A stretch of 34,989 nt of DNA from a virus: positions 1-34,989 of IMG/VR virus record IMGVR_UViG_3300013233_000504. One strand, given 5' to 3'. The notes under the pieces were generated by a model that was not told the DNA's origin, searched no databases, and was given only the letters and a program-made list of their open reading frames with translations. The position numbers and the translations under genes are program-made. This document shows positions 1 to 34,989 of this stretch, piece after piece. How positions within the stretch are numbered: position 1 is the first letter of the stretch; each line of letters begins with the position of its first letter.

Positions 1-239
1 GATGACCTCTATGCCAGTGGCGATAAAGCCACCCATCACCGCATCAAACAAGCCGAACGGGCGCTGTGTGCGTCTGAGCTGTGGGGGCGATTGGTGCAAC
101 ACGCCAAAGCCAACCACGCCATTGCTCGATCTGGCGTGTCTCAGCCCAGTGGCGCAACCTCCAACCAACAGAAGGCCGCTCACTGGCGTTCGGTTGCATG
201 GGGCTATTTTCGTGAGTTGGGGTTTGATGAGCACGCGGG
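1..239. repeat. Terminal direct repeat, left copy (same sequence as 34751-34989)
   Basis: The first 239 bases are identical to the last 239 bases of the window. The coding frame of the head-tail connector gene continues without a break across the join. This is what a circular or circularly permuted genome looks like when an assembler opens it and leaves an overlap. A true 239-bp physical terminal repeat is possible but would cut a gene. The circular unit is 34,750 bp. Confidence 0.95.
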
Positions 240-291
240 GTTCAGTGTGGGTGTGGTGGAAACCGAGGCGTTCACGGGGAGCCGAGCATGA
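1..291 (+). CDS. Head-tail connector (gp36/DUF1320-like), 3' part
   Basis: This is the last 96 residues of the 144-residue connector whose start lies at 34607. Frame 1 is open from base 1 (DDLYASGDKATHHRIKQAER) to the TGA at 289-291. The ATG inside it at 91 is not the true start. The region includes a basic helix and a stretch reading HWRSVAWGYFRELGF near the C-terminus. The TGA overlaps the ATG of the next gene (ATGA at 288-291), which suggests translational coupling in the neck operon. Confidence 0.7.
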   Translation, partial: DDLYASGDKATHHRIKQAERALCASELWGRLVQHAKANHAIARSGVSQPSGATSNQQKAAHWRSVAWGYFRELGFDEHAGFSVGVVETEAFTGSRA

Positions 292-662
292 GCCGTGTTG
301 AATCCACACGTTGGGATAATAAGCTGAAAGAAGCCCGTGCGGGTCTCCGTGCGGGCTTGAAACGCTTGGCTATCAGCGTCGATAAGGAGCAGACCGATCT
401 GCTGCGTGGCGGTGAATTGGCCGGTGATTATCCTATTCCAGTGCGGACTGGCAATTTATTGCAGGGGCATTATTGGGCGTTAAACCCAAATCCATCAGCA
501 TTGGTTGGAGAGGTTGGCAACACCGCCGCTTACGCCATTGCGGTTCACGATGGTGGCGGCAACAACAGCGCCCACGGCGAACGTCCGTTTTTATCCGATG
601 CGGTGGCGGCTGTTGACGCAGCGAAAACGGTGGCGGGTGAAGTTCGAAGGGAGTTGACATGA
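288..662 (+). CDS. Neck/tail completion protein, HK97 gp10-like
   Basis: A 124-residue protein. The pattern PVRTGNLLQGHYWAL followed by GEVGNTAAYAIAVHDGG and then RPFLSDAV is the layout of the HK97-gp10/Mu gpG-type neck family. In that family an N-terminal helix is followed by a beta-sandwich with a conserved RTG..L motif, a GN...YA..VH.G motif, and a RPFL motif near the end. Such proteins sit between the connector and the tail and help seal the head-tail joint. The start at 288 overlaps the previous stop as ATGA, and the stop overlaps the next start in the same way. The call rests on visible motifs plus gene order. Confidence 0.75.
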   Translation: MSRVESTRWDNKLKEARAGLRAGLKRLAISVDKEQTDLLRGGELAGDYPIPVRTGNLLQGHYWALNPNPSALVGEVGNTAAYAIAVHDGGGNNSAHGERPFLSDAVAAVDAAKTVAGEVRRELT

Positions 663-1111
663 GCTTGCAAGACTTTCACGCGGGATTAAAAGAGCGTTTG
701 CTGGCTGATCAGGCGCTGAATGACTTTGTCGTGGCGGAGTTTGGCCGGTCGTTATCGTGGCTGGATGGCAACCTGCCCATTGATCAAATCAACGAATCGG
801 AATATCCGGTTATTTTATGCGATGTGGGGGATGGCGACACCGAGGTGGCGACACTGAAGGGAGACACCAATCAAGTGGGGTCTCAGTTGTTGTTGGGGGT
901 GATTTTTTATCACACCGATCCGGCGGCGGCTTTTTCCATTCGCACTCAAATGATCAGCCTAATGAATCGCGCCCTCTTGCGTGATCCAAAATTGAATTCA
1001 CGGGTTTTAATCTGCCGCATGACCAAGTTCTCTGGTGATCGAGGCGCAGCCCACCCTTATTTTTTAACCAATTTCACCGTCGAAGCGACCTATTTCGAAT
1101 CGGCAAATTAG
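659..1111 (+). CDS. Tail terminator protein (probable)
   Basis: A 150-residue protein lying between the HK97 gp10-like gene and the tail tube gene, the usual place for the tail terminator (lambda gpU/HK97 gp10 neighbourhood). Terminators form a hexameric ring that stops tube polymerisation and docks the tail on the head. The N-terminal helix (LQDFHAGLKERLL), an alternating hydrophobic strand pattern in the middle and a C-terminal strand (FLTNFTVEATYFES) fit the alpha/beta fold of these proteins. Sequence conservation in this family is low, so position carries most of the weight. It starts in an ATGA overlap with the upstream gene. Confidence 0.6.
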   Translation: MSLQDFHAGLKERLLADQALNDFVVAEFGRSLSWLDGNLPIDQINESEYPVILCDVGDGDTEVATLKGDTNQVGSQLLLGVIFYHTDPAAAFSIRTQMISLMNRALLRDPKLNSRVLICRMTKFSGDRGAAHPYFLTNFTVEATYFESAN

Positions 1112-1120
1112 GAGAAGAGC

Positions 1121-1543
1121 ATGGCAAGTGCAGCATTTTCACCTCACGGCACGTTATTAAAGCGCGGTGATGGCGCAGCAACCGAGGTGTTTGCCGAGAT
1201 TGCAGAGCTAACCACCATCGGTGCGATTGGGGGCGAGAAATCCCCCATTGCAGCCAACCATCACGGCAGCAACGTGGAAGAGTGGGCCCCCGCGACAATG
1301 GAGAAGCTCGGGACGCTGGAGATCTCCGGTAATTTTATCGGTTCCGATGCTCAGCAAAACGGATTGGATGCGGATTACACCAGTGGCGTGAAGCGTAATT
1401 TTGAGCTGGTTTTAACCGATGTTGGCAACACCGTCATGTCCGGTGCCGCCATCGTCACGGCGTTTAAAATCGGCTCTTTTGACGCGGGTGAAAATGTACT
1501 CACGTTCACCGCGACGCTGCAAGTCACCACCAAATTTGTTTAG
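1121..1543 (+). CDS. Major tail tube protein
   Basis: A 140-residue protein preceded by a strong Shine-Dalgarno (TAGGAGAAGAGC before ATG 1121). The N-terminus has the form GTLLKRGDGAATEVFAEIAE, with a conserved acidic/hydrophobic beta hairpin. The C-terminal half ends in LTFTATLQVTTKFV. This pattern is typical of siphovirus tube subunits, in which an early 'xxTLxxGDG...F..I' hairpin leads into the beta-sandwich and a terminal strand pairs between subunits. It sits just before the G/GT chaperones and the tape measure, exactly where the tube gene is found in lambda-like tail operons. There is no sheath gene next to it, so the tail should be non-contractile. Confidence 0.8.
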   Translation: MASAAFSPHGTLLKRGDGAATEVFAEIAELTTIGAIGGEKSPIAANHHGSNVEEWAPATMEKLGTLEISGNFIGSDAQQNGLDADYTSGVKRNFELVLTDVGNTVMSGAAIVTAFKIGSFDAGENVLTFTATLQVTTKFV

Positions 1544-1553
1544 TGGATAAACC

Positions 1554-1979
1554 ATGAATAAAGAAGATTTTTTTAAAAAGGCGCGCCTTGCTCGGCGTGT
1601 TGAAGAAAAAACAATTACCGGATTTGATCTGGTCAAGATTCAAGAGTTAACCGCAGGGGAGCGGGACGAGTACCTACACCGTATGCAAGAGGTTTCAGAG
1701 CTTAATAAGCAGATCGGCTCTATTGCTGATGATGATGTTGATGCGATCCTATCAAAATCAAAAGAAATTAATGACGCGGCAGATGCTTGCAATGCGTGGT
1801 TAATGGCAAAAACACTGCTGGATGATGAAGGTGTGCGGATTTTCTCAGAAGAAGAGAGTGACGACATTCTTGACCTGAAATATTCGATGGGTATCGGTAT
1901 TTTTAACGACATTGTTAATGGTTGTTTGGCGGTCAGTGGTCTGGGATTAAGCAGCGAAGCAGAAACAAAAAAAAACTAA
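1554..1979 (+). CDS. Tail assembly chaperone G (short, unshifted product)
   Basis: A 141-residue, acidic, mostly helical protein beginning MNKEDFFKKARLARRVEEK and ending ETKKN at TAA 1977. It lies between tube and tape measure, the place of lambda gpG and its analogues, which coat the tape measure protein during tail assembly and then leave. The last codons are an A-rich slippery tract followed at once by the stop, so the short product is the default and a minority of ribosomes would shift to make the G-T fusion. The Shine-Dalgarno (around GTGGAT) is weak. The call comes from position, size and the frameshift arrangement rather than sequence identity. Confidence 0.8.
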   Translation: MNKEDFFKKARLARRVEEKTITGFDLVKIQELTAGERDEYLHRMQEVSELNKQIGSIADDDVDAILSKSKEINDAADACNAWLMAKTLLDDEGVRIFSEEESDDILDLKYSMGIGIFNDIVNGCLAVSGLGLSSEAETKKN

Positions 1980-2290
1980 TTGAACACCCTGAGCTGCTGT
2001 TTTTAATTCGCTGTGGTTTGGTGCTCGGCAAGCTGCCATCTGAAATGATGGCGGTGGGTGCCACAGACATCGCATGGCTCAAGGCGTTTAATGAATTCGA
2101 ACCCTTTGGTCAGCAACAGGACCATTGGCAGACAGGTTTGATTTGCTCTGTGTTATCAAATATCAATCGCCCGCGCGGAAGTGCGCCAGCAAAGCCAGAA
2201 GATTTTATGCCAAAACGCCCCACAGCACCACAGTCAGCCGCCGAAGTTAAAGCGGTCTTAAACAGCGTAGGAGTTCGACCAGGTGGGTAA
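1554..2290 (+). CDS. Tail assembly chaperone G-T fusion (made by -1 frameshift)
   Basis: If ribosomes slip at 1967-1975, 140 residues of the G protein are joined to 105 residues from the -1 frame, giving about 245 residues. The T part begins KLIEHPELLFLIRCGLVLGK and includes GATDIAWLKAFNEFEPFG, then a Pro/Ala-rich tail ending at TAA 2288-2290. The -1 frame has an ATG at 1922, but it has no good ribosome site and lies inside gene G, so independent translation is less likely. In lambda the T domain binds the tube protein and the G domain binds the tape measure, so the fusion brings them together. The T stop overlaps the GTG start of the tape measure gene. Confidence 0.78.
1967..1975 (+). other. 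Programmed -1 frameshift slippery site
   Basis: Nine consecutive A residues, read in the zero frame as ACA AAA AAA AAC TAA. A slip of one base back at A AAA AAA bypasses the TAA at 1977 and enters the open -1 frame, which reads on as KLIEHPELLFLIRC to 2290. The stop codon immediately downstream could act as the pause. No mutational or proteomic evidence is available from sequence alone. The architecture matches the lambda G/GT system. Slip direction is deduced from the frame of the downstream ORF (positions 2 mod 3). Confidence 0.8.
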
Positions 2291-4400
2291 AATTGTTTCG
2301 CGTCTCAGAGTTATTCTCGACGCTCGAACAGATCAGTTTGAGAAGAAGCTGGGTGGCTCCCAAAAAGTTTTAAAAGGTTGGCAAAAAGAGGCAAAAGCGG
2401 GGTTTAAATCCGTTGGCCGTGCGGCCACTGGCTTGACGGCTCAGCTTGGCATTGCTGCTGGCGTATTGGGCTTGGGTGCGATGGTTAAATCATCTTTAAA
2501 CTCGATTGATGCCCAAGCCAAATTTGCGGACAAGATTGGGGTAAGCACTCTGGCCTTAGGTGGTCTGCACCACGCCGCCGAACTGACCGGTGTTAGCACA
2601 AGGGATATGAACCTTGGCTTGCAGCGGATGACGCGCCGCGTTGCTGAGGCTGCCCGTGGCACTGGCGCGGCTCAAAAAGCCATTAAAGAATTGGGTCTGG
2701 ATGCTAAACGTCTCGCCTCTCTTCGGCCAGACGAGCAGTTTAGGGCGATTGCGGAAAGCATGAGTGAAGTGGGTAGCCGATCAGATCAAGTGCGGTTGGC
2801 TTTCGCGGTGTTTGATGCTGGCGGCGTTGGCTTGCTCAATACGATGGACGCGGGCGCTGAAGGCATTAAAAAAATGCAGAACGAGGCCGTGCTATTGGGT
2901 TCTGCTGTTTCACGAATTGATGCCGCAAAAATAGAAGCCGCAAACGACGCTCTGTTTAGAAGCAGTCAGGTTTTCAAGGGGTTTGCAAATCAACTCACCG
3001 TTGGCTTAGCGCCCTTTATTGAATCCGCTGCCAAAGAGTTTGTTGGGTTGGCTGGGCAGAATGGCGGCATGGCTATTTCGTTTGTTAACGGCATTGAGAC
3101 AGTGGCGAAATCGGTGGCGTTTCTGGCCGATGTTTGGCACGGATTAAAAGTGGTTGTGAAAGGTGTTGAAGTGGTGGTTAGCGGGGTTTTATCCGCCATT
3201 GTGACGATGGTTGATTGGGTTAACCGCGCTTTCTGGGCAATGATTAATGGCATTGTGCAGGGGTTTATCAATTACATTACCTTGCCGATTCGGTTGTTGG
3301 CACCGTTCAACGATCAAGCCGCCAAAATGCTGGAGAAAGTGGAGGCGTTCAAAGATGCTTCCAGAAAGATGTACGAGCCATCCAAGGCGATGACGGACAT
3401 TGCTCAGGAGGCCAGAAACGCCACCGCCGGTCTAGTTGACCAGATGGGGGTGATGGCGATGCAGGAGACCAACTTAAAGAAAGTTGAGAGGGTTGTTAAA
3501 TCAATTAAGGATAACGTACAAAAAACAGCCGAAGAAACGGCTAGATTAAAAAACAATCAAGCGGGTGGCTCAAGCGGGAGCGCAGGCTTCGAGCCAAACG
3601 CCGCCGAATTGGCGTTGGCCGAGAAAAAACAGCAGAAAATACAAGCCGATTTAATGGCTCTCGAACAGTCGCTAATGACTGAGCGGGATCTGATCAGCCT
3701 CCACTACTCAGAGCAATTATTGCAAGTTGAGGGCTTGATGGACAGCAAGGCCATTACGCTCGAACAACGTAATGGCTTTATCGAACAACTGACCACAAAA
3801 CACGAAGATAAATTAACGCAACTGGCCAATAAAGGAGCCAGTGACCGAGCTAAATTTGAAGCGATGACCGCCGGGCAAAAAACCAAAAGCGTCTTAGGTC
3901 AGATGATCTCCCTAACCGCAGGCGTGGCGCAGGAAAACCGCACCATGTTTGAGGTCAACAAAGCCGCTGCGACCGCCAACGCCATCGTCAACACCCATAA
4001 AGGTGTTTCAGTAGCGTGGGGGATGGGGCCGATCCTTGGCCCTGTGATGGCAGGGATCACCTTGGCTGCGGGTTTGGCGCAAGTGAACGCCATTCAAAGC
4101 ACCTCTTTTGGTGGCGGTGGCAGCGCCCCCAGCGTGTCGGGCGGTGGCGGTGGTGGAGCCAGCACCGTTAACACACTCCCCGCAACACCCTCAGCAGCGG
4201 CCAACATTCAACCCGTTGCTGAAAGTCGCGCCAATGAATCACAACGATCTCAAGGCCTGACCATCTATGTTCAAGCAGAAAATCTGTATGGCCAAGAAGA
4301 CTTTGCCAATGCCGTGGCGGATGCGGTGAAAGAAGCCGATGGGCGGGATATTCAAATGTTTGTGCCAGGCTCCCGCAACTTGGGGATGGCCAATGCCTAG
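2283..4400 (+). CDS. Tape measure protein
   Basis: A 705-residue protein that starts at GTG 2283 with AGGAG about nine bases upstream and overlaps the T stop. The beginning, VSRLRVILDARTDQFEKKLG, is followed by long Ala-rich helices, then a hydrophobic section around residues 255-345 that could insert in the host membrane. A coiled-coil-like section rich in Lys/Glu/Gln lies around 440-530, then a second hydrophobic Gly/Ala stretch and a Gly/Ser-rich linker around 610-630. This is the usual plan of siphovirus tape measures. At the family rule of roughly 0.15 nm per residue the tail would be near 100 nm, which is an estimate. It sets tail length and takes part in DNA delivery. Confidence 0.9.
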   Translation: MGKIVSRLRVILDARTDQFEKKLGGSQKVLKGWQKEAKAGFKSVGRAATGLTAQLGIAAGVLGLGAMVKSSLNSIDAQAKFADKIGVSTLALGGLHHAAELTGVSTRDMNLGLQRMTRRVAEAARGTGAAQKAIKELGLDAKRLASLRPDEQFRAIAESMSEVGSRSDQVRLAFAVFDAGGVGLLNTMDAGAEGIKKMQNEAVLLGSAVSRIDAAKIEAANDALFRSSQVFKGFANQLTVGLAPFIESAAKEFVGLAGQNGGMAISFVNGIETVAKSVAFLADVWHGLKVVVKGVEVVVSGVLSAIVTMVDWVNRAFWAMINGIVQGFINYITLPIRLLAPFNDQAAKMLEKVEAFKDASRKMYEPSKAMTDIAQEARNATAGLVDQMGVMAMQETNLKKVERVVKSIKDNVQKTAEETARLKNNQAGGSSGSAGFEPNAAELALAEKKQQKIQADLMALEQSLMTERDLISLHYSEQLLQVEGLMDSKAITLEQRNGFIEQLTTKHEDKLTQLANKGASDRAKFEAMTAGQKTKSVLGQMISLTAGVAQENRTMFEVNKAAATANAIVNTHKGVSVAWGMGPILGPVMAGITLAAGLAQVNAIQSTSFGGGGSAPSVSGGGGGGASTVNTLPATPSAAANIQPVAESRANESQRSQGLTIYVQAENLYGQEDFANAVADAVKEADGRDIQMFVPGSRNLGMANA

Positions 4401-4788
4401 TGTGATCTACGTTGCCAAGCGCGACTTAATGACCGGCCACACACTGGGAACGGTTTACGGCAAAAATTTCTTTGTCGATCAAAACGACCGACTGCCAAAA
4501 CGCAAAGCCACCGAACACAAAGCCATCGACGGCACTGTTGAGACGGTTTTTGCTCACCGCTCGATTGAGTGGCGCATCAAATCCCCACCCACCCCCATCG
4601 ACCAGCTCGATCAGTGGCGCGAGTTTGCCGCCTCTGTGGCCGATGGCACCCCCTTTATTTATGACCCCTATGGCGACTCAGCAATCCCCGTACAGCAGAC
4701 CAATGTGGTGATTGTTGGGGACGTAAAAGAGAGCCGTCACAGTGATTTTGGCTACGCCATTATTTCATTTACCGTTTTGGAGCAGTAA
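4393..4788 (+). CDS. Distal tail / minor tail protein (lambda M-like position)
   Basis: A 131-residue protein starting at ATG 4393 inside the end of the tape measure gene. A longer upstream in-frame start at 4339 would only add a stretch antiparallel to the tape measure reading and looks spurious. Features include MPSVIYVAKRDLMTGHTLG, a PIDQLDQWREFAASVADG helix and TPFIYDPYGD. The pattern of a helix followed by 'F.YDPYG' is seen in distal tail proteins that cap the tube and hold the tip. Its place between the tape measure and the very large tip protein supports the role. The TAA overlaps the next start as TAATG. Confidence 0.6.
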   Translation: MPSVIYVAKRDLMTGHTLGTVYGKNFFVDQNDRLPKRKATEHKAIDGTVETVFAHRSIEWRIKSPPTPIDQLDQWREFAASVADGTPFIYDPYGDSAIPVQQTNVVIVGDVKESRHSDFGYAIISFTVLEQ

Positions 4789-7700
4789 TGAGAACCGACA
4801 CAGGTGCGTTTTTTGACGCAAACAACGCCGTAAGCAAATCACCGCGCTGGACGGTTGTGATCTCGTTCGACGATGCCCACACCGACCAGATGGCCATCAC
4901 CAGCCATGCCGATGGTGTTGGGCCGACCGGTGTGCCGATCTTTACAGGTCGCCTTGTTGACTTGTCGCTCTCCAGTCAAAAACTCAATCCTGATAAAGCG
5001 ATGGCCTCCATCGGCGTTGGCCCCTTTTCGGTGCTGGAAAAAAGCGGCGATGTCTCGGCGCTGATTAAAACCAAGCTACTGGCAGGCATGGGGCTGCGTA
5101 AAAAGCGCGTGCAGATTTACAAAGGCTTCGAAAACTTTTCGTGGGTGCAGTATCAACTGCGCATGACCACTTTGATTGATAAAGAGATCAGCCACCACAA
5201 TGGGGTGACCAAATTCAGCACAGCAGACATTCAGCGGTTTGTTGATGAAACGATCTTTCCGACCCGTCAAAGCTTTCTGCTTGAATCGCTCACTGAAGAT
5301 CAGAGCTACATTAAACTGGCCACCGGAGACCTGACCTTATTTCCAGTTGTGGCACACGACAGCAGCTACAGCGACCGCCCCAACGCTTCAGTGGCCTACG
5401 TTAAAATTGGCAAGGATGCTGGGTGTGAGGTGATTGCCTGTGGCGCTCAGGTGATCGACCCAACGCACGGCATGATCCTGCCGGTTTTGGAGCGCGGTGC
5501 GCTGAACACAGGGCCGACTCCAGGCGTGGGGTACGCTCATACGGTGGACATCAACAAGCCGGTTGATCGTCGGCCAGCGGTGAAAGAGTGGGTTTATTTG
5601 GAGGGCGCAGCCCCCAAGTTGGCGCGTGACATGTTGACCGGTGGCGGCTATTTGCCAAGCCATTGGCATCTTGGCATTGCCGCTGAGTTTGTCCGTGACA
5701 GTGATTTTACCGGCATCGGTGCTGATTGGTGGGACACAGCAACAAACAAGGGTAAAACACTCAGCTTTCAGGGTCTAAACAAAGTTCGTGGTAAGCAGTT
5801 TATTGAAGAGCAGCTCATGCTTTGGCTTGGCGCATTTATGCCGGTTTACGCCGATGGTGCGTTGGGTATAAAGCGCCTTTCTCGATTGTTAAGCAACTCC
5901 AGTTACGTTGCCACGCTGGATAAAAGCAATATTAAAGTGGGTTATCAGGCGTTGCGTCACAATCAAGATGATGTGATTAATGAAATTGATTTCCTTTGGA
6001 ATTGGAACAACCGGAAAGACGATTTCACTAAGTTTGATCGGGTGGATGATTTCGCCTCAAAGGCGCTGCATAAAAAAGCCCGCAGCCGGACGCTGAAATT
6101 TCGAGGCGTTCACACCGGCCTGCACACCATGAACGATCTGGTGGGGATGTTTAATGGCTTGCGTGACCGCTACTCCAACCCGCCTAAAAAGATCTCTCTG
6201 CCCTTAAAGCCCAGCATGAACGTGCTGGAAATTGGCGATCCCGTGCGTTTGGTTGCGGATCAGATCCTTGATTACACCAGCTCAGCCGCCAACCCCATCA
6301 GCATTGACTCTGTTTTTGAAGTGCAGCAGATAAAAGAGAAAATGGATGGCTCTATTACCGTGGATCTGTTTGGCAGTTCGGGTAATGTGGAGCCGTTGAA
6401 ATACAGCAACGACACCGTGGTGATGGACGATGTTTTTTATGATCAAGGCACCGATCTCACCACGGTTTTAACCGTTGTTAATGGGGAAATAACGGCCGAC
6501 GGTCATCTGGCCGGTGCGGCTGATGCAAATAATGCGATCTATCATTACAACCTTGGGGATTTGCGTTTAAACCCCGGCGTGACGATCACCTTTGATAAAA
6601 ACATTAGGGTTTTGGTTAAAGGATTTTTCACTGTTGATGGTGTTTTTGATGGCAGTGGTGGTGGTTTGGTTGGGACAGCAGGAGCAACTAAAAGAACCGA
6701 CATAGCGCTTTGGGTTTACAGCGTCGATTACACCTCTGGGACAAGCGGATTAGGTAAAACACAGGCTCAGGGGTCACTCGGAGTTAATGTTGTCGGTGGT
6801 CAAGAATACACCCTATATTCAGCGCCCGTATTCGGTGGATTAAATGAAATTCCATTTTTTAGCGTTACTAATAATGGAGCGACATTGGATGGATTACCCA
6901 GCACTCTCATGGGTAGTGGTGGTGGTGGTGGCGGCATCGTAACAACCACGGGCAATACGACAACCCCCAGCGTTACATTGGCTGTTGGGGGGGCGGGAGG
7001 CCAAGGCGGTTCCAGCGTCCAAGGCATCTCTAGAGGATTATCTGTGGGGGCAAGCGGGCGATTTATCACGAATGGATTGGCCGGTTCCCCAGGAGCGTTG
7101 TATGCCGCTGGCAACTCATATGGTGGAGCTGGAGCCAGCGGCCATCCTGGGGGGATCTGGTGGGGGCTGGATGGCAATCATCCCCTGCCCGATATTTTCG
7201 GAGCGGCATCGTGCAATTTAGCGGCTAATGGTGCCATCGGCACTCTGGTAACTGAACCGTTGATTAATGCCAGAATTTATTCAGCAGCAGAAAAACCGAC
7301 CAGCTCTGGCTATGTTGGATTTCCGGCTATTGGCGATGTGTCGGATGCAGACAAGCGTGATGTCTGTGTGCGTGTTCAGTACCTCCCGCCGTCGATCACA
7401 GCGACATTAGAACAGCCCGCGCTAACACACCAACTGTCCGCACCCACAGGGCTTGCGGTCTCGACCAGCTCAGAACCGGCAACCATCGGAGCCAACACCG
7501 CACTGGAGCGCGTGTTGGTTGTTTGGGATGGTGTGACAGATCAGCGCCTTGATGCGTATCAGATCCACTTTCGGCGCTCTGGTGTGAGTGCCGCTTGGAC
7601 CAGCGCAGGGATCATCCAAGCTGAGGCAGGCAGTGAGCGTCTGTTGCTAGACGGTGAGCAAGGGGTGTTGTACGACTTCCGCATCCGGTCGCTCTCTCTC

Positions 7701-9506
7701 GATGGCCCAAAGGGCAACAGCGGATGGTCGGCAACGGTCAGTTATCGCCCGCCGGTTTTGCCGCCACAAGTGAATTGGTCGAATCAGATTAGTGGGGTTA
7801 GTAAGCCTGCTGATGGGGCTACGGTGGGGGCTGTGTGGGGTGTTGATGTGTCTGGTGTTGATACCGGCGCTGTTTCTTCGTCTGGCTCAAAAAGTTACGA
7901 TTTTCCGAACATTAAATCGCTGGGACACTGGCTACCAACCCCCGGAAATATTGTGTCACCAACGTGGGGAACCGGTGCCGACACAAACATCACCGGAGGT
8001 GGCTATCTAGCGGCCTCTGGAGGGCGATGCTGGCTCGTACACGCTGAAAAAATACCCGTATCAAACGATCTAATAGAGCTGGAGGTTGGAGTCAAATTTA
8101 TTGGCGGGGGTCAGATGTCCTGCGGCTGGTTTGGTTATGACTCAGACGGCAACTATGTTAATTCGTATGGATTAAATGATTATGGGTCGATGTATTACCA
8201 TGCTGCGGATTTCGTGTCGGGCAGTGGCTGGGCTGTGTTCCGAGGCTACACAAAAGGCCGTGGAACAACAACCGGAACAACCGGCTCCGGAACATTGTCA
8301 AGCCCCGGCCAGCTTCACCCCAGCGTTGCTTTTATATCTCCGGTGATAGTTCTAAATTACATCAATGATCCGGGTGTAACAGTGTTGAATTTTGTTCGGC
8401 ACAGAGTGATTCAAACAGCAGCGGAAACGCCGTACTCTGACGGTCAAACGATTGACGCATTACAACCCGCAGAAGCCAATGCCGGAGATAATCAAAACGT
8501 AGATTGGACAGCCCCCGCATTAGCTGCAAAAGAACCCGCGCAAGCCGGAGCAGATGTGACCGGAACAAATGTGGCGCTTGGTGCTGATACTGGATCTGTT
8601 GGCGCAAGCGCAAAACGCATATTCGTTAATCCGGCATCCGGCGAGCTTGAGGTTTGGTCTGGGGCGCAGCTTATTGAGTCAATGGGTATCAGTACAGTCG
8701 GTGTTGACACCATAATCCATAAGATTTTATCGACAACTCAGGGTGTGATAGGTCTCGATGTTTCGACATCTGGACACGCAATCAGAGGAGCATCGTCACT
8801 CGGCGTTGCTGGAGATTTTGTCGGCTCAAATGACTCTGCGATCCGCGCAACATCAAGTACGTCTTTTGAGTCGATGAGGGTTGAAAATACAGGGAATGGA
8901 ACAGGTGTTTTATCAACAACTCAGGGCGCTGGCCACGCTGTTGTTGGGAGTGCTCAGGGCGGCGGCGCGGCTTTTTACGCCCAATCAGGTGCATACCTTC
9001 CCTTTACCGGCGCTCACGAGGTGTTGATAAAAAACGGCACTGTGTTGGCGGCAGGTGATGTTGTTTGTCTTGGTGATAAATTCGCATTCAGTGGGTTGTC
9101 GGACTTTATATCTGTTGGGCGCATAGCGCGTGGGCATCGTGATTTTGCTTACGGCGTTATCACCGGCATTGCGGATATTTCAACGATCCCCGAAGAGCAA
9201 GTGGCGGCCCTCAAAGGCGCGACCGATCAACAGATATTCGACCTGATTGGCAATTACCGTGTGGCGACCGTCAACGCCGTGGGCGAAGGCCTGATCCCTG
9301 TTTGCGATGAAACAGGCCAACTTAAACAGGGAGATCTGTTGATGACCTCAAAATCCCATCCCAAGCGACTCTGTAAACAAGTTACGCGAAGAGGGCGCGC
9401 CGATCACTCAATCCGCAACTACACCGTGGCACAGGTCGAGGATGTAACAGTGCAATTTGACTCTAATGGGTTCGCCCTCGCTGCCGTGACCTACAAACGA
9501 GGCTAA
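4788..9506 (+). CDS. Central tail tip / receptor-binding host-specificity protein
   Basis: A 1572-residue protein, the largest in the genome. Residues 1-550 look like a tail hub: phage tip proteins commonly have the sequence type seen here around SLPLKPSMNVLEIGDPVRLV. Residues about 620-830 hold a Gly-rich module with a run of seven Gly near residue 708 and several GGAGG/GGSS repeats. Around 880-990 there is a fibronectin type III-like domain (APTGLAVSTSS ... LDAYQIHFRRSG ... YDFRIRSLSLDG). The last 180 residues contain NGTVLAAGDVVCLGDKF, GRIARGHRDFAYGVITG and GLIPVCDETGQLKQGDLLMT. That order resembles the C-terminal chaperone/self-cleaving (peptidase G2-like) modules of tail fibres, which is a resemblance only. 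It should assemble at the tip and contact the receptor. Confidence 0.8.
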   Translation: MRTDTGAFFDANNAVSKSPRWTVVISFDDAHTDQMAITSHADGVGPTGVPIFTGRLVDLSLSSQKLNPDKAMASIGVGPFSVLEKSGDVSALIKTKLLAGMGLRKKRVQIYKGFENFSWVQYQLRMTTLIDKEISHHNGVTKFSTADIQRFVDETIFPTRQSFLLESLTEDQSYIKLATGDLTLFPVVAHDSSYSDRPNASVAYVKIGKDAGCEVIACGAQVIDPTHGMILPVLERGALNTGPTPGVGYAHTVDINKPVDRRPAVKEWVYLEGAAPKLARDMLTGGGYLPSHWHLGIAAEFVRDSDFTGIGADWWDTATNKGKTLSFQGLNKVRGKQFIEEQLMLWLGAFMPVYADGALGIKRLSRLLSNSSYVATLDKSNIKVGYQALRHNQDDVINEIDFLWNWNNRKDDFTKFDRVDDFASKALHKKARSRTLKFRGVHTGLHTMNDLVGMFNGLRDRYSNPPKKISLPLKPSMNVLEIGDPVRLVADQILDYTSSAANPISIDSVFEVQQIKEKMDGSITVDLFGSSGNVEPLKYSNDTVVMDDVFYDQGTDLTTVLTVVNGEITADGHLAGAADANNAIYHYNLGDLRLNPGVTITFDKNIRVLVKGFFTVDGVFDGSGGGLVGTAGATKRTDIALWVYSVDYTSGTSGLGKTQAQGSLGVNVVGGQEYTLYSAPVFGGLNEIPFFSVTNNGATLDGLPSTLMGSGGGGGGIVTTTGNTTTPSVTLAVGGAGGQGGSSVQGISRGLSVGASGRFITNGLAGSPGALYAAGNSYGGAGASGHPGGIWWGLDGNHPLPDIFGAASCNLAANGAIGTLVTEPLINARIYSAAEKPTSSGYVGFPAIGDVSDADKRDVCVRVQYLPPSITATLEQPALTHQLSAPTGLAVSTSSEPATIGANTALERVLVVWDGVTDQRLDAYQIHFRRSGVSAAWTSAGIIQAEAGSERLLLDGEQGVLYDFRIRSLSLDGPKGNSGWSATVSYRPPVLPPQVNWSNQISGVSKPADGATVGAVWGVDVSGVDTGAVSSSGSKSYDFPNIKSLGHWLPTPGNIVSPTWGTGADTNITGGGYLAASGGRCWLVHAEKIPVSNDLIELEVGVKFIGGGQMSCGWFGYDSDGNYVNSYGLNDYGSMYYHAADFVSGSGWAVFRGYTKGRGTTTGTTGSGTLSSPGQLHPSVAFISPVIVLNYINDPGVTVLNFVRHRVIQTAAETPYSDGQTIDALQPAEANAGDNQNVDWTAPALAAKEPAQAGADVTGTNVALGADTGSVGASAKRIFVNPASGELEVWSGAQLIESMGISTVGVDTIIHKILSTTQGVIGLDVSTSGHAIRGASSLGVAGDFVGSNDSAIRATSSTSFESMRVENTGNGTGVLSTTQGAGHAVVGSAQGGGAAFYAQSGAYLPFTGAHEVLIKNGTVLAAGDVVCLGDKFAFSGLSDFISVGRIARGHRDFAYGVITGIADISTIPEEQVAALKGATDQQIFDLIGNYRVATVNAVGEGLIPVCDETGQLKQGDLLMTSKSHPKRLCKQVTRRGRADHSIRNYTVAQVEDVTVQFDSNGFALAAVTYKRG

Positions 9507-9509
9507 CCG

Positions 9510-11399
9510 ATGCCCGCTGCCGGATACGCCAAAACCGCCACCTTAACGATCCCCGCAGGATCGGTGGCCAGCGACCAGATTAACTTCAAGCTGCCGGTCT
9601 TGATCACCGCCGATGCCGTTTTGGCGGCCACGGCGAGAGCGGATGGATTTGATATTCTGCCCACGCTGCTCGATGGCACGGTGCTCGATTTTGAGCGCCA
9701 ACGGTACAACCCCGCCACGGGCGAACTACTGCTGTTCGTCAATCTGCCCGCCTTCCTCTCGGCCACCGACACCGTTATTGAGATCAATATCGGCAACGCC
9801 GCCGCGCCCGATCAACAAAACTCCGCCCTGACTTACGCCGACAGCACGATTGTCATGCACGGTGATGGTGTAACGCTGCACGACTCCAGCCCAGCGGCTA
9901 CGGACGGCGTGATGAGTGCCGGAGCGATTGCGGCACCGGCCACACCATCACCGCTCGGAACGGGTGTGAATCTCGATGGCTCTCAAGGCATCGGATTTGA
10001 TGGCGCACGATTTATCCCCACTCTCTACACCGCCTCTTTTTGGTATATGGACGTTACCGCAGCAGGCACCTTTATCAACATGACCGGCCCCACGCTGGGC
10101 AATGAAGATATTCTGAGATTTGAGGATAAAGGCGGTTGGTCAGGTAAGACCGATTGGGGCGCATCGTTTGCGGGTATCGCCAACACGTTGGCGGGGGCGC
10201 ATCGCATCGCCATTTCATACAATGACGCGACCGGCGACCTAACGCTCTATCAAGACGGCGTGCAAGAGATTGTGGCCAACGGTGCGCCGATTCCTGCGGG
10301 TACCCAAGCGGCGTTTGCTTATTTTGGGATGCGTGCTGGGGATTCCAAGTGGACGGCGATGGACATTGCCGAGATCCGCGTTACCGATTACGAAACCAGT
10401 ATTGATCTTGAAGCGGCTTATTTTGCGGCTGAATCCAACCCAAGCGCATTCTATTCACTCTCGGCGTGGGTCGATAACAGCACTGCTGTCTCTCACTCGC
10501 TCAGTGACGGCGTGCAAACGGGGTCGCTCTCAACGGTCGCCGCCAGCGTTGGAACCGCTCATGCGCTTTCTGGCGCGGGTTTGTTGGGTGCGCTTTCTCT
10601 GACAACGGCGCTGGCTGGATCAACGCATGTCCTGAGTGGCGCAGCGCAAGCGGGTGTCTTGGCGATCAACAGCGCCACGGTGACCACAAGCAGCGCGTTA
10701 TCGTCGGCCAACAGCAGGGGATTGTTGGCCGCCAACAGCGGCACCATTGGCAGCCAACACCGGCTCAGTTCGGGCAGCGCCACCGGATCACTGGCATTAA
10801 CAGCCTCGTCGATTGGCACACAGCACGTCTTATTAGCGGCCACCACCCAAGGCTCGGCGACATTAACAGCCGCTGTTGTTGGCACCCAACAGAGCCTGAG
10901 CAGTGCGCTTAATATCGGGGCATTAAGCCGCCTCGATGGCCAGCAAACCCCAAGCCACGCTCTCAGTGCAGTTGCTGCACGCGGGTCTCTCGCTCAATTA
11001 AGCGCCACGCTATCCACCTCGATGAGATTGTCTGACGGGGTTCAGCGCGGCGGGGTCTCTTTGACGGCTGCCACTATTGGCAGCCAACACCGGCTCAGCA
11101 GCGCGATTACTCAAGGGGCATTAAGCCTGCTTGACGGCGTTCAACTGCCAACCCATGCGCTAACCGATGCGGACAGCATCGGCGCGGTGAGCCTGATAAT
11201 CACCCCCATCAGCAGTCAACACAGGCTGAGTTCCGCTCTGTCTGTTGGTATTATCAGCATCACTCACGGATCAATGAACCCCGCGCCAGAGGGCGCTGGG
11301 ATTGCTCAACATCAACCGACTCGATACGGCCTAAAGCATCAAGTCGATCACTTAACCGTTACTCACCAACAAACCCATTACGAGGCTCAACATGGCTGA
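9510..11399 (+). CDS. Tail fibre-like protein: DUF2341 + LamG-like lectin + 22-residue repeats
   Basis: A 629-residue protein in three parts. Residues 10-110 match the DUF2341 pattern (INFKLPVLI, DGFDILPTLLDGTVLDFE, VNLPAFLSATDTVIEINIGN). Residues 115-320 look like a concanavalin A/LamG-type carbohydrate-binding sandwich (YASFWYMDV-like strand, GAHRIAISYNDATGDLTLYQ, MDIAEIRVTDYE). Residues 329-588 are eleven complete and one partial tandem repeat of exactly 22 residues. The last 40 residues are His/Gln-rich (QHQPTRYGLKHQVDHL). This is a credible surface-binding fibre in which the lectin recognises host polysaccharide and the repeats form a stalk. Three bases separate it from the tip gene, with GAGG upstream. 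The exact attachment to the virion is unknown. Confidence 0.75.
   Translation: MPAAGYAKTATLTIPAGSVASDQINFKLPVLITADAVLAATARADGFDILPTLLDGTVLDFERQRYNPATGELLLFVNLPAFLSATDTVIEINIGNAAAPDQQNSALTYADSTIVMHGDGVTLHDSSPAATDGVMSAGAIAAPATPSPLGTGVNLDGSQGIGFDGARFIPTLYTASFWYMDVTAAGTFINMTGPTLGNEDILRFEDKGGWSGKTDWGASFAGIANTLAGAHRIAISYNDATGDLTLYQDGVQEIVANGAPIPAGTQAAFAYFGMRAGDSKWTAMDIAEIRVTDYETSIDLEAAYFAAESNPSAFYSLSAWVDNSTAVSHSLSDGVQTGSLSTVAASVGTAHALSGAGLLGALSLTTALAGSTHVLSGAAQAGVLAINSATVTTSSALSSANSRGLLAANSGTIGSQHRLSSGSATGSLALTASSIGTQHVLLAATTQGSATLTAAVVGTQQSLSSALNIGALSRLDGQQTPSHALSAVAARGSLAQLSATLSTSMRLSDGVQRGGVSLTAATIGSQHRLSSAITQGALSLLDGVQLPTHALTDADSIGAVSLIITPISSQHRLSSALSVGIISITHGSMNPAPEGAGIAQHQPTRYGLKHQVDHLTVTHQQTHYEAQHG
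10494..11273 (+). repeat. Tandem 66-bp (22-residue) coding repeats, 11 full + 1 partial
   Basis: In frame with the fibre gene, each unit has the form HxLSxxxxxGxLSL followed by xxAxxGSQ, where small residues and hydrophobics alternate. Units begin at 10494 and then every 66 bases to 11154, and the twelfth starts at 11220 and stops after 18 residues. The DNA has diverged between units while length is kept exactly, so selection acts on the protein period. One pair of units (beginning at 10758 and 11088) shares the identical stretch GGCAGCCAACACCGGCTCAG at its edge. The regular short period suggests a beta-solenoid or triple-stranded fibre stalk. Confidence 0.9.
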
Positions 11400-12159
11400 T
11401 CAAAGCGTTTTCAAACAAGGGCTGGAATCAGCCAAAACCAACGGCACACAACTTTTTCTTTGTGAAGGCATCCCTGCGGATTATACCGCTGCCAGTGCCG
11501 CCAGTGGGGGCAACAACGTCAGTGGCGCAGGCCGGACGATGGTGGCGGGTGACCTGACTTACGTTGTCAACGCGACGAACAACGGTTTTGATGTCGTCAT
11601 CGCGGCAGCCAACAACATCGCCACGGTGGCCATCACCACCACGGGCGGGGCGTTGAAGTGGGCGTGGTGTGATCCAACCAACTCTGTTTTGATTCAGGTG
11701 TTTGATGCGGGTAGCAGTGAAATTCTGACTGCGGGTAACCCGATCCATCTGCCCACACCGTTGCAGTTGGGATTGGGGGCAGCCGGTGGCCATGAGAATG
11801 TGCATAAAAGTGGCTTGGATTATCTGATTGCCAACGGCTCGATCTGCTACGTCTGCCACACTCAACCGACGACCTACACCGAGGCTGCCACCACGTTCAA
11901 CCTCTCTGGGGCGGGTCGTTCTCTGGCTCCAACGGACTACGCCTACGCAGCCAACGGGGCGGGATGGGATGTGGTCATCCCTGCGGCCACCGCTGCGGCC
12001 ACGGCTACGGCAGACAACGCCGCACCGGATCTTTGGTATGCCATCGTTAATCCAGCGTTGAGTGAGTTGCTGTGGGTGTTTAATGAGACCAGTGATCAGG
12101 CCATTGTCAACGGTCGGGATCTGGACTACGGCGCATTGACTGCCGGTTATGCGGGGTAA
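11392..12159 (+). CDS. Accessory tail/fibre-associated protein with tandem duplicated domain
   Basis: A 255-residue protein whose two halves are homologous. SGAGR occurs at residues 44 and 172, followed in each by D-x3-Y, then a GFDVVI/GWDVVI strand. Later there are matching segments AWCDPTNSVLIQVFDAGSSE and AIVNPALSELLWVFNETSDQ. The offset is about 128 residues. The first part of each unit also carries Cys (24; 152 and 155). I do not recognise the family. Position after the fibre and the beta-rich pattern suggest a structural protein on the tail tip or a fibre chaperone. It overlaps the fibre gene by eight bases with GAGG upstream. Confidence 0.7.
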   Translation: MADQSVFKQGLESAKTNGTQLFLCEGIPADYTAASAASGGNNVSGAGRTMVAGDLTYVVNATNNGFDVVIAAANNIATVAITTTGGALKWAWCDPTNSVLIQVFDAGSSEILTAGNPIHLPTPLQLGLGAAGGHENVHKSGLDYLIANGSICYVCHTQPTTYTEAATTFNLSGAGRSLAPTDYAYAANGAGWDVVIPAATAAATATADNAAPDLWYAIVNPALSELLWVFNETSDQAIVNGRDLDYGALTAGYAG

Positions 12160-12162
12160 GTT

Positions 12163-12498
12163 ATGGATACGGTACGGTTTTTCCCGACTCGGGATAACAT
12201 CAGCGACACAGTGACCCTTTCGGACAGCGGCAACACCTTCACTGATCTTTCGTGGGTGACGCGCTGCAAGATCATTCTCGATGGTACTGGCACCACGCCT
12301 GAGATCGACAGCAGCGCGACTCCAGCGGTGTTCGATTGGACAACCAACAGCGCCCAGAAGCAGATGGTTCTAAAGATCGGCTTGAGTGCGTTGCCGATGG
12401 GCAGTTGGGATGCGCGCCTGGTGATCTACGGCAGCAACACGCCGAACGGTCGGCCATTTGGCGAGGTGTTTAAGTTGGTGGGTGAGTCGGAGGTCTGA
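12163..12498 (+). CDS. Small beta-rich tail-associated protein, unknown
   Basis: A 111-residue protein starting three bases after the previous stop with GGGGTAAG as ribosome site. The sequence (MDTVRFFPTRDNISDTVTLS ... VLKIGLSALPMGSWDARLVIYGSNTPNGRPFGEVFKLV) alternates hydrophobic and polar residues as an immunoglobulin-like sandwich would. It looks like the small sandwich domains found at phage tips and baseplates. No known function is recognised. It is the last gene of the tail operon, and an AT-rich spacer and a strong promoter follow it. Confidence 0.65.
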   Translation: MDTVRFFPTRDNISDTVTLSDSGNTFTDLSWVTRCKIILDGTGTTPEIDSSATPAVFDWTTNSAQKQMVLKIGLSALPMGSWDARLVIYGSNTPNGRPFGEVFKLVGESEV

Positions 12499-12532
12499 TT
12501 GAATTTATTTATTTATTTTATTTTGTTTTGTG

Positions 12533-12561
12533 TTGACAATTCATTGATCCATTGCTATAGT
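12533..12561 (+). promoter_or_regulatory. Consensus sigma70 promoter of the helicase/methylase cassette
   Basis: TTGACA at 12533-12538, a 17-base spacer, and TATAGT at 12556-12561. The -35 is perfect and the -10 differs from TATAAT at one place. Transcription would start near 12568, leaving a leader of about 60 bases before ATG 12627. It is the best match to a sigma70 promoter seen in the window, so the genes behind it may be expressed without phage regulators, possibly in the lysogen. The 30 bases upstream are T-rich and act like an UP-type or spacer region. Confidence 0.85.
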
Positions 12562-12626
12562 TCAACACATGGAAGGCGCAGTTGCTAACCACCGATTCAG
12601 CGGGACTGAGACTAGAGGGTAAGAAC

Positions 12627-13058
12627 ATGAAATCAATCAACGATATGAAATGGATTATGACATCAGCGTGGGGGTTTGTTAAAACCGACGGGATGTCGCT
12701 AAGCTCCGCTCTGAAGCAGGCATGGAAAGAATACAAGGCTCTGATTTCACAGCCCGCTTTTGTTGAAGTTGTTTTTAGTGCAGCAGATCAGATGGCTTTG
12801 TCTGAAAAAAACGGATGGGCTGACGATGAAGACGATGGTGTGACCAGCAGCAAAGCAAATTTTGTTTGCAGTCAATGCAGCTCGTGCAGGGATTGGACAA
12901 CGCACTGTATTATGGGGATGGATGCAGGGTTTCTTGAGTCTGACGGAACCTGTTTTGATTATGAGAAAGGGTCTTTCGGTGACAACTTCTCGGCAATTGT
13001 CGGCACTGCTTGCGGAATTGTCGAAATGAGCGACAACGAAATGGACTTGTATCTCTAA
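12627..13058 (+). CDS. Cys-rich small protein, unknown
   Basis: A 143-residue protein. I chose ATG 12627, which has GAGGG-TAAG upstream, over the in-frame ATG 12582. The N-terminal half is helical (MKSINDMKWIMTSAW ... LKQAWKEYKALIS). The second half has Cys at 81, 84, 87, 94 and 109 in the pattern C-x2-C-x2-C-x6-C, which may bind zinc or a cluster, followed by an acidic C-terminus. No family is recognised. It is the first gene behind the sigma70 promoter and its TAA overlaps the next ATG (TAATG), so it belongs to the helicase/methylase operon. Base use is more A-rich than the tail genes. Confidence 0.7.
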   Translation: MKSINDMKWIMTSAWGFVKTDGMSLSSALKQAWKEYKALISQPAFVEVVFSAADQMALSEKNGWADDEDDGVTSSKANFVCSQCSSCRDWTTHCIMGMDAGFLESDGTCFDYEKGSFGDNFSAIVGTACGIVEMSDNEMDLYL

Positions 13059-13468
13059 TGAAAAAAATATCACAAGAAAAACTGAAAGAGTTTCGAAAAA
13101 TAGCCAAATTTTTTGGCGGAAAGTCTCTAACTGGAACTGCAAGGCAAAAGTCTTGGGCGGAAGAAGTCAGGAGCGACTTTCTTAAGTCTGATTGTGTCTC
13201 TGATGAATCCAAGACTGAATTCATCGGCCTTGGCGGTAAAGTTAATGGTTCTAAATTCTGGATTGAAAACCGCTTATTATCGCCAACCCTCTTTGTTGCT
13301 GAACTCTATCAGTCAGAGATCGACGGTCTTGAAGAGATTGAGTGTCAGCACTGGGATTTTCTTGTCGCAACGAATCCAACGGGCGAAAAGAACCGCCGTC
13401 GCGACATGATCCGTGATTATATTGAGTCCTGCACATTCAAATTCAGCAGCGAGCTTGCGGAAGAATGA
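13058..13468 (+). CDS. Small basic protein, unknown
   Basis: A 136-residue protein starting at ATG 13058 in a TAATG overlap. An upstream in-frame start at 13010 lies inside the previous gene and is less likely. The start is Lys/Phe-rich (MKKISQEKLKEFRKIAKFF). A later segment reads LTGTARQKSWAEEVRSDFL, a pattern met in small proteins that sit beside phage or mobile-element helicases. I would not assign a function. It ends in an ATGA overlap with the helicase gene, so it is probably a partner of the helicase or translated with it. Confidence 0.65.
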   Translation: MKKISQEKLKEFRKIAKFFGGKSLTGTARQKSWAEEVRSDFLKSDCVSDESKTEFIGLGGKVNGSKFWIENRLLSPTLFVAELYQSEIDGLEEIECQHWDFLVATNPTGEKNRRRDMIRDYIESCTFKFSSELAEE

Positions 13469-15078
13469 AGTTAAGAGGGTATCAATCAGAGCTTGTCGAG
13501 CTGTCGGCAGGCTCAGATAACGTGCTGATTCAAGCCGACACCGGCTCAGGAAAAACACCTGTTTTGGCAACCATTGCGTCTCAAGGCCACTATGTTATAG
13601 CGGTTGCCCACAGAAATATTCTTGTCAAACAGCTATCAAAAACACTCGCTCGAATGGGCGTTGGCCATACTGTTTTAGCAGCAAAATCAACGGTTCGTGG
13701 CTGCATTGTCGAGCATCGAAGACTTGGTTTGAGTGAGATTTACACTCTTTCGTCCCAACATGTACAAGTCGCGTCTATCGACACGCTTCTATCACGACAC
13801 AGACGCGGAACGCTTGGTCTTGATGTTGATGTTGATGTTGATGAAGAATGGCTGATATTGGTTGACGAAGCGCACCACATGATTGACGCGAACAAGTGGG
13901 GGTCACTTACCAAGATCTTTAAAAACAGTCGCGTCATTGGCTTCACGGCTACGCCATGCAGGCTTGATGGAGAGAGCCTTTCGTCAAAAAAAGGCGGGGT
14001 GTTTGATCGCTTGATTCAGGCATCAGAGCTTAAAAAAGACAGCGTTAAAAAACTGATAGAAAAAGGCTATCTGTCTGACTTCAAGGCCTATTCAGTGCCA
14101 GAGATAATCGACGACGGCGCACTTAAGCTAGGGAGCCACGACTACACATACAAAAGCCTCTCTACTGAAACGGGAAAAGTGGTCTTTGAGATGGCCGGTG
14201 ACGCAATCAAGCACTATAAGAGGCTTGCAGATGGAAAGCAGGCTCTGGCCTTTTGCGTTTCGATTGAGATAGCGAAAAAGAGCGCAGAGTCGTTCAGAGA
14301 TGCGGGGATACCCAGCGCAGCAATCCATTCAAAGTTAAGCCAAAATGAATCAAATCGAATTTTTGACTTGTTTGAACGGCGCGTAATAAAGGTGCTTTTT
14401 AATGTCGATATGATCGGAGAGGGGGTTGATGTTCCGGCAATTGAGGCGCTTATAATGATGAGAAAGACCGCCTCTTTTGCGCTCTACCGGCAGTGGATAG
14501 GGCGATCATTGAGGCCAGAACAGAGCAAACCCCATGCAATTTTGATTGATCATGTTGGCAATATACGGACTCACGGACTCCCTGATGAGCACGTTGAGTG
14601 GAATCTTGAAAACCCTCCCAAACAAGTTAAATCAAACTTAAATCCATGCCCAAAGTGTTCTTTTCTGGTCAAGGCGTGGACGGACTACTGCCCAGAGTGC
14701 GGTGAGGATCTTCGCAAATCAAACGCATACAGCGCATCTGATGTGAAATACATCAACTACGCCTTGGTCGAGATAGAGCGCCGGAAAATAGCCGAGGGTG
14801 TTAAAAAGTCCGCTCGTGAAAAAGAGCTTAGAGATAACCTGCAAATTTTATCAGAAAGAACCAGTGGCTTTGGCGCTCTAAAAAAGAGCGTTCACAAAGT
14901 AAAGCGATGGGTAGCTGATGTTTTGCAATCTGATGGAGTATCCGTCTACGATCTAAACCGTTTTTTCACAGCTGAGAGCGACACTGGCTTCTGGATTCAG
15001 AATTTCACTTTCGCAGACATTAATAACAACAAAGAAAAGCCAAAAAAGGTGTATCAAAAATGGCTAAGATCAAAATAA
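13465..15078 (+). CDS. Superfamily 2 DEAH-type helicase with C-terminal zinc ribbon
   Basis: A 537-residue ATP-driven nucleic-acid motor. A Q-like start (LRGYQSELVE) is followed by Walker A ADTGSGKT at 24-31, motif II DEAH at 134-137, motif III TAT at 161-163, motif V (NVDMIGEGVDVP near 312-323) and motif VI QWIGRSLRP at 343-351. A zinc ribbon C395-x2-C398-x10-C409-x2-C412 follows, then a basic helical tail. All motor motifs are intact. Similar stand-alone helicases occur in phage replication modules and in restriction or defence systems, and sequence alone does not decide which. A short Asp/Val run (gatgtt x3, from 13822) precedes motif II. It overlaps the preceding gene by four bases and the methylase gene by 19. 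Confidence 0.88.
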   Translation: MKLRGYQSELVELSAGSDNVLIQADTGSGKTPVLATIASQGHYVIAVAHRNILVKQLSKTLARMGVGHTVLAAKSTVRGCIVEHRRLGLSEIYTLSSQHVQVASIDTLLSRHRRGTLGLDVDVDVDEEWLILVDEAHHMIDANKWGSLTKIFKNSRVIGFTATPCRLDGESLSSKKGGVFDRLIQASELKKDSVKKLIEKGYLSDFKAYSVPEIIDDGALKLGSHDYTYKSLSTETGKVVFEMAGDAIKHYKRLADGKQALAFCVSIEIAKKSAESFRDAGIPSAAIHSKLSQNESNRIFDLFERRVIKVLFNVDMIGEGVDVPAIEALIMMRKTASFALYRQWIGRSLRPEQSKPHAILIDHVGNIRTHGLPDEHVEWNLENPPKQVKSNLNPCPKCSFLVKAWTDYCPECGEDLRKSNAYSASDVKYINYALVEIERRKIAEGVKKSAREKELRDNLQILSERTSGFGALKKSVHKVKRWVADVLQSDGVSVYDLNRFFTAESDTGFWIQNFTFADINNNKEKPKKVYQKWLRSK

Positions 15079-15659
15079 ACAACGGCAGTGCGCTGGATTT
15101 CCCTGTTGATTGCAACCTTATCTTCACTGATCCTCCGTTTGAAATGGACGGTGAAGAATTGGCCAAGGTGTTTAACCGCATTGAATGCGACCACTTGTTT
15201 TTGCTCTCAACAATGAAGCAGTTTATTGAGCTGCTTCATTCATCAAACTGGACTCTAAACTTCGATCTTGTTTTAGATACAGTGACACCAAAGAAAAGCA
15301 AAAGCATTCATCAGCCAAATTACACGCACGTCAACGGCTTTTATTTAACGCGCAATGGAGCCAAGTCGATCTTCAGTCGTAAGTTAAGACAGCGATCTGA
15401 CACGTTCGACAACAACGGCTACTGGCCATCCATCGTGCGTGCGCCAAGGGAGCGCCTGGGTGATCATGGGATGGCAAAAAACGAACAGGCGGTGGTTGAT
15501 ATTATCGGCAGCTTCAAAGCGGATCATGTTTACGACTGCTTTGCTGGCAGCGGAACAACGGGTTTTGCGTGTGTTGAATTAAACAAGCAATGCACTCTTA
15601 CAGAGATCGACAATAATCTCTATTCAAAAATGGTTAAAAACTTTGGGTTTTTCTTATGA
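15060..15659 (+). CDS. Small DNA methyltransferase (beta-type motif order)
   Basis: A 199-residue protein with the catalytic motif IV DPPF at residues 24-27 and the SAM-binding motif FAGSGTT at 161-167. The catalytic motif precedes the SAM motif, the order of beta-class N6-adenine/N4-cytosine methylases. Family members are usually 250-400 residues. Here only about 130 residues separate the two motifs, so the target-recognition part must be very small. No restriction endonuclease is seen nearby, so it is an orphan methylase that could protect phage DNA or mark it. It overlaps the helicase end by 19 bases and its stop overlaps the next start (ATGA), so it is co-translated with both. Confidence 0.85.
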   Translation: MAKIKINNGSALDFPVDCNLIFTDPPFEMDGEELAKVFNRIECDHLFLLSTMKQFIELLHSSNWTLNFDLVLDTVTPKKSKSIHQPNYTHVNGFYLTRNGAKSIFSRKLRQRSDTFDNNGYWPSIVRAPRERLGDHGMAKNEQAVVDIIGSFKADHVYDCFAGSGTTGFACVELNKQCTLTEIDNNLYSKMVKNFGFFL

Positions 15660-16198
15660 AAAATAGCATAGTCACAATCGAGAATGACGGGCAAATCGTT
15701 CAGAGAACAAATTATTACGAGACAGAGCAAGCCAAGCGGGGCGAATTCTATCTCACTTGGAACGCCGGTTGTGGTCGCCTTCTTATCCCCGATTCTCATC
15801 GTCACTTTATCTCAGACATGAAGTGCAACCACTGTCTAGTAACTAATAAAGATATTGGGATAGAGATCCTGTTTGACGACGGAACCGACCACCCTTTTCG
15901 GCTTATGATCTCGCATGAGCAGAATGATAGAAAAATTGAGGCAGGAGAATGCTTGTTGTCTGTTTATGTGCGCATGGGAGAGAAGTATCAGTATCCATGT
16001 AAGTGCGTCATAGAACACGGCAACACAGGCAACCAAAACGCCAAAAAAGAACAGGTGAAATCCTCACAAATCCAAATGAGGATTGATAGCCGAGAAAAGG
16101 CCGCTTACGTCAAACAAGCGCAGCGTGATGGTAAAAAGCTCACAAACTGGCTTTTTGATCTTGCCAACGCCGCATTGGATGACGATTTAAAGAAATGA
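15656..16198 (+). CDS. Unknown phage protein with ribbon-helix-helix-like C-terminus
   Basis: A 180-residue protein. The N-terminal 125 residues look like a beta-rich domain (FYLTWNAGCGRLLIPDSHRH is the most distinctive stretch), with Cys pairs at CNHC and CKC. The C-terminal 45 residues (SSQIQMRIDSREKAAYVKQA, then GKKLTNWLFDLANAAL) have one strand with alternating residues followed by two helices, the layout of Arc/CopG/HicB-like ribbon-helix-helix DNA binders. A fused DNA-binding domain suggests an autoregulator of this cassette or a partner of the methylase. Function is not known. It is the last gene of the promoter 12533 operon. Confidence 0.65.
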   Translation: MKNSIVTIENDGQIVQRTNYYETEQAKRGEFYLTWNAGCGRLLIPDSHRHFISDMKCNHCLVTNKDIGIEILFDDGTDHPFRLMISHEQNDRKIEAGECLLSVYVRMGEKYQYPCKCVIEHGNTGNQNAKKEQVKSSQIQMRIDSREKAAYVKQAQRDGKKLTNWLFDLANAALDDDLKK

Positions 16199-16212
16199 AT
16201 GACCTTAAATTA

Positions 16213-16232
16213 ACCCCATTCGGACGACAATC
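16213..16232 (+). promoter_or_regulatory. Shared 20-bp element, copy A (before putative lysis genes)
   Basis: The copy reads ACCCCATTCGGACGACAATC. It shares 15 of 20 positions with the copies at 23121 and 31755, including an invariant TCGGACGAC. A -10-like TATTAT lies at 16251-16256, about 28 bases from the centre of the element, and no good -35 is present. That spacing and lack of a -35 is what is known for activator-dependent Mor/C promoters of phage Mu. It lies in a 100-base gap and faces the two membrane-protein genes. Confidence 0.7.
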
Positions 16233-16301
16233 AGACCCAAAGTAAGGCAGTATTATTGTTTGATGATATTGCTCTGTTTGGGGCGGGATTGGGGGTATTT
16301 A

Positions 16302-16628
16302 ATGCTGAGTGAATACATGGCCGCAAAAGCCATTCAGGGCGCGGCAGGGGCAATGGGCGCGGCATCCGCGATGGTCTTTCTGTCAACAACGGGGACGCTT
16401 GATTTGATCAGTCGCCTTTTCCTTGGGTTTTATTTGGCCTTAATCGCTACCCCACACACCATGACGATGCTGGGCATGGAGCCGGATACCGACAACATCC
16501 TCTTGATTGGGGGCAGCATCGGCTTTGTTTCGTGGTTCGTTTTGGGTTTGGCTGCCGATTACCTCAACAAGCTGAAAGAACGAGGCGGATTAATGGCGCT
16601 TATCAAGGATTGGAGAGGCGATAAATGA
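16302..16628 (+). CDS. Small membrane protein, possible holin
   Basis: A 108-residue protein. ATG 16302 (GGGGG eight bases upstream) is preferred to the in-frame ATG 16260. Three hydrophobic segments at about 10-28, 35-52 and 66-88 are followed by a charged C-terminus (DYLNKLKERGG ... KDWRGDK). Size, three segments and charged tail match class I holins, which make lesions in the inner membrane at lysis. There is no endolysin next to it, so the call rests on topology. It is preceded by copy A of the shared element, which suggests late expression, and overlaps the next gene as ATGA. Confidence 0.55.
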   Translation: MLSEYMAAKAIQGAAGAMGAASAMVFLSTTGTLDLISRLFLGFYLALIATPHTMTMLGMEPDTDNILLIGGSIGFVSWFVLGLAADYLNKLKERGGLMALIKDWRGDK

Positions 16629-16924
16629 ACGATATTATGCTGGTTTTGTTGCCCCTGATTGTTTTAGGCATTTTTGTTTTAATGTCACAGCACCACAAAA
16701 AGCTGCCCATGACCCAACGTCTGGGGTGGGGGTTGATCTCTCTTGGCCTGCTGGGTGAGTTCGTTTTGCGGATTGATCCGGGATCCGGCCTGCTCTGGAT
16801 GTGTGTGTTGAAAGATTTCGGGGTGATGGTGTTGGTTTCGAGAGTGCTGTTTTTGATGGCCATTGGCCGAACGTGCTACAAGGGCGGCATGAAGCCAACC
16901 CCTTTATCCAATATGAAGAATTAA
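16625..16924 (+). CDS. Small membrane protein, holin/antiholin partner candidate
   Basis: A 99-residue protein with hydrophobic segments at about 4-20, 34-50 and 66-86, starting MNDIMLVLLPLIVLGIFVLM. A His/Lys-rich loop (SQHHKKLPMTQR) separates the first two. It is translated from an ATGA overlap with the previous membrane protein, so the two are made together, as holin/antiholin pairs often are. No other known family is recognised. A strong terminator lies 6 bases after the stop. Confidence 0.5.
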   Translation: MNDIMLVLLPLIVLGIFVLMSQHHKKLPMTQRLGWGLISLGLLGEFVLRIDPGSGLLWMCVLKDFGVMVLVSRVLFLMAIGRTCYKGGMKPTPLSNMKN

Positions 16925-16929
16925 TGGTT

Positions 16930-16973
16930 GGCGGTGGTTCGTTCCAAATTGGAACCAACCATCACGCCTTTTT
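16930..16973 (+). terminator. Rho-independent terminator between membrane genes and repressor
   Basis: The stem TGGTTCGTTCC (16935-16945) pairs with GGAACCAACCA (16951-16961) at ten of eleven positions around an AAATT loop. An outer GGCG/CGCC pair extends it and TTTTT follows at 16969-16973. It stops rightward transcription from the membrane genes. The hairpin overlaps the last codon and stop of the leftward repressor gene, so convergent messages meet here. Confidence 0.85.
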
Positions 16974-17345
16974 ATCCAACTGCATCTCTCGAACGGCCTT
17001 CTCCAGTACGTTTATTCGTTTCTTTTCCTCAGCAACAGCCGAAATCTCTCTCTGTTGATCGGGGGTCAACTCTTCAAATAGAGCGACCATCTTAATCAGC
17101 TTGGGATCAACTCCACCCGATGATTCCTCGCTTTTATAAACTGGATTCTCTCCACTAAGCAGCCACTCCAACCGTAACCCGTGTCGCTTCGCAACGGTTT
17201 CACATACCTCGTATGGGATTTTATCCCTAATCTTCCAAGTGCTAAGCGTTGTCCTACTGTTGCCAATACATTCAGATAGTTGAGTGTTATTTTGCACGTT
17301 AAAAACCACCCTAAGCCTTTTTAAAATCTCTTCTGTCCGACTCAT
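16962..17345 (-). CDS. CI-like repressor (helix-turn-helix, short form)
   Basis: A 127-residue protein on the minus strand. Residues 5-60 (RVVFNVQNNTQLSECIGNSR ... YEVCETVAKRHGLRLEWLLS) match the CI-type helix-turn-helix of phage repressors, including the 'LEWLLxG' end. No S24 self-cleaving peptidase domain follows. Instead there is a short hydrophilic helix (LFEELTPDQQREISAVAEEK) that could dimerise. Without the peptidase, induction would need an antirepressor, and the Rha-like protein at 27420 is one candidate by family. The Shine-Dalgarno GAGGAG lies nine bases before the start. It is divergent from the early genes, the usual lysis/lysogeny switch. Confidence 0.85.
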   Translation of the reverse strand: MSRTEEILKRLRVVFNVQNNTQLSECIGNSRTTLSTWKIRDKIPYEVCETVAKRHGLRLEWLLSGENPVYKSEESSGGVDPKLIKMVALFEELTPDQQREISAVAEEKKRINVLEKAVREMQLDKKA

Positions 17346-17462
17346 ATCGTGAACTCCTCTTGCAATGTATTCGAATCGGAACTATTATTGTTCACAGTCC
17401 GCAACACATTTTAACCAATCGTTTTAAGTGTTTGTTTTCATTGTACAAGAAAGGAGAAAACC
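17346..17462. promoter_or_regulatory. Divergent switch region between repressor and early genes
   Basis: A 117-base intergenic region, clearly AT-richer than its surroundings, that must hold the promoters of both the leftward repressor and the rightward early operon. Inverted copies of GTGAAC/GTTCAC (17349 and 17390), an ATTCGAAT dyad at 17369-17376, and an imperfect CGGAACT/AGTCCG pair (17377-17401) are candidate operators. I could not fix either promoter with confidence. AAGGAG sits before the early ATG 17463. Confidence 0.7.
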
Positions 17463-17666
17463 ATGCCTTTGGCAACAGGTGAAGAACTATATAGAGAAGT
17501 AAAAGCCGGTTTCGTTCAACAAGGAACAACCTTTCACCAATGGTGCCGGTCAGTTAAAAAAAACCCAACCGGTGTGAAAGCCGCTGTTTTCGGCACATGG
17601 AGCGGCATCAAAGGTAAGCAGGTTTTATCCGATGTCGCCACCGCTGCCGGAGTTCTGAAATCGTGA
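17463..17666 (+). CDS. Small early regulator, Cro-position
   Basis: A 67-residue protein with a strong ribosome site (AAGGAG). It begins MPLATGEELYREVKAGFVQQ and includes FHQWCRSVKKNPTGVKAAVFGTW, a helix-turn-helix-like plan found in small phage regulators that bind DNA. It is the first gene rightward from the switch region, in the Cro position. Family identity is not certain, and the role as a second regulator that opposes the repressor is inferred from position. Confidence 0.65.
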   Translation: MPLATGEELYREVKAGFVQQGTTFHQWCRSVKKNPTGVKAAVFGTWSGIKGKQVLSDVATAAGVLKS

Positions 17667-17806
17667 TCCCGATTTACGAACAGATCGAAAGCATCTTTTT
17701 TCCTATCGGCTTTATTCAATCCGCCATCACATCCGCCTATTTCGCTGGCTCCGTGCTGATTACATTGGCACTCGCCGGTTTCCTCTGCTGGAGATTCAAT
17801 AAATGA
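17663..17806 (+). CDS. Tiny membrane protein (47 residues, GTG start)
   Basis: It is read from GTG 17663, which overlaps the previous TGA (GTGA), to TGA 17804. The protein starts VIPIYEQIESIFFPIGF and has one hydrophobic stretch (SAYFAGSVLITLALAGFLCW) followed by RFNK, a single-pass segment with a positive end. Its stop overlaps the ATG of the next gene (ATGA). These couplings on both sides are the main support. Function is unknown. It may be a small membrane early protein such as a superinfection factor, which is speculation. Confidence 0.6.
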   Translation: MIPIYEQIESIFFPIGFIQSAITSAYFAGSVLITLALAGFLCWRFNK

Positions 17807-18006
17807 CAACCAACGTGCTGGTCGCCATGCGCCACAAACAATGCACCAACATCCAAACCCTACTGGAACAGGGCGGCTTGATCCAATCCTCCACCGTCCG
17901 CGTCCACATGCCTGATGGCTCCATCGCCATCGTCGATCCTCTGGGTGAGATCACCCACGACCTCACCTCAGCCCAACTGCGCAACCGTCCGCTAGAGACC
18001 GCGTAA
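17803..18006 (+). CDS. Small early protein, unknown
   Basis: A 67-residue protein starting in an ATGA overlap. A helical first part (MRHKQCTNIQTLLEQGGLIQ) is followed by a strand/hairpin (STVRVHMPDGSIAIVDPLG) and a short tail. No known family is recognised. It precedes the serine recombinase by 11 bases including its ribosome site AAGGAG, and may be an accessory or directionality factor for it. Confidence 0.6.
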   Translation: MTTNVLVAMRHKQCTNIQTLLEQGGLIQSSTVRVHMPDGSIAIVDPLGEITHDLTSAQLRNRPLETA

Positions 18007-18017
18007 GGAGAACCACC

Positions 18018-18740
18018 ATGAAACTGATCGGATATATCAGAGTGAGCACCAAAGAACAGGCCACCGATGGCCACAGCCTGCAAACCCAGCGAGAACAGAT
18101 CCAACGCTACTGTGAAGCGTTCGATCACGAGTTGGTCGGCATCATCGAAGACGCTGGCGTATCAGCCAGCAAACCGTTTGAGAAACGTGCCGGTGGCCAG
18201 AAGGTCATGGACGTTATCACCCAAGGCAACGCCGAAGGTCTGGTGGTTGCGCGCATCGACCGTGCATGGCGCGTGGCACTGGATGGCCTGCTGACCTTCG
18301 CATGGTTCAGCAAACAAGGTGTGTCGTTTCATTCGTGGAATGAGCGCGTCGATACCGGTACCCCAGAAGGCAAGTTCCAGTTGATCACCATGCTGGGCAT
18401 GGCCGAGATGGAACTGGATCGAATCCGCCAACGCACCAAAGATGCCATGCAAGGCTTGAAAGATCGGGGGGCGGTTTACGGCACCATCCCTTTTGGCACT
18501 AAAGCGGTGGACGGGATGCTCTACCGCGACCCGAAAACATGGAAGGTTCGCCAAACCATCATCCGCGCCCGTAACCGCAAGAAGCCGATCCCCTATCGTA
18601 AGCTGGCTGCGCAACTCTCCAACCGTGTGGCGGCTCCCAGTGGTGGCAAAACGTGGCACGTCTCAACCCTGCAAGGGATCATCAAAAACCACACCGATGT
18701 GGCCAAGCTGCCGTTGATGGGAGAGCGTCATGTCCACTAA
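18018..18740 (+). CDS. Serine recombinase (resolvase/invertase family)
   Basis: A 240-residue protein. The N-terminus GYIRVSTKEQATDGHSLQTQ carries the nucleophilic Ser10 in the resolvase motif, followed by a YCEAF segment, VVARIDRAWR (conserved Arg residues) and a MAEMELDRIRQRTKDAM long helix. A Lys/Arg-rich region with an HTH-like part (PYRKLAAQLSNRVAAPSG) follows. It lacks the large C-terminal domains of phage integrases of the phiC31 type and resembles resolvases or small IS607-like enzymes in size. It could resolve dimers, invert a segment or integrate. It overlaps the downstream tyrosine recombinase by 11 bases, so the two are produced together. Confidence 0.88.
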   Translation: MKLIGYIRVSTKEQATDGHSLQTQREQIQRYCEAFDHELVGIIEDAGVSASKPFEKRAGGQKVMDVITQGNAEGLVVARIDRAWRVALDGLLTFAWFSKQGVSFHSWNERVDTGTPEGKFQLITMLGMAEMELDRIRQRTKDAMQGLKDRGAVYGTIPFGTKAVDGMLYRDPKTWKVRQTIIRARNRKKPIPYRKLAAQLSNRVAAPSGGKTWHVSTLQGIIKNHTDVAKLPLMGERHVH

Positions 18741-19674
18741 ATTCATGCCAAGAAACGTGCGACCCGCTGGCGATCTGATCAACCTCTGCAACCGCTTTCT
18801 CGATCACATCAAGAACGTGCTTTCCGTCAACACCGTCAAGGCCTATCAGATTGATCTGGAACAGTTGGTGGGCTTCTGCCGTGGGGGTGGCATAGAGAGC
18901 ATCCAACAGATCAACGCCATCATCATAGACAACTGGCTCGATGCGATGATGAAAGGCGAGGGCGTTAAACCCCGAACCGCTGCCCGAAAACTGGAAGCCG
19001 CCAAGAGTTTGCTGCGTTGGGCGTTCCAGCGCGAACTGATCAACAGCAATCCTGGCGACCGCTGCCACATCTCTTATGACGAAGCGCCCGTGATTGCCCC
19101 GCCGTCTGAGGTGATGAATCGGGTCATCGACACCATCAGCACCGAATCAACCTTAGGTAAGCGCGACAGAGCCATGCTGCTGCTGATGAAGGATGGCGCG
19201 ATGCGAATCAGTGCGGTGGCATCACTCGACCTCTACAACCCCGACCAACCACCGATCCACAGCATCCACCCGAATGGCTTGATCTACTACCCATGCAAAG
19301 GCCGCACTGAAAACACCATCGTCCAACGTGGCACGTTGCAGGCGGTGCAAGCGTGGCTTGATGTCCGTCATGAACTGGTGAAGCGCAACAGCCCCACGGC
19401 GTTGTTTCTCAGCACCCGAGGTTCACGCATGGGGCGTGGAGCGATCCATTCCAGAGTCAAACACGCTGGCAAAGAGGCCGGTGTTCCAAGCCTGCACGCG
19501 CATCTGCTGCGCCATCGCCGCATCGGGGATCTGATCGAGAAGACGGGGGATTTCCGTTTGGGGCAGGCGTTAGCAGGCCACAAGAGGGCAACAACGACGA
19601 TCAGTGTCTACGGCCACAGTGAGCGGATTAAGTTGCTGAAACGGATTCAGGGTGAGGGTGATGAGAACAAATAA
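18730..19674 (+). CDS. Tyrosine recombinase 1 (phage integrase family)
   Basis: A 314-residue protein. The N-terminal SAM-like core-binding domain (residues 10-105, e.g. FLDHIKNVLSVNTVKAYQID) is followed by a catalytic domain with R159 (AMRISAVASL), H258 and R261 (HLLRH), H284 (GHKR) and nucleophile Y294 (SVYGH). The full Arg-His-Arg-His-Tyr set is in place and the length is typical. It follows the serine recombinase directly with an overlap. Either it or the second tyrosine recombinase at 21789 could integrate the prophage, or one may resolve multimers of the circular genome. Confidence 0.9.
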   Translation: MSTKFMPRNVRPAGDLINLCNRFLDHIKNVLSVNTVKAYQIDLEQLVGFCRGGGIESIQQINAIIIDNWLDAMMKGEGVKPRTAARKLEAAKSLLRWAFQRELINSNPGDRCHISYDEAPVIAPPSEVMNRVIDTISTESTLGKRDRAMLLLMKDGAMRISAVASLDLYNPDQPPIHSIHPNGLIYYPCKGRTENTIVQRGTLQAVQAWLDVRHELVKRNSPTALFLSTRGSRMGRGAIHSRVKHAGKEAGVPSLHAHLLRHRRIGDLIEKTGDFRLGQALAGHKRATTTISVYGHSERIKLLKRIQGEGDENK

Positions 19675-19894
19675 CGAGGATCAAGACCGACTGCCCGATG
19701 GCAGTTGGGACTTTGCCAAAATTGATCAACAGATGAGCCGGTACAGCTACCAGCTCAAACAGAAACTCAAGAGAGAGGGGCTATGCCAAAAAGCAAACCA
19801 AGACTCTGCAAACGCTGTGGAACGGCGCTCAAGTACCGCAAGAGAAGCTGTGATGTCTGTGGAGCCACTTACGCTACAAAACGCTTTGTTATGA
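19661..19894 (+). CDS. Small hypothetical protein overlapping the next gene
   Basis: A 77-residue reading frame from ATG 19661, or from GTG 19652 with three more residues. The first 43 residues (MRTNNEDQDRLPDGSWDFAK ... LKREGL) look like a normal protein. The rest overlaps the zinc-ribbon gene at 19783 for 112 bases in another frame and looks less natural. The true gene may have the real stop as shown or be expressed with a shift into 19783. Such a shift would be -1, which I regard as possible but unsupported. Low-complexity or function clues are absent. Confidence 0.45.
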   Translation: MRTNNEDQDRLPDGSWDFAKIDQQMSRYSYQLKQKLKREGLCQKANQDSANAVERRSSTAREAVMSVEPLTLQNALL

Positions 19895-20079
19895 CCCCAC
19901 GGCATATTTCAGCGGTCAAGATGCAGTCCAATCGCAAGGGCTTGATCTTCCGCAATGACGACAGCTTGTACCGCGACAAGTTGGCGATGATGGGGGTGGC
20001 ATCCTGCAAAGAGCTTAACCAGAGACAGTTTAGACAGTTTATGTCTGATCTGGATCACCTGCCAAACGTAGCACGATAG
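19783..20079 (+). CDS. Zinc-ribbon protein, unknown
   Basis: A 98-residue protein with GAGAGAGGGG just before ATG 19783. The N-terminal part has two Cys pairs in the C-x2-C ... C-x2-C form (LCKRCGTALKYRKRSCDVCG), a treble-clef or ribbon that should bind zinc and nucleic acid. The remainder is basic and helical (LYRDKLAMMGVASCKELNQR). This type is common in phage early regions and may be a small replication or transcription accessory. A terminator follows immediately after the stop. Confidence 0.7.
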   Translation: MPKSKPRLCKRCGTALKYRKRSCDVCGATYATKRFVMTPRHISAVKMQSNRKGLIFRNDDSLYRDKLAMMGVASCKELNQRQFRQFMSDLDHLPNVAR

Positions 20080-20080
20080 G

Positions 20081-20100
20081 CGGCCTGCTCAGGCCGTTTT
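20081..20100 (+). terminator. Rho-independent terminator after the recombinase operon
   Basis: CGGCCT-GCTC-AGGCCG (20081-20096) is a perfect six-base stem with a tetraloop, followed by TTTT. It begins one base after the TAG of the zinc-ribbon gene. It should close the early transcription unit that starts at 17463. Confidence 0.85.
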
Positions 20101-20135
20101 ACTCAGCAAATCAAATATGTATAGAGGTTTTTATT

Positions 20136-20429
20136 ATGACGTTACCAACTGCGCTGTGTGGGTTAAATCGCCACATTCTTGGTTTAAACGAATCCAGACA
20201 ATTGAACGATAAGGGTAGGTTGATAAGTTTTTATTCAATTGGCTTTTGGATGATGGGTGCTTTTTTTTCGATGTTAGTGAGTTTTAGAGGGTTAGTTCGA
20301 TTGTTGGGAAATAATGTATATTATGTTAAATATAACGTAACCCCTTTAAATACAGCGTCAAACCCACCCAATCAAACAATAAGAGCTGTTATCAGCAACA
20401 AGCCACACGCATCTGGAGAACGCTCATGA
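20136..20429 (+). CDS. Possible small membrane protein (weak ORF)
   Basis: A 97-residue frame. In favour: an AGAGG ribosome site before ATG 20136, an ATGA overlap with the replication gene at 20426, and a hydrophobic segment (ISFYSIGFWMMGAFFSMLVS). Against: its second half crosses a very AT-rich stretch with dyad repeats that looks regulatory, and the C-terminus is of low quality. If it is not real, the interval 20101-20425 is a leader/regulatory region for the replication gene. I lean slightly to real for the first half only. Confidence 0.35.
   Translation: MTLPTALCGLNRHILGLNESRQLNDKGRLISFYSIGFWMMGAFFSMLVSFRGLVRLLGNNVYYVKYNVTPLNTASNPPNQTIRAVISNKPHASGERS
20311..20336. promoter_or_regulatory. 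AT-rich dyad pair ahead of the replication gene
   Basis: ATAATGTATATTAT (20311-20324, five-base arms) is directly followed by GTTAAATATAAC (20325-20336, four-base arms). The surrounding 60 bases are far AT-richer than the flanking genes. It lies about 90 bases before the replication gene. It may be an operator/promoter or part of an origin unwinding element. No matching repeated iterons were seen, so the exact role is open. Confidence 0.45.
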
Positions 20430-21313
20430 GCGCCCAAGCGATGGCATGGGCTTGGGATCAAAACCTAAAGTATCTGCCTAAATTAATCCTGTTGGCATTA
20501 GCCGAAAACTCAACATCAGAAGGGGTCTGCCAACCATCCATCGAGACTATTTCGGCTTGGTGCGGGGCATCAAGAACAGCAGTGATTCGCAACATAAACC
20601 AACTCGTAGAGGATAAATTTTTAACTAAAACAATACGACGAATTGGGACGACAAATGCCACTAATATTTACACGCTACAACTAAAGAAAGCTGCGGATAA
20701 ACACAATAACAAAACGTCAATAGGGGGTAGCGGAAAAGGACTAGGGGGGGTAGCGGAAAAGGATCAGGGGGGTGGCGGAAAGGGACTAAGGGGGGGTGGC
20801 GGAGACGCACCCATTGTATTTAGTACAAGACGTAAAAAGACTACTACAGACAGTACGTCCCAAGTTCCAACCACTGATGCTTCGATTTCAAAAGGCGTAA
20901 GTAGTCGTAATTTTGAATATGTATTTCCAAAAGATCTAAGCCCGAAAGATCAGTTGGACATCGGTGAGATTCTAAAAGCAGTTAATACGGAAACGGGGCA
21001 ACAAATTCTTGATGTCCTTGCGGTGAATTTCAAGGACGGCAAGGTTCGTAACGCCACTGCTCTTACCCGTGGTCTCGTTGCTCGATGTGAGAAGGGTGAT
21101 TTTAATCCTGCGCCTGGTGAAGCGGTTGCCAAAGCTCGATCCAACCCTGCAAACGACATGACGGTATCCAAGGTGATCCACAGCACAACGGTTCCCGATA
21201 GGACGAACGATGAGATTTGGGCAGCTCAGGCGAAAGTCATGCGGATGACGCTCGATGAGTTCAAAGCCAAATACGTTCCCACTGCGGACTCTGGGGATGC
21301 CTCATGTCATTGA
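20426..21313 (+). CDS. Replication initiation protein (DnaD/O-like N-terminal winged helix)
   Basis: A 295-residue protein. Residues 1-85 form a winged-helix pattern common to phage replication proteins of the helix-turn-helix 36/DnaD/lambda O type: LKYLPKLILLALAENSTSEG, CQPSIETISAWCGAS, VIRNINQLVEDKFLTKTIRR. A polar Gly/Lys linker around 95-130 has repeats of the form GGGSGKGLGG, encoded by repeated ggggg/ggaaa tracts. The C-terminal part (EYVFPKDLSPKDQLDIGEIL) is helical and may bind helicase or DNA. It probably recognises the origin and loads the replisome. Context: early region, just downstream of AT-rich dyads. Confidence 0.75.
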   Translation: MSAQAMAWAWDQNLKYLPKLILLALAENSTSEGVCQPSIETISAWCGASRTAVIRNINQLVEDKFLTKTIRRIGTTNATNIYTLQLKKAADKHNNKTSIGGSGKGLGGVAEKDQGGGGKGLRGGGGDAPIVFSTRRKKTTTDSTSQVPTTDASISKGVSSRNFEYVFPKDLSPKDQLDIGEILKAVNTETGQQILDVLAVNFKDGKVRNATALTRGLVARCEKGDFNPAPGEAVAKARSNPANDMTVSKVIHSTTVPDRTNDEIWAAQAKVMRMTLDEFKAKYVPTADSGDASCH

Positions 21314-21792
21314 TTTCACTAAACTCACAGGGAAACGGTCACGGTGAAGTTAGGCGGGTTACTAGTCCATTAACTTCCCATTGGCTTGTGGCATATCCCA
21401 ACTCGTTGTGGTCGGTAGGCGGCCTAGATAATATATTAGCAAACCTGCATATAGTGAAACCGGCCGCCCTTGGCGTGGTTGGTTGGTGGTTATCTGTTTG
21501 TAATCAGTGGCTTACGGTGTGCCTCCGGCGTTCGTCTCCGGTCATAAACCCCACCCCCCCTGCAAAGCTCAGCAATAAATACACTGGTTGGTTGGTAGGT
21601 AGCGCCTCTAAAAATGGAACACCCCGCATGGGGCGAACCAACACAGCAATCACCACCGCCAAAAATAGCGCTGGAGCAAATCTGGCAGCCACCACCAAAC
21701 GAACGCCACATAACCAATACCATCGCAAGGCCAAAGCATCTAAAACGCTTAGATGCGGTTTATGGGCTTCTTTCGTTAGGGGGAGCAGATGA
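21304..21792 (+). CDS. ORF of unclear status between replication gene and integrase 2
   Basis: A 162-residue frame that starts at ATG 21304, ten bases before the replication gene stop, and ends in an ATGA overlap with the recombinase at 21789. Both joints look like translational coupling. However, the protein has an odd composition (Ser/Thr/Asn/Lys-rich second half, NAXXXA-like runs), no domain is recognised, and minus-strand frames are also open here. The region includes GGCGGCC/GGCCGCC inverted arms at 21418-21468 and a CCCC-GCAT-GGGG hairpin at 21622-21633. If it does not code, the 470-base stretch may hold the attachment site of the adjacent integrase. Confidence 0.45.
   Translation: MSLISLNSQGNGHGEVRRVTSPLTSHWLVAYPNSLWSVGGLDNILANLHIVKPAALGVVGWWLSVCNQWLTVCLRRSSPVINPTPPAKLSNKYTGWLVGSASKNGTPRMGRTNTAITTAKNSAGANLAATTKRTPHNQYHRKAKASKTLRCGLWASFVRGSR
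21736..21756. promoter_or_regulatory. Perfect inverted repeat before integrase 2
   Basis: GCATCTAA (21736-21743) and TTAGATGC (21749-21756) surround the loop AACGC. The eight-base perfect arms lie 33 bases upstream of the recombinase ATG. It may be a protein-binding site, a weak hairpin in the leader, or a core/arm site used by the recombinase. No U-tract follows, so it is not a classic terminator. Confidence 0.5.
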
Positions 21793-22826
21793 TCGCCAAC
21801 AACCCCTTGCTGCCGATCCTGATGGCCGTGCCGCTGCTGGGCAACGCCCTTGCCATCGCCTTGCGAGAATTTAAAGGCGACCCAGAGGCCGACCTGCTCA
21901 CCGAATGGATTGCTTACCACCGCATCTCCCGTGGTCTCAGCGGGTCAGCGCTCGCAACCTACATCCGCAAAGTGCGATTTATGAAACATTGGGCAACGAG
22001 TCAAGGCAAGCGCCTGCAAGACTTAACGCCTAAATGCGTCGATAACTACCACAAGTTCCTCTATCTTGAGAAGAACCACAGCAGTCACGCCCGCAGCCAG
22101 TCCATGAGTTCCGCGCGCAGCTTCTACGCTTGGGCAGAGCAGTTTTACAACTGGGATAACCCCACTCAATTTTTGGTTGGCCCCAAGATCCCCAAGCTGT
22201 TGCCTCGCAAATACAGCGACAAAGAACTCAAACGCCTGTTCCAAACCTTCGACCACACCGACCCCTTTGGCCTACGGGACTACACCTACCTGCTAACCAT
22301 GTGGGCAACGGGAGCCAGAGCGATGGAGCTGGCCGATATGCGACTGGATCAGATCCAGCTTGAAGAGCGAGTTGGCAGCCTGCGGTTTTTTGGCAAAGGC
22401 TCCAAGGAGCGCAAGGTCGGCTTTGAAGGCGCTGTGGTCACCAACCTAAAAAAATGGTTGGCGGTCAAAGAGGCGTTGAGTTGGGGAAAAAATGAGTGGC
22501 TTTTCCCCAGTATGCAAGGCACCCCGCTGCGCCACTGGACAGCAGCCAAGCGTCTGGAGATCCACGCCAAGAAGGCGAACATCAAGAAATGGAAGCTGCA
22601 CTGGATGCGCAGCACCTTCGCCACCAACCTCTACGACCTCGGCGAAGACATCAACACCATCAAGCTGATCATGGGGCATGAAGACCTGCGCACCACCGAG
22701 CGTTACATCGCCATTTCAGAGCGCCGACTCAGGACGCGAATGCCCACATCCCGCATCAAAGAGATCATCGGCCAAGCGGACGAAGAAACCCCGCTCTGGG
22801 TGAGACAAAAACTGGGAGTTTTGTAG
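21789..22826 (+). CDS. Tyrosine recombinase 2 (phage integrase family)
   Basis: A 345-residue protein with a complete catalytic set: R177 (GARAMEL), K203 (GKGSKERK), H271 and R274 (HWMR), H297 (MGHED) and Y306 (ERYIA). This is XerC/D-like in spacing. The N-terminal core-binding domain starts around residue 30 (EADLLTEWIAYHRISRGLSG). Residues 1-25 are unusually hydrophobic (NNPLLPILMAVPLLGNALAI), so the true start might be further in. The annotated ATG does have AGGGGGAG upstream and an ATGA overlap. It may be the integrase or a resolvase acting on the circular genome. Confidence 0.88.
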   Translation: MIANNPLLPILMAVPLLGNALAIALREFKGDPEADLLTEWIAYHRISRGLSGSALATYIRKVRFMKHWATSQGKRLQDLTPKCVDNYHKFLYLEKNHSSHARSQSMSSARSFYAWAEQFYNWDNPTQFLVGPKIPKLLPRKYSDKELKRLFQTFDHTDPFGLRDYTYLLTMWATGARAMELADMRLDQIQLEERVGSLRFFGKGSKERKVGFEGAVVTNLKKWLAVKEALSWGKNEWLFPSMQGTPLRHWTAAKRLEIHAKKANIKKWKLHWMRSTFATNLYDLGEDINTIKLIMGHEDLRTTERYIAISERRLRTRMPTSRIKEIIGQADEETPLWVRQKLGVL

Positions 22827-22828
22827 GT

Positions 22829-23170
22829 ATGAAAGACGATATTCAACAAAAACAGCAGCTTATTGACTGCTTTCACAGCGACTTTTCACCCATTGTGGAG
22901 CTGGTAAAGCGCATCGGTGTGGCCAATGCGGAGGCCGTGTTCGATATTTTCGGCGGCAGCAAGCCGCATCTGCCGACCAGCAGTGCGTTTTGGTCGCGCA
23001 TGGAGCGTGAAATCCGCCACGAAGAGATCCGAGCGCAGGCTGGCAAGGTCACGGTTCGCCAATTGGGGCGTGAATACGGCCTCTCCCTCAAGCAGGTTTA
23101 CTGCATCTTGAAAAAAAATTACCCCAATCGGACGACGATTTCGGTTCCAATTGAGAAGATAACCCCATGA
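22829..23170 (+). CDS. Mor/C-like late transcription activator
   Basis: A 113-residue protein. The C-terminal 50 residues (VRQLGREYGLSLKQVYCILK) form the helix-turn-helix seen in the Mor/C family of Mu. The middle (PHLPTSSAFWSRMEREIRHE) fits the segment preceding the helix pair in that family. Mor-family proteins bind dyads near -40 as dimers and recruit RNA polymerase to promoters with poor -35 boxes. It is placed just before the terminase genes and overlaps the next ATG by four bases. It is the natural candidate to read the 20-bp element found three times in this genome. One copy lies within its own 3' end. Confidence 0.75.
   Translation: MKDDIQQKQQLIDCFHSDFSPIVELVKRIGVANAEAVFDIFGGSKPHLPTSSAFWSRMEREIRHEEIRAQAGKVTVRQLGREYGLSLKQVYCILKKNYPNRTTISVPIEKITP
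23121..23140 (+). promoter_or_regulatory. Shared 20-bp element, copy B (before terminase genes)
   Basis: ACCCCAATCGGACGACGATT, with perfect five-base arms AATCG/CGATT around GACGA. It is inside the 3' end of the Mor-like gene and 26 bases before the small terminase ATG. The C-terminal residues NRTTISV are encoded across it. A possible -10 (GATAAC, 23158-23163) would start the message at about the ATG, so a leaderless or downstream start may apply. Confidence 0.65.
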
Positions 23171-23877
23171 CGCGCAAAAAGACCAAGAGAAAACTATCCG
23201 AGGCGGAGCTGCAACAGCGCCGCAACGCAGCCAAGAAGTCCACCGGCCCCAAAACGCTGGAAGGCAAAGCGCGGTCATCGCGCAACAATTGGAAGCACGG
23301 CCTGTACAGCAAAGCCCACAACATGATCAAAGAAAACTGGTCGGTGGGTGCGTTTGGCAAGTCGTGCAAGACCACCTGTCAGTATCACCCAGAAAACCCC
23401 GCCAGCGCCGTCAGTGGTGCCTGTCATCTGGTCATGGAGGGTGTGACCAGCGCAGGCGGTGACTGCCTCGACAAAACCGTTTACCTCACCGCCTTTGATG
23501 GCCTGCTGAAAACCATGCAGACAGGCCGTGCTGAGAACATGCACGAGATCTTGGCCGCCGAAGCTGCGGGGGTTTTTGAGTTATTGCACCAACTGCGCAG
23601 CTCCATTGCTGCCGATGGCCCCGTGATTCAGCAGCCGATCATCAACAAAGAGGGTGATGTGGTCGGGCACAAACCGATCATCAACCCCGTCATCGTGCCG
23701 TACACCAAAATGTTCAGTGAGCTGGGGCTGAATCTGAATGAAATGCTCTCCACTCCCAAGGCCATTGTCGGCACTGAGCAGCAGGAGGACGCGCAGCAGG
23801 CGATGGCCACCATGTTGGGTGGCGCATTGGCGCGGGTGGGTAAGCGCAAAGGCATCATCATCGAGGGCAATTCGTGA
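23167..23877 (+). CDS. Small terminase subunit (probable)
   Basis: A 236-residue protein. The N-terminus is very basic (MTRKKTKRKLSEAELQQRRN) and carries KKSTGPKTLEGKARSSRNNW ending in KHGLY. The KHG(L/A)Y-type motif is typical of phage small terminases. A Cys-containing part (CKTTCQYHPENP) follows, and the C-terminal region (INPVIVPYTKMFSELGLNLN) ends with the helical pattern of small terminases with P27-like C-terminal segments. It would recognise the packaging site and guide the large subunit. It overlaps the large terminase by four bases (the GTG at 23874 is the start used below). Confidence 0.65.
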   Translation: MTRKKTKRKLSEAELQQRRNAAKKSTGPKTLEGKARSSRNNWKHGLYSKAHNMIKENWSVGAFGKSCKTTCQYHPENPASAVSGACHLVMEGVTSAGGDCLDKTVYLTAFDGLLKTMQTGRAENMHEILAAEAAGVFELLHQLRSSIAADGPVIQQPIINKEGDVVGHKPIINPVIVPYTKMFSELGLNLNEMLSTPKAIVGTEQQEDAQQAMATMLGGALARVGKRKGIIIEGNS

Positions 23878-25730
23878 CCAGCGTGGCACAGCGCGCGATG
23901 GGACACGCTGGCGAAGTGGGCGCGTACCAGATCGAAGGCTTCGAGGCGTGGCTGGAAGAGCAGCAGATGGCGTGGCAACCGCTGTCTCGTGGTGAGTACG
24001 GCATCACGCTGGAGCAAGCGCAGATGGCCTACATCAGCCAAGACCCGCTGCTCTGGTGTCAAGCGTTTCTCAACGAGCCAGACAACGACGAGCCGTACAC
24101 CTTTTGGGACTACCAGAAACCCAGCGTCGAGAGTTGGCAGCAGGACGTGATCCACCAAGACGGTGCCGAAGTGGGCAAGACCCGTGAGATCACCGCGCTT
24201 ATTTTATGGGGCCAGATCACCGCCTTTGGTGGCTCGATTTTGCGCCCCTCCATTCTCGTTGCCGCCCCTCAACAGACCCATCTCGATGAGATCATCATGG
24301 ACATGGAAGGCCATCTTGGCATCACCGAAGACGGTGGCCAGCACAAGCCGTTCATCCACCACTTTTGGCTCAAGCCCAAGCGCACCCCGCACTACATGGC
24401 GCGCTTCATGACCCCCAACCCCGAGAACCCCAACCGTCCCAGAGTGGGGCGGGTCTACTTTCGCCCCGCAGGCCACGATGGTGAGGCGTTCCGTGGGGTA
24501 CACGTCAACGCACTGGGGTTGTTTGACGAAGCCGCCAAGATCAAAAACAAAACCATCTGGTCGGAATTTTTCCGCTCCCTAAAACCCGGCTGCAAACACC
24601 GCATTTATTCCGTTCCAGACGGCGACAACGCCAGCGAGTTCTACCGGATGTGCCAAAAAGCCATCCCCAATCTGCCTACCGATCAGCCCGGCCAACGCTT
24701 GTTCCATTGGGCGAAGACCCTTATGCCCGAACCCTTCTGGAGCGACGACCGCAAGCAGCACTTTGTCCGCCTCTTTGGTGGCGAAGACAGCCCAGGTTAT
24801 CAACGCAACGTGCTGGGTCTCAATGGCCAGCAAGAGAACCCCGTATGGCCTTGGTCAACGCTGGAACCCAACTTCCAAGACATTCCAGAATACCGCTGCA
24901 TCAAACTGCTGTTTGACAAAGCCCAGCACCAGATTCACCTACTTGCCAGCAAGATCAACCTCATCAGCACCGAAGGCAAGCGAGTCGGTGAGGAAGCGTT
25001 TCTGGACGACCGCTACGACAGTCAGGACATTCACCTCTCCAGCAACGGCGATCAGCAACGGCGGCGACTCTACCGCCTGCTGCGCGAGTTCATCACCCCG
25101 CCACCCAGTGGCCTGTATTGGTTCGGCGGTGATTTGGGTTACGCCAAAGACCCGACCGAGCTGTTTGTCTTTCACGAGTTGGGCAGTGAGCTGCGCTTGG
25201 TGGTGCGTCTGCACCTCAAGGGGATGGACTACGACCAACAGGCCGATCTGATCTTCTGCCTTGATCGGCTGTTTGGCTTCAGTGGCGCGTGGGGTTTGGA
25301 TTTTGGCAGCGCCGGAACGATGGTGGTGCAGTTGCTCCAGAACCGCGAAGAGTATCAGGAGGGCGATTATGAAAACCGTCTCACCGGCTTCCTGTTTGCC
25401 CAAGCGATGGAGGCGACAGACGAAGAGGGCAATGTGGTTGAGGAAGAGGATCGAAAGACCGGCGACCGCAAGGCGTTGCGCTTGCCAGCCAAGCAGTTGG
25501 CCACCGATTTGATGGGGCGCAGGTTCCAGCGCAGCGGCTATGCCCTGCCGATGGACAACGATCTGGTGCAGCACTTGACCAACCACACCGCCCGAGAGGG
25601 GGCGCGCCACCTGATCTACGACAAGAGCGACGATCACACCATTGATGCGATGCGTGTGGCCATTTTACGCAAGGTTTTTAACGAAGATGCGGCGGTGGAT
25701 CTCTTCTCTGCGTCTGTTTTTTCGAGGTAA
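23874..25730 (+). CDS. Large terminase subunit (packaging ATPase/nuclease)
   Basis: A 618-residue packaging motor. It starts at GTG 23874, within the small-subunit stop. Walker A is GAEVGKT at 97-103 and Walker B is ALGLFDEA at 213-220 (D218, E219). In the C-terminal RNase H-like nuclease the acidic residues are D420 (GGDLGYAKDP), D476 (GLDFGSAG) and D591 (DDHTIDAMR). The layout matches large terminases of Mu gp28-like and related phages. Length is normal (usually 450-620). It translocates DNA into the prohead and cuts it. A headful mechanism would explain the circularly permuted assembly, but the type of end is not decided by sequence. Confidence 0.9.
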   Translation: MTSVAQRAMGHAGEVGAYQIEGFEAWLEEQQMAWQPLSRGEYGITLEQAQMAYISQDPLLWCQAFLNEPDNDEPYTFWDYQKPSVESWQQDVIHQDGAEVGKTREITALILWGQITAFGGSILRPSILVAAPQQTHLDEIIMDMEGHLGITEDGGQHKPFIHHFWLKPKRTPHYMARFMTPNPENPNRPRVGRVYFRPAGHDGEAFRGVHVNALGLFDEAAKIKNKTIWSEFFRSLKPGCKHRIYSVPDGDNASEFYRMCQKAIPNLPTDQPGQRLFHWAKTLMPEPFWSDDRKQHFVRLFGGEDSPGYQRNVLGLNGQQENPVWPWSTLEPNFQDIPEYRCIKLLFDKAQHQIHLLASKINLISTEGKRVGEEAFLDDRYDSQDIHLSSNGDQQRRRLYRLLREFITPPPSGLYWFGGDLGYAKDPTELFVFHELGSELRLVVRLHLKGMDYDQQADLIFCLDRLFGFSGAWGLDFGSAGTMVVQLLQNREEYQEGDYENRLTGFLFAQAMEATDEEGNVVEEEDRKTGDRKALRLPAKQLATDLMGRRFQRSGYALPMDNDLVQHLTNHTAREGARHLIYDKSDDHTIDAMRVAILRKVFNEDAAVDLFSASVFSR

Positions 25731-25737
25731 TTGAGTT

Positions 25738-25968
25738 ATGGAACTGCTGTTTTGGCAAGGGTTATCGGTGTTTTTTTATCTGTTTGGGCTGGTTGTAACC
25801 AATCGCTATCTTTATTTCGTGGCGTTTAAGAACAGACACGATGTTAGCCCTCAGATTGTGGTGTTTATGGCGCTGATCTGGCCCTTAACGTGGTCGATTA
25901 TTGCCTACCAAACAATTCAATTAGTGAAGAAAAGCAGGGAGGTGCGTCATGCCAAATTCTTCGCCTGA
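25738..25968 (+). CDS. Two-segment membrane protein, unknown
   Basis: A 76-residue protein with two hydrophobic segments (MELLFWQGLSVFFYLFGLVV and IVVFMALIWPLTWSIIAYQT) and basic termini (KKSREVRH). It is the first of three small membrane genes set between terminase and portal. It overlaps the next gene by 20 bases. Function is not recognised. As no endolysin or holin pair is certain in the genome, these proteins are also candidates for lysis or superinfection roles. Confidence 0.6.
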   Translation: MELLFWQGLSVFFYLFGLVVTNRYLYFVAFKNRHDVSPQIVVFMALIWPLTWSIIAYQTIQLVKKSREVRHAKFFA

Positions 25969-26173
25969 TGAGATTCCCTTGCTGCTTCAGATGGTGGCTG
26001 CTCTGTGGATTTCGCTCTGGTCTGGGGTGGCGTTTTGGCTGGCCTATTCGCAGCACGATGTTTGGATGGTGTTGTTGAGCGGGGTCTTTTTTGAGGGTGC
26101 TTTGATCTGGTTGATGTTGGTTTGCTGCCGGATGTATGCGCGGATGCGGAGGGCGTATGAGCCAGAGTTATAA
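25949..26173 (+). CDS. Two-segment membrane protein, unknown
   Basis: A 74-residue protein with GGGAGG before ATG 25949. Hydrophobic segments are LLLQMVAALWISLWSGVAFW and VWMVLLSGVFFEGALIWLML, with a very basic end (RMYARMRRAYEPEL). It shows the same two-segment layout as the gene before it and may form a pair with it. Its last 17 bases overlap the ACP-like gene, which suggests coupling. No family is assigned. Confidence 0.6.
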   Translation: MPNSSPDEIPLLLQMVAALWISLWSGVAFWLAYSQHDVWMVLLSGVFFEGALIWLMLVCCRMYARMRRAYEPEL

Positions 26174-26405
26174 GGTTTTTCACCAGCTCTGTTTGATCTT
26201 GCGTAACGATCATCAGTTGCAGGACATGGTGCTCTCCAGTGAGACCACGCTGGAGGAGTTGGTGTTGGATTGGATGGATCTGATGGAGTTGGCCATGCAC
26301 TTGGAGGAGGAGCTGGATATTACGCCGATCTCTGAGGCGGCTCTGGATGCGGTCTGTTGTTTGGGTGATTTGGTGGAGCTGGCCTGCGATGGCTTGGCGG
26401 TTTAA
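26157..26405 (+). CDS. Acyl-carrier-protein-like protein lacking the phosphopantetheine Ser
   Basis: An 82-residue protein from ATG 26157, chosen over 26136. The central stretch LDWMDLMELAMHLEEELDIT lines up with the ACP sequence type in which DSL at the modified Ser is followed by VEL-x2-x-LEEEF. Here the position of the Ser is Trp39 (D38-W39-M40), so it cannot carry the prosthetic group. Helices I and III/IV are also matched in pattern (LSEAALDAVCCLGDLVELA). The total length is that of ACP. It is either a degenerate ACP with a protein-protein role, or a convergent four-helix acidic protein. It lies among small membrane proteins between terminase and portal. Confidence 0.6.
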   Translation: MSQSYKVFHQLCLILRNDHQLQDMVLSSETTLEELVLDWMDLMELAMHLEEELDITPISEAALDAVCCLGDLVELACDGLAV

Positions 26406-26426
26406 TTAACGATTGAGGTGTTTGTG

Positions 26427-26768
26427 ATGGTTTATTTAGTGTTGTTGTCGGTGGGTGTGGCTCTGTTTATGGCCTTTCTTTGGGTGTTCTATTTGGCGGT
26501 GATGAATCTCAAGCGCAATGAGGCGCAGTTAACGCCGGTTGCCAAGGCGTTTGGTTATCCGATTCTCTGGCTGGGGTTGGTGTTGGACTTTCTGTTCAAT
26601 GTGATTGTGGGGACGGTGGTGTTTGTGGAGCTGCCAAAGGAGTGGTTGTTGACCGGCAGGCTGCAACGGCACTTGCGGGACGGCAAGGAGGATTGGCGTG
26701 ACGGTGTGGCGCGGTGGTTTTGCCATAACTTCTTGAATCCGTTTGATCCTTCTGGCAAACACTGCTGA
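26427..26768 (+). CDS. Conserved-looking phage membrane protein, unknown
   Basis: A 113-residue protein. ATG 26427 with GAGG eight bases upstream is preferred to in-frame GTG 26418. The hydrophobic N-terminal segment (YLVLLSVGVALFMAFLWVFY) and a second segment (ILWLGLVLDFLFNVIVGTVV) are followed by FVELP and a soluble tail ending WFCHNFLNPFDPSGKHC. This tail pattern (WFC-x4-NPFDPSG-x-HC) recalls proteins I have seen in several proteobacterial phages, with no known role. It has no lysozyme or amidase motif. Confidence 0.65.
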   Translation: MVYLVLLSVGVALFMAFLWVFYLAVMNLKRNEAQLTPVAKAFGYPILWLGLVLDFLFNVIVGTVVFVELPKEWLLTGRLQRHLRDGKEDWRDGVARWFCHNFLNPFDPSGKHC

Positions 26769-26795
26769 CGGGTGGGGTTAAATCACAGGTTTCTG

Positions 26796-26815
26796 GAAAC
26801 GGGATATCCCGTTTC
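26796..26815. promoter_or_regulatory. 20-bp perfect palindrome before the Ash/Rha cassette
   Basis: GAAACGGGATATCCCGTTTC reads the same on both strands. A further half-site GTTTC at 26789-26793 lies two bases upstream, so three GTTTC/GAAAC half-sites occur in 27 bases. A GGGGATTTCCCC dyad follows about 20 bases later (26836-26847). It is very likely a dimeric regulator site in the intergenic region 26769-26876. The binding protein is not known. The early region regulator or the repressor are candidates. Confidence 0.8.
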
Positions 26816-26876
26816 GGGAATTGAGTTTTAAACAGGGGATTTCCCCCCTTTAGAAAAGACCAAGGAAATTAATCCA

Positions 26877-27179
26877 ATGAACCCCTTGACGAACAACAAT
26901 CAGCTCCACTACACTAATCCCACTTCGGCAAATTCCGAAGTCGGGACTACCACTCTCGGAAACTTTTGGCACGCAGGTGCTCAACAATGTTCGCGCCTTT
27001 TTTTGTGCGTGAAGATTAATCTCACATTATGGTGGGCTGCGTGGGGCGGACTCGCTTTCGAGCGAAGATGGTCGGTTTCCTTTAGTACCGATAGTGGTAT
27101 CCCCGCACAGTCCGCCACCAATTTATTACCACTAATTGTGGCGGCCTCAAATCAAACTAGAGGTTACGCACATGTCTAA
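26877..27179 (+). CDS. Ash-like small ORF (uncertain)
   Basis: A 100-residue frame starting at ATG 26877. The end region with LTLWWAAWGGLAFERRWSVS and then GIPAQSAT shows resemblance to the Ash-like short ORFs seen in phage early/leader regions, in which a WW-G, RR, and PAQSA-type pattern recurs. It overlaps the next ATG by eight bases. A hairpin at 26919-26945 lies inside. The first part is low-complexity Asn/Thr. It may be a regulated leader rather than a protein, and I am unsure of coding. Confidence 0.4.
   Translation: MNPLTNNNQLHYTNPTSANSEVGTTTLGNFWHAGAQQCSRLFLCVKINLTLWWAAWGGLAFERRWSVSFSTDSGIPAQSATNLLPLIVAASNQTRGYAHV
26919..26945 (+). ncRNA. Strong hairpin in the leader of the Rha cassette
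   Basis: CCC-ACTTCGG (26919-26928) pairs with CCGAAGT-c-GGG (26935-26945) around CAAATT, with one bulged base. A T-run lies much further on (26998-27004), so it is not a simple terminator. It could act in translation control of the Ash-like ORF or be an RNA regulatory element. Reported as structure only. Confidence 0.35.
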
Positions 27180-27423
27180 AAAACCAACCCTAGATCCGTC
27201 TGCCGTTCAGGCTTTGCTGGTCAAACTCACCGAAAACAACACCTTTATCGCCAACAGTCTTGCTGTTGTTGTCAGCGCCGATCACGGCGAACTCCCATCC
27301 CGCATTGGCGAAGGCTTCAGCAACGACCTTGCCCAACTGGCGCTTGATCGAGCGGACACTCAATACGAGATTATTGATCAGCTTGGCGATTTGGTTGTTT
27401 CAGCTTTTGAGGGGGCGTTATGA
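27172..27423 (+). CDS. Small phage protein, unknown
   Basis: An 83-residue protein from ATG 27172 with AGAGG upstream, preferred to the in-frame ATG 27136. It is mostly helical (LDPSAVQALLVKLTENNTFI ... LAQLALDRADTQYEIIDQLG). It starts the Rha cassette and ends in an ATGA overlap with the Rha gene. No function is assigned. It may be a partner that modulates Rha, by position only. Confidence 0.6.
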   Translation: MSKKPTLDPSAVQALLVKLTENNTFIANSLAVVVSADHGELPSRIGEGFSNDLAQLALDRADTQYEIIDQLGDLVVSAFEGAL

Positions 27424-28217
27424 GCACTGCAATGATCCCCAGCATCGTCAGCATGGACAGCCGTGAGTTGGCTAAATTCTCTGGCAAGCGTCACCACAAT
27501 GTTTTGCGTGACATCGAGAAGATGATTAAAGCGCTGCCCGAACTAATTGAAATAGAGACCAACTCAAATGTGAGTTCGTCTCCGATTGTTGAATCCATCT
27601 ACATTGGGAATAACAACGAGCCGCGCAAAACGTACATTCTCGACAAGCACGCCGTCATTACCTTGGTTACAGGTTGGTCGGCTCCCTTGCGTTACCGGAT
27701 CTCTAAGCGCCTTGAAGAGTTGGAGTTGAGTCACAACAGCCGTCAACCGGCGTCTCCCGTCTCCGACATGCCGATCATCAGCCCCGCGATGGCCGTTGAC
27801 ATGCAGTTTGCCAGCATGGCCAGCGCCATTTTGCGCCTGAGCGACACCAGTAAGCTGCGGATGTTGACCACCGTGGCCGAAAATCACGGCGCAAGCACCA
27901 ACCTGCTGCCCAGCTACACCGATGAAAAACTCACCCGCGCACTGGGCGACCTGCTCAAAGATCACGGCTCCCAACTCAGCGCCCGTGCCGCCAATCCGAT
28001 CCTCATGGCACTGGGGTATCTGGAAGAACGCGAACGCCGAGGCGCGCATAGCAGCACCAAACGCTTTAAATCCATCACCGAAGCCGGATTGACGTTTGGT
28101 AAAAACGAAACAAGCCCCCAAAATCCCAATCAAACCCAACCGCGTTACTACGTCGAACGCTTTCCCGCCTTGCTGGATCAGATCAACGCTTGGTTTTCAG
28201 AAGGAGCAAGAGCATGA
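27420..28217 (+). CDS. Rha-family phage regulatory protein
   Basis: A 265-residue protein. Residues 6-105 match the Rha domain: a MDSRELAKFSGKRHHNVLRD beginning, a polar loop with repeated Ser, then IYIGNNNEPRKTYILDKHAV and the GW(S)APLRYRISKRLEELE end. The C-terminal half is a second domain (LRMLTTVAENHGASTNLLPS, LSARAANPILMALGYLEERE) of the kind found in phage antirepressors. In lambdoid phages Rha affects development in host mutants and superinfection. Here a repressor without a peptidase may need this type of protein for induction, which is inference. It overlaps its neighbours as ATGA on both sides. Confidence 0.85.
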   Translation: MSTAMIPSIVSMDSRELAKFSGKRHHNVLRDIEKMIKALPELIEIETNSNVSSSPIVESIYIGNNNEPRKTYILDKHAVITLVTGWSAPLRYRISKRLEELELSHNSRQPASPVSDMPIISPAMAVDMQFASMASAILRLSDTSKLRMLTTVAENHGASTNLLPSYTDEKLTRALGDLLKDHGSQLSARAANPILMALGYLEERERRGAHSSTKRFKSITEAGLTFGKNETSPQNPNQTQPRYYVERFPALLDQINAWFSEGARA

Positions 28218-28900
28218 AAGGGCTGACCCTGATTCACAGCGAACCCAACGTGATCAAAGTCCCTTTCGAGGGGCGGGAACACTACCTGACCGTGGCCGCC
28301 GACACCGTCTACGTTGCCGCAGCGCCGTTGTCCGATGAAATCAACATGTCCGTGGATTGGTTGCAGGCCGCATTTGGCTCTGAATCCAGCATGACGCTGG
28401 AGATTTCGGGCAGCGAAGCCATCCCCCACAGCTGGGTGATGCTGGCCGCCCTGCAACACCATCTGATCAACGCCGAACACAACGAAGTTCACCTTGGCGA
28501 CAGCCTCACCGATGAAGAAAAACGCCTCTGGGAACCGCTTCTCAGTCACTACAACCGCGCAGCGCACTATTTTTTCACAGACCCAACGACAGAAGAGCCG
28601 ATTGAGATCCCCTTTGAACCCAAGGTTATGCCAATCGAACAAGAGACCGCGCCCACCTTGGCGAACCTGAGCGCCGACCACGCCGTTCAAGAGGTCGGTC
28701 TTGAGATTGACCCCATCACCGAAGCCATCGAAACACTGCAAGACCTGCTGATGAACGGCATGAGCCTGACGGTTGATGCCGAAGCCGTGACGCTGGAGAT
28801 CGGCAAAGAGCGGTTTGAGATGTTCAAATCCGAGCAGACGGAAGCGTTTATGCAGTCGGCCAGTTGGCTGGCGACCTGCCGTATGGAGAACTCAGTATGA
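28214..28900 (+). CDS. Hypothetical protein following Rha
   Basis: A 228-residue protein from ATG 28214 (SD AAGGAG). Its N-terminal half begins LTLIHSEPNVIKVPFEGREH and is beta-rich. The middle (ALQHHLINAEHNEVHLGDSL) is helical and acidic. The C-terminal part (EAIETLQDLLMNGMSLTVDA) is followed by a helix. I do not recognise a known domain. The ATGA overlap with both neighbours indicates an operon from 27172 to the portal gene, so it may be an accessory (head or moron) protein. Confidence 0.6.
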   Translation: MKGLTLIHSEPNVIKVPFEGREHYLTVAADTVYVAAAPLSDEINMSVDWLQAAFGSESSMTLEISGSEAIPHSWVMLAALQHHLINAEHNEVHLGDSLTDEEKRLWEPLLSHYNRAAHYFFTDPTTEEPIEIPFEPKVMPIEQETAPTLANLSADHAVQEVGLEIDPITEAIETLQDLLMNGMSLTVDAEAVTLEIGKERFEMFKSEQTEAFMQSASWLATCRMENSV

Positions 28901-29196
28901 AAATTGCAAAAGAGCAGATCAAAACCCTCTCCTTTGTCGATGGCATCACCGATCTGCACGACCCTCTGCTGACCCGATTCAATGGCGCAGACCACTACTG
29001 GGTTATGAACCACTGGATTTCAAAAGCCGAAGCCGCCAAAAAAGCGGGTATATCAGAAACCGCCATGCGCACCCGAGTGGCGTGTGGGCTGCGTGGCTAT
29101 CAGTTGATTGCTGGCTCCAATGATCCGCTCTACACCGATCCTCAGCCGGTAATGACTGAGCTATTTCCACAACTGCAAGGCTGGGGCTTTAGATGA
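28897..29196 (+). CDS. Small protein with HTH-like segment before the portal gene
   Basis: A 99-residue protein from ATG 28897. The middle part WISKAEAAKKAGISETAMRT looks like the first helices of a helix-turn-helix, with a Gly turn and following RVACGL. The region before it (LSFVDGITDLHDPLLTRFNG) and the C-terminus are not typical of a repressor. It may bind DNA or be a small head-associated factor. It overlaps the portal gene by four bases (ATGA). Confidence 0.55.
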   Translation: MKIAKEQIKTLSFVDGITDLHDPLLTRFNGADHYWVMNHWISKAEAAKKAGISETAMRTRVACGLRGYQLIAGSNDPLYTDPQPVMTELFPQLQGWGFR

Positions 29197-31271
29197 ACTT
29201 AAACCCGATGAACTGGCTAACCAAAGCCGCGCCGAGTACCGGCGTATTGAACAACCACGCGCCACCGCAAGGCGAGTGGACAGAGACATTTGATAACTGG
29301 GTGGCCAGAGAGGTCAATCCAAACCTCTACGAATCCCTGCGCGAAGCGGTGCCGGTGATTGATGCCGCCATCAATCGGCTGACGACACTGGATGGCGTGA
29401 TGCAGATCGAAGTGGAGCGCGATGCCATGCGCGCCGAGCTGGAAGATTGGATGGAGACCGTGCAAGTGGGCGACATGCAGCAGGGCTTCCAAGCCTTTTA
29501 CGCCGGATGCAGCAACGAGCTGTACGAACAAGGTCATGCTCTGGGGGAGTTTATCTACAGCGCAGGCCGTAAGGACGTGGTGCGGCTCAATGTCGCCGAC
29601 AGCAAAGGCACGCTCTTCAAACGCAAAGACGGCAAGCTGGAGGTCTGGTACCGCAACCCCCGCAAGCTGTTCAAGAGCGCCAACGGCAGCAGTAGTGACA
29701 ACATTGACGCGGTGCTGAACAACCGCTACCAAGCCAGCGTGACCAGCTCCACCCTCATCGAGCGAGGTTACCGCAAGCTGGATCGAGCGCGGATGATCTA
29801 CGCCGTGCATCACCCAGAGGGTGACAGCCCCTACGGCACGAGCCTGATTCGTTCGCTGGAGTTTGTCAGCAAGATTTTACTCACCATCGACAACAGCCTG
29901 CTGCTGGTCTGGCAGCGGTTCGGTGATCCATCGTTCAATATGACCTACAAATCCAGCCGCAACCTCACCGATGCGCAACTCAAAGCCCGTCAAAACGACC
30001 TTCACACCAACCTAAGCCGTGCGCTGGCGATCAAAAAGAAGGGCGGCAGCGCCGACTTTGTTAACGCCCTCTCCAAGGGTGATGACCTGATCTTGTCGAT
30101 CATCGGTGAAAGCGGTCAGATGATGGATGTGGAGACTCCGGCCAAACACGTCATGGAGCAGATTGTCGCCAAAACCGGCTTGGCACCGTGGATCTTAGGT
30201 TACGTCTGGGGGACTGCGGAACGCTTGGCGGACATGCAGAGCAAGTTGATGCTGCAAGAGAGCCGCACCCGTTTTGCCATGCGTAAGTCGGGGCTGGTGA
30301 AGCCCATCGAAGCGATGCTGCGCGCCCGTGGCAAGACGTGGAGCCGTGGAGATTGGAATCTGGTGCAATCCCTGCCGAACATGCAGGACATGATGGCCAC
30401 CGCCCAAGCCAAGTTCCTTGAAGCACAGACCGAGTTGATGTTGGGCAACGCCAACAGCACCCCGCCCACCGAGATCAACAGCCAAAAGCAGCGCCGCAGA
30501 CAGGCCAAAGCCGCAGCCCCAGCACCCCGAACCAAGGCCGAAGGTGAGGCTGTGGCCGAGCAGAGCGCCAGCATGGCCGAACGTGATCAGCAGACCATTG
30601 ACGCGCTGCAAAGCCGCTGGCAAGCGGATTACAGCAAGATGATGAAGTTGATCGGTTTGGGTGGTGTGGCCAAAGCCGAGGGCGATCTGTTCGTTTACAA
30701 CAACCAATGGTTGCCCGAGCTGAAAGCTTTGGAATCAGCCCTGATTTCCGAGCTGGGAGCCGAAGGTGGCGCACTGGCAGCGCCTCTTCATGAGGCATGG
30801 ATAGAGGGTGCTACCGGTGCCGCAGCCGAGTTGAGCCGTGAGGCCATTATGGGCGCGGTCTCCGAGGCCGCAGTGGTGGCCATGAACGCCGCCGCACTGG
30901 ATCACGTCAAAGACGTGGTGGTACGCAGCCTTTCGGACGACATCCTGCCGGTGATGGCCAGCGGCATCTATGACGGACTGAATCCAACCGTGGTGGCGCG
31001 CCAACTCAAAGGCCGTTTTGATGCGCACGATTACGATTGGCAGCGCATGGTGCAGTCCGAGATGACCGCAGCCAGCGCCACCGGCAAGCTGGATCAGTAC
31101 GCCGCTCAAGAGGTGGGCGAATACGAGTACATCAACGCAGGGGACGGCGATGTGAGCACCATCTGCATCGACTTGGCCAACGCCAGCCCCTACACGGTCG
31201 GAGAAGGGCCGTTACCCGTTCGAGATTCACACCCAGGCTGCCGCTGTTCCGTGCGCGCAGTGGCTCCATAA
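29193..31271 (+). CDS. Portal protein (Mu gp29/DUF935-like) fused to a MuF-like domain
   Basis: A 692-residue protein. Residues 1-410 correspond to a Mu gp29-type portal: an N-terminal region ending in EVWYRNPRKLFKS, a clip/stem region (YGTSLIRSLEFVSKILLTID) and a long C-terminal helix (AKTGLAPWILGYVWGTAERL). Residues 430-530 form a basic linker. Residues about 560-692 show a MuF/gp30 type pattern (VVARQLKGRFDAHDYDWQRM ... SEMTAASATGKLDQY ... VRDSHPGCRCSVRAV), where HPxCRC is a hallmark of the MuF C-terminus. In Mu these are separate genes 29 and 30, so this is a natural fusion. The portal forms the ring through which DNA enters; MuF proteins are minor head components. Confidence 0.85.
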   Translation: MNLNPMNWLTKAAPSTGVLNNHAPPQGEWTETFDNWVAREVNPNLYESLREAVPVIDAAINRLTTLDGVMQIEVERDAMRAELEDWMETVQVGDMQQGFQAFYAGCSNELYEQGHALGEFIYSAGRKDVVRLNVADSKGTLFKRKDGKLEVWYRNPRKLFKSANGSSSDNIDAVLNNRYQASVTSSTLIERGYRKLDRARMIYAVHHPEGDSPYGTSLIRSLEFVSKILLTIDNSLLLVWQRFGDPSFNMTYKSSRNLTDAQLKARQNDLHTNLSRALAIKKKGGSADFVNALSKGDDLILSIIGESGQMMDVETPAKHVMEQIVAKTGLAPWILGYVWGTAERLADMQSKLMLQESRTRFAMRKSGLVKPIEAMLRARGKTWSRGDWNLVQSLPNMQDMMATAQAKFLEAQTELMLGNANSTPPTEINSQKQRRRQAKAAAPAPRTKAEGEAVAEQSASMAERDQQTIDALQSRWQADYSKMMKLIGLGGVAKAEGDLFVYNNQWLPELKALESALISELGAEGGALAAPLHEAWIEGATGAAAELSREAIMGAVSEAAVVAMNAAALDHVKDVVVRSLSDDILPVMASGIYDGLNPTVVARQLKGRFDAHDYDWQRMVQSEMTAASATGKLDQYAAQEVGEYEYINAGDGDVSTICIDLANASPYTVGEGPLPVRDSHPGCRCSVRAVAP

Positions 31272-31293
31272 CCGATTTTAAGAGAGAACCGTC

Positions 31294-31746
31294 ATGTCAA
31301 GAGGCATCAACAAAGTGATTTTAGTGGGCAACTTGGGAGCCGATCCCGATGTGCGCCACACCAACAACGGCAGCACGGTCTGCAACCTGCGCTTAGCCAC
31401 CACGCGCAGTTGGAAAGACAAGCAGACCGGTCAAACGGTGGAGGAAACCGAGTGGTCTATCGTGGTGATCTTCGGCAGGCTGGCGGAAATCGCCGCGCAG
31501 TACCTAAAAAAAGGCGCACAGATCTACATTGAAGGCCGCCTGCGAACCCGCAAATGGCAGGATCAGTCGGGCAATGACCGCTACACCACCGAAGTGGTGG
31601 CCAATGACATGCAGATGTTGGGCGGCAAACCTGCCGAAGCCAGTGGCAGTGATTACGCCGCAGCTCGACAAAAGGGAGGTTCGCCTCCAGCCCCACAAAA
31701 TCACCCGCAAAACAGCGACATTGATGAAGAGGATATCCCGTTTTAA
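31294..31746 (+). CDS. ssb: Single-stranded DNA-binding protein
   Basis: A 150-residue protein. The OB-fold occupies residues 3-108 ([56 protein letters not shown]). A Gly/Pro/Gln linker and the acidic tip DEEDIPF at the end complete a canonical bacterial-type SSB that coats single strands and recruits replication and repair proteins through the tip. It lies between portal and capsid protease, an unusual place for a replication gene. The gap before it is 22 bases with a possible ribosome site (AGAGA), so it may be co-expressed with the portal operon. Confidence 0.95.
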
Positions 31747-31754
31747 ACAAAGTT

Positions 31755-31774
31755 ACCTGAATCGGACGACGATT
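31755..31774 (+). promoter_or_regulatory. Shared 20-bp element, copy C (before capsid/tail genes)
   Basis: ACCTGAATCGGACGACGATT, with a six-base dyad GAATCG/CGATTC (31759-31764 and 31770-31775) around GACGA. It is intergenic, directly after the SSB stop, and about 100 bases before the first capsid-module gene. A TACAGT at 31789-31794 could be a -10 and a long leader with a hairpin follows. This is the best dyad of the three copies. Confidence 0.7.
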
Positions 31775-31832
31775 CCGTTTTGACTCGCTACAGTCGGGCG
31801 TAACAGTTCACACGCTGTTTATCCGATATTCG

Positions 31833-31867
31833 GCACGGCTCCTTCCTAATCACCGTGCTGTCTTTTT
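31833..31867 (+). terminator. Terminator-like hairpin in the capsid operon leader
   Basis: GCACGG (31833-31838) pairs with CCGTGC (31853-31858) around a 14-base loop, followed by TGTCTTTTT. It lies 10 bases before the ATG 31878, with AGGAG between. It may end the SSB message, act as an attenuator in the leader made from copy C, or control translation of the next gene. The long loop makes it a weaker terminator than those at 16930 and 20081. Confidence 0.45.
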
Positions 31868-31877
31868 AGGAGTTGAG

Positions 31878-32186
31878 ATGGAACAACAGAATTTAAACGA
31901 TCTGCTCGACGGCAAAGTTGAGCTGGTCTGTAAAAACATCCGAGACGCGGCGTTAACCGGCGATGAATTGGTCGCGGTTTACGAGGCGGAATCCGATGGC
32001 AAAGACCGCACAGGCGTGATTGAGGTGCTCGAATCTCTGATTCAAGCCAACATCACTGCGGATCGAAATACCCCATCTGCTGAAAAACCCGCCCCCACCG
32101 ATGTTGATTGGCAACACCCAGATTATGAGGGCGCAATGGATGCCGTGCAGGCGATGTGGCGCAACAAACATCTGAAGAACAAGTAA
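31878..32186 (+). CDS. Small acidic protein, first gene of the capsid module
   Basis: A 102-residue protein with a good ribosome site (TTAGGAG). A helical N-terminus (LNDLLDGKVELVCKNIRDAA), an acidic middle (VAVYEAESDGKDRTGVIEVL) and a Pro/Ala linker lead to a WQHPDYEGAMDAVQAMWRNK end. No family is known to me. Position before the protease/scaffold suggests a head-assembly accessory. Confidence 0.6.
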   Translation: MEQQNLNDLLDGKVELVCKNIRDAALTGDELVAVYEAESDGKDRTGVIEVLESLIQANITADRNTPSAEKPAPTDVDWQHPDYEGAMDAVQAMWRNKHLKNK

Positions 32187-33242
32187 ATGGCGAAACTCTC
32201 TCATAAGCAGTTTCGTTTCAAGGCGTTGGGTGACTCCGTTGCCAATGATGCCGATCTGGCGCTGATCAACACCTACGCCCTTATCGACCTAACCGCAGAG
32301 AACATCTACGTCCGCAGCATGTATCTGGCGCACAGCGCCATTGACCGTGACAAAGATTCGATCAGCAAAGAGCTGATCAAAGATCTTGTCGCAACGCTGC
32401 CGGGCAAAGGCTTTTTTGTCAAACACCCCTCTGGGTGGGATGGCGACAGCGGCCCGGGCGAAGGGCTGTTTTACAAAGCCGCCTTGGTTGAGATGTCACA
32501 AGCCGAGGCGCGGGTGGCGTTGGGTGATGAGTCGCTGCAATGGATCAGCGAAGATGAGTCAGCCTATCTGTTGGAAGCGAGCTTCTATTTGGTGCGCACT
32601 GAAGGCAATCAAGACCTCATCAAGAAGATCGACGGCGGGGTTGCCCGCTACGTCTCTCTGGGATTTAGAGCAGATAATTACAACGCAATTTACGACGACA
32701 ACCACAAGGTTATCGCGTGGCAACTGCTGTCCCCCGGGGTGGCATACGAAGGGTCACTGGTGTGGCTCGGCGCTCAACCGGGCGCACAAATCAAAAGTTT
32801 AGAGGGTGAAGATATGGATCTGAAACAGAAGGTCGCCGAACTGGAGGCGCGCTTGGAATCAACCCAAGCGAGCACCAATGAATACACTAATTTAAAAGCC
32901 GTGTTGGGCGGTCGTGTCGATGACCCCGCGCAGTTGCTGGCTGATGTTGAGGCCGGTGAGGCGTTTCGCAAATCACTGATTGATGATCTGATCAAAGAGG
33001 ATCGGCTCAGTGGTGCGCTGGGGGACGATGAAGCCAGTGTTGAGCAGTTCAAATCGTTCTACAGCGGCCAACCGCTGGCCATGCTCAAAAGCCAACTGGC
33101 AGCCAAGCAAAAATCCGCATCGCCAAACAATGACGGCGCTGATTATTCTGGCGTTCTGGGTGGCGGTGAGCCAAACCAGCAGCAGCCCGCTAAAACCAAG
33201 GGTCTGCGCGACGCGACCATCACCCAAAAAGCCCTCAGCTAA
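32187..33242 (+). CDS. Capsid maturation protease with C-terminal scaffold
   Basis: A 351-residue protein. Residues 40-205 look like a phage prohead protease: YVRSMYLAHSAIDRDKDSIS near the start, FFVKHPSGWDG with H80, and YVSLGFRAD with S157, which are the likely catalytic His and Ser by analogy to S78/U35-type enzymes. From about residue 205 the sequence turns into a charged coiled coil (LKQKVAELEARLESTQASTN) and a long acidic tail, the features of a scaffold. Full-length enzyme would cleave itself and scaffold during maturation. Its start is one base after the previous TAA with no clear gap, so translation is coupled. Confidence 0.75.
   Translation: MAKLSHKQFRFKALGDSVANDADLALINTYALIDLTAENIYVRSMYLAHSAIDRDKDSISKELIKDLVATLPGKGFFVKHPSGWDGDSGPGEGLFYKAALVEMSQAEARVALGDESLQWISEDESAYLLEASFYLVRTEGNQDLIKKIDGGVARYVSLGFRADNYNAIYDDNHKVIAWQLLSPGVAYEGSLVWLGAQPGAQIKSLEGEDMDLKQKVAELEARLESTQASTNEYTNLKAVLGGRVDDPAQLLADVEAGEAFRKSLIDDLIKEDRLSGALGDDEASVEQFKSFYSGQPLAMLKSQLAAKQKSASPNNDGADYSGVLGGGEPNQQQPAKTKGLRDATITQKALS
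32814..33242 (+). CDS. Nested scaffold protein (internal start in the protease gene)
   Basis: In-frame ATG 32814 (residue 210 of the protease gene) is preceded by AGAGGGTGAAGAT, a good ribosome site at the right distance. It would produce a 142-residue coiled-coil scaffold without the protease, exactly like lambda C/Nu3 and several other phages. Many copies of scaffold per protease are needed, which explains such nested starts. Predicted from sequence only. Confidence 0.6.
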   Translation: MDLKQKVAELEARLESTQASTNEYTNLKAVLGGRVDDPAQLLADVEAGEAFRKSLIDDLIKEDRLSGALGDDEASVEQFKSFYSGQPLAMLKSQLAAKQKSASPNNDGADYSGVLGGGEPNQQQPAKTKGLRDATITQKALS

Positions 33243-33255
33243 GGAGTAACGCGAC

Positions 33256-33606
33256 ATGCCAACAGCACGTTTAGATTCTGGTTTCGATGATCTCGACACC
33301 CTCATGCACACCCCAACGATTGACACTCCTGTGGAGACCGTGGTGGTGATCAATGGCCGCGTCTGTGTGGCGTACGGAACCGTTAAGGCCAACACCGCTG
33401 GCCGCTTCATTTTTCAGGCTCCCGAATTCCAAGTGCCGATTGCGGCGGTGACGGTGGTGGAAGGCGATGGGATGTTTTGGGATGCAGGTGCGAATCTGTT
33501 CACCAACGTGGCCACCGGCAACATCAAGTGCGGCTATTTCTTGGAGCCAGCTACCGCCACTGATGGCGTGGCAGCGGCAAAACTCGACAACCTGTTGAAC
33601 GTCTAG
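33256..33606 (+). CDS. Head decoration/cement protein (DUF2190-like)
   Basis: A 116-residue protein with AAGGAG before the ATG. The pattern is a beta-tulip/decoration type: VETVVVINGRVCVAYGTVKA, NTAGRFIFQAPEFQVP, GDGMFWDAGANLFTN, then GNIKCGYFLEPATATDG and a terminal AKLDNLLNV. DUF2190 and related cement proteins stabilise the expanded capsid and sit directly before the major capsid gene, as here. The match is by motif order and position. Confidence 0.7.
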   Translation: MPTARLDSGFDDLDTLMHTPTIDTPVETVVVINGRVCVAYGTVKANTAGRFIFQAPEFQVPIAAVTVVEGDGMFWDAGANLFTNVATGNIKCGYFLEPATATDGVAAAKLDNLLNV

Positions 33607-33636
33607 CGTTCACGTTACTGATTACAGAGAGACGAT

Positions 33637-34593
33637 ATGAAAAATTTAAGCAGTCACGTTAAAGCGCAAGGCACCCCCAACGGCATCCCAACAGGGATTG
33701 ATTGGGCAGCAGTCGATTACAAATCCTGTGACGGTTTGGGTGAGGCAATCAGCGGATATTTTAAAGAGATCCGAGCCAAAGCCACTCGCCCTGGTCATTT
33801 AACCCTGCCAGTGGCAGAGCAGATTGACGCACGGGTTTACGGACCCGCTCAGGATAACGACATTCTCAGCCTGTTCCGTTACGTTGATAAGCGCGGCAGT
33901 AAGAACTCCGTTTACAAGTTTGCCCACTCCTCTGCGGGGATGGTGTTTGAGCAGAAAAAACCCGGTCAAGCGGCCAAGATCCGCAGCGTCAGTGAAGGCA
34001 CCCCGGGGTCTGTTGAAAGCGTGACGTGGGATGGCGGCTTGGGCATTGATGATGAAGTGGTTCGATTTGATGACTATGGAACATTTGAGCAGAACGTTCA
34101 GGCCGTCCCCGCCATCAGTGACGATCATGATGCGACGATGGCCTCAGCCCTGTTTGGCGCATTGGGCGCGGGGGTCAATGAGACATGGGTAACCGACCTG
34201 ATCACCACAATCAACAACGGCTGCGCTCAGATCATGGAGACCGTGGGGGATCAATACGGTCTCAGTGATAACGCCGAATTTGGTTTGCTCTACAACCATC
34301 GTCAAGCGGCCTTGGTGCGCCAAGCGTTGGTGAGCAATTTGACGCTGGCCAACAGCAACAACTCAAAAAGCCAGTTGGAGTTTAATATCCTGCCGGTTAA
34401 AACCCGCAAGATTGCCAACGGTGCGCTCTACCTGATGATTCCGGGATACGATCTGGTTGAGGTTGAGTGGGATTCGTTGTTCTCCGAAATGGGGCGCAAC
34501 GTCCGCCAAGGTGCCGATGAGATGGTGTGGAAGAAACGCCGCAATGCCGCCATCGGCAATGTCAATCAAATCCGCCGCATCACTCCTCAGTAA
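33637..34593 (+). CDS. Major capsid protein (HK97 fold, Mu T-like)
   Basis: A 318-residue protein, a typical length for a capsid without N-terminal scaffold. It begins MKNLSSHVKAQGTPNGIPTG. Later it has YVDKRGSKNSVYKF and VRFDDYGTFEQNVQAVPAIS. The C-terminal region includes YLMIPGYDLVEVEWDSLF. These are the usual strands and A-domain pieces of Mu T-type capsids. It follows the protease/scaffold and decoration genes and is followed by the connector. The AGAGA before ATG 33637 is an adequate ribosome site. Coat identity is supported by context and size. Confidence 0.8.
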   Translation: MKNLSSHVKAQGTPNGIPTGIDWAAVDYKSCDGLGEAISGYFKEIRAKATRPGHLTLPVAEQIDARVYGPAQDNDILSLFRYVDKRGSKNSVYKFAHSSAGMVFEQKKPGQAAKIRSVSEGTPGSVESVTWDGGLGIDDEVVRFDDYGTFEQNVQAVPAISDDHDATMASALFGALGAGVNETWVTDLITTINNGCAQIMETVGDQYGLSDNAEFGLLYNHRQAALVRQALVSNLTLANSNNSKSQLEFNILPVKTRKIANGALYLMIPGYDLVEVEWDSLFSEMGRNVRQGADEMVWKKRRNAAIGNVNQIRRITPQ

Positions 34594-34606
34594 TCGGTAA
34601 CGACTG

Positions 34607-34989
34607 ATGGCCAAAATCACACCACAAGAGCTGGTTGATCTGGGGTTTTCCGCCAAACAATTTGGCGACCCAGGCGATTGGTCTGCGGTGGACGGCTATC
34701 TTGAGCGGGTTATTGTCGATCAGTCGGAGTACACCGCCATTGTCGTCGGCGATGACCTCTATGCCAGTGGCGATAAAGCCACCCATCACCGCATCAAACA
34801 AGCCGAACGGGCGCTGTGTGCGTCTGAGCTGTGGGGGCGATTGGTGCAACACGCCAAAGCCAACCACGCCATTGCTCGATCTGGCGTGTCTCAGCCCAGT
34901 GGCGCAACCTCCAACCAACAGAAGGCCGCTCACTGGCGTTCGGTTGCATGGGGCTATTTTCGTGAGTTGGGGTTTGATGAGCACGCGGG
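34607..34989 (+). CDS. Head-tail connector (gp36/DUF1320-like), 5' part, cut by the window end
   Basis: The ORF starts at ATG 34607, a few bases after the capsid gene stop, and runs off the end. Joined through the terminal repeat to 1-291 it gives a 144-residue protein, beginning MAKITPQELVDLGF. The residues up to the join cover the first third. Length, acidic N-terminal half and position directly after the major capsid match the Mu gp36-like (DUF1320) connectors that plug the portal ring and join it to the tail. The family call is from context and general resemblance, and no catalytic motif exists to confirm it. It is the first of a tightly packed run of neck genes with stop/start overlaps. 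Confidence 0.7.
   Translation, partial: MAKITPQELVDLGFSAKQFGDPGDWSAVDGYLERVIVDQSEYTAIVVGDDLYASGDKATHHRIKQAERALCASELWGRLVQHAKANHAIARSGVSQPSGATSNQQKAAHWRSVAWGYFRELGFDEHA
34751..34989. repeat. Terminal direct repeat, right copy (same sequence as 1-239)
   Basis: Right-hand copy of the terminal overlap. It contains the middle of the connector gene that starts at 34607. Collapse one copy before counting genes or computing genome length. Confidence 0.95.

Follow-up and report, generated by a model that had tools for sequence, protein, structure and literature searches.

The closest described counterpart of the operon reported here is the acrIF23-acrIF24 operon of P. aeruginosa prophages (PMC7648647, PMC9638941), which we located in LESphi3 and IME307. 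Its promoter, TTGCAT-N17-TATAGT, has an inverted repeat between the hexamers that is bound by AcrIF24 (PMC9638941), the product of the second gene, which is both Acr and Aca. It has been shown in the literature that AcrIF23 blocks the type I-F Cas2/3, and residues E25 and T26 are required for this inhibition (PMC13381967). There is also a precedent for an SF2 helicase-like CRISPR inhibitor: AcrVIA2 is a Cas3-helicase-like anti-CRISPR, and its target is Cas13 (PMC13131331); its likeness to the operon described below is one of description.

The stretch of DNA that we analyzed (the window) is the whole of virus record IMGVR_UViG_3300013233_000504, 34,989 nucleotides. A 239-bp repeat is identical at both ends (1-239 = 34751-34989), and the record is therefore a complete phage genome of 34,750 bp. 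The tail genes end at 12498 and are followed by a promoter, five cassette genes and then small hydrophobic proteins at 16302-16924 (Table 1). A mobile operon in which an AcrIF23 relative is joined to DNA helicase and DNA methylase genes is apparently undescribed, and none of the papers searched links AcrIF23 to a helicase-methylase operon. To our knowledge, anti-CRISPR genes usually encode small inhibitors without enzymatic company.

Table 1. Features of the cassette and its downstream flank in the window
Feature	Position	Strand	Remarks
Putative operator half-site TTTATTTTGTTTTGT	12517-12531	+	adjoins the -35 hexamer on its upstream side
Sigma70-type promoter TTGACA-N17-TATAGT	12533-12561	+	11/12 consensus matches, TG extension
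g1, Cys-rich, 143 aa	12627-13058	+	no family match
g2, 136 aa	13058-13468	+	AcrIF23 core domain, residues 12-75 (13091-13282)
RadD-family SF2 helicase, 537 aa	13465-15078	+	zinc ribbon 14647-14703
Small beta-order N6/N4 DNA methyltransferase, 199 aa	15060-15659	+	DPPF 15129-15140
g5, 180 aa	15656-16198	+	uncharacterized N-terminal domain and probable C-terminal ribbon-helix-helix
CI-type repressor gene	16962-17345	opposite	downstream of the small hydrophobic proteins

The first-pass annotation had proposed a near-consensus promoter, five overlapping genes that included a complete DEAH helicase with a zinc ribbon and a beta-order methylase, and A-rich base use, and closer analysis bears out all of these. 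The promoter is the sole 11/12 site in positions 1-18000, a region in which promoter-like sites overall are not commoner than in shuffles (10 versus 15). The five genes overlap or are coupled throughout 12627-16198, with g2 starting on a TAATG that overlaps the stop of g1. The GC content of the cassette is 0.447 versus 0.537 in the rest of the genome, 12501-16200 being the lowest-GC 3.7-kb window of the genome (window mean 0.527, sd 0.031), and A content is 0.30 versus 0.24 in the tail genes. The proposed position between tail and holin genes stands on the tail side, while the holin assignment of 16302-16924 is unproven, since no family reached its cut-off there.

The second gene had been recorded as a small basic protein and its anti-CRISPR domain was missed. 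With the window protein alone, phmmer aligns residues 12-75 to AcrIF23 (PDB 7fia; E=9.3e-11), and a profile of 13 g2 relatives matches the same structure at E=4.2e-42. A Foldseek search with the AF2 model of g2 (pLDDT 82) gave 7fia as the sole significant match (E=2.4e-4, the next being at E=0.59), with a modest TM-score of 0.48. The g2 of locus L005 aligns with AcrIF23 over its full length (E=5e-46). Pfam, PHROGs and NCBIfam yielded nothing useful for g2 and PADLOC no match; AcrIF23 surfaced only in the PDB profile search. The AcrIF23 domain shifts the best reading of the cassette from the replication aid or defence island suggested earlier to an anti-defence operon.

The window g2 begins at the core domain and lacks the AcrIF23 N-terminal segment with E25/T26, as does the g2 of Dichelobacter nodosus. 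Inhibition of Cas2/3 can therefore not be assumed for these two proteins, and the window g2 is a core-domain relative of AcrIF23, not AcrIF23 itself. The E25/T26 segment is kept in L022, L023, L118 and L119, has E-S instead in L005 and G465 (L160), and gives way to different sequence in L002, L012-L017 and L024. The N-terminal domains vary widely among copies; what the operon retains is thus the AcrIF23 core domain, and judging by this variation the target of g2 probably differs between copies.

The helicase has complete ResIII and Helicase_C domains (Pfam). It matches the RadD model NF053632 at E=2e-23 and 82.5 bits, far under the 720-bit equivalog cut-off, and RadD is its best Foldseek match (E=1.6e-19); by these comparisons it is a member of the RadD family and not RadD. 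With the DNA repair helicase RadD (YejH) it shares the SF2 ResIII core, Helicase_C, the zinc ribbon and the fold, whereas identity is only about 20%, the cassette helicase always stands next to a methylase and it has its own C-terminal helical region. The four zinc-ribbon cysteines are invariant in 14 relatives, Walker A is present in every aligned row reaching that far and the DEAHH positions are conserved. The methylase matches N6_N4_Mtase (E=1.8e-10), its motif IV (DPPF) precedes motif I (FAGSG), its catalytic motifs are kept in 16 relatives and its closest solved relative is DpnA-like. We know of no anti-CRISPR role for either enzyme.

A beta-type or other DNA methylase alongside an SF2 translocase is also found in Type III and Type ISP restriction-modification systems, and SauUSI and Type ISP enzymes have helicases similar to that of the cassette. 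This resemblance would fit a prophage-borne defence against other phages, a nuclease-less restriction-modification or BREX-like system in which methylation would mark self and unmarked DNA would be blocked by the helicase together with g2, whose variable N-terminal domains would be the effectors. The high variability of those domains fits such a role, as does the location of the P2-like copies L002 and L004, with the portal gene to one side and the replication/ogr side to the other, a place that matches the old/tin cargo site of P2. Unlike the Type III and Type ISP systems, the cassette has no nuclease domain, its 199-aa methylase lacks a long target-recognition region and g2 has no counterpart in them; no nuclease family, including the Type III Res nuclease, was detected in the helicase or its neighbors. 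No toxin domain was recognized either, and no PADLOC system model fits beyond a generic helicase and methylase. Membership of a restriction-modification or defence system was rejected because nuclease and PADLOC system components are both lacking. Moreover, the AcrIF23 domain is known to us solely as a CRISPR inhibitor, and a defensive role predicts neither the type I-F co-occurrence nor the self-targeting described below. We regard it as improbable.

The ribbon-helix-helix-like end noted earlier for g5 has weak backing in the window, where the match is NikA-like at E=0.065; L004 gives a better value of 1.5e-5, and both lie under the Pfam cut-off. The protein is 59% identical in L002, and its ribbon-helix-helix part is 38% identical in L004. 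The N-terminal domain of g5 is 37% identical to the product of a gene two genes before an AcrIF23 homolog on plasmid pPNAP02, where AcrIF23, g5 and the fourth D. nodosus gene each have a relative, all three adjacent and without helicase or methylase. PADLOC gave no match for g5, and a single-sequence scan of viral contigs found nothing; a similarity to AcrIF25 (E=0.97) was taken as chance. For g1 there was no match in Pfam, PHROGs, NCBIfam, PADLOC or PDB, and it was not found in other cassettes.

Scans with the methylase and with an AcrIF23-family alignment revealed the order g2, helicase, methylase in 18 distinct loci: the window, L002, L004, L005, L010, L012, L013, L014, L015, L017, L019, L020, L022, L023, L024, L118, L119 and G465. 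One extra gene lies between g2 and the helicase in four of them (L012, L023, L118 and L119), and two look decayed, with the helicase (L019) or the methylase (L020) split over two frames. In L008, L009 and L016 the helicase-methylase pair is visible and the locus ends at the contig end. The order is missing only in L021, which is 25% identical and has a different kind of methylase. The cassette is rare, occurring in 2/369 class genomes and 2/392 family genomes, with Brenneria counted in both. Neither a search of INPHARED phages with the cassette nucleotide sequence nor tblastn of two methylase queries against phages gave a match; according to the latter, the isolated phages in the set searched lack the module.

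It could be argued that g2, the helicase-methylase pair and g5 are independent accessory anti-defence genes that share a promoter and no joint mechanism. AcrIF23-family genes do occur without any helicase, with g2 alone or with AcrIF24, copies differ in the small genes that lie within the trio or follow it, and the divergence of the helicase correlates only weakly with that of the g2 core (r=0.30, 65/5000 permutations). Against this, the family has no copy in which helicase and methylase are separate, most copies have the two overlapping by 4-26 bases, the two diverge in concert (Mantel r=0.92, 0/5000 permutations), and g2 is always ahead of them where the contig extends far enough. Such a loose assembly is very unlikely in our estimation.

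The genomic settings, judged from neighboring ORFs, are diverse. Apart from the P2-like copies, one copy is flanked by Mor-like and gp16-like genes of a Mu-like phage and runs on the other strand (L014), and one follows a CI-like repressor gene (L019). Tail genes precede the cassette in L012, L015 and L118. In L017 and G465 it is again on the other strand, with lysis genes to one side and replication genes to the other. Further settings are the lambdoid nin/replication region (L005 and L013), a recombination block (L024) and an ICE, a conjugative element (L022). Between the window and L002 or L004 only the cassette genes are common within the compared stretches, and helicase and methylase are 59-72% identical across unrelated backbones. 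A cassette-free relative of the window backbone was sought with the 1572-aa tail protein and gave no match, so the insertion is undated. The earlier view of a cassette driven by its own promoter is upheld, and the recurrence of the gene order in these unrelated contexts marks it as mobile and self-contained; the contrary prospect, that the genes are ordinary parts of a replication block, applies only to the minority L005, L013 and L024, and most copies occupy accessory positions, often opposite in strand to their neighbors.

The same contexts bear on an aid to replication or recombination, in which the helicase would assist phage DNA in strand exchange or in restarting forks, the methylase would label new strands or the origin, and g2 would be a helicase cofactor recruited later as an anti-CRISPR in Pseudomonas. 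The phrog_16 helicases are common in phages, a g2-like gene is paired with a different helicase in L128, and the three minority loci lie beside DnaB, NinB/RusA-type or ERF/YqaJ/SSB-type genes. The prevailing location outside replication blocks behind a dedicated promoter weakens a purely replicative reading, as do hosts that replicate quite differently (Mu-like L014, P2-like L002 with its own primase, and an ICE) and the AcrIF23-family genes that occur without helicase. We consider this role unlikely.

The promoter regions add a regulatory parallel. Promoter-like sites occur in matching position in L002, L004, L005, L013, L024, L117, L119 and L160, and that of L119, TTGCAT-N17-TATAGT, has the same two hexamers as the acrIF23-acrIF24 promoter, whose published design is reproduced in L105 and L106. 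The sequence TTTATTTTGTTTTGT is an exact 15-mer shared with L004, where it and a perfect inverted copy (15-bp arms) enclose the -35 hexamer; in L012 the reverse complement of the 15-mer is located upstream of the operon. The window promoter has no inverted-repeat arm of at least 7 and has not retained the second arm of the L004 operator. Palindromes differing in sequence lie between the hexamers in L005 (CGTGAGCGCTCACG), L119 (TGCATAACTGTTATGCA), G465 (L160; TACGCTCATTGAGCGTA) and L117 (14-bp arms), and others touch a hexamer in L004 (15-bp arms), L014, L015, L017, L019 and L024. For most palindrome-bearing loci the best arm was equaled in 0 to 1% of shuffles, the test in L005 and L019 having taken the longest repeat, which differs from the operator. 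Ribbon-helix-helix genes over the Pfam cut-off follow the methylase in L014, L015 and L016, and among the HTH-like candidates that of L017 is a fused methylase tail, that of L118 a small gene after the methylase and that of G465 (L160) a small gene before g2.

A link to type I-F CRISPR comes from the hosts. Csy3 of type I-F is present in 3/3 whole host genomes with the cassette against a class background of 34/369 (about 9%), and because two of the three belong to one family, this co-occurrence is suggestive and not a test. The D. nodosus genome G002 has an array with six distinct spacers, three of which match its own prophage contig C5 at 32/32 each, with a 5'-CC PAM before two of the three protospacers; this contig bears the cassette at 14225-18064. 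Next to the array Csy1-4 are all intact, and the Cas2/3 reading frame is open over 1074 aa. A self-targeted prophage in a surviving genome is the usual sign of an anti-CRISPR there. It is possible that survival is owed to another acr or to an inactive I-F system, and the self-targeting rests on one genome. Neither the 24 Brenneria spacers nor the four recovered G465 spacers match their own elements.

In our view the cassette is, somewhat more probably than not, an acr-aca-type anti-defence operon that is mobile, includes a helicase-methylase pair and probably shields the incoming phage from host immune systems. Arguments for this are the AcrIF23 domain in g2 by sequence and fold together with the full-length L005 match, Csy3 in the hosts and the D. 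nodosus self-targeting, promoter palindromes like that of acrIF23-acrIF24 with ribbon-helix-helix or HTH genes next to methylase or g2, and the conservation across unrelated backbones together with the pPNAP02 gene group. Counted against it are the absence of E25/T26, the single self-targeting genome, the unmatched Brenneria and G465 spacers, the incomplete window palindrome, the replication, nin or recombination settings of L005, L013 and L024, and two enzymes foreign to known anti-CRISPR function.

Like acrIF23-acrIF24, the cassette is a short operon of overlapping genes in which the AcrIF23-domain gene comes early; it also shares a strong promoter with a TATAGT -10 and a 17-base spacer, a putative DNA-binding product and carriage by temperate phages. 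It differs in having helicase and methylase in place of AcrIF24, a window g2 without the AcrIF23 N-terminus and a window promoter without a complete palindrome. Of the acr-aca features, a strong promoter of its own on a mobile element is present, the inverted-repeat operator is absent in the window and present in ten relatives or family members, and g5, with its weak ribbon-helix-helix match, is a candidate for the DNA-binding autorepressor. From these sequence comparisons we read the cassette as a new form of acr-aca-type anti-defence operon, distinguished by its helicase-methylase pair.

Transcription would start from the strong promoter once the DNA enters the cell. The g2 protein would bind and block a host SF2 helicase-nuclease, for the family the type I-F Cas2/3, while the RadD-type helicase and the methylase would work as a pair on phage DNA, the former clearing DNA-bound attack complexes or repairing damage and the latter marking the DNA against restriction. 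The ribbon-helix-helix product (HTH in other copies) would repress the operon after the first burst, a step suggested by the operator palindromes and the published AcrIF24 case. More tentatively, g2, helicase and methylase could form one ATP-driven counter-defence machine with the AcrIF23 core as an SF2-helicase adaptor. The usual partner of the core would then be the helicase of the same operon, and its N-terminal part would be exchanged to aim at different host enzymes, the target of AcrIF23 being the SF2 helicase-nuclease Cas2/3.

That one conserved operon combines an AcrIF23 domain with helicase and methylase genes, in phages of P2-like, Mu-like and lambdoid type as well as in an ICE, suggests a composite system of counter-defence. 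The operon can serve as a marker in the search for further anti-defence genes, such as g1, the g5 N-terminal domain and the 144-148-aa fourth genes, and the D. nodosus self-targeting makes the anti-CRISPR claim testable now. It also offers a direct way into the question of the origin of AcrIF23.

A 239-bp direct repeat, identical at both ends, begins and closes the window; the genome, circular or permuted, is therefore complete at 34,750 bp, even if the record may be classed as linear. It carries a cluster of one serine resolvase and two tyrosine recombinases, an unusual combination in one small temperate phage, and a single-stranded DNA-binding protein gene that lies amid the head genes, apart from any replication block.

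Two of the other loci with the gene order g2, helicase, methylase (L019 and L020) appear to hold decayed cassettes. The 362-aa protein of L128, which has a domain like that of g2, is encoded immediately 5' of a different SF2-type helicase gene, and this arrangement is a second link of the g2-like domain to helicases.

Coordinates of the features discussed
Locus	Positions	Feature
Window	1-239, 34751-34989	direct repeat
Window	18018-22826	recombinase cluster
Window	18730-19674	tyrosine recombinase
Window	21789-22826	tyrosine recombinase
Window	31294-31746	single-stranded DNA-binding protein
L019	4267-6846	apparently decayed cassette; helicase split over two frames
L020	2325-3240	apparently decayed cassette; methylase split over two frames
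L128	5848-8710	g2-like domain protein, helicase
L108	3739-5498	relatives of g5 N-terminal domain and fourth Dichelobacter nodosus cassette gene; AcrIF23 homologue
L005	8625-9071	144-148-aa family
L010	4069-4512	144-148-aa family
L024	8554-8988	144-148-aa family

Genes of the AcrIF23 family also occur with neither helicase nor methylase (L107, L120, L122, L123, L126, L127 and L131); several of these are single and antisense to structural genes, and in L126 and L127 an RHH-like gene follows immediately 3'. On the Polaromonas plasmid pPNAP02 (L108), two relatives of cassette genes and an AcrIF23 homologue adjoin one another, likewise without helicase or methylase, and form a candidate anti-defence cluster. 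The proteins of 144-148 aa encoded 3' of the methylase in L005, L010 and L024 constitute one family (L005 versus L010, E=4e-27; L024 weaker, 9e-5) and are candidate new anti-defence genes.

Follow-up and report, generated by a model that had tools for sequence, protein, structure and literature searches.

A 20-bp element that occurs three times in the window, i.e., the whole stretch of 34,989 nucleotides from a virus record that was analysed here, is a real and conserved late-promoter site, and its copies belong to a regulon of several promoters. The element is probably the activator site of a repeated, class II-type late promoter that lacks a -35 hexamer, and it is most likely bound by the Mor-family protein encoded at 22829.

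Copies of the element and the genes around them

The three 20-mers described in the initial annotation are confirmed at 16213–16232, 23121–23140 and 31755–31774; they are identical at 15 of 20 positions, with an invariant TCGGACGAC, and all have the same orientation, on the + strand. The window contains TCGGACGAC four times against 0.15 expected, a count reached by 0 of 100 shuffles, and the fourth copy, at 30933–30941, is located within the portal gene, without the remainder of the site. With a 19-bp matrix trained on other genomes only, the three copies take ranks 1, 2 and 3 among all positions of the two strands (22.2, 19.5 and 14.6 bits), with the 30933 copy as the next match at 11.9 bits. 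The initial annotation considered a chance origin unlikely, and the TCGGACGAC count, the matrix ranking and recurrence at matching places in relatives all agree with this. A chance repeat is refuted by that recurrence; no support for it is left after the comparative search, and we assign it practically no probability. The sites and the genes around them are as follows.

16210..16228, + strand: third (presumed lysis) promoter site TTAACCCCATTCGGACGAC, 19 bp; the weakest case of the three
16263..16924, + strand: genes for two small hydrophobic proteins, presumed lysis genes from hydropathy
21789..22826, + strand: tyrosine recombinase (PF00589) adjoining mor, and kept there in near relatives
22829..23170, + strand: Mor-family activator gene (PF08765), presumed reader of the sites
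23118..23136, + strand: activator site of the packaging (terS) promoter ATTACCCCAATCGGACGAC, 19 bp, within the mor-like gene at its 3' end
23167..23877, + strand: small-terminase-like gene (terS), first of the packaging unit, its role inferred from position
23874..25730, + strand: large terminase; a homolog in MK557849 carries the annotation terminase large subunit
29193..31271, + strand: portal/minor-head gene of the packaging unit, by position and a TIGR01641 match over the cut-off
31752..31770, + strand: activator site of the capsid promoter GTTACCTGAATCGGACGAC, 19 bp
31878..34593, + strand: start of the capsid unit, with genes at 31878, 32187 (head protease/capsid-like), 33256 and 33637 (presumed major capsid protein, by position)

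In relatives, terS likewise lies ahead of the large terminase and is 38–53% conserved. The proposal that each copy heads a late gene block stands for terminase and capsid/tail, but the lysis identity of the genes after 16213 comes solely from hydrophobic segments and position, and the two genes after 16210 gave no match to family models. A Pfam scan of window proteins also identified tyrosine recombinases, a resolvase and a CI-like repressor, and found no DDE transposase in the subset of open reading frames scanned. The window ends repeat each other (1–239 equals 34751–34989), a repeat that would fit a circular map of 34,750 bases for this virus record.

Conservation of the element and predicted promoter anatomy

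Relatives were reached through the large terminase. The Mor-like protein as a single query returned none in viral contigs or phages because it is too diverged, and an exact pattern scan of viral contigs, with a pattern that was too strict, gave no match. The terminase query identified six viral contigs at 55–67% identity and Microcystis phage MACPNOA1 at 48%, the only terminase near this identity among 50,697 phage records (the other match is at 23%), and a search with these terminases aligned extended the set to 71 viral and 17 genome loci. The element is present in 14 relatives obtained through the terminase, almost always on the strand of the late genes and at matching places: before terS, where the portal and capsid genes meet and, in most full genomes, ahead of a lysis cassette. 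Near relatives, which range in G+C from 40% to 68%, each carry two to four copies, all on the strand of the late genes, with a common core at terS, at the portal-capsid junction and further downstream, and in some relatives with the variant cores ACGGACGAC, CCGGACGAC or GCGGACGAC. When each genome was scanned with a 19-bp matrix trained without it, the top matches in most near relatives were + strand sites at the matching places; in G006, where the core ends in GAT, two minus-strand matches score above the true sites. The initial annotation had asked whether relatives that keep the Mor-like gene lack the element; they do carry it, ahead of terS, at the edge of the capsid genes and, for the most part, ahead of lysis genes.

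The genes below the sites also speak for late promoters. The terS sites are followed by the terS gene, and the capsid-side sites by homologs of 31878, of the 32187 head protein and of the presumed capsid protein. The third site precedes an endolysin gene in G007 (phrog_7), a small open reading frame and then an endolysin gene in G010 and G011 (phrog_435), and an endolysin gene further on in G013 (phrog_669); a weak holin match (phrog_785) follows it in G001, and a phrog_3108 protein in G001 and G006. In G009 the third site precedes the tape-measure gene, so that this third place is not always a lysis position.

The sites compiled number 40, from 15 genomes. The conserved site is GTGAC-CG-WTCGGACGAC, 19 bp in length and located at about -49 to -31, where distances assume that +1 lies 12 nt from the start of the -10 hexamer, i.e., with the hexamer set at -12. 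This differs from the initial annotation, in which dyad arms AATCG/CGATT were taken as the recognition site: the arms are present in the 23121 and 31755 copies, but not in the 16213 copy (ATTCG/CAATC), most relatives are without the dyad, and the conserved site reaches further upstream, with GTGAC at -49. A 16-bp dyad with 5-bp arms centred at -43.5 is absent, and the 19-bp site has a weak symmetry at -40 or -35.5. The suggestion of a Mor-type promoter nevertheless holds with respect to the fixed-spacing -10, the missing -35 and an upstream A/T block. The corresponding positions in the window are listed below.

23110..23117, + strand: A/T-rich UP-like stretch above the terS site, with equivalents at 31744–31751 (capsid site) and 16202–16209 (third site)
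23155..23160, + strand: GAAGAT, predicted -10 of the terS promoter, placed 27 nt below TCGG, where the family-wide signal peaks
~23167: predicted +1 of the terS promoter, which is the A of the terS ATG
31789..31794, + strand: predicted -10 TACAGT of the capsid promoter, with the predicted +1 at ~31801
31878: ATG preceded by AGGAG in the capsid leader
16251..16256, + strand: TATTAT, possible -10 of the third promoter; at 31 nt below TCGG it is out of register by 4 bp

A generic sigma-70 -10 matrix was slid downstream of the element, with distances counted from the T of TCGG. The signal peaks exactly 27 nt below TCGG in the first 21 sites and again in 19 sites outside the discovery test (0 of 2000 shuffles each), which leaves 18 bp between the 19-bp site and the -10 hexamer. 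Taken separately, the capsid-side sites (p 0.0005) and the terS sites (0 of 2000 shuffles) each give the peak; no significant peak is obtained with the eight lysis sites together (p 0.52). At the third promoter of the window the in-register hexamer GCAGTA is poor as a -10, and TATTAT would place +1 at the ATG at 16263. The A+T content of the 40 sites is 65% at -57 to -50, compared with 47% further upstream, and no sigma-70 -35/-10 pair of the TTGACA type was called at the sites. TTGAC in G001 was considered as an ordinary -35 and rejected, its distance to the -10 being far too long.

This anatomy bears on two alternative functions. The copies might be recombination sites of the adjacent tyrosine recombinase, since direct repeats could recombine and the recombinase gene adjoins mor in near relatives. 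The sites, however, track gene starts: they lie before terS in G001, G006 and G010, although mor is one to several kb away in these genomes, and so is the adjacent recombinase in G001 and G006. Recombination would leave the fixed -10 spacing and the A/T block unexplained, and exchange between direct copies would delete essential genes, all of which makes this function very improbable. We regard as equally far-fetched a role of the element at the RNA level, in termination or antitermination. The copy at 31759–31775 can form a short stem and was called terminator-like, but the stem is missing from the 16213 copy and from most relatives, for which reason the terminator reading of 31759–31775 was dropped, and the downstream -10 would leave the element outside a transcript that starts there.

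A strong intrinsic terminator is found 20–75 nt above the capsid promoters in about ten relatives, and the packaging and capsid units thus look separately controlled. There is also a terminator-like hairpin inside the capsid leader of the window itself, an observation that counts against the promoter explanation.

The Mor-family protein as presumed activator

The protein encoded at 22829 matches PF08765 with 29 bits (cut-off 24.9), and its relatives reach up to 48.8 bits. A profile of these relatives matches the solved structures of Mu Mor (1rr7, 7e-9) and Mu C (9l0x, 2e-8), the C-terminal HTH included. In a Foldseek search with the AlphaFold model, which is confident (pLDDT 88), Mu C and Mor rank first, with E-values that are not significant. 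Among the papers searched, none was directly relevant to the cryo-EM work behind 9l0x/9l0y. Nearly all relatives for which enough sequence is available have a Mor-family gene upstream of the terminase genes; L092 and L079, which have paired promoters on incomplete contigs, gave no Pfam Mor match.

All loci with a Mor score of at least 88 bits in the near-clade model have CGGACGA sites before terS, and loci of similar terminase identity with weaker Mor scores are mostly without them. The Mor tree was compared with the terminase tree for incongruence that would prove a protein-site link; the two trees broadly agree, which means that site and Mor are co-inherited and that the correlation is no independent proof of such a link. 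The Mor-site link is one of linkage, family knowledge and co-inheritance, and the window encodes other HTH proteins, so that the late promoters might have another phage reader, such as the CI-like repressor at 16962 or the HTH protein at 20426, or the sites might be operators that keep late genes silent in the lysogen. We consider this unlikely, since throughout the family it is the Mor gene that adjoins the terminase block as a regulator, and promoters without a -35 need an activator, a role that Mor-family proteins fill in Mu. Judged on these grounds, the sites are most likely read by the 22829 protein.

In distant relatives (terminase about 37–42% identical) a different repeated element occupies two matching places, upstream of terS and 3.8–6.1 kb past the terminase start. 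It reads AAAGTGACA..TCTGCCAG in L060 and L065, GTGATCTGCCAGATCAC in L062 and L104, and TTGCCAGAACGTGGG in L092, with other versions elsewhere, and typically has an extended -10 (TGnTA) below it. The Xanthomonadales branch has dyads such as GTGCCAC..GTGGCAC (L041 and L046). By core, a CGGACGAC lineage can be distinguished from a CTGCCAG lineage (L060/L065). The recognition sequence drifts across the family under a promoter geometry that is constant.

We propose that the promoter consists of an A/T-rich UP-like stretch (-57 to -50), the 19-bp site (-49 to -31), 18 bp and the -10 hexamer, and that the 22829 protein would bind the sites and recruit host RNA polymerase, such that the packaging, capsid/tail and probably lysis units are switched on together. 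The mor gene, which has one of the copies in its 3' end, is presumed to be expressed early.

Start codons, predicted leaderless mRNA and known systems

The distance from site to start codon differs between the units, an aspect that was absent from the initial annotation and is new here. The terS ATG has an offset of 39–42 from TCGG, i.e., predicted +1 to +4, in 12 of 12 genomes, and these starts are mostly without a Shine-Dalgarno sequence, from which we infer that the packaging (terS) mRNA is probably leaderless. In G011, where the identity of terS is putative, the first open reading frame is also at 39. The offset holds where mor is distant (G001, G006 and G010) and is therefore not forced by gene overlap. 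Lysis genes have comparable offsets in G001 (38), G007 (39) and G011 (40), and the 16263 ATG of the window would join the pattern if TATTAT at 16251 is the -10. At the capsid-side and other sites the first ATG-initiated frame is usually at an offset of 49–132, and ribosome sites there are often good, as with GGAGGTG in G007 and AGGAG in the window. For the Xanthomonadales group, the maximum of the -10 signal is 12 nt ahead of the terS ATG (0 of 1000 shuffles). Distant terS starts put through the -10 test showed no signal (p 0.19), probably through unreliable assignment of start codons; the same automatic assignment also blurred the class A group. Among the papers searched, none was directly relevant to leaderless terminase mRNA.

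Packaging transcription would accordingly begin at the terS AUG, and the capsid transcript would have a leader that includes a ribosome site. Timing would be set by a single activator, and the mode of translation would hold terminase low and capsid high. The extended reading, in which Mor-dependent late promoters are lineage-wide, terminase and often lysis mRNAs are leaderless and capsid mRNA has a leader, with timing assigned to the activator and stoichiometry to translation, is plausible, though still tentative.

The sites provide a concrete late-promoter code for a wide and almost uncharacterized phage family, would extend Mor/C-type late control beyond Mu-type phages, and illustrate how recognition sequences may drift under constant promoter geometry. 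The paired natural sites are material for working out Mor specificity, and if the terminase mRNA is truly leaderless, the family offers a natural system to probe the purpose of leaderless translation.

Mu Pm has a recognizable -10, a Mor dimer that takes the place of the -35, and UP-element bases from -57 to -52 (PMC4390567). The promoters described here resemble Pm and Mor in having a Mor-family gene, an activator site instead of a -35 and a recognizable -10 (PMC4390567, PMC4287176), and the proximal UP element of Pm matches the A/T block at -57 to -50. The site itself differs, being 19 bp, weakly symmetric and centred at about -40, whereas that of Pm is a dyad of 16 bp at -43.5. There is a single Mor promoter in Mu, for production of the second activator C, whereas several late promoters are apparently served directly here. 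In this respect the system is closer to the Mu late promoters lys, I, P and mom with C (PMC4461284), likewise several promoters with one Mor/C-family activator, although the sequences differ and the units here are packaging, capsid and lysis. Another difference from Mu is the presence of tyrosine recombinases, with no transposase among the proteins scanned. The location of a late activator target in the 3' end of the activator's own gene, ahead of the terminase genes, is shared with TP901-1 Alt and phi13 Ltr (PMC13123087). Alt and Ltr have several direct repeats at one promoter, whereas a single site per promoter and a Mor-family protein are found here. The lambda cI mRNA from PRM is a phage mRNA that begins at its AUG; the leaderless message of lambda encodes a repressor, whereas the one predicted here encodes a terminase and recurs across the family.

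Predicted start of the terminase transcript

The ATG of terS, the small-terminase-like gene that opens the packaging unit, lies at predicted +1 to +4 in all 12 genomes compared (the window, at 23155-23169, plus 11 others at their terS sites), and a Shine-Dalgarno sequence is mostly missing before it. From sequence, the terminase mRNA is predicted to be leaderless, beginning with the ATG at the transcription start. The presumed lysis gene carries two candidate starts, ATG 16263 (leaderless) and an internal ATG near 16302, the latter preceded by GGGGG; its product is possibly a dual-start membrane protein with long and short forms.

Capsid leader and upstream terminators

Within the predicted capsid leader (31801-31870), a hairpin, GGCACGG..CCGTGCTG, precedes CTTTTT, which stands immediately ahead of AGGAG. 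The hairpin showed no significance against shuffles; together with CTTTTT it may form an attenuator. About ten relatives identified through their terminases (capsid-side sites of G001, G002, G006-G011, L010 and L029) have a strong intrinsic terminator upstream of the capsid promoter, at a distance of 20-75 nt; none was found at terS sites, nor at the window's own capsid promoter.

Genome ends and gene order

Positions 1-239 are identical to 34751-34989, which fits a 34,750-base genome that is either circular or circularly permuted. The gene concerned in a rearrangement is:

31294-31746, SSB gene, between portal and capsid

In the relatives G001 and G006 it instead lies upstream of the terminase block; the gene is thus relocated between these genomes and the window.

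Microcystis phage MACPNOA1 (L027, KY697807) has 81 bases common to both record ends. Its terminase clusters with Xanthomonadales-branch loci and its G+C is 68%, with both of which a Microcystis host sits oddly.
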